Shown: positions 1 to 64,000 of the stretch, piece after piece
Position numbering within the stretch: the first letter of the stretch is position 1
Layout: each line of letters begins with the position of its first letter
Assembly (NCBI GenBank): GCA_964036665.1
Contig: OZ038528.1
Location: 6,144,501 to 6,208,500, forward strand
Reading direction: 5' to 3'
Length of the DNA stretch: 64,000 nt
From: Gordius sp. MW1
Taxonomy: Eukaryota; Nematomorpha; Gordioida; Gordea; Gordiidae
Position numbers and translations under genes: made by a program
The notes under the pieces: generated by a model
The model's database searches: none
Seen by the model: only the letters and a program-made list of their open reading frames with translations
What the model was told of the DNA's origin: nothing

Positions 1-210
1 AAACCCATAGCTTGTATGACCGGGCACACTAGGACCGTCAATTGCGTGGCTTGGAACCCGGTTTTGCAAAATATGGTAGCGAGCGCTTCTGACGATAGCA
101 CCATCCGTGTTTGGGGTCCGTCCGAACCCTATCGCGTTTACAAGGGTACATATTTTCCTACAAATTTTTTAGCTAAAATTAGGGCTAAAGTTAACTTTCC
201 TGCCTATTAA
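1..210 (+). CDS. WDR26-like WD40 protein, C-terminal exon (partial)
   Basis: The reading frame is open from base 1, so the gene continues to the left of the window. It encodes the final WD40 repeat, with the motifs [14 protein letters not shown] and [13 protein letters not shown], which closely follow the C-terminal blade of WDR26, the Gid7-type subunit of the CTLH/GID E3 ubiquitin ligase. Residues after the WGP motif are unlike any tail I know. A possible donor (AAGG|GTACAT) sits at 145/146, with candidate acceptors at 327-328 and 358-359. If either is used, the last residues come from a further short exon (to the stop at about 411-413, or a very short one) rather than from reading through to the stop at 208-210. 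The family call is strong; the exact 3' end is uncertain. Confidence 0.8.
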
Positions 211-1174
211 TGTTGGATTATTATATAATTTGCTCTATTTTCCCCTAAATGTTTTGGTTATATTATCAACAATTATACGAAATTAGAAAAAGCGCATAAT
301 CCTATATGTTTTATTGATTTTTTTATAGATCCTTTTAATGTAGTTTTTGTTCATTTTAGAAAGAGGCGATCCTTAAAAGGCAAACCAGGCGAAGGAACAT
401 CTAAACTTTCTTAGTCACACCCTTAAAACTTCACATATCTCTCTTACTATTTATCACCCTCAGTTCCTTTAACGAGTAAATTTTGATAGCCACTGTCAAA
501 AATTTCATTTGACCCACCCCAGAGCGCGTATGTATATGCAATTTACCAAATTTAACATGACCCACCCATCCATCTGTAACAGCTTCGTAATTTCGTAGTG
601 TATAGTTTAGTTTGCCCCTCTCTTTATACTTGCCTCGATATGTGCTAGGAATTAGTTTGGTTATATGGTATATATGAGGCGTGCGCCCAGTTCAAAATTA
701 TTAAGGATTTAATGAATGTAATTTCTGGCGCATTTATAACTTATAAATGAAAACCTCTCTCCCTTTTTGATAGTCTCTTTCTCCCTCTTCTTTCAATCGT
801 ATGACTGCGAGTTTGTTTTGTGGATTATGGGGCAATTGTCGCTATTACTGTGAGTGAAAGATAAATTAGATGGAAATGAGTAACATTCTGTAATAACTAT
901 ATTCCGTTTCTTTTAATATGTGTCGTTTTTACTAGCTTATCTCTGATGACATAAATATATCAAGACAGCACTCACTCACTCTCTTCGCGCACTTTAAATC
1001 CTCTTAGTTTGCCCTCCTCCCCTCCCCCTTTTCTTTTCACACTATTTTCAATCTTTCACCACCGTTGATGATTATTGAATATATAATTTTTTTCGATGTT
1101 TGTATAATGATTTACAACGTGTTACCACCAATCAAAAAAATTATACCTTAATAAAGTGTATTTCATTTTACTTG
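211..1174. other. No gene seen; 3' flank of the WDR26-like gene
   Basis: AT-rich sequence with pyrimidine-rich patches. It contains two candidate acceptors (ending at 328 and 359) that could serve a last WDR26 exon, with a plus-strand frame open from 329 to a stop at about 413. Otherwise I see no open frame, RNA gene or recognisable repeat. Confidence 0.5.
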
Positions 1175-2819
1175 CGTGTAATTAGTGAAGCGGAAAAACC
1201 GAGAAAAATCTCGGTCTCCGAGACGAGAATTCAAAAAAATGAGTCGAGATCGAGACGAGAATTTTGAACTCGAGACGAGACGAGACGAGATTTTATAGAC
1301 GAGATCTCGACTTAAAATTTTCTTTATTAGCCATCATAATCATATATACTAAATTTATTTTATATTTCTATTTTGTATAATCTACATTTAGAATGTTCAA
1401 TGTAATTTAATATTATTCCGATTCTTTTAATATTAAAAATTACCAAAGTTTAATCAACATCATATATATATCCGTGTAAAATTTGAATTTTAGCTGTATC
1501 CCTTAGGGTTGTTAAATAATTATTTAATATATCTATTACATAATTATATCCTGAGCATTAATATAATGTGAACATAAAAACATGAGTTCTGATTAAGTAG
1601 TAACAAAAACATCTTCAAATCTCGCAACAGTTACATCATAATGGTATTTTTAATTGTTAAAACATACTGAAATTGATTTGGCTAAAGATTTTTTCCCCTG
1701 CGATTTCTGTGCCTGCCGAACGTTGAATTTTAAGTTCAATCATGAGTCTGACAATATTTATGATTGAACCCATCATGGCACACCTCTGAAATTCTCAAGC
1801 TAAAAATCACATTATGCACTTCTTTTGCCAATTACATTTCCTTTACATATAGGGTGGGTTGGCGGGTGCTTTCTGATCTATTAAATTTCTGTAAATGTTA
1901 CGATTTTGCAAAATAAAAATGTAAACGTTTAAGCTTTATTAATGAATATATATCTTGTGGATAGTAATTTGTAAAATTATATATTTTGGGACATTATCAC
2001 TATAATAGAATGGTTTACTTATGAATGTAAAGGTATTTTTGTGTAATTATTTTGGTGCAATTTATTAAAACCTCAAAATTTTAATGTTATTAATTTAGTA
2101 ACAATGTTACTTTTAACAATTTTATTACAACTTTGTAATGTGTACAACTAATTACTTATGTTATATATAATGACGAGAAGTATCCACACGCACCTTTGTG
2201 GTTTCTATGACAATATAATAATAAAATGCTATAAATTCTTTAAAACAAATCGAAAAGAATTAATGTGTTAAACATATATATAAAGGGTCTTATTTTCGTC
2301 GATGCTAACTAAGGGTTCCTTTTTAAAAATTTGCACACTATAGAAACTGTTATTTGTATTTATTGGTAAGTAACTTTATACAAGCACAAGCGATATTAAA
2401 CATGTTCGTAAAATTTTTCTTTAGCCATAATTAATTTTTTAAATTTTCTTAATATATGTCATCATTTACAAAAAAATCAGGGGAAAGATTTAAATAGTAT
2501 AAAAAGTTTTTTAAGGCGAGACATGTCGAGAATTCTCGTCGAGAGGAGACCGAGATTTTTATAGACCGAGACGAGATCGCAACACTTGTGTTTTGATTTG
2601 GGGTTTGAGATAAAAAATTGGTTGCATTATGACCAATTTATATTTTATATAATAATTTATAGCCAGAAAAAAAATGTATATGGTATAATAAAGTCGAGAC
2701 GAGACGAGATCGAGATTTTTGTAGGTCGAGACGAGACATCGAGATTTTAATAATTGCACCCGAGACGAGACGAGATCCTGCTTTCGAGACCGAGACGAGA
2801 TCGAGACACTACGTGTAAT
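1175..2819. mobile_element. Non-autonomous hAT element with CGAGACGAGA subterminal repeats (copy A)
   Basis: The element occupies 1183-2811 and is flanked by an exact 8-bp duplication, cgtgtaat, at 1175-1182 and 2812-2819. The ends start TAGTG (left TAGTGAAGCGG; right, read inward, TAGTGTCTCG), and both are followed by many copies of cgagacgaga, some forming the hairpin CGAGAAAAATCTCG. An 8-bp TSD with TAGTG ends and dense subterminal repeats is typical of hAT transposons. There is no transposase, so it would need a partner element. Related copies lie at 4510-6415, 36405-37776 and 45841-47837. Confidence 0.88.
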
Positions 2820-2891
2820 TACGTATTTTTACTTTAGTTGGGATGGTTAAGTATATTCTATATTTTGTTTGCCAAGTCAACCTGGTGTTTA

Positions 2892-2945
2892 TTTATGTTA
2901 CTGCCACAAAATAACTTATTTATGTTACTGACACAAAATAACTTA
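2892..2945. repeat. Two-unit 27-bp tandem repeat
   Basis: A unit beginning tttatgttactg occurs twice in a row with one mismatch. It lies in otherwise featureless AT-rich sequence. Confidence 0.8.
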
Positions 2946-3020
2946 TTTCCTTTTACATTTATTATTCTTTATTTGACTCAAAAATCATTGAATTATAATC
3001 ACTCTTATAAATCGGCTTAA

Positions 3021-3415
3021 ACGTTTGATAGTTTTTATTAGATTTGTTAAAATGCTCAGTTGCTTCAACTCCAGATGCGATCATGAACACTGAGTTGTTT
3101 AACAAACGCGATAGCACAATCTATCCGTGCTACTAGGTGCACGAAACAGTATGTTAGCACATTAAAATGCCAAGAAGGTGGAGTCGAAGCAGCAAAATCT
3201 GTTCAAGCAATGAGCAGATTTGTTAGAAGCAATTGCCACGAGTTGGTAACTTTCAAAATCTGCTATATTATATATCATAATTTACGAACTTGTGCTATGG
3301 GCGCATATGAAACAACTTAGTGTGCGTAAGCTCGAGCAAAGCACATAGTGAGCAGTGCTCACGCGACTAATTTAACAACTCTAGTCTTTATTTAGCAAGC
3401 TAGATATCTGTAAAA
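3021..3415. repeat. Dispersed ~370-bp repeat with inverted ends (copy 1)
   Basis: It matches 31630-31985 over its length, both copies containing gtcgaagc, gcaattgc and agcaagctagatatct. The ends are inverted: about TAGATTTGTTAAAA at 3039, and TAGAGTTGTTAAATT when the right end at 3383 is read inward. Flanking 8-mers gtttttat (3031-3038) and gtctttat (3384-3391) differ at one base and could be an old TSD. However, similarity to the second copy extends past these boundaries, so the true ends are uncertain. Confidence 0.6.
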
Positions 3416-3420
3416 TATTA

Positions 3421-4510
3421 AATGCTATGCAATTTATGGGCTCCCTTTTTGGTGTCCGACCGTCCGTTGTCCGCCCGTCCGTTGTCCGTCTTTCCAACGT
3501 TTTGACTTGCTGGTTCGATACCCGGAGAGGTTTTTAAATTAAATTAATATTTTGTTCTTGTTAATACCAATGATTGACCGTTTGCTGGCTATTGACCAAT
3601 TAAAAAAAAGGCCCATTGGCCAAATTGTGAATCGAAATTTTTAATTGCTATGCAATTAATGGGCTCGTTTTTTGTTGTCCGTCCGTTACCCTCCAAGTTA
3701 TTGGCGCCAGCTTTATGACCTGGAGGTCTTGAGTTCAAGCCAAGGAGAGGACGAATTTTTTTATGAATTTTTGACCGTCCGCTGGCTACTGACCAATAAA
3801 AAATTACCATTGGCCAAATAAATCGAATTTTTTTTGAAACTGGCCGGGAAATGTCCGATATTTTTAAAACGAAAAGGTATTTTAGAAATCTGAAAAAGCT
3901 ATTTCACCCTTGGCCGCCCTGGAAACCTACGGGTAAAGTTTCGAGCGAATCGGGCCGGTAGTTTCAGAATTTAGCCCTTTTTTAAAACTAAAAGGAATTT
4001 TTTTTTTACATTAAATTAATATTTTGTTCTTGTTAATACCATTAATAATATGACTTTTTGACCGTCCGCTGGCTACTGACCGATGAAATATATTGATTTT
4101 CTAAACATAAAAAACAACTTTTAATTGCTATGCAATTTATGGTATTATTTCATTATCTATATAAATAACATAAAAACTTCTTCTATTTTAAAACCAGCAT
4201 GGTGTGACGGGTTATAGCGCCGGCTTGTAAACAGTTGCCTTTACTGATGTGGGTTCGAATCCCGGAGAGGGCAAAATTTTTATTTTTTTTTAAATTAAAT
4301 TAATATATTGTTCCTGTTAATAACATTGATGATATGACTTTTTTACCGTCCGCTGGCTGACCAATGAAAAAATGACCATTGGCCAAATAAATCGAACTTT
4401 TTTTTTCCGTTTTGAATTGGCTAACATTGATAATTACCCTATGCCCTCCCCTACAAGGGTCTATAACTAATTATTTTGCATTTAGAAATTCTCGCCCCTT
4501 CCCACCTTTC
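3421..4510 (+). mobile_element. Modular Helentron-like repeat, 3'-truncated
   Basis: It begins with the family 5' end (GCTATGCAATTTATGGGCTC) and GTCC/GTCCG microsatellite. Next come a tRNA-like segment with a B box (GGTTCGAATCC at about 4249-4259), several ~120-bp core units with the CCAATG...CCATTGG inverted pair, and the start of the 3' module (ctcgccccttcccaccttt). It stops abruptly at about 4510, fused to the interior of a hAT element; this junction is the left edge of the segmental duplication. No coding capacity. Confidence 0.65.
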
Positions 4511-6423
4511 TATTTAATGGCAAAGTAAGTTAGAATTGGAAGGTAATTATTTGGAATATATATTTGATTATAATGATTTTTGTCATAAATTTAAATACGT
4601 GCGCTTCAATTAAAAATTTAAAACCTTATGTTCTTAATCCTATATAATGCTGATTTTAGTTGTTTTTACAACGTTTTAAAATTTGCAACTAGTTATCAAT
4701 TCTTTAAATAATAATACTCGCACTTTGTGGTTTACAACGCTATAGTAAACATGCAATGAACACTATGGGCTATAATTGATGATGGTACAGTTAAAACTGT
4801 TTAATTGCAAAGCCTCGGGCCAGATGAAAAATTCGATTTCCGCGATTAAACGATGGAAATAAAAGTATATGTACATTATATAAATTATTCATTTCTTACG
4901 CTTTGCAATAAAACGATATTTTAAAATTATCTGGTTGATTTAAGGACTCGAAAATGTTTGTGAATATCCGATATTGTACTGTTAAGCGATTTGTCAATAA
5001 ACGATGTTTTTGTTAGTATTATCTGTCATATCCATGAGACCCACTCCATAATAGGAAGCGCACGTAACGCGCTTTGGAAGGCGGGCTAAGAACGAAGGAA
5101 GGTCACAGAAGTTTGGGTTGTTGACAAAATAGCACAAGGATTCAGCAAAACAAAGCTATAAATTACGACTTGGCCCGAAAGAAGTAGCAGAGAGCAACAA
5201 GGATACAACAAACCCTGGTAATAAATACCGAATTGGCACAAGAAAGGTAGGGGAAAACTATAACTGTCAGTTGAAGTTTCCAAAGGCCGTGGGAAAACCT
5301 TGGAAGTTAGGGCCATTCATCACGAAATTGGGGCGGTAAAATGGGTCAAAAAGAAAAGAAGTTTCAAAAATAAAAAGTCAAGCCAGAAAAATAAAACCTA
5401 TATAAGCTCTATGAAAATCGATACACACTAGAACGTTATTTTCCGAACGTTACTCCAAATAGTTTCTTCCTCCAATACTTAAGAGAACTAGAGAATTTCC
5501 CACATTAGAATCAATTTTTCCCCCCTGTTTAATCGCTAGAAATTTATATTCCCGCGTTACCAAATAATTCCGCGTATTACATCTATCTACCTTTATCATA
5601 ATTGTATGATAGTTACTAACGAGTGTATTCGGGATATAATAAACTAATAATCGGAGTGAATTATGAAGTGTCAATTAGAATAAACAAAACAAGATAACAA
5701 AGGATAAGACCCCCGATCATCTCATCAAAGTCCTCGTTAAAATTATAGCGCGCATAACAATTTCCCCCTCTGCCCCAATACGTCCTTAAAGTTCAGAAAA
5801 CATAAAATTATCGTTTAAACAAAAAACAAAATGGCGGTTAACTTCGCGATTAAAAGATTTTCGCGATATATCAATTGACTTTAACGTTTGCCTTAAATAT
5901 GTTAAGGTCTACTTTGAAGCTTTAGCCAGAGTTAATAAAGGGTCTCAATTTGCTCAATTGTGCAACTAAGTTAGCTATAAGCGAACTTTCTCAGTCTATT
6001 TAGAGTTGACAAACCCAGAGAATTTGATAAAAATGTTATAATTTGCTAGAACATTAGAATTTAACCTTCTATACTTCAAATTTATTTATAGTTTTTTTAG
6101 TCTGCACTTTCCATGGGAAATGTTATCTTTATGAATTAATTCATATCTTTATGTTGCCAATGAGATGTAATCTTTAAAAAGTTTGTGTATTAAAGTTTTT
6201 CAAAAAATGTAAAAGTTTGCCATTTGGAATTTTTAACACTTATTTAAAATGATTTTAAACAGGAGAAATTTTTATTCCATATATATTTTTTTAAAAAAGT
6301 CGAGACGAGACCGAGATTTTTCTAGACCGAGACGAGATCAAGATTTTCATAATAGCTCCCGAGACGAGACGAGATTTTGTTTTTGAGATCGAGACGAGAC
6401 GAGAACGAAACACTACCTGTCGG
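4510..6423. mobile_element. hAT element, CGAGACGAGA family (copy B), 5'-truncated and interrupted
   Basis: It is nearly identical to 46672-47837 but lacks the left third, starting at the fusion with the modular repeat. The right end is intact (...CGAAACACTA at 6415) and followed by cctgtcgg, which equals the left TSD of copy D (45833-45840). It carries an insertion at 5024-5806 that is absent from copy D. No transposase is present. Confidence 0.8.
5018..5812. mobile_element. LTR-like insertion (possible solo LTR) with attatc duplication
   Basis: The 783-bp block 5024-5806 is absent from the paralogous site in copy 2 (around 47206), which reads straight through attatcgtttaaac. The insertion is flanked by attatc on both sides (5018-5023 and 5807-5812). 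It begins TGTCATATCC and contains a TATA-like CTATATAAG near 5399. The size, TG start and short duplication suggest a solo LTR, but the right end is not a canonical CA, so the class is an inference. Confidence 0.65.
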
Positions 6424-7289
6424 GTATTAAGATATATCAATATCAGTAAAATTGGGAAATAAAGTTAGTATATAAATTAGTAAGGGATAAGGTGTTAGGC
6501 AGAGGAATAACAAAAAATTTGTAGTTTTCAATCTAATTCCAATCTAATATTCTCTTCGGGCGCTTACTGTAGCGCTAGCGCCTTAAGTGAGACCATGCGC
6601 TCTAGCTTATAGCGCAGGCAAGTTACTATGCGCTAGAGCTTTAGGGCATACAAAGATTGACACTTTTCGCAGAGATCGACGGGATTTATTATTGATGGAA
6701 TCTGGACATTGCTATATATGAAATTACACAAAAAGAGAAAGGAACAATATGATTATTGTAATTTAGATGAGCAAATTTTTACTATACGGAAAAATTTCTA
6801 ATCTATTTGGATTTTTAAAAACAGGCTCTAAAGAGAATACTTAAGGATACGAAATCGTGTAAAGGAATTATGTTGATAAAAAAATTTAAACTCTTATAAA
6901 ATGTATTAAAAGAAAATTTTGGTGTTACAACTTAGAAAGTGTCATTAAATAGAGATTTAATCACAACTTAAGTTTTGACATAAGCTACTCAATCTAATAA
7001 AGTATAAAGCATTTGATGGAGGTTGAGAAGATTAGGAATTTTGATAATTTATATTATTTTATAAAAATCTGAGTAGTAAAAAAGAACAATAGTTGAAATA
7101 AGATTGCTAGCGACATCTTAGAAAATAATAAGAAAAATAATACACAATTTTATAATGTTAAATTTGAGGCATTATCCTTAAAAAGTTTATTCCTCAGCTA
7201 CCGCGCTGTCTTTCAATTACATATAACAAAATTGTGTAGTTTAGTAAATCATTATTATCTGATACAAGTTTCAAATTATAAAATAGTAT
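6424..7289. repeat. Duplicated flank, copy 1 (pairs with 47846-48741)
   Basis: Near-identical to copy 2 along its whole length. No convincing coding frame. The only unusual content is a GC-rich patch at about 6558-6650 with clustered GCGCTAG-type palindromes. Confidence 0.85.
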
Positions 7290-7899
7290 TAATTGCTATG
7301 CAATTTATGGGCTCGTTTTTTGTTGTCCGTCCGTCCGTCCGTTGTCCGTCCGTCCGTCCGTCCCTATCTGTTTGCATTGGGTATATTAGGTTATCGATTT
7401 TTTAAATTAATGCATGAGAAAGAGGTGCCCCACCCCTCATCTATATCTCCCTCGCTTTCGGGCGGGGTCGGGTTTTAATTGCTATGTTAAATTAATGCAT
7501 AAGTATATCTATTCGTTTTTGAATTGGGTAACATTGATATTAATTGCTATAATTACCCTATGCCCTCCACTACAAGGGCCTATGCCTCCACTGATATGGG
7601 TCCCTGTGCCCCTACAAAAGCCTATGCCTCTATTAATGTGGGTTCGAACCCCGGCGAACGTTCTGAATTGCTGGTTCGATTCCCGGAGAGGGCAAAATTT
7701 TTTTTTTATTTTTTAAATTAATTTAATATATTTTTCCTGTTACTACCATTGATAATATGACTTTTTGACCCTCCGCTTGTTCTATTATTGTTTCATTTTA
7801 TTATATAATAAAGATAAATAAAAGTTGTTTACTTTTAATTGCTATGCAATTTAACTAGTTTTTGGGTTAGAATCCCGGAGTATTTTTGACTCTTATGAT

Positions 7900-8570
7900 T
7901 GTACTTGTTACTATCATTGATAATAAGACTTTTTAGCCGTCCGCTGGCTGCTGACCAATGAAAAAAATGACCATTGGCCAAAATGTGAATCCGAGTTTAT
8001 TTTTTCGTTTTTTTTGACTATTATGATTGTTCCTGTTACTACCATTGCTATTATAACTTTTTGGCCGTCCGCTGGCTCCTGACCGATGGAAAAAATGACC
8101 ATTGGCAAAAATGTGAATCGAAATTATTTTTTTCGTTTTTTTTGACTATTATGATTGTTCCTGTTCCTACCATTGCTATTATAACTTTTTGGCCGTCCGC
8201 TGGCTGCTGACCAATGGAATAAAATGACCATAGGGCAAAATGTGATTCGAAATTTTTTTTTTCGTTTTTTTTGACTATTATGAATTTATATCCACTTTTA
8301 CCGTGTCCTTGCTGCTGACCAATGGAAAAAAATGACCATTGGCCAAAATGTGATTCGAAAATTTTTTTTTCGTTTTTTTTACTCTTATGAATTTATATCC
8401 ATTTTTACCGTGTGCAGGCTGCTGACCAATGGAAAAAAATGACCATTGGCCAAAGTGAGCATCAAATTTTTTTTTCCGTTTTTTTGGCTATCATTGACTT
8501 ATAGAGTATCTGTTGGTACTGACCAATGGAGAAAAAATGACCATTCACCAAATTTTTGATTTTTTTAATT
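7900..8570 (+). repeat. Tandem ~120-bp core units with CCAATGG/CCATTGG hairpin
   Basis: Successive units share a gccgtccgctggct-like block, then tgaccaatgg, a short A-rich loop and gaccattggcca, followed by a poly-T/ttcgttttttt spacer. The CCAATGG and CCATTGG arms are preserved in most units while spacers drift, suggesting that the paired arms matter or are copied by conversion. Similar arrays occur at 15330-16025, 39000-39670 and 61430-62270. Confidence 0.85.
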
Positions 8571-8955
8571 AAAAATTGTTCAAATTCACAAAAATTTCTC
8601 CGACAATTCTGCAAATTCTTAACATTGTGATGTTTTATAATATAATGTTTGTTAGACCCATAATCACTAAAGGCCGTAAAAACTAATGTAATACGCAACT
8701 AGATGCAAACACTAAATCTAACCCTAACCCTTGCCTATATTACATTTTGCCTATATAACTTTTTGCCTATAAATGGAAAATTTGTATAAATAATTAATTA
8801 ATCATTAGGCATTTAATACCCCCCTATAGGCATTCTCGCCCCTTCCCACCTTTCTCGCCCATAAATTGCATAGCAAATATGATACATTTATACGAAGTAA
8901 AGATGAGTCGTCCCCCCTTCCCTTCCCCCCTTCCCTTCTCCCCTCCCCCTTCCCA

Positions 8956-8974
8956 CGAGGGCCGAAGGCCCTCG
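8956..8974 (+). other. GC-rich terminal hairpin of the Helentron-like family
   Basis: CGAGGGCC and GGCCCTCG form a perfect 8-bp stem with a GAA loop, directly before the element's 3' end. Shorter-stem versions (GGGCC-GAA-GGCCC) close the copies near 21921, 41805 and 44440. Confidence 0.85.
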
Positions 8975-9050
8975 TTTTAATATTATTGATCTATTGTAAA
9001 GCATTTGTTATAAATCATTTAAATAATTAACATTAGTTTGTTTTGCTAAT

Positions 9051-11632
9051 TTTTCCTAGGTCCTTGCTGATTGAAAATAAAAATAATTACAAATATATAG
9101 TCAATATATTTATAAATTTGTTAATATTTATAAAATAGTAGAATTACCATTTGAGTTAATATGTTTTTTCCTTTCGAAATTAAATTAATCTTTCGTTTCC
9201 TTGCTGATTGAAAATATAAAATAAATACAAATATATAGTAATTATGTTTATAAATTTGTTAATATTTATAAAATAGTAGAATTACCATTTGAATCAATAT
9301 GTTTTTTCCTTTCGAAATTAAATTAATCTTTCGTTTCCTTGCTGATTGAAAATAAAAAAAAATTACAAATATATAGTAAATATGTTTATAGATTTGTTAA
9401 TATTTATAAAATAGTAGAATTACCATTTGAATCAATATTTTTTTTCCTTTCGAAATTACATTAATCTTTCGTTTCCTTCTTGGAGTGAAAATAAAAAAGA
9501 AATTACAAATAAATAGTAAATATGTTTATAAATTGGTTAATATTTATAAAATAGTAGAATTACCATTTGAATCAATATGTTTTTTCCTTTCGAAATAAAT
9601 TTAATCGTTCGTTTCCTTGCTGATTGGAAATAAAAAATAATTACAAATATATAGTAATTATGTTTATAAATTTGTTAATATTTATAAAATAGCAGAATTA
9701 CCATTTGATTAAATATGTTTTTCCTTTCGAAATTAAATTAATCTTTCGTTTCCTTGCTGATTGAAAATAAAAAAGAAATTACAAATATATAGTAAATATG
9801 TTTGTAGATTTGTTAATATTTATAAAACTGTAGAATTACCATTTGAATCAATATGTTTTTTCCTTTCGAAATTAAATTAATCTTTCGTTTCCTTGCTGAT
9901 TAAAAATAAAAAATAATTACAAATATATAGTAATTATGTTTATAAATTTGTTAATATTTATAAAATAGTAGAATTACCATTTGAATCAATATGTTTTTTC
10001 CTTTCGAAATTAAATTAATCTTTCGTTTCCATCTTGGAGTGAAAATAAAAAAGAAATTATAAATAAGTAGTATATAAATTTGTTAATATTTATAAAATAG
10101 TAGAATTACCATTTGAATCAATATGTTTTTTCCTTTCGAAATTAAATTAATCTTTCGTTTCCTAGCTGATTGAAAATAAAAAATAATTACAAATATATAG
10201 TAATTATGTTTATAAATTTGTTAATATTTATAAAATAGTAGAATTACCATTTGAATTAATATGTTATTTCCTTTTGAAACTAAATTAATCTTTCGTTTCC
10301 TTGCTGATTGAAAATAAAAAAGAAATTACAAATATATAGTAAATATGTTTATAAATTTTATAAGCTTTATAAAATAGTAGAATTACCATTTGAATCAATA
10401 TGTTTTTTCCTTTCGTAATTGAATTAATCTTTCGTTTCCTTGCTGATTGAAAATAAAAAAGAAATTAGAAATATATAGTAAATATGTTTATAAATTTGTA
10501 AATATTTATAAAATAGTAGAATTACCATTTGAATCAATATGTTTTTTCCTTTCGAAATTAAATTAATCTTTCGTTTCCTTGCTGATTGAAAATAAAAAAT
10601 AATTACAAATATATAGTAATTATGTTTATAAATTTGTTAATATTTATAAAATAGTAGAATTACCATTTGAATCAATATGTTTTTTCCTTTCGAAATTAAA
10701 TTAATCTTTCGTTTCCTTGCTGATTGAAAATAAAAAAGAAATTACAAATATATAGTAAATATGTTTATAAATTTGTTAATATTTATAAAATAGTAGAATT
10801 ACCATTTGAAGCAATATTTTTTTTCCTTTCAAAATTAAATGAATCTTTCGTTTCCTTGCTGATTGAAAATAAAAAAGAAATTACAAATATATAGTAAATA
10901 TGTTTATAAATTTGTTAATATATATAAAATAGTAGATTTACCATTTTAATCAATATGTTTTTTCCTTTCGAAATTAAATTAATCTTTCGTTCCCTTCTTG
11001 GAGTGAAAACAAAAAAGAAATTACAAATAAATAGTAAATATGTTTATAAATTTGTTAATATTTATAAAATAGTAAAATTATCATTTGAATCAATATGTTT
11101 TTTCCGTTCGAAATTAAATTAATCTTTCGTTTCCTTGCTGATTAATAAAAAATAATTACAAATATATAGTAATTATGTTTATAAATTTGTTAATATTTAT
11201 AAAATAGTAGATTTACCATTTTAATCAATATGTTTTTTCCTCAAAATTAAATTAATCTTTCGTTTCCTTGCTGATTGAAAATAAAAAAGAAATTAGAAAT
11301 ATATAGTAAATCTGTTTATAAATTTGTAAATATTTATAAAATAGTAGAATTACCATTTGAATCAATATGTTTTTTCCTTTCGAAATTAAATTAATCTTTC
11401 GTTTCCTTGCTGATTGAAAATTAAAAAGAAATTACAAATATATAGTAATATGTTTATAAATTTGTTAATATTTATAAAATAGTAGAATTACCATTTGAAT
11501 CAATATGTTTTTTCCTTTCGAAATTAAATTAATCTTTCGTTTCCTTGCTGATTGAAAATAAAAAAGAAATTAGAAATATACAAAATATGTTTATAAATTT
11601 GTAAATATTTATAAAATAGTTGAATTACCATT
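9051..11632 (+). repeat. Satellite array, ~138-bp monomer, forward orientation (copy 1)
   Basis: About 19 head-to-tail monomers of 135-140 bp. Landmarks are ttgctgattgaaaataaa, tagtagaattaccatttg and cctttcgaaattaaattaat. Some monomers carry a cttggagtg variant (near 9478, 10029 and 10996), hinting at higher-order units. Short frames across the array follow the monomer period and are not genes. Confidence 0.95.
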
Positions 11633-12838
11633 ACTATTTTATTAATCTTAACAAACTTATAAACATATTTACTATATATTTGTAATTTCTTTTTTATTTT
11701 CAATCAGAAAGGAAACGAAAGATTAATTTAATTTCGAAAGGAAAAAAAATATTGATTCAAATGGTAATTGTACTATTTTATAAATATTAACAAATTTATA
11801 AACATATTTACTATATATTTGTATTTCTTTTTTATTTTCAATCAGCAAGGAAACGAAAGATTAATTTAATTTTGAAAGGAAAAAACATATTGATTCAAAT
11901 GGTAAATCTACTAGTTTATAAATATTAACAAATTTATAAACATAATTACTATATATTTGTAATTATTTTTTATTTTCAATCAGCAAGGAAACGAAAGATT
12001 AATTTAATTTTGAAAGGAAAAAACATATGATTCAAATGGTAATTCTACTATTTTATAAATATTAACAAATTTATAAACATATTACTATATATTTGAAATT
12101 TCTTTTTTATTTTCAATCAGCAAGGAAACGAAAGATTAATTTAATTTTGAAAGGAAAAAACATATTGATCCAAATGGTAAATCTACTAGTTTATAAATAT
12201 TAACAAATTTATAAACATAATTACTATATATTTATAATTATTTTTTATTTTCAATCAGCAAGGAAACGAAGGATTAATTTAATTTCGAAAGGAAAAAACA
12301 TATTGATTCAAATGGTAATTCTACTATTTCATAAATATTAACAAATTTATAAACATATTTACTATATATTTGTAATTTCTTTTTTATTTTCAATTAGCAA
12401 GGAAACGAAAGATTAATTTAATTTCGAAAGGAAAAAACATATTGATTCAAATGGTAATTCTACTATTTTATAAATATTAACAAATTTATAAACATATTTA
12501 CTATATATTTGTAATTTCTTTTTTATTTTCAATCAGCAAGGAAACGAAAGATTAATTTAATTTCGAAAGGAAAAAACATATTGATTCAAATGGTAATTCT
12601 ACTATTTCATAAATATTAACAAATTTGTAAACATATTTACTTTACTATATATTTGTAATTTCTTTTTTATTTCAATCAGCAAGGAAACGAAAGATTAATT
12701 TAATTTCGAAAGGAAAAAAACATATCGATTCAAATGGTAATTCTACTATTTTATTAATCTTAACAAATTTATAAACATATTTACTATATATTTGTAATTT
12801 CTTTTTTATTTTCAATCCAAGAAGGAAACGAAAGAGTA
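11633..12838 (-). repeat. Satellite array, inverted block (copy 1)
   Basis: At about 11633 the same monomer switches to the reverse complement and continues for about nine units to 12838. The junction itself is a small inverted repeat (ataaaatagt / actattttat). The corresponding array in copy 2 never changes orientation, so this is a copy-1 inversion. Confidence 0.93.
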
Positions 12839-12841
12839 ATT

Positions 12842-12896
12842 TAACCGAGATAGTTAAATGCAACAGCCTTGCTTAGATCGTCCCTTAGGAGCATTC
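12842..12896 (-). other. Conserved block between satellite and unknown gene; possible 3' exon
   Basis: This ~50-bp block is conserved in copy 2 (about 56793-56849) although the satellite beside it differs. On the minus strand it follows acceptor-like AG dinucleotides, and two reading frames are open in both copies: one gives a MLLRDDLS-like peptide, the other a basic peptide ending near a CCI or equivalent. Only the second is in phase with the donor at 13115. It may be the next exon of the gene upstream, but this is an inference. Confidence 0.3.
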
Positions 12897-13114
12897 CTAT
12901 TTTTCTTTGTAAAAATATTTGCATTTTCATGATTCTAATTTATATCAAAATAAACAACGATTTTTTAAATATATGCATAGATAGTATTATATTAGATATG
13001 TTTATATTGCATAAGTGTATTTTATTAAATAGTATGTAAAGTTATTAAATTATAAAGGATAATTTTATATAACAACAATGAATATTTATTAAAAAAATCA
13101 GAACCAATACTTAC

Positions 13115-14497
13115 GTAGTCCTCATTGGGAAACAAATTGTCATAAATGTATGTTATTCTTTCGCGATATTTTATATGTTTGTCCGATATGTAGCCCTTGT
13201 CTATTAGAGACAATTGACTGCTAGTAAGTGAAAGGACAGGGAGGTGTTGTTTGCGCGGGGAAGTTGGAAACTCAATCGAATCAGTATTACTTGACTTTAT
13301 TTCAACGGACACGCTTTCAATATTAATATCATCATTCTCTTCGTTTAAATTTAATTTTATCAGTTGTCTGTTCTCTATCTTTTCGCCACTTCGTTTTTCT
13401 ACACCGCTTTCAATTTCGTGTTCTTCTAAGCCGTAATTCATTTCTAGTGTCGGCTGCTTCATAATGGTAGGTTCTGGAGGCCATGCGCCATCCAAATGTA
13501 CGCCCAGTATTGGCATTAACTTGGGATAGTCTGCAGCATATCTTTCCAATCTGTTTAGGAGCAGGATCATTCGCCTCTTAATCCTCTTTGTCATCAGTAT
13601 ATTTATCCAATGTTTTATCAAGTGCAACGTTAGTATTAATTATGGGTTTGGAATTAATGGAGTCTGCAATTTTTTCTTCTGCGGCTGGCTTGTTGAGAGC
13701 AGCACATAATTTGAGCAATTGGTTGTACATCTCAGATCCAACTTTATCATGTATTTTAGCATCACACTTCTCTTGATATTCCTTTTCATTTTCATTCTTT
13801 TCATCCTCATTTTTCCACTTTACCAATTTATTTACTGCCTTTCTAGGGTCTTTATTACTTTTCCGAATACTCGTAATACGAACTTTATCATATTTAGCTT
13901 GATAGAGGGTGAAATTTTTTGGATCATCATCTACTTCAAACATATCATTATCTATAGTTAGATCGCTCTCGCCATCATTTCTTGCCTCATCATCGTTATT
14001 TGGCTTCCCTTTTCCATCTTCCATTTCAACTGTATAACTTTCTGAATTTTGGTTAAATTCCTCTTCTATTTCCTGGGACTCCATGGCGTTATCGTGTTCT
14101 CTGACATCATCCTCGTATATCCAATTTAATTCAGCCATTCGATTTGTCAAAACTCGCCATATCTCATTTTTTTAATTATCTCGTTCTCTAACATAAAATA
14201 TCCATCAATGGCGTTATGCTCATTGTTAGAATTACTAGTTCCAGGCTGTTCTTCATTTGTCATTTTTCTTTTCTTTGTTAAATTTATGTTATGTAAGAAT
14301 CTTCTTATCTTATTCAAACCTCCATTCTTACTACTTTTCCCAGCAACTTTTTCTTGGCTATCACTGTCTTTATTCAAAACTTTTTTCATGTTAAAAATCA
14401 TTCCTTCGTTCTCTTTAGCTTTCGCTCTTGCATATGAGGACCCATCTTCACTATTTTTTACATTTTTGCATTTAAAGAGTTTACCAAAGTCAAACAT
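13115..14497 (-). pseudogene. Unrecognised acidic-protein gene, decayed copy 1
   Basis: I do not recognise the family. The frame starts at the ATG at 14497 (MFDFGKLFKCKN...), is rich in Asp, Glu, Asn, Lys and Ser, and has no signal peptide or membrane segment. The most conserved-looking part is a proline-containing stretch (YPKLMPILGVHLDGAWPPEP) and a C-terminal ERITYIYDNLFP. The exon ends at a strong donor, TAC|GTAAGT, at 13115/13114. Compared with the paralogue at 57063-58452, this copy is broken in three places: a 7-base instead of 8-base T run (14167-14173, plus strand), an in-frame stop at 13578-13580 where copy 2 has Gln, and a 2-base loss near 13543. Copy 2 is intact at each of these, so a single open ancestor existed. 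Function unknown. Confidence 0.7.
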
Positions 14498-14916
14498 CAC
14501 AAGCAAATTTTTTTACAATGAACTTAACAACAATTCAATAACTTGTATAGAAATGACGTTTAATTAATATGCTTAAGTGATTGTTGTTAATATAATTAAG
14601 TAATACATAAATTTAATGGCTGATTTGTTTTATAAAACATTGTAACTTTATTATTTAATATCCCTTTTCTAAATGAATTCTGCGGGTATTAATGATAGAA
14701 TCCCTATACCGCATAAAAAATTGGCGTTCCTTAATTAATAGATGTAATAAATAACTACTGTTTGTATAAGCTTTAAAAGAGGTGCCAGTTTTGAGGGGGT
14801 GAATCTAGATAATATAATGATTATTTTATATGGAGATGCGTTGCGTGTTTGAAATTAAGGTTTTTAGTTATAAGAAATCATTCTATCACAACCTTTTTAT
14901 AATAAATTTAAATCTT
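14498..14916. repeat. Duplicated spacer containing an LTR-element empty site
   Basis: No gene. The sequence aaatttaatggctgattt at about 14613-14631 is the uninterrupted form of the site that in copy 2 holds the LTR element 58575-60633. The rest matches 58453-58574 and 60639-60937. Confidence 0.85.
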
Positions 14917-16580
14917 ATTAATTGCTATGCAATTTAGGGGCTCGTTTTTGGTTGTCCGTTGTCCCTCGTCCGTCGTCCACCAAGTTATTGGCGCCAGCTT
15001 TGTGACCTGGAGGTGTCGGGTTCAAGCCAGGGAGAGGACGAATTTTTTTTTAATTTTTTTAAGTAAAATTAATATATTGTTCTTGTTAATACCATTGATA
15101 ATATGGCTTTTTGGTCGTCCGCTGGCTACTGACCAATGAAAAAAATGACCATTGGCCAAAATGTGAATCGAAATTTTTTTTTCGTTTTTGAATTGGTTAA
15201 CATTGATAATTACCCCATGGCCTCTCCTACAAGGGCCTATGCCTATACTGATACGGGTCCCTGTGCCCCCCTATAAAGGCTTATGCCTCTACTGATGCGG
15301 GTTCGAATCCCGGAGAGGGCAAAATTTTTATTTATTTTAAATTAAATTAATATATTGTTCTTGTTAATACCTTTGATAATATGGCTTTTTGGTCGTCCGC
15401 TGGCTACTGACAAATGAAAAAATTACCATTGGCCAAATTGTGATTCGAAATTTTTTTTCGTTTTTTTCAAATTAATTTATTGTTTTTGTTAATACCATTG
15501 ATTATATGACTTTTTGACCGTCCGCTGGCTACTGACCAATGAAAAAAATCACCATTGGCTAAATTGTGATCCGAAATTTTTTTTCGTTTTTTTTTGTCAA
15601 ATTAATATATTGTTTTTGTTAATACCATTAATAATGTGACTTTTTGACCGTCCGTTGGCGGCTGACCATTGAAAAAAATCACCATTGGCCAAAGTGTGAA
15701 TCAAAAATTTTTTTTCCCTTTTTTTTTAAATTAATATATTGTTTTTGTTAATACCATTGATAATGTGACTTTTTGGCCGTCCGTTGGCTGCTGACCAATG
15801 GAAAAAATTACCATTGGCCAAAGTGTGAATCAAAATTATTTTTTCGTTTTTTTTGACTTGTATGTATTTATAGACCGTCTATTGTTACTGACCAATGGAA
15901 AAAAATGACCATTGGCCAAATTGTGATTTGAAATTTTTTTTCGTTTTTTAATCGTCTCTTATGTATTTATATCCTTTTTGACCGTGTCCTGGCTACTGAC
16001 CAATAAAAAAAATGACCAATGGCCAAATTGATTTTAAGCATCTTTCTAATTATTTTTTAAAATAATAATCATATTAAATCAAAATTTAAACCATATGTAT
16101 ATTTTTCCATAAGGCAAAAGTAAATTCAAAAAAGCAATTAATTTTGTTTAGAAAAATTAAAATTCGCATTTTGTCAAAATATGAATCAAAAAATTACATG
16201 TATATATAAACTTTTTATAACTGCTTTAAAGTCTTTGATGTAACATAACGATAATATTTTAACCATTTTAATTGTAATCGAAAAACAGGAGGGCAATTAT
16301 TATTATCACGTGGTCGATCATAGAAGCATATTTTTAATAATTATCCATCCTTCAATTAATTATTTTATTATATTAAAGAAGAAATTGTGAATCGAAATTT
16401 TTATTTGCTATGCAATTTATTTTTTTCGTTTTTGAATTGGTATATTAAGTTAACATTGATAATTACCCTATGCCCTCTTCTAGAAGGGCCTATGCCTCTA
16501 CTGATATGGGTCCCTATGCCCCCCCCCCTACAAAAGCCTATGCCTCTACTGATGTGGGTTCGAATCCTGACGGGCAAATC
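14917..16580 (+). mobile_element. Helentron-like modular repeat array (copy 1)
   Basis: It starts at ATTGCTATGCAATTTAGGGG with a GTCC-rich tract, a tRNA-like segment (gttcaagccagggagagg), a B-box module (GGTTCGAATCCC at about 15299), and five to six ~120-bp core units to 16025. After an AT-rich stretch (16030-16400) a second short module with gctatgcaatttat and another B box ends near 16580. It pairs with 60938-62830. Copy 1 has one core unit that copy 2 lacks, and copy 2 has one B-box module that copy 1 lacks. No 3' hairpin is present, so it is not a complete element. Confidence 0.65.
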
Positions 16581-18150
16581 ATATTTTTAGATGGTTACTA
16601 ACTAAATGCATACAAAATTAATATATTGTTTTGTTACAAGTAAAGGCTAAAATTTCAAAATGCTTCTCCCAAAATCACCCACCCACATCTCTATGCCTAC
16701 ATGCCATCCTTTATGAACAGATAATTTTTTATCCTCTTACAATATATTTCTTTATCCAATACATACCCCTATCTTACCCTCTTTTCAAAAGTTGTTATAA
16801 AAAAAAATATTAAGTTACCGAAACAAAATGACTCCAAACCTACCATATAACCTACCATATAATGTGAAAAGATGCTTGTTTAAATTTATCAATAAATTAA
16901 CAATATAACTAAATAAAAATACTTATTAAGTAATAATTATTATAACAAGCAATTTAAGGCCCTATTAGTAGGAAGCTTGATTCACGGCAATTTCATCTAT
17001 AATTTTACCGGCTGAATATAACCATAGTCTAAACTCTAAAGAAAAAAAATATATCACCTAAACTCAAGTCTAAGGCAAATATTCGAAATTTAAACAAATA
17101 CTATAAGATATTTTTGGTAAGTTATTGAAAAATTCATATTTTCACACTATACCTATTAACTTTAATAATTTGAAATATGGCATGGGTCACCCTTTAGGCC
17201 ACCCTTAAAACCAACAATAAAATTATCTTGTCAAATTCTTTTAAGTTCATCCCGCCTTAATAATTATTATGTGATAAAAATAAATAAATATAAAATTAAT
17301 TTTGAATAAGAAGCTATAAAAGCACTTTTCCTTCCATCCATCTATTTCTACCGATCACTGTGTCGCTGTCTCATCCTAGATATACGTCGTAAAACAACAA
17401 GCACGATTAGTTTTACAATTTTTATAACCCCAGATGTCATAATTTAAATTATACCCTCTCCTTAGGAATATGCTCATTTTTTCTTAATTTTATAATTTCC
17501 GTGAATTTAAAAATGATTAAAATTTTTGTCTGTTTTAGAAATTCTCAAATTTTTCGCGCAATTCTAAAGAAGTTAAGTAAGTGACTCTTTTTACAAAATA
17601 ATATAGTTTTTACCCTTGCGTGTCTTTTCCCTTAGACTTAAATACTTTAAATAAAATAAACAATTGCTTCAGTTTACACATTACGTTGATAATAGGTAAT
17701 TTTAATTAATTAATGAAAGAACATAGCGGTTTTAATTTATATTTGTTTAAAATATTAATATACATGTTAATTTGTTATTTTTTTTAAATTACGTTTTTCT
17801 TTAAAAAATTTTAAGTCATTGAAAAAAATGATATAAAATTATCTTAAAATAAATTGTGATTGATGTATTTTTAACTATGGCAGGAGGGGTGTTTTTTTGA
17901 AAAATCATATTTTATTAATTTATTTCTGATGATTTTCTTCTAGAAATTGCTACGCACAAATTAAATATCAGATGAGTTAATTTTTGTTTAAAAATTAGTG
18001 TCATTACTTATTTAAAATTCCCATTCTTATTTTAAATTTTAACTTTATTAATTATAGAAATTATTAGATATATTAGTTATCTTGTTCTCTTTGTTTCTAT
18101 GTAACTCGATTTGTATTTAACTAAAAAAAATATAATGCTTTAAAGAAAAA
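16581..18150. other. No gene seen; duplicated AT-rich spacer
   Basis: The part up to about 17757 is duplicated at 62831-64000 and the rest is single copy. There are no long frames. A TATAAAAG box at 17315-17322, followed by a pyrimidine-rich stretch, is preserved in copy 2, but no transcript can be assigned to it. Confidence 0.6.
17315..17322 (+). promoter_or_regulatory. TATA-like box conserved in both duplication copies
   Basis: TATAAAAG lies about 830 bp upstream of the BTB pseudogene; the same box occurs at 63566-63573. The downstream sequence (ttccttccatcc... gatcactgtgtcgctgtc) is also conserved. A promoter is possible but unsupported by any open frame directly downstream. Confidence 0.25.
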
Positions 18151-18387
18151 ATGGGTGAAAAGGCAAACAATAGTGATTTTGATGGGAAAAGTTGGGATGA
18201 AAGACGCCACAAAGCATTTGCAAATGATAGAATGAAGGATGTTATTTTTTGGTAATTTAAAATCATTATAATTGCCATTATACCCACTCAATTTGAAGAA
18301 GGTGATAAAATTATTACGATTAAGGCACACAAGTTAATACTGTCCTTAAGCTCTTCAGTATTTTATCTGACATTTTTAAATTAAATG
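18151..18387 (+). pseudogene. BTB/POZ-domain fragment with in-frame stop
   Basis: From the ATG at 18151 one frame reads to the stop at about 18385, with a single internal TAA at 18253-18255. The first part ends NDRMKDVIFW and the second contains AHKLILSLSSSVF. These match the start of a BTB/POZ domain (NDxxSDVxFxV ... AHKxxLxxxSxVF), most like BTBD3/6-type proteins that act as Cullin-3 substrate adaptors. The domain stops after its first third, with no visible donor to continue it. It is most simply a decayed fragment just outside the duplicated segment. An intron spanning the stop is less likely, because the frame is preserved across it. Confidence 0.6.
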
Positions 18388-18591
18388 TGTGCTTATTAAT
18401 TTTTTTTAGAAATAAGCTTATTTTCAACTCCCACAAACTTTTCATCACCATTTATTAACACACAACTTCCCCAGTTGTTGTGATTGCCCCTTAGTCGGTG
18501 CGAGATCGTTTTAATTCTATATTGATTTTTGTTTTTTGCCATCTCATTCGTTGAAAATCAAATCAATTTCTTATAACTTCGATAGATTACT

Positions 18592-18765
18592 CATGGGTGT
18601 AGTCAAGATTTAAATTTAGGGGGGGGGGGCAGTAATGATTTAGGGAGGGGCGAATTGATGTTTTGAAATTTTAGTCATAATTTTTTTAAATATTAATGTT
18701 TTTAAATTTAGGGAGGGGGGGCAGCTGCCACTTTATGCCTCCCCCTATGCCCTGGCTACGCAGGG
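18592..18765. mobile_element. MITE of the CATGGGCGTAGCC family (degenerate)
   Basis: It begins CATGGGTGTAGTCAAG, has two G-rich tracts around an AT-rich core with a cagtaatgatttaggg motif, and ends near CCTGGCTACGC. Other members are at 25906-26076, 30801-30954 and 38269-38420. No TSD could be identified here. Confidence 0.6.
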
Positions 18766-18775
18766 GGGAGGCTGG

Positions 18776-19062
18776 AATTTATTATCAATGTGTAATTTAA
18801 TTTTTACACGTTAAAAAATATCTCATTTATATGAAAGAACCGTGCATGTTCAATTACGAATAGCTTATAATTTCTCTAAACAAATAAGGTAAGCGTTGGA
18901 TTTTGCAAGAACAAATTTGAAAATTTTGTATTTCGTTTTTTATGGAAAACCGTTGATTTATTTATTAACGAAGGAATCAAGAGTGGATATTATTTAAGAC
19001 GCTGTCCAAATTTGTGGTTCTAAATAGGTGTTCTTTTTCAGCAATGCTTAAAATTAATAGCT
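18776..19062. other. No gene seen
   Basis: AT-rich spacer between the MITE and the foldback element. No frames or repeats recognised. Confidence 0.5.
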
Positions 19063-19331
19063 GTAGTGGTCGTGATACGGAGAGAAATATACGCACGCAG
19101 AGTCAACCCTCATTTCAATATTAACAAACCCATCCCATTATTTAGACTCGCGATAAATAGTTTTGTTTTTCGGTTATCACTAATGTTTTCTGGGAAATTC
19201 TCAGAAAACATTAGTGATAACCGAAAAACAAAACTATTTATCGCGAGTCTAAATAATGGGATGGGTTTGTTAATATTCAAATAAGGGTTGACTCTGCGTT
19301 CGTATATTTCTCTCCGTATCACGACCACTAC
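19063..19331. mobile_element. 269-bp foldback (palindromic) MITE
   Basis: The two halves are near-perfect reverse complements around a short centre at about 19190-19205, starting GTAGTGGTCGTGATACGG and ending CCGTATCACGACCACTAC. The same peptide-like frame therefore appears on both strands and is not a gene. With TAGTG-type ends it may be a hAT-related foldback element. Flanks (aatagctg / caaagctt) match only partly, so the TSD is uncertain. Confidence 0.88.
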
Positions 19332-19588
19332 AAAGCTTTTGCTCACTTTCACTTATCAAGAATATCGTTTTATATTTCATTTTCTTATAATTTCCTCTTC
19401 ATTAGGGTATTTTCGCTTTTCTCATATTAACAACCTTTGACACCCATTAGTTAAAAAAACCATAGTATGACCATTTCCCCTAAAAAAGAATTAGTAATGT
19501 CTAGCGGCACTAGTCCCTGTAAATAAAATCCAAAATAATGAAAGTGTAAGACTGATACACTAATTACCAAATAGTGGTAAAAACAAGG

Positions 19589-19833
19589 GTAAAATATAAG
19601 GTCAACCACATTTATTGATACTCAAAGTAAAAATTACAAGAGCATAATTCTATATAAATTAACGTGTATATTGGTATATATACACCATTTTTAGAGAGAT
19701 TAATGTGCACAATGTATAACTATTTGCATATATTCAGATTGATGTAATGTATTTTCATTATGTAATTACGTGGGTGAATAATAAATTACGTAAATTTGTG
19801 TATTCAAATTATGGCAATTTGAATGGCGCCATA
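19589..19833 (-). repeat. LTR (3' in element orientation)
   Basis: Shared with 21344-21580 from gtaaaatataaggtcaacc to ggcgccata. It differs mainly by a short insertion in a TATATA tract. Confidence 0.85.
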
Positions 19834-21049
19834 TAAATTCATCCCTAATTCACGGAGTGGTTTAAATATCGTCCTTCGAGAAGATGGCTTTAATGTTTTA
19901 CATAAGGTAAATTGCCAGTTTTTCTCGGCTGAAATTGTTGTATCGTGTTTGCGTTTGTGAATACTTATTTGAATAGAAAACAAGTGGTAGAATCACACCA
20001 TTTAATGTTTGTTGTTGTATAAGTCTTCCTTCTGCAAAGTTGGAAGCATCTGTAGTGAATGACAGTTTGTAGGTCAATGTTGTTTAGTGGTTGCTGGTGT
20101 GTTGACCGGGGTGTGAGTGATGTTGGAAGATAATGTGCTATCCAAAATATATTTAGATTTGTCGGAGTATACATATCTATTTTAGAATCGCCTGCTTCCC
20201 TCAATTAAATCGGTCAGTATTGGTTGTAGTAGTAGGTAGTAAGTGTTTTTACGTTGTCAAATATCGTCTTTGCTGGTGCCAGTGGTCCTGCGATGTGATT
20301 TGCAAATAAGATTGGCATGGCATTGGACCAATAGTACGTTCAGTAGACGATGTTGTTGCTTGTATAGCGGGGTAGTAGGGTAACATGGTTTTCTTCGTAT
20401 TAACACTCAGATAAGTAGGTAGATTGTATCTTTCCCAGCAGTTGAAGCAGATATGGATGCTTGATTGAGAAGATAATGCCCTATATCTGAAATGTTTTCT
20501 TTTAACTAAGAAAAAACCAAATACCATTACTAATTAAAGAATATGGACGTTTTTTTATAGTACGACAGCAAAGTGCAATCGAGTAAAAAGCTCCAGTGCG
20601 CTGCTTTCAGTTGCGCTAAAAATGATTTTGTTAGGCCTCGTAAAGTTGTTGAGGTTGCCATTGTTTAAAGGAAACTGTATTTAGTGGTGATTAATTTGTA
20701 AAATGTTGCAAGATAAAATATCGCTTTTGTTTACGAACCAGCTGATAAAAGTGTGTCGGTGTTGTATGTTGTAAGGAAGCTCGTCTGTCGAAAAATTACA
20801 TTATATACTGTCATGAAAGTATATGTAAAAGTTGTTTTTCCGTGGCGAAATGCCTATGACGATAACCCAGATTGTTCGACATCAGTGATTGGTTCGGTGG
20901 TGGTAGTAGCGATGAATTGCAAATCACCAAGTATTTCCTAAATTATGTCGGCAATGTAGTAAAATATAACTTTAATAGTTCCAGGTATGTCCTAACTAGA
21001 ATTAGAGGGGTTGGTGAAAGTTTCAAAAAAAAGTTAATATAAAAAATAA

Positions 21050-21300
21050 GCGCATTTTTGAGTTTTAGGAAGGGGGTGTCAGTTGGAATATTCTCCAGTA
21101 AATCTTGAATTTCTGTAGTTACCTCATAGAGAAGTGCTTCGATTAGATAACCTAGTTTAGTAAGTTCATTTTTGATTCTGCGATTTTAAAAAGTGATTCA
21201 ATTTGTAAGAACCAAATTCTAGGGTTTAAGGTTAAAAACCGGCAGTTTAAAGCAAAATGTATTCTCCGTTGGATCTTCTTCGATCTTAGGTTCCATATAG
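21050..21300 (-). pseudogene. Gypsy gag fragment
   Basis: The minus strand reads NPRIWFLQIESLFKIAES and, after a frameshift near 21160, YEVTTEIQDLLENIPTD. This is the capsid-region pattern of metazoan Gypsy (CsRn1-like) Gag proteins, in which a WFxQxExxFxxA block is followed by EVxxEVxDLLxxPPxxxPY. Gag would package element RNA. This copy is broken by a frameshift and several stops and lacks the zinc knuckle. Confidence 0.65.
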
Positions 21301-21343
21301 GTTGCGTTATCGTTTGTTGGGTCACCAGAAATGTAGCAATGTA

Positions 21344-21580
21344 GTAAAATATAAGGTCAACCACATTTATTGATACTCAAAGTAAAAATTACAAGAGCAT
21401 AATTCTATATAAATTAACGTGTATATATACACCATTTTTAGAGAGATTAATGTGCACAATGTATAAATATTTGCATATATTCAGATTGATGTAATGTATT
21501 TTCATTATGTAATTACGTGGGTGAATAATAAATTACGTAAATTTGTGTATTCAAATTATGGCAATTTGAATGGCGCCATA
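21344..21580 (-). repeat. LTR (5' in element orientation)
   Basis: Pairs with 19589-19833. The primer-binding-like TGGTGACCC lies about 16 bp inside it on the minus strand. Confidence 0.85.
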
Positions 21581-21944
21581 AATGAATAATTCAATTGGTT
21601 AACAACGATAATTTCTCTATGCCCTTCCCTACAAAGGCCTATACCTCTACTTATATGGTTCCCTGCGCCCCTACAAAGGCTGCCTCTACTGATGTGGGTT
21701 TGAATCCCGGAGAGGGCAATTTTTTTTAATTAAATGGAAAATTTGTATAAATAATTAATTAATCATTAGGCAATTTAATACCCCCTATAGGCATTCTCGC
21801 CCCTTCCCACCTTTCTCGCCCATAAATTGCATAGCAAATATGATACATTTATACGGAGTATAGATGACTCGTCCCCCCTTCCCTTCCCCTCCTTCCCTTC
21901 CCTTCTCCCCCTTCCCACGAGGGCCGAAGGCCCGAGTTTTATAT
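21581..21944 (+). mobile_element. Helentron-like modular repeat, 3' part
   Basis: It starts within the B-box module (gatgtgggtttgaatccc near 21696) and runs through the 3' module: CCCATAAATTGCATAGCAA near 21820, a C/T-rich tract, and the closing hairpin (GGGCC-GAA-GGCCC) near 21920. The 5' end and core units are missing. Confidence 0.65.
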
Positions 21945-23164
21945 TTGAATCTCTATTTTTAAGGAAACCTGTAGGAGTAATAATCATAGATGAAAATTTA
22001 TTTTCTATAACGTTTGAAAAGCAATTTTAACTCTATTCTTACAATAAAATTTTGTAAATAAATCATATATTTCAAATTATTAAACATTTTGATAAATACT
22101 CGATTCCATATGAAGAAATAAGTTTGAACCCATTTGTTTCATACCCTATATGGGTTATTAAGCTTGTTTAGTTCTATAGCTGTTAAGGTTACTTTTCCAT
22201 AGTAACAAGTTAAGTTACAATTACTTCCATAAAAAAATGTAGGAGACCGGTGTAATGTTCAATTCGCGTATCGTTTGATCTCGCGTAAGTCAATCAAACA
22301 CGTCAATCATGTATTTCTGCACTATAATTGCAAAAAATATTATTTTATAGGCTGGTAAAAGATTATTATAGGCTGGTATAAATGTCAATCAAAAATTGTG
22401 GTTTGGTTATACCATAATTTTGTTAAGATTTTTCAATTAAGGTTTAACATAATATAAATTAGGCTTCATTAAATATTTTTTTTAATAAAGGTTCAACATA
22501 ATATAAATTAAGCTTCATTAAATATTTAATTTAACTATTATAAACAAATTCAATTAATTTATATGTATTAAGTTTTTTAAACTATTATAAAAAGTGGGGA
22601 ACTTAAATAATATTTAATTTTAACTAATATAAACAAATTCAATTAATTAATATGTATTAAGTTTTTTACACTATTATAGAAACTGGGGAACTTAAATAAT
22701 TATTTTATATAAAGGATCTTATAATCCCTGATGATCTTAAGTGTCATATATTTGGTTTTAATTCATTTATAAGTGGTCCAATCTATATAAATTTAGTTTA
22801 TTTATTTTGCATTGATAAAGCTGTTATAATATAAAATAATGATATTGATAATATTATTTTAATAAATATATATTTTTAGCCATTACATATCACCTTTATT
22901 GGATAAAGGCATATTAAAACCATGTTTTGTCAAATATCAATTAGACATTGAAATAAGAATAATATATTTTATTTAAAGTTAATATAAAGTAAAAACAGTA
23001 TATATAAAACAATTGTATTGTAACTATTAAAAATATTTTATAAACAACTATCAAATATATAGAATAGTCCCATTTTTCATATAATCCATAATCTCAGTAA
23101 AACCATATTCTTCCATTCTATTAAATAAATGCCAAATTAATCAAAGTATAAATTATGTAGTTTA
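21945..23164. repeat. AT-rich region with a tandem duplication and a possible terminal inverted repeat
   Basis: No gene seen. At about 22246-22310 a block with ACCGGTGTA and tttgatctcgcgtaa is the imperfect reverse complement of 28760-28830. At about 22440-22700 there is a two-unit tandem repeat of roughly 115 bp (aaattcaattaat, tatgtattaagtttttta, ggggaacttaaataat). Confidence 0.55.
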
Positions 23165-23590
23165 ATATTTATAATATTAGGGACTTATAAGGCATACATC
23201 TAAAAAGGTAAATAACAAACTTTTGCATTAGCTTATATTTATAATCTTAGGAACTTACTTTTTACAAAATGCTACAATTCAACACCTATAAAGGCATACA
23301 TCTAAAAAGGTAAAAACAAACTTTTGCATTAGCTTATATTTATAATCTTAGGAACTTAATTATTGCAAAATACAAAGTACACTACAATTTCAACAATTAT
23401 AGAAGCATACATCTAAAAAGGTAAATAATTGTATTAGCTTATATTTATAATCTTAGGAACTTACTTATTACAAAATAAAAAGTTTAATACAATTTTAACA
23501 AATATAGAAGCATACATGTAAAAAGGTATATAACAATCTTTTGCATTAACTTATATTTATAATCTTAGGAACTTACTTATTATAAAATAC
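23165..23590 (+). repeat. Tandem repeat, ~102-112-bp unit, left part
   Basis: Four to five units with the landmarks ttatatttataatcttagga and gcatacatctaaaaagg. The array is split by the LTR element 23591-28485 and resumes at 28486, where the sequence continues in register. Confidence 0.88.
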
Positions 23591-24140
23591 TGTAAGAAAG
23601 TGATAAAAAGAATAAGAAAAGTATCTCTTTAAATTAATTATTAATGTTAGAAAAGGTAAAAGAATTAAGTTTTAACAATTATCATGATTAAGATTTAAGT
23701 TATCATGTTATTGGATATTTTACTTACCTTAACTTTAATTTATGTTTTATGAATTTATTTCAATAATAATTAATCCCAAGTAACCGCGCGAATTAGTGAA
23801 GCGAAATTATTTATATCTAAAATGAAAAAAGCAAAAACTACATCTGTTCTATACGAACAAAGACAATAATTAACCAATAATAACGCGCGTATGGATATTT
23901 ACATGTATATCTACGCGTCTGAATATAGATCCGAGTTAAAATGCGTAAGAGCAATGGGGAGGGGGAGAGGGACTACGCGTATACAGACTTTAATAAATAT
24001 GCAAACTAAGATGAGGGGGGGGGGGGGGTTTGTGTGAGTGTGCCATGATACAACATTCTCCACAAAGAGCATACATTTCCCTTACTCTTTTGCAAGCGCA
24101 GCTGTGCTTTCTACTCATAATGTAGTCAGCGACTACAACA
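23591..24140 (-). repeat. LTR, left copy
   Basis: 550 bp, near-identical to 27935-28485. It contains a G-run (24014-24028) and the palindrome GTAGTCAGCGACTAC at its right edge. Confidence 0.93.
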
Positions 24141-24994
24141 CCATACCCTTCACGATAACCTCCACCGACCTGATCGTTAACTTCTAAGCCCCAGTGGCGT
24201 AGCTAGCCTTTTTGCCTTGGGGGGGGGGGGGGGGGGGCTGAGCTGGTCAAGCCATGGGGGGGGGACAAAAATATTAACTACAAAAACCCTTAAAATTAAA
24301 AAAAATTATGGCCCTCCCCCCTAATCCAAAACCTGGATACGACCATGGGTCAAACGCGAATGAAAAAATTTTCCCTCATAAACGTTGGACAAACTTAAAA
24401 TTCCGCTACTATGTGTATTTTTTCTAATAACATTACACTGGTATGTCTTAGACCCGCATGTTTCTAGGGCATATATTAAATAAAATTTATTCATAAATAA
24501 AAAAAGTAATGTAGTTGAGTCAATAAAAAATTTCACTTCGTATAAGAAGTTTTTGTATAAATGAATTGAAAGGGCACAAAGTGGAACGAGGATATTGACA
24601 AGAAATCGTTGACATTTTAAAAAATAATACAAATAGTAAAAAAACTATGCAACAAAGTTTTTTATAAAAATATTTTATTGCCACAACCCCAAAAAATCTT
24701 GGCCATATATATATCAAATTTTAATTTTAAATACGCATTATTGGCAGCATTTTCAGGCATATTTATATCAGGAAAACAATGAGAACATTTAAAAGCCTTT
24801 TTTAAGGCTAGATTCTCAAAAGGCGTAATTATAACATAAAATATGGAAAAAATTAATTATGAAATTAAAATTCGTTCGGGAATGAGTATTTAGAAGTTAC
24901 TGGCCCTGATGATATTATAGATATATTTGCACAACCCCCCCCCCCCCTTTACACCACCTAAAAATTAAAATGAATTAATAAATTTAACGGCTAA

Positions 24995-25360
24995 ATGAAC
25001 CTTAAAAATATTCTGTCAAAATTAAATGAATCAAAATTTTATTTAATAATTTTAGATGAAATTAGAGATGTAAGATGCACAGAACAACTTATCGTTTGTG
25101 TACATTTTGTTGAATTCAATGGCACACCAAAAGGAATTTTTTGGGGATTTTTATCCCTTGAAAGTTTGGATGCGTTAACAATTGTCTATAAAATTCAGGA
25201 ATTTGTTATTAATATTAATTTATCAAAATTTAGATGGGTTATCACTAATAAAGGGGAAATAATGATGTAAAAACTATTTTTTGGAAAATCATTGGCTTTA
25301 TATGTGCATTTGATACATAAAAATATGCAAGATATGTTAAACAATAAGCATGTGAGATCG
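24995..25360 (+). pseudogene. hAT transposase fragment, catalytic N-terminal half (plus strand)
   Basis: A 91-codon frame (24995-25270) contains YLIILDEIRDVRCTEQL, then a VHFVEFN...GFLSLES block. Beyond the stop at 25270 it continues, after a shift, with SLALYVHLIHKNMQDML. This order matches the DUF4371/hAT transposase core, where the Asp of the DE(T/I)xDV motif is the first catalytic acid and the later block carries the YVHCxxHxxN motif. Here the His/Cys positions of that block are degenerate. It is one half of a dead transposase; the C-terminal half is on the opposite strand. Confidence 0.65.
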
Positions 25361-25489
25361 ACAATTATTGAATCCAGGATGGAATTTTCGTAAATTTAAT
25401 AATATTTTAGTATATATTTTGAAAGTGTTAAAAAGTTTAAAACAAGTTTAAAACCCTAGATAATTTTTCATTAAATATTAAAAATCGTC

Positions 25490-25860
25490 TTTTAGTACTC
25501 GATGTTGCAAACGAATTTATAATATCATCCGGGGGAATAACAATTATAAAGTCATGTTCTAAGCTTAACAAAGCTAAGGAAGATAACCTATCTTGTCCAA
25601 TTGTGGAACGAAGATAGTTTTAATCCATTTTAGCAATGAAAACGATCCTTCGCATGAACATGAAGTTATTGGGATAGTTAAAATTGTTTCAATCAAAATA
25701 ATAAAATTTGGAAACATTATTGAGGGCAAAATTTTAATAAGTGAAAAAATATCATTGCATTTTATTTTATTCGAAGTAAAAAATTATAATATATTACATA
25801 ATTTTTCGCCACTATTATTTCGGCATCTTGCAGTTTTAATTCTTGTTAATTACTTCTGAT
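25490..25860 (-). pseudogene. hAT transposase fragment, C-terminal dimerisation region (minus strand)
   Basis: The minus strand reads TIGQDRLSSLALLSLEHDF followed by PPDDIINSFA. This is the hAT C-terminal (dimerisation) motif pattern, RSTMxQxRLxxLxxLSIE...DxIIxxFA. The same sequence is found on the plus strand in the second copy at 31225-31370. Frameshifts separate it from the preceding fragment. Confidence 0.65.
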
Positions 25861-25897
25861 AAAAGAGATTTATCGCAAAAAAGGGGATGAATGGTTT

Positions 25898-26084
25898 AAA
25901 CCTTCCATGGGCGTAGCCAAGGGGGGGGGGGGCAGGGAGGGGCGGCCGCCCCCCTCTAAATCCAAAAATTTGTTGAAATTTATTTAAGTTAGGTATAAAA
26001 TTTTCAAAAATGATCATTTTGCCCCTCCCTACATCATTATTGCCCCCCTCTAATTTAAATGCTGGCTAAGCCGATGAAAACTTC
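25898..26084. mobile_element. MITE nested inside the hAT element
   Basis: It spans 25906-26076, starts CATGGGCGTAGCCAAGG and ends near GGCTAAGCCGATG, with flanking 8-mers aaaccttc and aaaacttc (one mismatch). The same MITE sits at the same point of the second hAT copy (30801-30954), so it was inserted before the two hAT copies separated. Confidence 0.8.
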
Positions 26085-26410
26085 TAAGGACCTATATAAA
26101 TTACGATTATTTTCCGAAAATCTTATGTTTAATTCTGCTATTATTCTATCGATGATAGGATAATATAAATCTATAAATCAATTTTGAAATCAATTAATGA
26201 ATTGGTAGATTCAAAAGAGTAAAAAGTGTCATACTTTTTTGGTTTTTAATACGTTTAGAAGGTACTAAATCAAAAATTAAAGCTAAATCTTTCGCCTTAT
26301 TATAAAGAATTTGACAGTGATCCCCATTTCTAATATCATTTAAAGTTAATATTAGGCTATTAACCGTTGAAATTGCATTTATTAAACAAATATTTGGGCT
26401 TTATATTATA
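26085..26410 (-). pseudogene. hAT transposase fragment, middle region (minus strand)
   Basis: A minus-strand frame reads VNSLILTLNDIRNGDHCQIL and KAKDLALIFDLVPSKR. After a frameshift it runs into the stretch best preserved in the second copy as DLYYPIIDRIIAELNIRFS (about 30690-30750, plus). This is the region between catalytic core and dimerisation domain in ZMYM-like hAT transposases. It is separated from the C-terminal fragment by the nested MITE. Confidence 0.6.
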
Positions 26411-26594
26411 ATTAAAAGTTATTCTCAAAAACAAAATTATAATCTTCATAATTTTTCTTAACTCAGATAAAATAAAAAAAATGGCGTACGGGGCCCAAGA
26501 TTCCTTGAAGGGGGGCCCATGGGGCCCGGTTTTTCCTCTTGGGTGGGCCCGGGCCCCCTGGGCCCCCCCCCCTAGCTACGCCACTGCTAAGCCC

Positions 26595-27934
26595 TGTCGT
26601 CGAATTTGAGTTGTTGACCTCGATTTGTATTGAACATTACCAGGATCGCATTCCTGTTCGGTCTTTTGATTGGTCTTCTCGATTTAATTTCGTCGTTGAC
26701 CGTAAAAATTGAACCGCAAACCGTTGACCGTAAAAATTGAAACGCAAACGCACCATACCCTTCAAGCTTGCTAGGGGGAGAGCGTTTTGGCCAGAGCATC
26801 TGAGCGTCGTTGGGTTCGGGATAGGATACTTCAACCCAATTGTTTCTTTGATTTTCCCCCATACGAGCAAGACAGAAACATCTTCGTCACTCTAAGTCGT
26901 CCAGGCCGCTCCTCTATAAGAGCCGCTAGCCTCTCGACCAAAGCGTACGATATCTCCGGTAAATTATAGGTGACGTCGCTATACCACATATCAGCTATCG
27001 GCGCCGACATAGGCACCAGCGACATCACTAAGTGTAAAAAAACTGTCATCAGGCGTAAATGCAACTCCGCCTACCATAATCACCTGGGAGCTATGAACTA
27101 ACGGTAACCTTGGACCTGACAACGATGGTATTAACTTCCCTTCGTACATGCGAGGTAATTAACTCCAACAAATTAATCAATCATGCGCACGGGCAATTTG
27201 CCCACCCAGAAAACTCGACCTCATCAAACCTAATATAAAGGTGATAGGGCATAAAGCCAAAAAAACAGGTCATAACAGGCAATAAGCCTCCGAATTAATT
27301 AAACACGTCCGTAGACGTCGCACCCGTAGGCGCCACACCCGAAAGTGTACCGACGATTAACGTCGAAAAACTAATTAATTCGCTTCTGGGTATACGTGCG
27401 CTCATGCATATCCGAAACCTCGTTCTACACGTTAAATACCACCGCGTCATCTTGTCCACCAGCAGGTACCGACAGAATTTTCCAGAACTGCAATAGCGTT
27501 CTACAGCACCGGAATTACATACTCTCGGCGCTCTATTTCGCACTGTCAGATACCAGCTGATCAATCAAGGACAATGACGGATAGCGATTGACGGTCACAT
27601 GCGCGTCAATCATATTTAAAAAATATTAAATAAATTCCATGCGAAAAAAGCAAAAGCGAAAAAATTTGAAGGAATAAAACATGCATTATAAAAAATGATT
27701 ACCTTCGCGCGATTCTATTGGGACTTAAGTACTAATTATAAAATTTCAAACTACCAAACTCATTTCATTAAATCACATATTACCCCAAAATTTACGTTTA
27801 AATTTAAATTTCAAAATACCAAACTCATTAACAATTATCATCTTTCTTATAAAAGTTTTAAGACATAATTTATTTACTTATTTTAGTATCAAACATAAGA
27901 TTAAAATTAAGTATCGCTTTTCCGCTATCACCAT
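26595..27934 (-). pseudogene. Remnant internal region of the LTR element
   Basis: Higher GC than the surroundings, with three broken minus-strand frames (27564-27295, 27064-26831 and 26862-26587). Given the minus orientation and position next to the primer site, these are probably gag remains, but I do not recognise a capsid or zinc-knuckle motif. From 27610 to 27920 the sequence is AT-rich leader with no frame. Confidence 0.4.
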
Positions 27935-28485
27935 TGTAAGAAAGTGATAAAAAGAATAAGAAAAGTATCTCTTTAAATTAATTATTAATGTTAGAAAAGG
28001 TAAAAGAATTAAGTTTTAACAATTATCATGATTAAGATTTAAGTTATCATGTTATTGGATATTTTACTTACCTTAACTTTAATTTATGTTTTATGAATTT
28101 ATTTCAATAATAATTAATCCCAAGTAACCGCGCGAATTAGTGAAGCGAAATTATTTATATCTAAAATGAAAAAAGCAAAAACTACATCTGTTCTATACGA
28201 ACAAAGACAATAATTAACCAATAATAACGCGCCTATGGATATTTACATGTATATCTACGCGTCTGTATATAGATCCGAGTTAAAATGCGTAAGAGCAATG
28301 GGGAGGGGGAGAGGGACTACGCGTATACAGACTTTAATAAATATGCAAACTAAGATGAGGGGGGGGGGGGGGTTTTGTGTGAGTGTGCCATGATACAACA
28401 TTCTCCACAAAGAGCATACATTTCCCGTACTCTCTTGCAAGCGCAGCTGTGCTTTCTACTCATAATGTAGTCAGCGACTACAACA
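27935..28485 (-). repeat. LTR, right copy
   Basis: Pairs with 23591-24140. Few differences are visible between them, so the element is young relative to the decayed elements around it. Confidence 0.93.
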
Positions 28486-28605
28486 AATACAAAGTTTACT
28501 ACAATTTCAACAATTATAGAAGCATACATCTAAAAAGGTAAATAACAAACTTTTGCATTAGTTTATATTTATAATCTTAGGAACTTACTTATTACAAAAT
28601 ACAAG
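28486..28605 (+). repeat. Tandem ~105-bp repeat, right remnant
   Basis: Continuation of 23165-23590 after the LTR insertion: acaatttcaacaattataga, gcatacatctaaaaagg, ataatcttaggaacttactt. Confidence 0.88.
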
Positions 28606-29009
28606 ATTATATTGGTGAAAAAGTTTGCAAATTACGTGATCTTAAATGCATGTCATTACGTGAAATGAAATGTATGTTTTTCCGAAATTTGAACCAATCA
28701 TGTTACTCAAAAAACACGTATTGCGAAAGAAAAGGTACTTTTTTCGTGTTTTCAACGAATGTGGAGGCGTGATTGACGATTACGCGATCTCAAACGCTAC
28801 GTCGTCTCATACGCTACACCGGTGCTACTTTAGCCATAAAAAATTAAATCACGTTTTAAAAAAACTTAAAACAATTTTTCCTTTTTTTGTTGAAATATAT
28901 TTTTAAGGTCTATTTTTACCATAGGAAAAATTTGGAGGGATATAAGTAATAGTTTTCTCACAAATTAAGCTTAAAAAAAACAAAAATCCAAAATTTCAAA
29001 AATGCCCGG
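28606..29009 (+). other. Unassigned region with a short frame and an inverted-repeat partner
   Basis: A 78-codon frame (28670-28906) shows no recognisable motif. The block 28760-28830 (gatctcaaacgctacgtcg, cgctacaccggt) is an imperfect reverse complement of 22246-22310. It could be the right terminal repeat of an older element that contained the ~105-bp tandem array. Confidence 0.4.
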
Positions 29010-30321
29010 GGCTAGTCATAGCCGTTAGATTAACTCTGCCGTTTTCACTTCTTATTAGTGTATGCTAACTCAAATCAATAAAAATATTGTTTCATTATAA
29101 AAAATGTAGAAAATGCAAATGTAATATGATTATTTTTTTTATAAAAAAGGGTCAAGATGACAATCTGACTTAGGAACACAACACTTAAAAGACGGATTTA
29201 GCAATGGAAAATAACTTTTAGTCGTTTTGTAATGTATAATGATAGTCAATTTCTATTCCAAATAACACTAAGTTAGATTATTAAACAAAATTTTTTGTTT
29301 TTTAAATCTTGTCATTTGTAAGAAACGATAAAAATGGCTAGCAATAGCCCCTTTCCCACTAGCCATGAACCCTATTTTCATAAACAAATAATTTTTTAAG
29401 ATGTTATATTGCATATAAAAATTAAATCATTAGACGGTTTTTATATAAAAAATCTGCCTTTATAAGATAAAAATTAGAGATGCACCGATACCAAGTATCG
29501 GCATGGTATCGGCGCCGATACCTTGCCAAAAGAATCGGCCCGATACTTTGCTAGTATCGGCAATTACCAAGCCGATACCTTTTTCAATATGAAACTCAAA
29601 AAATAATATTTATAGTATCTCCTACCATTAAAAAATAGAGGACTTTTTAAATTTTTTGAAAATTGTTTCATTTGATTGGCTTTCAATATTAATTTAATAT
29701 AAGCTAATTACACGTATATTTACTTTTTTATAAAATAAATTTATGTATTAATAAAATATAAAGTGTACCATAATAAAATTTAAATTTCTTTTTTGATCTA
29801 TTAATCACAATCCTTTTGAATTAATTAATAACAAAATTTATTATTATAAATTAATATTATATTATAAATTATAATTACAATTGTTTTATCGTCAAAATTC
29901 TGATCTACCAAAATTTGGATGTGACTTAATTTATAACATTTAATTTGCATATATTTTTTAGTATAAAAATTTTTTTTATTGTAAGTATCGGCATGGTATC
30001 GGTATCGGCAAAAAAATCTTAAGTATCGGCTGGTATCGGTATCGGCATAAAATATTGGTATCGGTGCATCTCTAATAAAAATTAAATCAATCCAAAATAT
30101 TCAGCCAAAAAAATTTTATGTGCAAAATAAAAAAATTTGTAAAGGCTACTAATGCCCCGAAAAATCGTTTTTTCTTAATAAAAATTTTAAATTTTATTTT
30201 TTCTAAACAAAAATTTTTTACTTGTGCCTTATGGTAAAATACACATATGGTTTAATATCATTATATTTTAAAAAATAATTAGAAAGCTAGTAGTAACCCC
30301 GGGCTACGACTAGCCCCGCAG
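29010..30321. mobile_element. Transposon-like repeat with CGGGGCTAGTCNTAGCC ends
   Basis: The left end CGGGGCTAGTCATAGCC (29012) and right end CGGGGCTAGTCGTAGCCC (read inward from 30321) are inverted. Related GGCTAGTNNTNGCCC motifs occur internally near 29335, 29360, 30141 and 30285, like subterminal repeats. Part of it (30190-30285) recurs in reverse at 16033-16130 and 62277-62380. No TSD or coding sequence found. It contains a nested hAT MITE. Confidence 0.5.
29467..30082. mobile_element. 600-bp hAT MITE with TATCGG subterminal repeats
   Basis: The element spans 29475-30074 with ends TAGAGATGCACCGATA and TATCGGTGCATCTCTA. It is flanked by the exact 8-bp TSD ataaaaat (29467-29474, 30075-30082). 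Many TATCGG/CCGATA copies crowd both ends and the centre is plain AT. TAGAGATGCACCGA-type ends are a known hAT signature. Non-coding. Confidence 0.92.
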
Positions 30322-31390
30322 GAGAGTAGCTAGGGGGGCCCAGGGGGTCCGGCCCCCCCCTTGCCCAAGAGCAAAACCGAGCCCCATGGCCCCCCCCCAA
30401 GGAAAAAATCTTAGGCCCCTGGGCCCCGTAAGCCATTTTTTTATTTTATCTTAATTAAGAAAAATATGACGATTATAATTATTTGTTTTTGAATATAAGC
30501 CCAAATATTGTTTAATAAATGCAATTTCAACGGTTAATAGCTTACTTTAAATCATATTTGAAATCACTATCAAATTCTATATAATAAGGCAAAATATTTA
30601 GCTTCAATTTTTGATTTAGTACCTTCTAAACCAATTAAAAAACCAAAAATGTATGACACTTTTTACTCTTTTGAATCTACCAATTCATTAATTGATTTTA
30701 AAATTGATTTATATTATCCTATCATCGATAGAATAATAGCAGAATTAAACATAAGATTTTCTGAAATTAATCCTAATTTATATAGATCCTTAGAAGGTTT
30801 CATGTAGAGGGAGGCAATAATGATTTAGGGAGGGGCAAAATCATTTTTTTCCAATTTTCAGCCATAATTTTAATAAATTTCAACAAATTTTTGGATTTAG
30901 AGGGGGGCGGCCCCCCCCCCCTCTCCCTGCCCCCCCCCCTTGGCTACGCCCTTGGAAGGTTTAAACCCTTCATCCCCTTTTTGCGACAAATCTCTTTAAT
31001 CAGAAGTATTAACCATTATGAATAAAAACTGCAAGATGCCCATAATGGCAAAAAATTGTAATATATTATAATTCTTTACTTCGAATAGAATAAAATGCAA
31101 TGATATTTTCACTTATTACAATTTTTCCCTCAATAGTGTTTCCAAATTTTATTATTTCGATTAAATTTTAACAATCCCGATAACTTCGTGTTCATACGAG
31201 GATCGTTCTCATTGCTAAAATGGATTAAAACTGTCTTCGTTCCACAATTGGACAAGATAGGTTATCTTCCTTAGCTTTATTGAGCTTAGAACATGACTTT
31301 ATAAATGTTATTCCCCCGGATGATATTATAAATTCGTTTGTAACATCGAGTAAAAGGCGTAATGAATTACTAGTAAAAGACTAATTTTAA
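30319..31390 (+). pseudogene. Second copy of the ZMYM-like hAT transposase, decayed
   Basis: It is the reverse-orientation relative of 25430-26586. It begins with a degenerate end (CAGGAGAGTAGCTAGG at 30320) and C/G runs. The middle transposase region follows (DLYYPIIDRIIAELNIRFS and EINPNLYRSLEGF, 30655-30800), then the nested MITE, then the C-terminal region (TIGQDRLSSLALLSLEHDF at about 31244, NSFVTSSKRRNELL). Stops and frameshifts are present, and the catalytic N-terminal half is missing. The right terminus was not found. Confidence 0.7.
30793..30962. mobile_element. MITE nested in the second hAT copy, TSD gaaggttt
   Basis: It spans 30801-30954 and is flanked by the exact 8-bp duplication gaaggttt (30793-30800, 30955-30962). 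The right end is GGCTACGCCCTTG. Same family and same insertion point as 25906-26076. Confidence 0.88.
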
Positions 31391-31629
31391 TATCACTGAT
31401 CAACAAATAATAGACTTGTGAAATCAACCTGCGAACTGTTTGCAGATTCTGGTAGAGTTTTTCACTGTGAACACAAATATGTTTTTAGTTTTTCCCCCAT
31501 ACGTCAAGTTTTTTAAATATTCGCTGTCAAAGTTGCCAAAAACGCGATTTTAGCGTTTTTCAAACGTCAATAACTTGCAAATTAATCGGTAAAATTTTGT
31601 TTAAATAATCAATCTTGTAAAATATATGG
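31391..31629. other. No gene seen
   Basis: Spacer between the hAT remnant and the next repeat. It contains a short run (31525-31560) rich in GC relative to the surroundings, but no frame or repeat was recognised. Confidence 0.45.
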
Positions 31630-31985
31630 ATTAAACTTTTGAGAGTCTTTATTAGAGTTGTTAAATTGCTCCTTTGCTTTAATTCCAGACGCGAGCCACA
31701 ATCTGTGCGTGCTACACGGTGCACGAGGCAGTAAAGTAGCATATAAAAATGAGCAAGAGGCGGAGTCGAAGCGATTGCCCGAGCAAATAGCAGATTTAGA
31801 AGCAATTGCTACGAGTTATCAACTTTAGAAATCTGCTCATATAATATATCATAAATAGATTAAGAACTTGTGCTAAGCGCGCTTATTGAAATGTGCATGC
31901 TCGGGTAAAGCATTTAGTGAGCGGTGCTCACGCGAGCCCTTCAACACCTCAGCAAGCTAGATATCTTTAATATATATTTTTTCCC
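31630..31985. repeat. Dispersed ~370-bp repeat with inverted ends (copy 2)
   Basis: Same family as 3021-3415; both contain the TAGAGTTGTTAAATT-type left end and finish agcaagctagatatct. Short frames within it are not preserved between copies. Confidence 0.6.
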
Positions 31986-32578
31986 CTTTCTCATATCATA
32001 TTTTAAGAATAGAGTTTTTGGAATCCACCCTACAGTAAGGGTCGGTCATGAAGGCCTCTAATCATTACGAATATGGCAAATTCATCATTCCCAATACATA
32101 ATATTAAAAACTTGTTAATCTATTAAAGGGATTTTAATTATACTTTCTCTGTAAATCATTTAATCGATCCCTTTAGACCTATAAAATTTTTAAATTTAAG
32201 GAATTGTGTTATAAAGGGCTCATTGGTATCATGCAAAATTAAATTAATTTTTTATATCAACTATATAATTCAACTTCTATTGAAGGGCCTAAATTTTTGA
32301 CGTATTATACTAACTATAGGTGAATAACTAATTTTACGATTTTTAGTAGGTCTACCAAAAATTCTGCGATGGCTAATGAATTCTTTTAAATTATTATAGA
32401 ATCTTGTATTGTAAATTTTACAAATAGGATGTGGAGGATAGTTATATAATTATGGTTGGTCAAAGGCAAAAAGACTGTTTGTGGACATAATCAAGATAGT
32501 CTGTATAATTTACTTTAAGCAACCTAACAAATCTAATCAATAAATTAAGCAAATTAATTAACCTATTTAAAGGTCAAA
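31986..32578. other. No gene seen; 3' flank of mos
   Basis: AT-rich sequence downstream of the mos stop codon. No frames, repeats or RNA genes recognised. Confidence 0.5.
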
Positions 32579-32584
32579 TTTATT
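32579..32584 (-). terminator. Candidate mos polyadenylation signal
   Basis: AATAAA on the minus strand about 65 bases after the mos stop codon. The first such hexamer in the 3' flank. Confidence 0.5.
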
Positions 32585-32648
32585 GTTACATTTCGATTGT
32601 CAAACATTTAATAATTTAGTAGCGCACATAATATATGTTAGGTCATGA

Positions 32649-34184
32649 TTATAATTTTAATAAATCCCTAAAGAGTGTTATCAGCATGGATGCGTCGGGT
32701 CTTTCGGTTGGAATTTGATGCCAACAAGATGTCATTAGGGATTTGAATGCATTGACTTTGGAAGTTAATTTTGCACATCGAGGTCTTAGTTCGTTTTTAA
32801 CAACGTTGTACAAAACGAAATCTTTTTCCCGATTTTTGTATGGTATTTCTTTGTATAACATGTGCCACATGGTTATACCCAAAGAATAAATATCTGCCTT
32901 GTGCGTTGGTATTTCTCCTTTAATCAACTCTGGACACATGTATTGCCAAGTACCACAATTGTTCGTAATATTTGGGTGGATTTTTTTGGATAAAACATCG
33001 GTGCCGCTAGTAATAATGGAGCAACCGAAATCACCTAAAAGATGAAATTTAAAACTTAGGGCTCTTAAGAATTAATTTTGCAAAAATAAATTACCTCTAA
33101 CAAAATCTGAAATGTAAACAAAATCAATATAAAATTGGTAGTATTTTTAATATCTTAATTATAAGCAATTTTTAGAGCAACATTTTATTAAAGTTTCTGA
33201 CTCAGTAGACCTTTAATAAATACTCCCCGCCAATGCAGATTGCTAATATACCTCAGGATAGGGAAATTTAATAAGACAGATATAATTACCTAATTTTAGA
33301 GTCCCACCGGGACTTTTGAGAATATTTTTAGGTTTTACATCCATATGAATGATACCATTTTTATGGCAATAATCCAGGGCGGATGCAAGTTGCAAAGTAG
33401 ACTCGTACAAAAAAGTTAAGGAGCCACTGACGTCTTTTTTGCACCCATGATTACTTATTAAATCGTGTAGCGTTTCACTCCCAGCATATTCCATGTAAAT
33501 TGACATTTTGGATGAAAGTTCACCCATTTTACAAATTTTAATCGCGAAAGTTCTGATTATATTAGGATGCTTTAGTTGAAACGCGTTCATTTCGTTGTTG
33601 TAAGAATTACAGCTAGAAACCGCGTTACTTCTTAATTTCAACCTTTTCAAGGCATATATTTTGGAATTCTTTACCTTAGCTACAACTGTACTCGAAATTC
33701 CACGGCCTAAAAAATACCTACGAGTTGTATCGATTGGATTCTTCGCTGATTTATCATTAATAGTTATTAGGGGTAAGGTGAGATTCGCTTTAGGACTCTG
33801 TTGACCTTTATAAGGGCTAATAATTAGTGAAAATATTGAACTTTGTGTTTTAGAGTTATCGCTTGATGATAAACTTAAATTGAAATTGGCATATTGCGGT
33901 GACGTTGATTTAATTGCCAATAAACCTAAATGATTTTTACTTCGATGTGATTCGACAAGTTTGTTATTGTAGGATGTGGGAGAATTTTTCTTTAAACCGT
34001 CCGAATAAAGTGGTGAATTAGAGAAGGATTTTATAGGGCTAAGTAAATTAAGTTTATCGGGCGACAAGTATTTGGGCAAATGATTATATAAAGGTCTCCT
34101 GTTAGGGGTACTTGTTACTATATTATGTATAATTATTAATTTAGATTTATGAGACATTATAACGTTTGATAACAACGACTCCAA
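32649..34184 (-). CDS. mos: MOS proto-oncogene serine/threonine kinase homologue, two exons
   Basis: Exon 1 is 34184-33290 and exon 2 is 33034-32649, joined across a 255-bp intron with G|GTAATT donor and TTTTAG|GT acceptor. The join restores the DFG motif exactly and gives a 426-residue protein. The kinase domain follows a ~155-residue Ser-rich N-terminal extension containing seven or so S/T-P sites. Visible motifs: glycine loop GRGISSTVV (160-168), catalytic Lys180 in YALK, Glu198, HMDVKPKN (280-287), DFG (300-302), and CPE replacing APE (332-334). PELIKGE, THKADIYSLGITMWHM and VLYNVVKNELRP are specific to MOS. MOS activates the MEK-MAPK pathway in oocytes, controlling meiosis and metaphase II arrest. 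Vertebrate MOS is about 340 residues and intronless in its coding region, so both the extension and the intron stand out. Met10 is an alternative start. All key catalytic residues are present. Confidence 0.92.
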
Positions 34185-34729
34185 CTAGTTGAGTAGTGAC
34201 ATGAGTTAATGAAAAGCCTTCGGCATTTAGTAATCATCTAGTCGTTTTTAGAATCGCATGCAATTGATACAGTAATTTACTTCTATGTTCATTGTGCAGT
34301 TTTTTAATGTCGTAGCGGCTTTCAATACCAAATATTGTTATTCAGATAATTTACCAACTTTCTACTATCATTTTATAAGCTTGTCTTTTTGAACCATTTA
34401 TAAACCGATTTTTAAATTTTTTATGTTTTAATATTATTTTTATTACTTTAATTTTTATTGTCCAAAATCTTTTGCAAAATTACTATAACTAATTTATTTC
34501 TAATTAAACGTTTTATTAAACTTTTTTTTTTTTTTATTTTTTATCGGATTTTATTTAAGTGCACAGTAAGAAAATCTAAAAATGCACAGTAAAATATGCT
34601 TAATAATTTATGTGCGCAGTAAATTATTTAAAAATGCACAGTTAATTAACAATAAATGTTATCATCAAAATGGCGAAAAAAATGGTAAACAATGCGTTGA
34701 TGAGCAGCAATCTATCTAGTCTGTGATTG
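34185..34729. promoter_or_regulatory. mos upstream region with repeated TGCACAGTAA motifs
   Basis: Plus-strand motifs close to TGCACAGTAA recur at about 34560, 34582, 34611 (as TGCGCAGTAA) and 34634, some 375-460 bp upstream of the mos ATG. There are no frames. No TATA box could be tied to a start site. Whether the cluster regulates mos or is a decayed short tandem repeat is unknown. Confidence 0.35.
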
Positions 34730-35570
34730 CTAGATGTACAGCTAAGTGAACCACAGCAGGACTGCGTCATGTATAGGAAAGGATAGAATACCTACGCCCT
34801 ATAGCTTCATTGCTGCTTATGTATCTTCCAGCCTAATACTGTGCAATTTCATCGGTATGAAGGCTCGCTATATTCGCAGTGCTATCTGGTTGAACGGTAA
34901 GAATGTCATACCGACCGCACTATCTTACTTACACATCTATTTGATAAATTTAACCGAGTTACAATATTCAACGTTAATGTGGTGTTTTAATAGCAAAGAA
35001 CGATATGGAACAGCCCAGCAGTTATCCACCTCGACGATTGCATTATGAATTCGAATGGTTACCACATTACCATTATCTTCTCCTGAACTTCTTTTGTACA
35101 AAGGAAACCCTAATGTTGCATACCAAACCCAGAGGATATCGCTTTGAGCACCGTCTATCATTCATAGCGATTTTAAATAAAGTCTTCCCCAAGGGCCGCG
35201 TATCAAATTTTTGTAATAATTTTGTAAAAATCCCCATACAGTTTGGGATCAGGTATTTCAGCAGTCGATTTCGTTGGAGGTGATCTTGTTATATAGCCAT
35301 ATGAGTTTTCTGGGCAAGCAATAAACCTCTCTTTTGCTATTCCAAAGGTTACACCCAACGCAGTGCTAAATATCTCATGCTTAACAATAAGATTAATCTT
35401 TGATTTAAGTTTCTGTCGGAAAACACATGTTGTGATGTCATGCCTAACGACTGGCCTTAGCCATAAAATAGGAGCTCTTGCATGTAAATGTAATGAATAG
35501 GTCTGGACGACCGTAGTTAAGAACATACGCAATTGAATCTTGAGCGTATTCATGCATATGACGCGGACCC
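34730..35570 (-). pseudogene. Helitron Rep/helicase-like protein, decayed fragment
   Basis: Read from 35570 downwards, the minus strand gives motifs of the Helitron helicase-like (Rep) N-terminal domain in order: RHMHEYAQDSIAYVLNYGRP and DLFITFTC (35565-35455), FRQKLKSKINLIVKHEIF, an equivalent of IPDPKLY (about 35240), DGAQSD, GFPLYKRSSGEDNGN, HINVEYCNSVK (34960), and finally SPAVVHLAVHL (about 34750). Rep nicks and joins DNA ends during rolling-circle transposition. The HUH (PHAH-type) motif is lost in a frameshifted stretch near 35310, and there are many shifts and stops. A LINE fragment begins at its upstream end. A short second Helitron piece is at 38028-38190. Confidence 0.8.
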
Positions 35571-35574
35571 GGTG

Positions 35575-36360
35575 TATTCCTCAATATTAAATGTATTAGC
35601 GTCATTAAGAAATGCCGATGATATAGTACTATGCGAGGAAACAAGGGAGAAAGTATTCGAAGAAGCCGAAAAGTGGTCTAAGCGCTTGGCTGGATATGGT
35701 TTAAAGGTCAACGATCGAAAAACGGTATCCATGGAAATGAACGGTACAAGCACCCCATCGCTGGATGACCATCTAAAGTACCCAAAAGTAGACAGGTTTA
35801 CGTACCTCGGCTCGATGCTACATCAAGAGGGAGGTTGCGCTACAGAAGTCAATGCCCTCCAAAAAGAATGGCTTAAATGGCGAAGTATATCCGGTGTAAT
35901 GGGCAATGCCAATATGGTTGAAGAGCAAAGCTTACAAATCCATCGTAAGACCGGTGTTACTCTATTGAAGTGAAACGTGGGCATTAAACACCACGGAAGG
36001 AAAGCTATTACAAGCCACAGAGATGAGAATGATACGGTGGAGCTTGGGATATACTAAGCTCGACCATATGACGAATGACTTTTTCATGACAAAATTGGGT
36101 ATTCAACTTATGGCGGACATGATTAACGAAAAACGGATGATGTAAATCGAAAAGTACTGGACATGGAGTTACCGGGGAAGAGAGGTAAAGGACGACCCCG
36201 TGTTACGTGGAAAGGGCAAGTCGATAAAGTTATGAAAACTAAAAGATTATTCAAGACATGGCACTCACCCGGTCAAGATGGAAGAAACTTATCAAAACAA
36301 ACCCCACCAATGTGGGACCAAATAATTGATAAAGAAGAAGAAGATAAACACAGCTCTACA
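35575..36360 (+). pseudogene. Non-LTR retrotransposon (LINE) reverse transcriptase, 3' part
   Basis: Three plus-strand pieces in order: 35575-35973 (LRNADDIVLCEETREKVFEE, AEKWSKRLAGYGLKVN, FTYLGSMLHQEGGC), 35965-36140 (TEMRMIRWSLGYTKLDHM) and 36163-36300 (MELPGKRGKGRPRVTWKG). This is the end of the RT domain plus the C-terminal region of an RTE/CR1-like LINE ORF2 protein that copies element RNA at the target site. The catalytic (F/Y)ADD box is NADD here, and frameshifts plus an internal stop break it. The 5' part, including the endonuclease, is missing, as in a 5'-truncated insertion. Confidence 0.82.
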
Positions 36361-36404
36361 AATATTGACTTTGTGATTTCATCCCGCTATCAGACCATTT
36401 ATTA

Positions 36405-37776
36405 TCAGTATGTATGGAATATATTTGATATTAAAAAAAATTCCTATGTGTAGTAAATATTATATATTTTTGCAACAAATCTAAAATTTTTCAATTATTT
36501 GCCTAAGTATGGTTGACCCTTCGGGTAAGTGAAGAATTTTATAATATATTTATCACATATGTGTATTCATAGCTTTATTAAATATTACAAAATTTTAGGC
36601 TTGAGTGAGTTCTGATGGAATAGTAAATATTACTAAATAAAGCATCATGCAGAATTTCGCAGCTATACTCATTCTCCATGATGCGGTAACTATAAATTGG
36701 TGGCCAATCAGTTTGAATAATTATACAAGTTAACCTAGGCGGCTCGAGATTTTTGAGCACCCGCCTAACGATTTCAAAAATACATTAGAATATTTAATGA
36801 CACCGTAATTCTTAAATCATGAGCTTTCTAGAAGTTTTTATGCTTCAACTAATAGTGTACCTCCCAAATTAACCTTAGTATGTGAATTCATAGTTTTGTC
36901 ATATGCATTACTTTTTACATTATAAGTTGGGTTGGCAGGTGTCAAATTTGCTATAATTGTGCAATATAAAATTACACGGACCTATACCGTATACGATAAA
37001 TAACTATTTAAAAAGTTAATTAGAAATGAAAGGTAATTGATTATAATGATTCTTGTCATAAATTAAAATACGTGCACTTTAATTTAAAGTTTAAAACCTT
37101 AGGTTCTTAAACCTATAATAATGCTGCTTTTATTGTTGTTTTTACAACGTTTTAATATGTGCAACTAGTTATCAATTCTGTAAATAATAATATTATCATT
37201 AAAAGTCACTCGCACTTTGTGGTTTATAACGCTATATAGAAACATGCAATAAACTCTATGGGCTATAATTGATGATGGTAATATCAATGGACTTAAACGT
37301 TTGCTTTATATATGTTAAGTTCTACTTTGAAGTAAAGGGTCTCAATTTTCTCAACTATAAGCGAACTTATAATTTTATAAGTCCATTTATAGTTGACAGA
37401 CATAGTGAATTTGATAGAAATGTTACAATTTGCTAGAACTATAAAATTTAATTTTCTATACTTTAAATTTATTTATAGTTTTTTAGTCTGCACTCTCCAT
37501 AGAAAATGCTATCTTTAATTCATATCTTTATATTGTCAATGAAATGTCGGGTTCCGCTAAATCTTTAAAAAGTTTTTCAAAATAAATAAAAGTTTGGAAT
37601 TTGATTTTTTTAACACTTGTTTAATATTTTTAATAAAACATGAGAAGTTTTAATCTGTATATATTTTTTAAAATAGTCGAGACGAGACCGAGATTTTTCT
37701 AGACCGAGACGATATTTTCATAATCGCTCGCGAGACGAGGTTTTGTTTTCCAGATGGAGACGAGATCGAAACACTA
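36405..37776. mobile_element. hAT element, CGAGACGAGA family (copy C), 5'-truncated
   Basis: It aligns with 46058-47837, more diverged than copy B. The left TIR is missing, the sequence starting within the element at tatgtatggaatatattt. The right end is intact, with cgagacgaga repeats and ...CGAAACACTA at 37776. No coding sequence. Confidence 0.8.
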
Positions 37777-38268
37777 GATAAACGTGGTTGAAGGTGCAAA
37801 AAATGCGCATTTTACCCTTTTTTGAGGCGCAATTGCCACGACATTTTTAATTTATATCAAAAAATAAAAAATTACTCCTGTAGATTAAAGTATTGTATTT
37901 TTTTATATCACACTTATATAAAATTTATACGTGTTTGCGTAAACCCCTTCTCCTTATCAATATTCGTCCCACGATGTCTGGTAAACGGAGTACATTAGAC
38001 AACGTTAATAACTGCTTTGTACAATTTTAATAGCAAAGAACAATATTGAACAGCCAGCGTTTATTTACCTCAACGACATTACGAACTTAAATGGTTACCA
38101 CCATCCAATCTGATCTTCTTTTGTACATAGGATATCCATCACTACCCTTAATGTTGCATAACAAGCCTCGAGGATATCGCTTTGAAAAATTGCGATTTAT
38201 GAAACTAATTGATACCACAGATTTTGATAAGTAAATTTATTTGAATGATTTATTATACAGATGTATTA
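37777..38268 (-). pseudogene. Spacer with a short Helitron Rep fragment (38028-38190)
   Basis: The segment 38028-38190 is similar to 34990-35150 (ttaatagcaaagaac, gaacagcc, atcgctttga) and so derives from the same Helitron Rep region on the minus strand. The rest is AT-rich with no frame. Confidence 0.6.
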
Positions 38269-38420
38269 CATGGGCGCAGACAGCATTGAAATCAGAGGGG
38301 GGCAATTATGATTTATGGAGAAGCAAAATGATATTTTTGAAATTTTCGTCATAATTTCAATAAAATATTTAAAAAATGGATTTAAAGGGGGGTAGCCGCC
38401 AATCCCTGCCTACGCCCATG
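38269..38420. mobile_element. MITE of the CATGGGCGTAGCC family
   Basis: It starts CATGGGCGCAGACAGC and ends CTACGCCCATG. The core shares ggggcaattatgattta with the other copies. No clear TSD. Confidence 0.7.
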
Positions 38421-38486
38421 TATAACGCAATTAATCTAAAAGACCTAGTTTTGTAAATGAACCATTTAATAAATTTAAACTTACAT

Positions 38487-39700
38487 TTATTAATTGCTAT
38501 GCAATTTATGGGCTCGTTTTTGGTTGTCCATCCGTCGTCCGTCGTCCACCAAGTTATTGGTGCCAGCTTTGTGACCTGGATATCCCGGGTTCAAGCCAGG
38601 GGGGGGGGACGAATTTTTTTTTAATTTTTTAAATTAAATTAATATTTTGTTCTTGTTAATACCATTGATAATATGAATTTTTGACCGTCCGCTGGCTACT
38701 GACCAATGAAAAAAAATGACCATTGGCCAAATAAATCGAAATTTTTAATTGCTATATGCAATTTAGGGTATTTTTTCGTCTTTGAATATATGCCCTTTTC
38801 TACAAGGGCCTACGCCTCTACTGATATGGGTCCCTGTGCCCCTTACCAAAGCCTATGCCTTTACTGATATGGGTCCCTGTGCCCCTTACCAAACCCTATG
38901 TCTTTACTAATGTGGGTTCGAATCCCAGAGAGGGCAAAATTTTTATTTATTTTTTAAATTAAATTAATATATTGTTCTTGATAAAACCCTTGATAATATG
39001 ACTTTTTAACCGTGCCCTGACTACTGACCAATGGAAAAAAATGACCATTGGCCAAATTGTGAATCGGAATTTTTTTTCGTTTTTTTTCTGATTAATATAT
39101 TGTTTATGTTAATACCAATATGACTTTTTGGTCCGCTGGCTGCTGCACCTAAAAAAGCTTATGCCTCTACTAATGTGGATTCGAATCCCGGAGAGGGTAT
39201 TTTTTTTTAATTTAAATTAATATATTGTTCTTGTTAATATCATTGATAATATGACTTTTTGACCGCGCCCTGCCTACTGACCAATGGAAAAAAATGACCA
39301 TTGGCCAAAATTTAATTCGAATTTTTTTTCGTTTTTTTAGACTCGTATGTATTTATATATAGACCGTTTCTTGGTAAGGACCAATCGAAAAAAATCAATA
39401 TTGGCCAAATTGTAATTCGAAATTTTTTTTCTTTTTTTTTCTAATTAATATATTGTATTTGTTAATACCATTAATAATATCGCTTTTAAGCCGTCCGCTG
39501 CTTGCTGACCAATGGAAAAAAATCCCCATTGACCAAAGTGTGAATCGAATTATTTTTTTCGTTTTTTTTGACTCGTATGTGTTTATAAATCGTCTCTTGG
39601 TACTGACCAATAAAAAGAATGACCATTGGCCAAATTGTGATTTGAAATTTTTTTTCGTTTTTTTTCGTCTCTATTTGCGATTTATGCATTTATAGCTATG
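38487..39700 (+). mobile_element. Helentron-like modular repeat, 5' end and cores
   Basis: It begins ATTGCTATGCAATTTATGGG with short GTCC runs. Next come the tRNA-like segment (gttcaagccagg), duplicated B-box modules (38755-38940; GGTTCGAATCCC), and four to five core hairpin units to about 39670. The 3' module with hairpin is not present here; the next one is at 41675-41822. Confidence 0.65.
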
Positions 39701-40655
39701 TTATATAATTTTAGTCATTTTAAGTAAAGTTTAAACTATAATTTTATCGGTTATTTTAATGAAATAAATATATTGCTTCTTACTATCATTTAAAACATTA
39801 TTTATTATTTATTACATATGGTTTTATGGAGATAAAACGTGGTTTTGTAATTATCTTTATCTAATATCTAGGCTTATAAAATTTAACACATAATTTGATG
39901 AAATAATGATTTTATAACATGCCAAATTTTTTAAATATGGTTTGGGTTAAAAAAAAAATTATACAAAATAACATTGATCTTTTATAAGATACAAAAACTT
40001 TGAGGCAAAATTGTTGTATCATTGTTAGTTGAATTTCCATTTGTATGCATATTGATTTACAATTCCTTTCGTCACTCTAACTTCAAGTATTATCAAGGGC
40101 ATAGCTAGGAGGAAACAGGGGCAATTGCCCCCCCCCCCCCTCCTTCTCATAATATATTTCTTATAAATTTAATAAAATTATAATTTAAATTTGATTGTTG
40201 TCTTAATATCAAACTATCATGGCCCCTATAAAATCATATTTTAATTACGCCCATGATAGTTCCTTTGTAAAGTGCATTCTATCTAACATATTTGACTCCG
40301 GATATTTTATTGATTTTATTTCTCTTTATAGTCAAATTAAAAGTCATTCTTTTGAAACACATGAATTACAGTAACATCCAATCAAGCAAACCTTTTTATA
40401 ACGTAATTTAGGCCGTCCTTTTAAAACCGAGATAATATATCTCAAAGGAAAATTTAAAAGAGTTTATTTCGTATTGCAATGACATAGGCGTGGTTAGGGG
40501 GGGGGGGGTTGGTAAAGGGGGTCACATGGTGTGTTTGTGCTAAGGCGTGTGTTTTAGTTGCGAAGGAAGAAGGAAAGGAAACATGTGTGGGGGGGGAGTA
40601 AGGGTCCCCACATTATCCATTAATTTATTATAAAGGGGAGAGAGGGAGTTGAGGG
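39701..40655. other. No gene seen; contains a small MITE-like insertion
   Basis: At about 40097-40255 there is a short element with GGGCATAGCTAGG at the left, a C-run, and ATTACGCCCATGA at the right, probably related to the GGCGTAGC MITEs. G-runs occur at 40497 and 40592. AATAAA on the minus strand at 40629-40624 may serve the candidate exon described next. Confidence 0.45.
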
Positions 40656-40772
40656 TTAGGCTTCACGCCATAAGTCACTGTCGTGAACGTTGCTGCTATC
40701 ACGTTTAGGTGCAGGCAATCCGAGCTGACATAACATTTCTTTAATTCTCGCTTCCCAGTTGTTTATGTCACG
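40656..40772 (-). CDS. Candidate terminal exon of an unidentified gene
   Basis: On the minus strand an acceptor-like GAACAG (ending 40773) precedes an open frame, RDINNWEARIKEMLCQLGLP, then APKRDSSNVHDSDLWREA and a stop at 40656. AATAAA follows 27 bases later. Composition and codon use look coding, and an acceptor, stop and poly(A) signal occur in the right order. I do not recognise the protein and see no further exon nearby, because the next kilobase to the right is repeat. It could be the last exon of a gene with a long intron, or a remnant. Confidence 0.35.
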   Translation of the reverse strand, partial: RDINNWEARIKEMLCQLGLPAPKRDSSNVHDSDLWREA

Positions 40773-40839
40773 CTGTTCGTGTCACGCACCGAATGCTTTT
40801 CGTTTTTTTTTGTCGTGTTTATCTATCTATTAAATTAAT

Positions 40840-41822
40840 GCAAAAGAGATGCCCCACCCCTCATCTCTATCTCCCTCGCTGTGTTAGAATAGTAATACAT
40901 ACGCGTGTCTCCTCCCCACATCATCTCTCTCTCGTTATCGATTTTTTTGGGCGGGGCCGGGTTTTAATTGCTATGTTAAATTAATGCATAAGAGGTGCCC
41001 CACCCCTCATCTCTATCTCCCTCTTTTCCCTTGTTTCATTTTATTATATAATAAACATAAATAAAACATTCATTATCTATATAAATAACATAAAAAATTC
41101 AATGATTTAAATGCCAGCATGGTAAGAGTGGTTATAGCCACGGCTTACTGACTTGGAGGTTCTGGATCGAGACCCGGAGAGGACACAAATTATTATTTTT
41201 TTTAAATTAAACTAATATCATGTTCTTGTTAATACCATAGATAATATGACTTTTTGGACTTCCGCTGGCTACTGACCAATGAAAAAAATGACCATTGGCC
41301 AAATAAATCGAAATTTTTAATTTTTAGTTTTTGAATAGGTTAACATTGATAATTACCCTATGCCCTCTCCTACAAGGGCCTATGCCTCTACTGATATGGG
41401 TCCCTGTCCCCCTACAAAGGCTTATGCTTCTATTAATGTGGGTTCGAATCCCGGCGACGGCAAAATTTTTATTTTTTTTTAAATTAAATTAATATATTGT
41501 TCTTTTTAATACCATTGATAATATGACTTTTTGTCCGTGTTCTGGCTACTGACTAATGAAAAAAATGACCATTGGCCAAATTCTGAATCGAAATTATAAT
41601 TTTCTTTTCGCTTTGAAATTGGTTAACATTGATATTTACACTATGCCCGTCAGTCCAATTATTTTGCATTTTATACCCCCCTATAGGCATTCTCGCCCCT
41701 TCCCACCTTTCTCGCCCATAAATTGCATAGCAAATATGACAAATTTATACGGAGTATAGATGAGTCGTCCCCCCTTCCCTTCTCCTCTCCCCCTTCCCAC
41801 GAGGGCCGAAGGCCCGAGTTTT
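40840..41822 (+). mobile_element. Helentron-like modular repeat with 3' end
   Basis: Contents: gaggtgccccacccctcatc modules (40845, 40990), a tRNA-like segment at 41112-41185 (atggtaagagtggttatag with B-like ggatcgagaccc), one core unit, a B-box module (GGTTCGAATCCC at 41441), a second core unit, and a full 3' module with CCCATAAATTGCATAGCAA and the GGGCC-GAA-GGCCC hairpin near 41805. The order of modules differs from the copy at 7290-8980. Confidence 0.65.
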
Positions 41823-42260
41823 TAAATATATAATTATGTAATAGTTTAAATTAATTTTGATAATTTTAAATGATATACAAAAAATTACATACACGGCTAA
41901 AAAAATATAAAAACGCGCTATAACTTAACGGATGGCATTGATTCGTGTATGGAAATCGTGTTGGATTTAACGATTTCCATTGTGATCTTCTGCCTGATAT
42001 AAAAGTACTCTTCCCGACCTTATAGTCAGTGCAGAGAATAGGAAGACAGCCAAATTTCTTTTCGGACACAATATTCATTCCCTAAAGTGGCGGGCACAAT
42101 TGGAATCATAAGCGCTGAAGCTCTCGCTCTCCTGAAACAATTTGGAAAAGCGATCTCCAGCGTCTCTTTAGATTTGAAAGAGTACTTTTATATATATTGC
42201 TCTTGTTAATAATATGACTTTTTGGCCGTCCGCTGGCTACTGACCAGAATTTTTTGTTTC
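41823..42260 (+). other. Short coding-like fragment and an isolated core unit
   Basis: A plus-strand frame at about 42030-42190 reads SFPKVAGTIGIISAEALALL, which looks protein-coding but has no family I can name. It runs straight into one modular-repeat core unit (42190-42245). Probably a remnant of another mobile element. Confidence 0.3.
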
Positions 42261-42499
42261 GTTTTTTACAAATCCGCAAATCCTTTTATTCCCATATAAT
42301 ATCAACACGCAAATCCTTTTATTTCCATAAAATATAAACACGTGGCGAAGTAAATAAATCGGTATAATAGTAGAACGATGGCCGGAGGTTAAATTCAGGG
42401 TAACCCAAAAGCTGGAACAAGTTACGTCTACTAGTAAAATCAAAGGAATTGAATTTGAGATCAATTGGCTCTTCGTTTATCTCCACTGGACCCACGTGT

Positions 42500-43870
42500 T
42501 TCTAAAGATGTAAAATAAACTTATTCCCCCTCAGGACTAACGTGTCCTGGTTAGAACAATAAATAACTTCTCCTGTAGGACTAAAATGTTCTAAGAAGAC
42601 AAAATAAATATCTGATTTTTATGGTTAAATTCTCGCTATTTAAAACTTGTCGTTGCCCTCCTCAATTTGAATGAGGGATGCCGACCGTAATGTCTGCATC
42701 TAATTATGCACATCTATTCACGTATATTACATCTTATTCACACGCTCATTATTCTCCCCCTTAGTGGGAAAAGGTACTACTAATCTCATTTGCATAGACG
42801 CGAACAGCTTAGTTATCACGGCTACAATATCTTCCCCTTTTACTTTTTCCTGCACCTCCCATTTAGGGCCAAGGTAAAGCTGCTGCAGGAACTCCGTACC
42901 ACACCTCTATCGGTGTCTATTGTTAAAATACTTGATGTCTTATCGTCTACACGTAACTGAAAAGTAAGCCTTCCTAAGATCTATCTTTGAAAAGATTTTA
43001 GAACTTTTTAAATTAGCTAACATTATTTCGATTTTAATTAGGGGTTATTAAAAATCTATCAAACATTTATAATGTCATTGACCTTATCAACCCAAATAAA
43101 AAGACGGGTAGGACAAAAACGAGGACTTGCATCTGAGTGAACCCTTATCGACAAAACGTTATCATAACAACCTAGTGTCTCACGAAAAAATCAACTATAT
43201 TCCACCTTAATTCTATCAATGTTCTAAAGCCACAGTCTCCCGACGTACTGACCATCACAATCAACCCAACAGGGGTCGTAGGCTTATTATCGAAAACCCT
43301 TGCCCCTAACACCGAGGTTGGCTCATTAACAGAGTCCATTGCCTCATTAATAACAACCAAGGATTTATGCACAGATGCTACTTTGAAACCGGGTGTTGCA
43401 TGGCCATCAGCATTATTAATTGAACAATTGATTTTCATATTTCTACCACTATATACCAATGTCCCGCCAATTAACCATAGGACCCATAATATTATCTAAT
43501 TTCTCATCGATAACGAATTACTTTAATTCTAAAACTTCCTCGTTTGCATGTCCTCGAACTTTAGTATTCCCGACAAGTTTAATCGAACCGTCTTATTGTT
43601 CTACTAAAACATACCTTTTATTTATTTATGCTTTTAAAAGGCCATAATTTTAACAAAATTACATTTACTTATAACATAAATTGAGACCCCAGAATCTACC
43701 AAAAATTTATTTGCTTACCTTCAATATTAAATAGAGCACCGGAGTTTCGCCTATATGGGTCGCTAATGAGTTGTGTTATTTTGAAAATTATTAAACAATC
43801 CACAATTGCATAGCACCTGAAGTGCCCCAATTTATTGCAATAAAAACCGCGTTACCGAGGTCTAACCCCG
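42500..43870 (-). pseudogene. Gypsy-type gag-pol remnant
   Basis: Reading down the minus strand: a degenerate CCHC zinc knuckle (YCNKLGHFRC, 43850-43815, first Cys lost), then an aspartic protease active-site block FLVDSGVSIYVIS (about 43715-43675), then RT block 1, FSKIDLRKAYFSV (about 43000-42960), followed after a frameshift by DDKTSSILTIDTDRG. This is the Gag-PR-RT order of a Ty3/Gypsy retrotransposon. Frameshifts and stops occur throughout, the YxDD box and integrase were not found, and no LTRs are recognisable. Confidence 0.65.
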
Positions 43871-44340
43871 TAAACTTGTTAAACGCGATGCATCTTTATA
43901 AAAATTATTACTAAAATTACCATGATTATTAACAACATGACAAACATCTTGTCTTCTAAAATTAAATTTACAAATGACAATGAATCTTTAGGCAAAAACA
44001 TTGCGATTAATAACCAAAATTAAATAAATAAATTATCGAGTGAATGTTTTATTTAAAACCCACAATTAATAAAGTAAAATTTTACGTAAGAATATATCAA
44101 CAATATGTTAAATATAGCAAACTAAATGAAATCACAACGTTAAAATTAATAATTTAACCAAAAATAATCTAAATGTCCTATTATATTATGCCATTAAATA
44201 AAGATTAACAAAGATTTTTCCATCAAAAATAAATTATACTTTTTCCGGGCATAACGGTTCTTCGGATTGTTGTTGGCGTTTGCTCGTCCTACCAAATTCG
44301 TTTGCCTTTCGATGGGTTTCCTCGTGCTACCAATTACAAG
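43871..44340. other. No gene seen
   Basis: AT-rich, mildly A-rich sequence with no frame or repeat recognised. Confidence 0.45.
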
Positions 44341-44460
44341 TCCGCAAATCCTTTTATTCCCATATAAACGGAGTATAAATGAGTCGCCCCCCCCCCTTCC
44401 CTTCCCCTACTCCCCTTCCCCTACTCCCCTTCCCACGATGGCCGAAGGCCCGAGTTTTAA
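44341..44460 (+). mobile_element. Helentron-like 3'-end fragment
   Basis: Contains tatacggagtataaatgagtcg-like sequence (split by a junction near 44368), a C/T-rich tract and the closing GGCC-GAA-GGCC hairpin near 44440. The 3' part only; it is fused to sequence also found near 42278 (gcaaatccttttattcccat). Confidence 0.55.
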
Positions 44461-45488
44461 TAATTAAGCGATTATAAAGGTATATTTAGAATTATAAAAG
44501 AGACAAAATTGAAAGGCAAGTAAGTCATTTATGAGATCTCCCTAATCCTCTGTCATTTTAATTGACAACAATAAGGTGGCCTCTTGGTCTGTTCCAAGTT
44601 AACAAGATAGCCGGTTCTAGGGACCTAACACTAGGTATATCTTAAAGCGAAATCTAAAAGGCTTACCTTTTAGAAATTTCTTTGTTGTATGATGTCCATA
44701 AAAGGCACCATGGATTTATTCATTGAAATGGGTTACACTATTTGATTGAATTTATCAGTTAAAATACCCAGAAAATCTCAAACCTTGGAAAATTTGTGTG
44801 TTGTTTAGAGTTGACGTCTTGAAACCGATTTCTTAGCATATTATTGGATATTATTTAATCGAAGAATGGGACTTCTTATTCTTAAGTTTTTAAAACATTT
44901 GGAGATTTTTGAGAGACTAATACTAGTTAACAAAATTAGATAAATTTTAAATTCTCGATCGTTAATTTTAAATTATTGGTGTGTTTTTTGCATATAAATT
45001 AAAGATCTGAAGCAAAAAAACTTTTCTATTATTTGAATGGGAGTAGCGACAGTCATAATCTATTTTCGATCTCTTTTAACTTATAAGGGCGGACTTATTG
45101 CTACAAACCTGAAAATGACTATTTTAAAAAGTCCACCATCTACGATTAAAATCATGGGTAAATTTTATAAAAGTATTATAAAATCAGAATAAATTATATA
45201 AAAGTAGACCTCTATCTAAGGGTGCTTTGAAATTATCAAATGTAAGTAATTTTAGCCGTATTGGCATATTAGGAGGTACAATTTTATCTAAAAATATCAT
45301 GTATCCGCCATTTTTACTATAAAAAATAAGAGAAAATCGAAAATATTAACAAAATATTTTTGCTTTTCTTGACTATTCTACCCCCACCCCCCTTTATACT
45401 ATGTACTTTTGCAAAGAAAAATAAAAAAAATCATTAATGGATTCATAGTCTTATAATTAAATCATTAAAAAGGATGCGAAGCTCTGCC
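44461..45488. other. No gene seen
   Basis: AT-rich single-copy sequence. Short frames only, none with recognisable motifs. Confidence 0.45.
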
Positions 45489-45829
45489 CAGTGTAACCTT
45501 TAGGTGACGTTCAGCTTTAAGACAATTTTAAAGTCTTTAAAGTACTCATATAAATTTTAAATTACTATCAAAATCTTGAAAAAATTATAAAGATTTTAAA
45601 TATTAAAATTCAGTTGCAAAAACTTATTTTGAGTGTACAAAAGTATTGAATAACTACGATTTTTACGATTTTTGAACGAGTATAATTCAAGAACCAATGA
45701 AGAAGAATAATAAAATTGTATCAGATGATTTATCCCAATCCAATCTTTTAAATTTAATTTAAAAAATGCTTTTATCTTCAGTAGTTTTTGAGAAATGTGG
45801 CTCTATTGCGTCACCTAAAGGTTACACTG
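45489..45829. mobile_element. 341-bp MITE with 21-bp terminal inverted repeats
   Basis: Perfect inverted ends CAGTGTAACCTTTAGGTGAC at 45489 and GTCACCTAAAGGTTACACTG at 45829. The interior is AT-rich and non-coding. CAGTG ends suggest hAT, but the flanking 8-mers (gctctgcc / gtacctgt) do not match, so the superfamily is open. Element 45841-47837 starts only 12 bp beyond it. Confidence 0.8.
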
Positions 45830-45832
45830 GTA

Positions 45833-47845
45833 CCTGTCGGTAGTGATGCGGAAAAACCGAGAAAAATCTCGGTCTCGTCTCGAATCGAGAATTTGAAAAA
45901 TGGAGTCGAGACCGAGACGAGAATTTTGATGTCGAGACGAGACGATACGAGATTTTTCGGCGAGATCTCGACTTTTTATTTAACGTTAGGTTTTTTTAAA
46001 TTAATATGTATTTTAATTTCCATAATTTACATTTAAAGTATTAAGTGTAATTCAATATGTATGGAATATATTTGAGATTAAAAAACCTAAGTGTAATAAA
46101 CATTGTATATTTTTGCAAAAAATTTAAAATTTGGTAATCATTTACTTAAGTATGATTGACCCTTGGGGTATATGAATAATTTTATAATATATTTATCACA
46201 TATATGTATCCATAGCATTATTAAACATTACAAAATTTTAGGCTTAGAATGAGTTCTGATGGAATAGCAAATATTACTGAAGCATCATATTTATATTTCA
46301 CAGTTACTCATCCTGCATAAAGCGGTAATTATAAATTGGTGGCCAATCAGTTTGAATAATTAAACAGGTTAAGCTAAGGTCAAGAATTTTGAGCACCCGC
46401 CTAACGATTTCAAAAGTACAATAGAGTATTAAATGACACCCTAATAGATTAAATCTAAATCATGAGTTTTTTAGAAGTTTTATGCTTCAACTAATAGTAC
46501 ACCTTCCAAATTTTTGAATTTTAATAAGACATCATGTGAATACATAGTTTTGTCATATGCATTGCTTTTCACATTATACGCTGGGTTGGCAGGTGCATTT
46601 AAATTTATTATATTTCCATAATTGTGCAATATAAAATAAATACACGAACCTATATTGTATTCGATAAATAACTATTTAATGGCAAAGTAAGTTAGAATTG
46701 GAAGGTAATTATTTGGAAATTTGATTATAATGATTTTTGTCATAAATTTAAATACGTGCGCTTCGATTAAAAGCTTAAAACCTTATGTTCTTAATCCTAT
46801 ATAATACTGATTTTAGTTGTTTTTAAAACGTTTTAAAATTTGCAACTAGTTATCAATTCTTTAAATAATAATAATATCATTAAAAGTTACTCGCACTTTG
46901 TGGTTTATAACGCTATAGTAAACATGCAATGAACACTATGGGCTATAATTGATGATGGTACAGTTAAAACCGTTTAGTTGCAAAGCCTCGGGCCTGAGAA
47001 AAAATTCGATTAACCGATATTTTGCGATTAAACGATGGAAATAAAAGTATATGTACATTATATTAATTATTCATTTTTTACGCTTTGCAATAAAACGATA
47101 TTTTATATAATTATCTGGTTGATTTAAGGACTCGAAAATATTTGTGAATATCCGATATTGTACTATTAAGCGATTTGTCAATAAACGATGTTTTTATTAG
47201 TATTATCGTTTAAACAAAAAACAAAATGGCGGTTAACTTCGCGATTAAAAGATTTTTGCGATTATCCGATTTGCGATTAAGAAGTTTCGACTATCAATTG
47301 ACTTTAACGTTTGCCTTAAATATGTTAAGGTCTACTTTGAAGCTTTAGCCAGAGTTAATAAAGGGTCTCAATTTGCTCAATTGTGCAACTAAGTTAGATA
47401 AGCGAACTTATAACTTTCTCAGTCTATTTAGAGTTGACAAACCCAGAGAATCTGATAAAAATGTTATAATTTGCTAGAACATTAGAATTTAACTTTCTAT
47501 ACTTCAAATTTATTTATAGTTTTTTTTGTCTGCACTTTCCATATGAAATGTAATCTTTATGAATTAATTCATATCTTTACGTTGCCAATGAGATGTAATC
47601 TTTAAAAAGTTTGTGTATTAAAGTTTTTCAAAAAATGGAAAAGTTTGCCATTTGGAATTTTTAACACTTATTTAATTATTTTAAACAGGAGAAATTTTTA
47701 TTTCATATATATTTTTTGTAAAAAAGTCGAGACGAGACCGAGATTTTTCTAGACCGAGACGAGATCGAGATTTTCATAATAGCTCCCGAGACGAGACGAG
47801 ATTTTGTTTTCGAGATCGAGACGAGAACGAAACACTACCTGTAGG
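45833..47845. mobile_element. hAT element, CGAGACGAGA family (copy D), complete
   Basis: The element spans 45841-47837 (1997 bp). Ends are TAGTGATGCGG at the left and TAGTGTTTCG (inward) at the right, with dense cgagacgaga repeats. Flanking 8-mers are cctgtcgg (45833-45840) and cctgtagg (47838-47845), one mismatch; the copy-1 paralogue still has cctgtcgg on the right, so the TSD was originally exact. Non-coding. It is the full-length reference for copies B and C. Confidence 0.88.
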
Positions 47846-48800
47846 GTATTAAGATATATCAATATCAGTAAACATTAATTAAGTGATGTAAATTAGGGAA
47901 ATAAAGTTAGTATATAAATTAGTAAGGGATAAGGTGTTAGGTAGAGGAATAACAAAAAATTTGTAGTTTTCAATTTAATTTTAATCTAATATTCTCTTCG
48001 AGCGCTTACTGTAGCGCTAGCGCCTTAAGTGAGACCATGCGCTCTAGCTTATAGCGCAGGCAAGTTACTATGCGCTAGAGCTATAGGGCATACAAAGATT
48101 GACACCCTTCGCAGAGATCGACGGGATTTATTATTGATGGAATCTGGACATTGCTATATATGAAATTACACAAAAAGAGAAAGGAACAATATGATTATTG
48201 TTATTTAGATGGGCAAATTTTTACTATACGGAAAAATTTCTAATCTATTTGGATTTTTAAAAACAGGCTCTAAAGAGAATACTTAAGGATACGAAATCGT
48301 GTAAAGGAATTATGTTGATAAAAAAATTTAAACTCTTATAAAATGTATTAAAAGAAAATTTTGGTGTTACAACTTAGAAAGTGTCATTAAATAGAGATTT
48401 AATCACAACTTAAGTTTTGACATAAGCTACTCAATCTAATAAAGTATAAAGCATTTGATGGAGGTTGAGAAGATTAGGAATTTTGATAATTTATATTATT
48501 TTATAAAAATCTGAGTAGAAAAAAAGAACAATAGTTGAAAAAAGATTGCTAGCGACATCTTAGAAAATAATAAGAAAAACAATTTTCTAACACAATTTTT
48601 TAATGTTAAATTTGAGGCATTATCCTTAAAAAGTATATTCCTCAGCTATCGCGCTGTCTTTCAATTACATATAATAAAATTGTGTATATGTAGTTTATTA
48701 AATCATTATTATCTGATACAAGTTTCAAATTATAAAAGAGTATTTATATTATTGATCTATTGTAAAGTATTTATTATAAATCAAATTAATTAACATTAGT
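47846..48800. repeat. Duplicated flank, copy 2 (pairs with 6424-7289 and 8981-9050)
   Basis: Near-identical to copy 1. At about 48744 it runs without interruption through the site where copy 1 carries the 1.7-kb Helentron-like element. No coding frame. The GC-rich patch is at about 48000-48090. Confidence 0.87.
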
Positions 48801-48820
48801 TTTGCTAATTTTTCCTAGGT

Positions 48821-50985
48821 CCTTGCTGATTGAAAATAAAAAATAATTACAAATATATAGTCAATATATTTATAAATTTGTTAATATTTATAAAATAGTA
48901 GAATTACCATTTGAATCAATATGTTTTTTCCTTTCGAAATTAAATTAATCTTTCGTTTCCTTGCTGATTGAAAATAAAAAAGAAATTACAAATATATAGT
49001 AAATATGTTTATAAATTTGTTAATATTTATAAAATAGTAGAATTACCTTTTGAATCAATATGTTTTTTCCTTTCGAAATTAAACTAATCTTTCGTTTCCT
49101 TGCTGATTGAAAATAAAAAAGAAATTACAAATATATAGTAAATATGTTTATAAATTTTATAAGATTTATAAAATAGTAGAATTACCATTTGAATCAATAT
49201 GTTTTTTCCTTTCGAAATTAAATTAATCTTTCGTTTCCTTGCTGATTGAAAATAAAAAAGAAATTACAAATATATAGTAAATATGTTTATAAATTTTATA
49301 AGATTTATAAAATAGTAGAATTACCATTTGAATCAATATGTTTTTGCCTTTCGAAATTAAATTAATCTTTCGTTTCCTTGCTGATTGAAAATAAAAAATA
49401 ATTACAAATATATAGTAATTATGTTTATAAATTTGTTAATATTTATAAAATAGTAGAATTACCATTTGAATCAATATGTTTTTTCCTTTCGAAATTAAAT
49501 TAATCTTTCGTTTCCTTGCTGATTGAAAATAAAAAAGAAATTACAAATATATAGTAAATATGTTTATAAATTTGTTAATATTTATAAAATAGTAGAATTA
49601 CCATTTAAATCAATATGTTTTTTCCTTTCGAAATTAAATTAATCTTTCGTTTCCTTGCTGATTGAAAATAAAAAAAAATTACAAATATATAGTAAATATG
49701 TTTATAGATTTGTTAATATTTATAAAATAGTAGAATTACCATTTGAATCAATATGGTTTTTCCTTTCGAAATTAAATTAATCTTTCGTTTCCTTGCTGAT
49801 TGAAAATAAAAAAGAAATTACAAATATATCGTAAATGTGTTTATAAATTTGTTAATATTTATAAAATAGTAGAATTACCATTTGAATCAATATGTTTTTT
49901 CCTTTCGAAATTAAATTAATCTTTCGTTTCCTTACTGATTGAAAATAAAAAATAATTACGTTATATATAGTAATTATGTTTATAAATTTGTTAATATTTA
50001 TAAAATAGTAGAATTACCATTTGAATCAATATGTTTTTTCCTTTCGAAATTAATTTAATCTTTCGTTTCCTTCTTGGAGTGAAAATAAAAAAGAAATTAC
50101 AAATAAATAGTAAATATGTTTATAAATTTGTTAATATTTATAAAATAGTAGAACTACCATTTGAATCAATATGTTTTTTCCTTTCGAAATTAAAAATCTT
50201 TCGTTTCCTTGCTGATTGAAAAAAAAAATAATTACATTATATATAGTAATTATGTTCATAAATTTGTTAATATTTATAAAATAGTAGAATTACCATTTGA
50301 ATCAATATGTTTTTTCCTTTCGAAATTAAATTAATCTTTCGTTTCCTTGCTGATTGAAAATAAAAAAGAAATTACAAATATATAGTAAATATGTTTATAA
50401 ATTTTATAAGCTTTATAAAATAATAGAATTACCATTTGAATTAATATGTTTTTTCCTTTCGAAATTGAATTAATCTTTCGTTTCCTTGCTGATTGAAAAT
50501 AAAATAGAAATTAGAAATTTATAGTAAATATGTTTATAAATTTGTAAATATTTATAAAATAGTAGAATTACCATTTTAATCAATATGTTTTTTCCTTTCG
50601 AAATTAAATTAATCTTTCGTTTCCTTGCTGATTGAAAATAAAAAATAATTACAAATATATAGTAATTATGTTTATAAATTTGTTAATATTTATAAAATAG
50701 TAGAATTACCATTTGAATCAATATGTTTTTTCCTTTCGAAATTAAATTAATCTTTCGTTTCCTTGCTGATTGAAAATAAAAAATAATTACAAATATATAG
50801 TAATTATGTTTATAAATTTGTTAATATTTATAAAATAGTAGAATTACCATTTGAATCAATATGTTTTTTCCTTTCGAAATTAAATTAATCTTTCGTTTCC
50901 TTGCTGATTGAAAATAAAAAAGAAATTACAAATATAGTAATTATGTTTATAAATTTGTTAATATTTATAAAATAGTAGAATTACC
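48821..50985 (+). repeat. Satellite array, ~138-bp monomer (copy 2, left part)
   Basis: About 16 monomers, same consensus and phase as copy 1, starting after the shared boundary ttttcctagg. Adjacent units resemble each other closely. The array is interrupted at 50985 by the hAT insertion. Confidence 0.95.
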
Positions 50986-51088
50986 CAGGGGTTTGTCCCG
51001 AACCCGAACCCGTGAACCCGAACCGGGTAAAACCCGATGATTTACAGAACCAGAACCCAAACCCGAACCCATTTTTAAAAATACCCTT

Positions 51089-51141
51089 AAAACCCGAACC
51101 CGAACCCAATAAATACAAAAAAGGGTTCGGGTTCGGGTTTT
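51089..51141. other. 19-bp perfect hairpin in the hAT left subterminal region
   Basis: AAAACCCGAACCCGAACCC at 51089-51107 and its exact reverse complement at 51123-51141 are separated by a 15-base A-rich loop. Built from the same GAACCCG unit found at both element ends. Confidence 0.85.
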
Positions 51142-51346
51142 TAATTCAAAAATATATTGTGAATTGAATATCTCAGTTTTCTCTATCATGACAATGTAAC
51201 GAAACGAAGAAAACCATATGATTTTAATTTCAATATTTTTATTTATCCGGCATTTTTCATTCATTAATCAATACTAATTATCTCAAGAATTATTTGTAAG
51301 TATTATATATATAATTGATATATATTAGTTATGGTATATAGTCTAA

Positions 51347-53209
51347 ATGGTGAGGGAAAATAACCCCATTAAGAAATATTATAAAATATCTCCATTATCA
51401 AATAATTCAGAATGCCTTGCCATAGATTGTGGTAAAAAAATGAAAGGGACACATTTAACCAATCTTGAAAAACATTTAGAAAGATTTCATTCAACTCTCT
51501 TTGACAAATATAAAGAAGAAAAGAAGGCACTTTGTATTTCTCATTCTCCGAAAAAACTCAAATCCAATCAAGAGTCAACTTTAGACAATATATTTGAAAA
51601 ATTGACAATCAAAGTGGAGATTACAGAGAAACAAATATATGAAGGACTTATTGAGATGGTAACTTTAAATGGGAGACCATTTACTTGTGTAGATGACAGT
51701 GGGTTTAGAAAGATTCTTAACCCCATTCTCAAGGGTATGAATAAAGAAATATGCATTAATACAAATATAATTCGGAAAAAGGTTATGGAGACTGCTTATA
51801 AAATCAGGGAAGGTATAAAAAATGAAATAAAGGGGAGACTTGTTTCTCTAAAGATTGATGCTGTAACAAGATTGGATAGAAATATTTTAGGAATTAATTG
51901 TCAATTCATTGATAATGGTAAAATTCAAATAAGAACCTTAGCAATGAAAGAAATACTTACCCAAGGTAGTGGGGAAAATATTAAAAATATTATAAAAAGT
52001 GTTATGGCCATTTATGAAATAACAAATGATCAAATTTATACAATAACATCAGACAATGGAAGAAATATGGTTAAATCTATAAAATTGTTAGATAACGAAA
52101 ATAATATCAGCCTCTGTGAAACTAATATTTTTGCAGATTTTGATGATAATATATCAGATGAAGATTATGATATAAATTATAATCTAATAAATATTCCAAA
52201 CATTTATTGCATACGGTGTGCTGCCCACACACTTCAATTAGCAATAGATGATTCAATGAAGGAATTGCCTTCTTATCCTATTATTACTCGTGCTAGACAG
52301 ATTAATAAAAAAATGAGAACTCCAACTATCACGAAGCTTCTCAAATCATTAAATCTTCTTAAGCCAATTTTAGATTGTCATAGATGGCATTCCTTATATG
52401 ATATGCTGGAAAGATTAATTATACTTAAAGATTTCTGTAATGAAATGGAAGATCAGGATTTTCATATGTTACCTTCTGATTGGGCAGAAATTGAGGAAAT
52501 TTTAATGGTTTTAAAGCCCTTAAAATTAGCAACAAAGATACTTCAAAAGGAGCAGCTCACTCTCAGCTGTTTTTATGGAACATGGATAAATTGTATCCTA
52601 GACATTGAAGCATTAGATTCCCCATTTGCTAAAATAGTAATTGAAAATATGAAGGCACGCGAGGAAAAGCTTCTTAAAAATGATGTTCTTTTAGCAGCTT
52701 TATACGTTGATCTGCGTTATCAATGTCTACTATCCGAGGAAGAAATTCACATAGCCAAAATACATTTACTAAAAATTTGGGGGAAGTTGGAGGTATTAAA
52801 GAATGGCTGTAATGATTCTAGTGATAAAATACAATTATCATTGCCTGATAAAACGGATAAGCTTGAGAAGCTTTTAAGAATGAAAGAACAAAGTAAAACA
52901 AATAATATGGAAAATGTTAAAAGTGCAGGAAAAAGTATAGGTTCTGTCTTGACATTGTTTTTAGATCAAAATAGAATTGGACGAGATGAGAACGTATTAG
53001 AATTTTGGGAGAAAAATAAACGTGAACATCCCAAGATTTATCAGTTAGCCCAGGTTGTATTAGCTGTTCCACCTACCCAAGTTAGTGTGGAAAGAGCTTT
53101 TTCCTCATTAAAATTTATTCTATCAAATTATCGATCACAAATGACTGATCAAATATTAGAAGATGTTTTAATTGTAAGATTAAATAATATATCAAAATTA
53201 TCTACATAA
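51347..53209 (+). CDS. hAT-family transposase with BED-type zinc finger
   Basis: Intact 620-residue frame. An N-terminal BED-like finger has Cys23, Cys28, His43 and His48. The catalytic core follows: Asp171 in SLKIDAVT, Asp236 in TITSDNGRNM, the CxxH pair Cys291/His294 in CAAHTLQLAI, and Trp347 in the HRWHSLYDML block. The C-terminal dimerisation motif is at about 550-610 (LEFWEKN, AVPPTQVSVERAFS), with Glu582 the likely third acidic residue. Enzymes of this family excise DNA through hairpinned flanks and insert it with 8-bp duplications. Length is usual for the family (600-700 residues). The start at 51347 is the first ATG and leaves about 360 bp of subterminal leader. No stops or frameshifts, unlike every other transposon gene in this window, so recent activity is plausible. 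An antisense frame within it is a shadow. Confidence 0.95.
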   Translation: MVRENNPIKKYYKISPLSNNSECLAIDCGKKMKGTHLTNLEKHLERFHSTLFDKYKEEKKALCISHSPKKLKSNQESTLDNIFEKLTIKVEITEKQIYEGLIEMVTLNGRPFTCVDDSGFRKILNPILKGMNKEICINTNIIRKKVMETAYKIREGIKNEIKGRLVSLKIDAVTRLDRNILGINCQFIDNGKIQIRTLAMKEILTQGSGENIKNIIKSVMAIYEITNDQIYTITSDNGRNMVKSIKLLDNENNISLCETNIFADFDDNISDEDYDINYNLINIPNIYCIRCAAHTLQLAIDDSMKELPSYPIITRARQINKKMRTPTITKLLKSLNLLKPILDCHRWHSLYDMLERLIILKDFCNEMEDQDFHMLPSDWAEIEEILMVLKPLKLATKILQKEQLTLSCFYGTWINCILDIEALDSPFAKIVIENMKAREEKLLKNDVLLAALYVDLRYQCLLSEEEIHIAKIHLLKIWGKLEVLKNGCNDSSDKIQLSLPDKTDKLEKLLRMKEQSKTNNMENVKSAGKSIGSVLTLFLDQNRIGRDENVLEFWEKNKREHPKIYQLAQVVLAVPPTQVSVERAFSSLKFILSNYRSQMTDQILEDVLIVRLNNISKLST

Positions 53210-53256
53210 TTTATGTGTCAACTGTATTTATATTTAATGATGTGAAGTATACGTTG

Positions 53257-53262
53257 AATAAA
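53257..53262 (+). terminator. Polyadenylation signal of the hAT transposase
   Basis: AATAAA about 48 bases after the stop codon, in the expected position. Confidence 0.6.
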
Positions 53263-53619
53263 AATATTTTGTAATTTAGAATATGGTATGGCTTTTATTA
53301 ATTATATTTTTATTGCTTTTAAATCCAAAAATAAATTAGAACATTAAAAATTCAATAAATACATATGCACTGAAATAATTAACATGTGAATTTAATTAGG
53401 TGCTATTTAAAAATTAAGTTAACTATTCAATAATTTTTTGAAGGTAAAAATGTATTATTAGTATAATAAAATTTCTTGAACCCGAACCTGTACCCGAACC
53501 CGAACCCAATTCCTTAAACCGAACACGAACCCAAACCCGAACCCAATTCCTTAAACCGAACACGAACCCGAACACGAACCCGATTTTTTTTTGGGCGGGT
53601 TCAAACCCCTGGAATTACC

Positions 53620-55362
53620 ATTTGAATCAATATGTTTTCCTTTCGAAATTAAATTAATCTTTCGTTTCCTTGCTGATTGAAAATAAAAAATAAATTACAA
53701 ATATATAGTAAATATGTTTATAAATTCGTTAATATTTATGAAATAGTAGAATTACCATTTTAATCAATATGTTTTTTCCTTTCGAAATTAAATTAATCTT
53801 TCGTTTCCGTGCTGATTGAAAATAAAAAAGAAATTACAAATATATAGTAAATATGTTTATAAATTTGTTAATTTATAAAATAGTAGAATTACCATTTGAA
53901 TCAATATGTTTTTTCCTTTCGATTAAATTAATCTTTCGTTTCCTTCTTGGAGTGAAAATAAAAAAGAAATTACAAATAAATAGTAAATATGTTTATAAAT
54001 TTATAAATATTTATAAAATAGTAGAATTACCATTCGAATCAATATGTCTTTTCCTTTCGAAATTAAATTAATCTTTCATTTCCTTGCTGATTGAAAATAA
54101 AAAAGAAATTATAAATATTAGTAAATATGTTTATAAATTTGTTAATATTTAAAAAATTGTAGAATTACCATTTAAATCAATATGTTTTTTCCTATCGAAA
54201 TTAAATTAATCTTTCGTTTCCTTCTTGGATTGAAAATAAAAAAGAAATTACAAATATATAGTAAATATGTTTATAAATTTGTTAATATTTATGAAATAGT
54301 AGAATTACCATTTGAATCAATATGTTTTTTCCTTTCGAAATTAAATTAATCTTTCGTTTCCTTGCTGATTGAAAATAAAAAAGAAATTACAAATATATAG
54401 TAAATATGTTTATAAATTTTATAAGCTTTATAAAATAATAGAATTACCATTTGAATCAATATGTTTTTTCCTATCGAAATTGAATTAATCTTTCGTTTCC
54501 TTGCTGATTGAAAATAAAATAGAAATTAGAAATATATAGTAAATATGTTTATAAATTTGTAAATATACATAAAATAGTAGAATTACCATTTGAATCAATA
54601 TGTTTTTTCCTTTCGAAATTAAATTAATCTTTCGTTTCCTTGCTGATTGAAAATAAAAAAGAAATTACAAATATATAGTAAATATGTTTATAAATTTGTT
54701 AATATTTATAAAATAGTAGAATTACCATTTGAATCAATATGTTTTCCTTTCGAAATTAAATTAATCTTTCGTTTCCTTGCTGATTGAAAATAAAAAAGAA
54801 ATTACAAATATATAGTAAATATGTTTATAAATTTGTTAATATTTATGAAATAGTAGAATTACCATTTGAATCAATATGTTTTCCTTTCGAAATTAAATTA
54901 ATCTTTCGTTTCCGTGCTGATTGAAAATAAAAAAGAAATTACAAATATATAGTAAATATGTTTATAAATTTGTTAATATTTATAAAATAGTAGAATTACC
55001 ATTCGAATCAATATGTCTTTTCCTTTCGAAATTAAATTAATCTTTCATTTCCTTGCTGATTGAAAATAAAAAAGAAATTATACATATTAGTAAATATGTT
55101 TATAAATTTGTTAATACTTAAAAAATTGTAGAATTACCATTTAAATCAATATGTTTTTTCCTTTCGAAATTAAATTAATCTTTCGTTTCCTTCTTGGATT
55201 GAAAATAAAGAAGAAATTACAAATATGTAGTAAATATGTTTTTAAATTTGTTAATATTTATGAAATAGTAGAATTACCATTTGAATCAATATGTTTTCCT
55301 TTCGAAATTAAATAAATCTTTCGTTTCCGTGCTGATTGAAAATAAAAAAGACTTATATATAA
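53620..55362 (+). repeat. Satellite array (copy 2, middle part)
   Basis: About 13 monomers in the same orientation and register as before the hAT insertion. Variant monomers with cttggagtg or cttggattg recur, and a set with cattcgaatc/tatgtcttttcc appears twice (about 54030 and 55010), indicating duplication of multi-monomer blocks. Confidence 0.95.
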
Positions 55363-55602
55363 CACACCGAGGGAGATAGAGATGAGGGGTGGGGCACCTC
55401 TTATGCATTAATTTAAAAAATAACACAGCGAGGGAGATAGAGATGAGGGGTGGGGCACCTCTTTCTCATCCATTAATTTAAAAAAGCGATAACCTAATAT
55501 ACCCAATGCAAATAGATAGGGTAACGGACGACGGACGACGGACGACGGACGACGGACGACGGACACCAAAAAACGATCCCATAAATTGCATAGCAATTAA
55601 AA
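55363..55602 (-). mobile_element. Helentron-like 5'-end fragment inserted in the satellite
   Basis: In reverse orientation: the 5' end (TTGCTATGCAATTTATGGGA) is at 55600, followed inward by five GTCGTCC-type units, the gggtatattaggttatcg-like segment and two gaggtgccccacccctcatc modules. It ends near 55363 without the core units or hairpin. It interrupts one monomer, whose two halves flank it. Confidence 0.75.
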
Positions 55603-56680
55603 TTACAAATATATAGTAAATATGTTTATAAATTTGTTAATATTTATGAAATAGTAGAATTACCATTTGAATCAATATGTTTTTTCCTTTCGAAATTAAA
55701 TTAATCTTTCGTTTCCTTCTTGAATTGAAAATAAAAAAGAAATTACAAATATATAGTAAATATGTTTATAGATTTGTTAATATTTAAAATAAAGTAGAAT
55801 TACCATTTGAATCAATATGTTTTTTCCTTTCGAAATTAAATTAATCTTTCGTTCCCTTCTTGGATTGAAAATAAAAAAGAAATTACAAATATATAGTAAA
55901 TATGTTTATAAATTTGTAAATATTTATAAAATAGTAGAATTACCATTTGAATCAATATGTTTTTTCATTTCGAAATTAAATTAATCTTTCGATTCCTTGC
56001 TGATTGAAAATATGGAAGAAATTACAAATATATAGTAAATATGTTTATAAATTTGTTAAGATTAATAAAATAGTAGAATTACCATTTGAATCAATATGTT
56101 TTTTCTTTTCGAAATTAAATTAATCTTTCGTTTCCTTCTTGGATTGAAAATAAAAAAGAAATTACAAATATATAGTAAATATGTTTATAAATTTGTTAAT
56201 ATTTATAAAATAGTAGAATTACTATTTGAATCAATATGTTTTTTCCTTTCGAAAATAAATTAATCTTTCGTTTCCTTTTTGGATTGAAAATAAAAAAGAA
56301 ATTACAAATATATAGTAAATATGTTTATAAATTTGTTAAGATTAATAAAATAGTAGAATTACCATTTGAATCAATATGTTTTTTCCTTTCGAAATTAGAT
56401 TAATGTTTCGTTTCCTTCTTGGATTGAAAAATAAAAAACAAATTACAAATATATAGTAAATATATTTATATATTTGTTAAGATTTATAAAATAGTAGAAT
56501 TACCATTTGAATCAATATGTTTTTTTCCTTTCGAAATTAAATTAATCTTTCGTTTCCTTGCTGATTGAAAATAAAAAAGAAATTACAAATATATAGTAAA
56601 TATATTTATAAATTTGTTAATATTTATAAAATAGTAGAATTACCATTTGAATCAATATGTTCTCCTTTCGAAAATAAGCA
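55603..56680 (+). repeat. Satellite array (copy 2, right part)
   Basis: About eight monomers, mostly with the cttggattg variant, ending at ctcctttcgaaaataa. Orientation unchanged, in contrast with the inverted end of the copy-1 array. Confidence 0.93.
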
Positions 56681-57062
56681 TTATTTTTACAACAGGCTTG
56701 ATTTTTAATATTCATTTTGAAATAATGTTTTGTTTTAAAAGAGTTTTTGACTATATACATATTTTTGTTATAACATTTATCGAATCCTAACACAACCGAG
56801 ATAGCCAAATGCAACAGCCTCGCTTAGATCGTCCCTTAGGAGCATTCCTATTTTTCTTTGTAAAAATATTTGCATTTTCATGATTCTAATTTATATCAAA
56901 ATAAACAACGATATTTCAATATATGCGTAGATAGCATATTAGATATGTTTATATTGCATAAGTCTATTTTATTAAATAGTAAGTAAAGTTATTGAATTAT
57001 AAAGGATAATTTTATATAACAACAATGAATATTTATTAAAAAAAATCAGAACCAATACTTAC
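56681..57062. other. Spacer with conserved block adjoining the unknown gene
   Basis: 56681-56792 is unique to copy 2. 56793-57062 matches 12842-13114 and includes the candidate exon block (minus strand, about 56849-56793) and the intron start after the donor at 57062. Confidence 0.6.
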
Positions 57063-58452
57063 GTAGTCCTCATTTTTGGGGGGAAACAAATTGTCATAAA
57101 TGTATGTTATTCTTTCGCGATATTTTATATGTTTGTCCGATATGTAGCCCTTGTCTATTAGAGACAATTGACTGCTAGTAAGTGAAGGGACAGGGAGGTG
57201 TTGTTTGCGCGGGGAAGCTGGAAACTTGATCGAATCAGTATTACTTTGCTTTATTTCATCACTTTCAATATTAATATCATCATTCTCTTCGTTTAAATTT
57301 AATTTTATCAGTTGTCTGTTCTCTATGTTTTCGCAACTTCGTTTTTCTACACCTCCTTTAGTTTCGTGTTTTTCTAAGCCATAATTCATTTCTAGTGTCG
57401 GCTGCTTCATAATGGTAGGTTCTGGAGGCCATGCGCCATCCAAATGTACGCCCAGTATTGGCATTAACTTAGGATAGTCTGCAGCATATCCTTTTCCAAT
57501 CTGTTTAGGAGCAGGATCATTCGCCTCTTGATTCTCTTTCTCATCAGTATATTTATCCAATGTTTTATCTAGTGCAACGTTAGTATTAATTATGGGTTTG
57601 GAATTAATGGAGTCTGCAATTTTTTCTTCTGCGGCTGGCTTGTTGAGAGTAGCACCTAATTTGAGCAATTGGTTGTACATCTCAGATCCAACTTTATCAT
57701 GTATTTTAGCATCACACTTCTCTTGATGTTCATTTTCATTCTTTTCATCCTCATTTTTCCACTTTACCAATTAATTTACTGCCTTTCTAGGGTCTTTATT
57801 ACTTTTCAGAACACTCGTAATACGAACTTTATCATATTTAGCTTGGTAGAGGGTGAAATTTTTTGGATCATCATCTACTTCAAACATATCATTATCTGTA
57901 GTTAGATCGCTCTCGCCATCATTTCTTGCCTCATCATCGTTATTTGGCTTCCCTTTTCCATCTTCCATTTCAACTGTATAACTTTCTGAATTTTGGTTAA
58001 ATTCCTTTTCTATTTCCTGGGACTCCATGGCGTTATCGTGTTCTCTGACATCATCTTCGTATATCCAATTTAATTCATTTAATTCAGCCATTCGATTTGT
58101 CAAAACTCGCCATATCTCATTTTTTTTAATTATCTCGTTCTCTAACATAAAATTTCCTTTCAATGGCGTTATTCTCATTGTTAGAATTACTAGTTCCAGG
58201 CTGTTCTTCATTTGTTATTTTTCTTTTCTTTGTTAAATTTATGTTATGTAAGAATCTTCTTATCTTATTCAAACCTCCATTCTTACTACTTTTCCCAGCA
58301 ACTTTTTCTTGGCTATCACTGTCTTTATTCAAATCTTTTTTCATGTCAATAATCATTCCTTCGTTCTCTTTAGCTTTCGCTCGTGCATATGAGGACCCAT
58401 CTTCACTATTTTTTACATTTTTGCATTTAAAGAGTTTACCAAAGTCAAACAT
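57063..58452 (-). pseudogene. Unrecognised acidic-protein gene, decayed copy 2
   Basis: Paralogue of 13115-14497, with the same ATG (58452) and the same TAC|GTAAGT donor (57063). This copy has two lesions of its own: an extra base near 58158 that shifts the frame early, and an in-frame TAA at 57771-57773 where copy 1 has Lys. It also has a 6-base in-frame insertion near the C-terminus and a short in-frame duplication (NELNELN-like) near 58070. It is intact at all three sites where copy 1 is broken. The longest remaining frame is 244 codons (57770-57036). The product would be about 450 residues in this exon, soluble and highly charged, function unknown. Confidence 0.7.
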
Positions 58453-58574
58453 CACAAGCAAATTTTTTTACAATGAACTTAACAACAATTCAATAACTTG
58501 TATAGAACTGACGTTTAATTAATATGCTTAAGTGATTGTTGTTAATATAACTAAGTAATACACAAATTTAATGG
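58453..58574. repeat. Duplicated spacer up to the LTR insertion
   Basis: Matches 14498-14622. Ends with the TSD aatgg (58570-58574). Confidence 0.85.
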
Positions 58575-59113
58575 TATTCTATACCGAAGAAAGTATTGGT
58601 ATAGAATTTTGCTTGAGTTTATTGAATAATCTAGTTTTCGAATAATTTAATTATCGAGTTTGCTGCCGCAACTCTTATTTCCATTTCCACTAATTTATTT
58701 AGAATTCCAATTAATATATTCCATAGGGACGTATTATAAACCTCAAAAGGATTTTTTTGAATTTGCTTTCGCCTTTAATATTACATCTTTTTTCAATTTA
58801 TTTATTTGGTTACAACGAGAGAAAAAAAAATTATATATGAATTAATTAATAATCAACGTAGTTAGGTAATCTTAAATATATTTGCTAAATCATGGTGATA
58901 ATAATATCTATATGCGATCGCGATGGAAATAAAAAGCGAAGTGGTATAAACAATCTATTTTTAGCGCAGTGGCAACACTGATGACTACGTGTAAAGTAAA
59001 TCTGACGCAATTAAGATCGAGCGTAAGGTAAAATAAAAATGCATATAATTTAAATCGTAGCATGCATGGGGGGGGGGGGGGGGGGAAGAATTAGAATATG
59101 GGTGAACACCACA
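58575..59113 (-). repeat. LTR, left copy
   Basis: 539 bp, near-identical to 60075-60633 except for a G-run length difference and a ~25-bp block missing after tattata at about 58737. Confidence 0.93.
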
Positions 59114-60074
59114 CCTCCCCATTTAATGAGAAGTCAAAGACTTAAAGTCCTAACGTTCCGATAAAGGTACAGGGGTAACAATTCTTTTGGTTAGAGGTCG
59201 AGGCGGATTTAGCTAAGTGTCGAGATGGCGATTTACCTTATCTATTTTATACAAAATACCGTAGGTATAACACACAATATAATTTTCAAACATTTTCTGA
59301 AATCTAGCCCAAAATTAATATAGTTTCTGCTGGCCATGTTGTGACAAGTTCTGCCTTTGCCCTCGGAACTGATTCATGGACAACTGATTTCAATGAAATC
59401 CTGCCCTCTGAATTAGTTATAAAATGGGGTGCTTCACGGCTACAAGACTCAGCGTCCCCGCTCTCTAAAACACCACTGGGCAATCGCGATGCCACTATGG
59501 ACTCAGCTTTAAAACTACAAATTTTATCTAAATTAACCCACAGGCTGTACCGCTTTACCTTAATTTTATACCTGCACTGTCAATCGTCATTTTATACATT
59601 ATAATCGCCACCCCTTTCTAATTTAATATAAGCAAGCTTCACAGACTGCCAAATAATAATCAAAGAAAACGCGGGGGGGGGGGGGGGGGTTTAACATCAA
59701 CCATATCATCGTTATATAATAATATGTGAGAGAGAAAAAAAAACATGTGTATATTTTGTCTTACAACAATTTTTAAGCATCGAATAATTTGTGTGAATAT
59801 ATTTTCCTACTGTTGTAATTCAGTTTGGGTTTTCTCTCGAATCGCTCTATTTTTACTTTGTTGCTAAAATAATCGGTGCGAAAATTGAAGAATATTTCTT
59901 GCAATGAATTAAAGAATTATGTCTGCCTTGGTTGCGGTTTAAATTTGTTAACCAATCGTTCGAATGAATTCCATAAATATGGGTTCGGGATTACTGATAC
60001 GATGTTGTTTAAATTCCTGAGGGTTTTAGGTGGGTATGTTCTGAGGGTATGGGAACATCCTTTCTGACACCATT
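59114..60074 (-). other. Internal region of the non-autonomous LTR element
   Basis: Overlapping frames of 63 and 87 codons on opposite strands at 59304-59604 show no recognisable motif. G-runs occur near 59672. No protein assigned. Confidence 0.45.
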
Positions 60075-60633
60075 TATTCTATACCGAAGAAAGTATTGGT
60101 ATAGAATTTTGCTTGAGTTTATTGAATAATCTAGTTTTCAAATAATTTAATTATCGAGTTTGCTGCCGCAACTCTTATTTCCATTTCCACTAATTTATTT
60201 AGAATTCCAATTAATATATTCCATATGGACGTATTATAATTCTAAGAAATATATCCGCGCGCGAAAATCCTCAAAAGGATTTTTTTGAATTTGCTTTCGC
60301 CTTTAATATTACATCTTTTTTCAATTTATTTATTTGGTTACAACGAGAGAAAAAAAAATTATATATGAATTAATTAATAATCAACGTAGTTAGGTAATCT
60401 AAAATATATTTGCTAAATCATGGTGATAATAATATCTATATGCGATCGCGATGGAAATAAAAAGCGAAGTGGTATAAACAATCTATTTTTAGCGCAGTGG
60501 CAACACTGATGACTACGTGTAAAGTAAATCTGACGCAATTAAGATCGAGCGTAGGGTAAAATAAAAATGCATATAATTTAAATCGTAGCATGCATGGGGG
60601 GGGGGAAGAATTAAAATATGGGTGAACACCACA
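60075..60633 (-). repeat. LTR, right copy
   Basis: 559 bp. It carries an extra segment with tccgcgcgcgaaaa near 60250 relative to the left LTR. Confidence 0.93.
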
Positions 60634-60638
60634 AATGG

Positions 60639-60937
60639 CTGATTTGTTTTATAAAACATTGTAACTTTATTATTTAATATCCCTTTTCTAAATGAATTTT
60701 GCGGGTATTAATGATAGAATCCCTATACCGCATAAAAAATTGGCGTTCCTAAATTAATAGATGTAATAAATAAATACTCTTTGTATAAGCTTTAAAAGAG
60801 GTGCCAGTTTTGAGGTGGTGAATCTAGATAGTATAATGATTATTTTATATGGAGATGCGTTGCGTGTTTGAAATTAAGGTTTTTAGTTATAAGAAATCAT
60901 TCTATCACAACCTTTTTATAATAAATTCAAATCTTAT
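60639..60937. repeat. Duplicated spacer, copy 2 (pairs with 14623-14916)
   Basis: Near-identical to copy 1. No gene. Confidence 0.85.
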
Positions 60938-62830
60938 TAATTGCTATGCAATTTATGGGCTCGTTTTTGGTTGTCCGTCGTCCGTCGTCCGTCGCCCACA
61001 AAGTTATTGGCGTCAGCTTTGTGACCTGGAGGTGTCGGGTTCAAGCCAGGGAGAGGACAAATTTTTTTTTAATTTTTTTAAGTTAAATTAATATATTGTT
61101 CTTGTTAATACCATTGATAATATGAATTTTTGACCGTCCGCTGGTTACTGACCAATGAAAAAAATGACCATTGGCCAAATAAATCGAAATTTTTAATTGC
61201 TATGCAATTTATGGTATTTTTTCGTCATTGAATAGGTTAACATTGATAATTACCCTATTCCCTTTCCTACAAGGGCCTACGCCTCTACTGATATGGGTCC
61301 CTGTGCCCCTTACCAAAGCCTATGCCTTTATTGATATGGGTCCCTGTGCCTCTTACCAAACCCTATGCCTTTACTAATGTGGGTTCGAATCCCGGAGAGG
61401 GCAAAATTTTTATTTATTTTTTAAATTAAATTAATAAATTGTTCTTGTTAATACCATTGATAATATGGCTTTTTGGTCGTCCGCTGGCTTCTGACCAATG
61501 AAAAAAATGACCATTGGCCAAAATGTGAATCGAAATTTTTTTTTCGTTTTTGAATTGGTTAACATTGATAATTACCCCATGGCCTCTCCTACAAGGGCCT
61601 ATGCCTATACTGATACGGGTCCCTGTGCCCCTACAAAAGCCTATGCCTCTACTGATGCGGGTTCGAATTCCGGAGAGGGAAATTTTTTTTTTTTTTTTTT
61701 TAAATTAAATTAATATATTGTTCTTGTTAATACCTTTGATAATATGGCTTTTTGGTCGTCCGCTGGCTACTGACCAATGAAAAAATGACCATTGGCCAAA
61801 TTGTGATTCGAAATTTTTTTTCGTTTTTTTTTAAATTAATTTATTGTTTTTGTTAATACCATTGATTATATGACTTTTTGACCGTCCGCTGGCTACTGAC
61901 AAATAAAAAAAGTCACCATTGGCCAAATTGTGAGCCGAAATTTTTTTTCGTTTTTTTTTGTCAAATTAATATATTGTTTTTGTTAATACCATTGATAATG
62001 TGAACTTTTTGACCGTCCGTTGGCTGCTGACCATTGAAAAAAATCACCATTGGCCAAAGTGTGAATCAAAAATTTTTTTTCGTTTTTTTTGACTCGTATG
62101 TATTTATAGACCGTCTATTGTTACTGACCAATGGAAAAAAATGACCATTGACCAAATTGTGATTTGAAATTTTTTTTTCGTTTTTTAATCGTCTCTTATG
62201 TATTTATATCCTTTTTCACCGTGTCCTGGCTACTGACCAATGAAAAAATTGACCAATGGCCAAATTATTTTTAAGTATCTTTCTAATTATTTTTTAAAAT
62301 AATAATGATATTAAATCAAAATTTAAACCATATGTATATTTTTCCATAAGGCAAAAGTAAATTCAAAAAAGCAATTAATTTTGTTTAGAAAAATTAAAAT
62401 TCGCATTTTGTCAAAATTTTAATCAAAAAATTACATGTATATATAAACTTTTTATAACTGCTTTAAAGTCTTTGATGTAACATAACGATAATATTTTAAC
62501 CATTTTAATTGTAATCGAAATCAGGAGGGCAATTATTATTATCACGTGGTCGATCATAGAGGCATATTTTTTATAATTATCCATCCTTCAATTAATTATT
62601 TTATTATATTAAAGAAGAAATTGTGAATCGAAATTTTTAATTGCTATGCAATTTATTTTTTTCGTTTTTGAATTGGTATATTAAGTTAACATTGATAATT
62701 ACCCTATGCCCTCTTCTAGAAGGGCCTATGCCTCTACTGATATGGGTCCCTGTGCCCCCCCCCCTACAAAAGTCTATGCCTCTACTGATGTGGGTTCGAA
62801 TCCCGACGAGGGCAAATCATATTTTTAGAT
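60938..62830 (+). mobile_element. Helentron-like modular repeat array (copy 2)
   Basis: Paralogue of 14917-16580. It gains a module at 61190-61420 (second gctatgcaatttatgg plus two B-box-type segments, GGTTCGAATCCC at 61382), resembling 38755-38940, and lacks one core unit present at 15720-15830. Core hairpin units run 61430-62270. The final short module with a B box ends near 62815. Non-coding. Confidence 0.65.
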
Positions 62831-64000
62831 GGTTACTAACTAAATGCATACAAAATTAATATATTGTTTTGTTACAAGTAAAGGCTAAAATTTCAAAATG
62901 CTTCTCCCAAAATCACCCACCCCACATCTCTATGCCTACATGCCATCCTTTATGAACAGATAATTTTTTATCCTCTTACAATATATTTCTTTATCCAATA
63001 CATACCCCTATCTTACCCTCTTTTCAAAAGTTGTAACATAAAAAAATATTAAGTTACCGAAACAAAATGACTCCAAACCTACCATATAACCTACCATATA
63101 ATGTGAAAAGATGCTTGTTAAAATTCATATTAACAATATAGCTAAATATAAATACTTATTAAGTATTAATTATTATAACAAGCAATTTAAGGCCCTATTA
63201 GTAGGAAGCTTGATTCACGGCAAAAAAAAAATTTATTTCATCTATAATTTTACCGGCTGAATATAACCATAGTCTAAACTCTAAAGAAAAAAAATATATC
63301 ACCTAAACTCAAGTCTAAGGCAAATATTCGAAATTTAAACAAATACTATAAGATATTTTTGGTAAGTTATTGAAAAATTCATATTTTCACACTATACCTA
63401 TTAACTTTAATAATTTTTTGAAATATGGCATGGGTCACCCTTTGGGCCACCCTTAAAACCAACAACAAAATTATCTTGTCAAATTCTTTTAAGTTCATCC
63501 CGCCTTAATAATTATTATGTGATAAAAATTAAGAAATATAAAATTAATTTTTAAGAATAAGAAGCTATAAAAGCACTTTTCCTTCCATCCATCTATTTCT
63601 ACCGATCACTATGTCGCTGTCTCATCCTAGATATACGTCGTAAAACAACAAGCACGATTAGTTTTACATTTTTTATAACCCCAGATGTCATAATTTAAAT
63701 TATACCCTTCCTTAGGAATATGCTCTTTTTTTCTTAATTTTATAATTTCCGTGAATTTAAAATGATTAAAAATTTTGGCTGTTTTAGAAATTCTCAAATT
63801 TTTCGCGCAATTCTAAAGAAGTTAAGTAAGTAACTCTTTTTACAAAATAATATTGTTTTTACCCTTGCGTGTCTTTTCCCTTAGACTTAAATACTTTAAA
63901 TCAAATAAACAATTGCTTCAGTTTACACATTACTTTGATAATAGGAAATCTTAATTAATTAATATAGCGGTTTTAATTTATATTTGTGTTAAATATTGTT
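62831..64000. repeat. Duplicated AT-rich spacer, copy 2, running off the window
   Basis: Matches 16581-17757, including the TATAAAAG box at 63566-63573. No gene. Similarity continues to the last base, so the duplication extends beyond the window. Confidence 0.85.

Follow-up and report, generated by a model that had tools for sequence, protein, structure and literature searches.

Two direct copies of a composite, transposon-rich segment flanking a kinase gene in Gordius sp. MW1

Segmental duplications, or low-copy repeats, are defined as stretches of at least 1 kb with at least 90% identity. The two blocks described here, A and B, resemble intrachromosomal duplications of this type in size, in an identity of about 97%, in lying on the same chromosome and in having edges rich in transposons, but differ from them in that the A/B core is small, much of each block is transposon-derived and a locus-specific tandem array is included. 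Matches of at least 1 kb at 90% identity or more connect the blocks, and these include a gene and an inner flank which are not dispersed. Taken together, A and B look like an ordinary, fairly recent segmental duplication of a well-known kind, not like a new mobile unit. This young duplication is well preserved, so that the order of events can be read from the transposon insertions which are common to both blocks or private to one of them.

Two other known systems bear on the locus. An element private to block B shares with hAT DNA transposons a dimerisation domain, the terminal inverted repeat (TIR) CAGGGGTTTG and an 8-bp target site duplication (TSD), but it is a passenger acquired after the duplication, not the cause of it. 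Interstitial telomeric repeats occur at repaired breaks; similarly, TTAGGGTTAGGG is located at a chimeric junction in a genome whose telomeres are TTAGGG, but here there are two units at one junction, and no ancestral empty allele was seen.

Extent and contents of the blocks

The window, i.e. the whole analysed stretch of 64,000 nucleotides, is C2:6144501-6208500, and it was inspected within the wider region C2:6134501-6264500 (-9999 to 120000 on the scale of the window). Genome searches covered an assembly of 211.8 Mb in 12 contigs, including C12 (14,798 bases) with an open frame that is presumably cytochrome-b-like. Rfam and tRNA scans of the window gave no match. In self-BLAST, with the tandem arrays masked for the segments outside them, A (14.7 kb) and B (18.8 kb), lying 27 kb apart, appeared as a colinear chain of direct matches:

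4510..19196, plus strand: block A, starting within a hAT-like element; the right repeat resumes past the block
46672..64000, running on to window-scale 65446 (C2:6209946, 1.4 kb past the window), plus strand: block B
A 4510-5023 and B 46672-47207, same orientation: matched segment 1
A 5807-7293 and B 47202-48747, same orientation: matched segment 2
A 9061-12844 and B 48820-56677: matched array segment
A 12856-14619 and B 56807-58574, same orientation: matched segment
A 14615-15465 and B 60634-61551, 87% identity: matched segment, modular repeat
A 15447-19196 and B 61679-65446, same orientation: matched segment

Counting gaps, identity between the segments was 91-95%, except for the 87% of the modular repeat at 14615-15465. 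When arrays, private insertions and B 61040-61380 were excluded, substitutions were found at 250 of 8159 aligned sites (3.1%); by segment the differences were 19/509, 43/1480, 50/1748, 13/392, 47/892 (modular repeat), 74/3003 and 4/135. Divergence was therefore 2.5-3.7% per segment outside the modular repeat and 5.3% within it, where mis-registered repeat units may be a source of the excess. This likeness is not due to chance, because five random sequences, generated by a first-order Markov model with the dinucleotide usage of the window, had best matches of just 21-40 bases. The self-alignment thus bears out the proposal, made in the sequence-only reading, of two near-identical blocks in direct, colinear arrangement. 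The ends given there, 17757 and 64000, reflect the edge of the window and not the end of a block, as homology reaches 19196 and 65446.

The blocks consist, from left to right, of a hAT-like element, an inner flank, a 138-bp array, a minus-strand gene, modular repeats, a dispersed right repeat and a long terminal repeat (LTR):

4510..6415, plus strand: shared hAT-like element in A, lacking its 5' end, broken by an insertion at 5024 and flanked 3' by CCTGTCGG
45841..47837, plus strand: shared hAT-like non-autonomous element in B, complete, 2.0 kb, 8-bp TSD CCTGTCGG/CCTGTAGG, with dispersed copies elsewhere
6416..7293 in A and 47838-48747 in B, plus strand: inner flank, with A and B the only matches listed above 90%
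9061..12844: 138-bp tandem array in A, 9061-11632 direct and 11632-12844 inverted
48820..56677, plus strand: 138-bp tandem array in B, interrupted by two insertions
12856..14619, minus strand: degenerate gene of unknown kind in A
56807..58574, minus strand: degenerate gene of unknown kind in B
15010..16040 in A and about 61380-62276 in B, plus strand: modular 128-bp-type repeat
16040..19062 in A and 62276-65312 in B, plus strand: right dispersed repeat
19062..19332: LTR palindrome in A, two truncated LTRs, head to head
window-scale 65312-65481: the one LTR kept in B, full length

Two components had been described as common to both blocks in a form that holds in part. The hAT-like element is indeed common to A and B, but the intact hAT with a transposase (50986-53611) belongs to B only. 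The satellite array is likewise present in both, but the right 1.2 kb of it in A is inverted relative to B. The array of A flips its orientation at 11632, and a related array on contig C7 also has segments on both strands.

Relatives of the degenerate gene comprise an open frame of 501 codons on C3 (77% DNA identity; extracted sequence L025, 3217-4719) and degraded copies on C4 and C1. The degenerate gene had no Pfam match at 0.1 or better (the best, at E 0.13, fell below the cut-off) and no NCBIfam match at 0.01, and the C3 frame, which encodes an unknown protein, had none above the cut-off in either database. Compared with the C3 frame, copy A carries three frameshifting indels (one of them at its final codons) together with a single premature in-frame stop, and copy B has one frameshifting indel and one premature stop. 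Except for a terminal stop that comes one codon early in each, A and B have none of these disruptions in common, so that the gene was possibly still intact at the time of the duplication and may have decayed independently in the two blocks.

Common descent and copy number

Insertions occupying the same site in both blocks indicate how they arose. The hAT-like element sits in the same 8-bp target in A and B, the 3' flank of the A copy, CCTGTCGG, being identical to the 5' TSD of the B copy. The LTR was inserted at an identical base of the right repeat in both blocks, and three other copies of this repeat, on C7, C8 and C3, continue without the LTR. Among the 42 listed matches (40 of 124 candidates scored), it is only in A and B that the match runs past the LTR into the right repeat by more than 13 bases. 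By distance alone, A and B are barely closer to each other in this repeat (64/3001) than either is to the copies on C7, C8 and C3 (2.5-3.0%): A differs from them at 77/2972, 75/2953 and 74/2751 sites, respectively, and B by 81-89 differences. In the alignment of the five copies, 12 columns divide two against three, and A and B are paired in 10 of them, C7 and C3 in one and C8 and C3 in one. A partial copy on C2, with 922-937 comparable sites and differing by 3.6% from A and by 4.6% from B, was left out of these counts. From the two common insertion sites and ten common substitutions, it follows that A and B are products of one duplication, not of two insertions.

How many copies the genome holds depends on the part considered. 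The outer, transposon-derived parts of the blocks are multi-copy, and the gene, the inner flank and the array are not. The gene was found at 95-100% in A and B only, with no further match of more than 200 bases above 77% (all 13 candidates scored). The inner flank, searched with the sequence beyond the end of the hAT-like element, exceeds 90% in A and B only and has one 76% match, on C7, among the matches listed (40 of 1773 candidates scored). For the 138-bp array, all 120 listed matches fall in A, in B or in a C7 relative (C7:4225481-4232936, 75-86%), which has the 76% relative of the inner flank on the same side; the gene was not found at that locus in the genome search. Two copies of the core argue for a local two-copy segmental duplication instead of a multi-copy block or a large mobile element. 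The suggestion that the unit might be a much longer repeat or occur in many copies is thus not borne out by the genome-wide counts, which give two core copies, with A and B as the only ones above 90%.

The same counts bear on the idea that a single large composite mobile element was inserted twice, as A and as B, with the gene and the array as its cargo. Such an element would be consistent with the dispersal of the outer parts in many copies and with the constant order and orientation of the components. We regard it as extremely unlikely, since the gene (all 13 candidates scored) and the inner flank (40 of 1773 candidates scored) exceed 90% in two places only and the left and right repeats also occur apart. 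Three right-repeat copies were checked for a left part (matches of at least 250 bases above 80%): none was present within 5.4 kb upstream of the copy on C8 or within 4.3 kb upstream of that on C3. The third copy, on C7 (2.85-2.87 Mb), has both left and right repeats but neither gene nor array. Moreover, the blocks end without element termini and target duplications, and no more than two copies of the core were found.

It is therefore the single segmental duplication, by a local duplicative rearrangement in transposon-rich DNA, that we consider the probable origin of A and B. The ancestral segment would have held the hAT-like element, the inner flank, the 138-bp array, the gene (perhaps intact), the modular repeats, the right repeat and a Gypsy-type LTR. 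It would have been duplicated once, locally; private insertions and about 3% of substitutions have accumulated since. That the process was a local rearrangement and not transposition of the block is inferred from the block ends, which are not element ends: A starts inside the hAT-like element, and B ends at an inverted-repeat structure of LTRs.

A diverged locus on C7 (C7:4220975-4232936 and C7:4235142-4235765) has the inner flank and the array ordered as in A and B. It also contains a 93% match to 21950-22241 of the window, in the same order and orientation and far closer than the 76% flank.

Block edges and the kinase locus

The edges of the blocks differ in what they retain. To the left of 4510, A has the end of a modular repeat, and B instead extends into the complete hAT-like element. 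To the right of 19196, A continues with a second, inverted part of the LTR, after which the right repeat resumes. Block B ends in a full-length LTR of 170 bases, 98% identical to that of L037, a 4.25-kb element with 166-bp terminal repeats and RVT_1, RT_RNaseH, Integrase_H2C2 and rve domains in Gypsy order. The LTR at 19062 and 65312 is assigned to the Ty3/Gypsy type through this relative, A and B carrying LTR sequence only; B has it complete, A in a truncated and inverted form. A match at 1183-1563 was considered as the lost left part of A and dismissed for its identity of 72.5%. The right end of B was also considered as the centre of a MITE palindrome, which was ruled out by L037, where the sequence is a Gypsy-type LTR of 166-170 bp.

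Beyond the LTR of B there follow a short inverted piece of the sequence that comes after the LTR (identified by eye), then TTAGGGTTAGGG and then a truncated copy of a related repeat. Counting both strands, TTAGGGTTAGGG occurs once in the 130 kb, at window-scale 65508-65519, and in none of 200 shuffles of the extracted sequence (L013) which holds the right end of B and has TTAGGGTTAGGG at 1508-1519. The CCCTAA repeats at the starts of C1, C2 and C8 indicate that the telomeres are TTAGGG and that TTAGGGTTAGGG is a telomere repeat. The sequence further to the right (65522-68145) is related to the Gypsy-type element of L037 (65%). Its 97% match to the neighbour of an inverted arm described below was dropped as evidence, because it is a dispersed repeat with at least 44 matches (40 of 510 candidates scored).

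Less surely, from one junction read partly by eye, it may be proposed that the inverted LTRs formed a fragile palindrome, near the axis of which the right end of B broke, and that a short telomere-type filler then linked the broken end to a truncated Gypsy-type copy. No homologous repeat pair that would point to recombination between repeats was found at both block ends.

The region between and beyond the blocks contains the following features:

32649..34184, minus strand: kinase gene, coding pieces 33243-34184 and 32649-33071
22871..35615: arm 1 of an inverted duplication with the kinase (DNA comparison)
window-scale 106970-114214: arm 2 of the same inverted duplication
23591..28485: LTR retrotransposon-like insertion, present in arm 1 only; clean empty site in arm 2, with a single target AATAC

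Both coding pieces of the kinase matched Pfam PF00069, and its best PDB relatives were GCN2, CIPK23 and Aurora, with MAP3Ks also found. The motif DFGCS is Mos-like, and mos, the label of the sequence-only reading, stands here as a putative name. When the genome was searched with the first piece, 10 matches were obtained, one of them the piece itself. They include a second intact copy of 313 codons (C2:6252885-6253823, opposite strand), with 95% of residues identical to the first piece, and a decayed copy in four pieces at C2:6218087-6219293, between the intact ones, inverted and 13-17% diverged; the remaining four matches are distant (26-35%). The kinase gene was thus copied at least twice at this locus, the two intact inverted copies and the decayed one all lying within about 76 kb. 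The intact copies are 74 kb and the arms 71 kb apart. The arms differ at 237/7157 sites (3.3%), or 10/715, 36/982 and 191/5460 by segment (1.4%, 3.7% and 3.5%), so that the inverted kinase duplication has a divergence similar to that of A and B.

Between the intact kinase copies, the second coding piece differs by 1 nonsynonymous and 6 synonymous changes. Constraint is weaker in the first piece, with about 14-18 nonsynonymous versus 8 synonymous changes (dN/dS 0.5-0.6), and the joined coding parts give a dN/dS of about 0.30, the splice point being approximate. Should the kinase be Mos, the presence of two intact copies would permit a test of dosage or of a subdivision of roles in egg maturation. 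A brief check of the literature for Mos paralogues returned nothing relevant among the sources it touched, and no claim about what is in print is intended. A more far-reaching scenario, in which a break of the inverted-LTR palindrome was healed with telomere-type sequence and repeated breakage drove serial duplication of an oocyte-meiosis kinase, giving two functional Mos-like genes that differ by a few percent, seems to us improbable.

The flanks allow two further explanations to be weighed. The first takes A and B for allelic haplotypes that the assembly joined in error; a heterozygosity of 3% is conceivable in an invertebrate. However, the left flanks of A (14.5 kb examined) and B have only repeats in common. 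The right flanks (54 kb examined) share, repeats aside, only inverted sequence, which corresponds to the decayed kinase copy (13-17%) and to the second arm, 41 kb past B. Each block also has private insertions with target duplications, and the 130 kb of C2:6134501-6264500 contain no N. The differing outer flanks and the complete lack of N make an allelic join very unlikely.

The second is a tandem duplication of greater length, which took in the kinase and later lost both its outer edges and the second copy of the kinase. The direct orientation of the blocks, with natural inner and broken outer edges, speaks for it. As the natural right edge survives in A and the natural left edge in B, at least one later loss is needed under the single local duplication as well, whichever way the copying went, and simple copying from an intact source is insufficient. 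On the other hand, the sequence to the right of B, up to 120000, has just two direct matches of at least 250 bases to the spacer (19332-46672), and both are repeats (355 and 466 aligned bases, 75% and 82%). The second intact kinase lies in inverted orientation, as does the copy in between, which is also decayed and has diverged further (13-17%). Uniqueness of the spacer is itself uninformative at 21950-22870 and 41850-44350, as these parts are mostly dispersed repeats. We hold the longer tandem to be unlikely, though deserving some weight, and prefer the single local duplication of the A/B segment.

Insertions private to one block

The sequence-only reading had also held that the copies evolved apart, and this agrees with the private insertions found in each block, mostly with clean empty sites in the sister block and with target duplications:

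50986..53611, plus strand, B only: intact hAT transposon, 620-aa transposase at 51347-53206, 8-bp TSD GAATTACC, TIR CAGGGGTTTG
55352..55599, B only: small insertion in the array, 0.25 kb
58575..60633, B only: LTR-like insertion flanked by direct repeats, 2.06 kb, TSD AATGG
5024..5807, A only: insertion of a dispersed repeat, TTATC flanks
7293..8976, A only: modular-repeat insertion flanked by TTAA; B reads TTTA there

The direct repeats of 58575-60633 differ at 6/531 sites (1.1%), less than A and B do, as expected for an insertion later than the duplication. In the inverted duplication, the terminal repeats of 23591-28485 differ at 4/550 sites (0.7%), which is also below the divergence of the duplications.

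The intact hAT element of B has an 8-bp TSD, TIRs and a protein with a hAT dimerisation domain above the Pfam cut-off and a BED zinc finger below it (E 0.044). Its 1863-bp frame has at least 12 full-length matches in the genome, 7 of them at the top score (identical, including the copy in the window) and 5 one step below, along with at least 18 shorter ones, 557 bases long at 97% (scoring covered 40 of 115 candidates). With at least six other copies identical over the open frame, this element is very young genome-wide, and it may be active at present.
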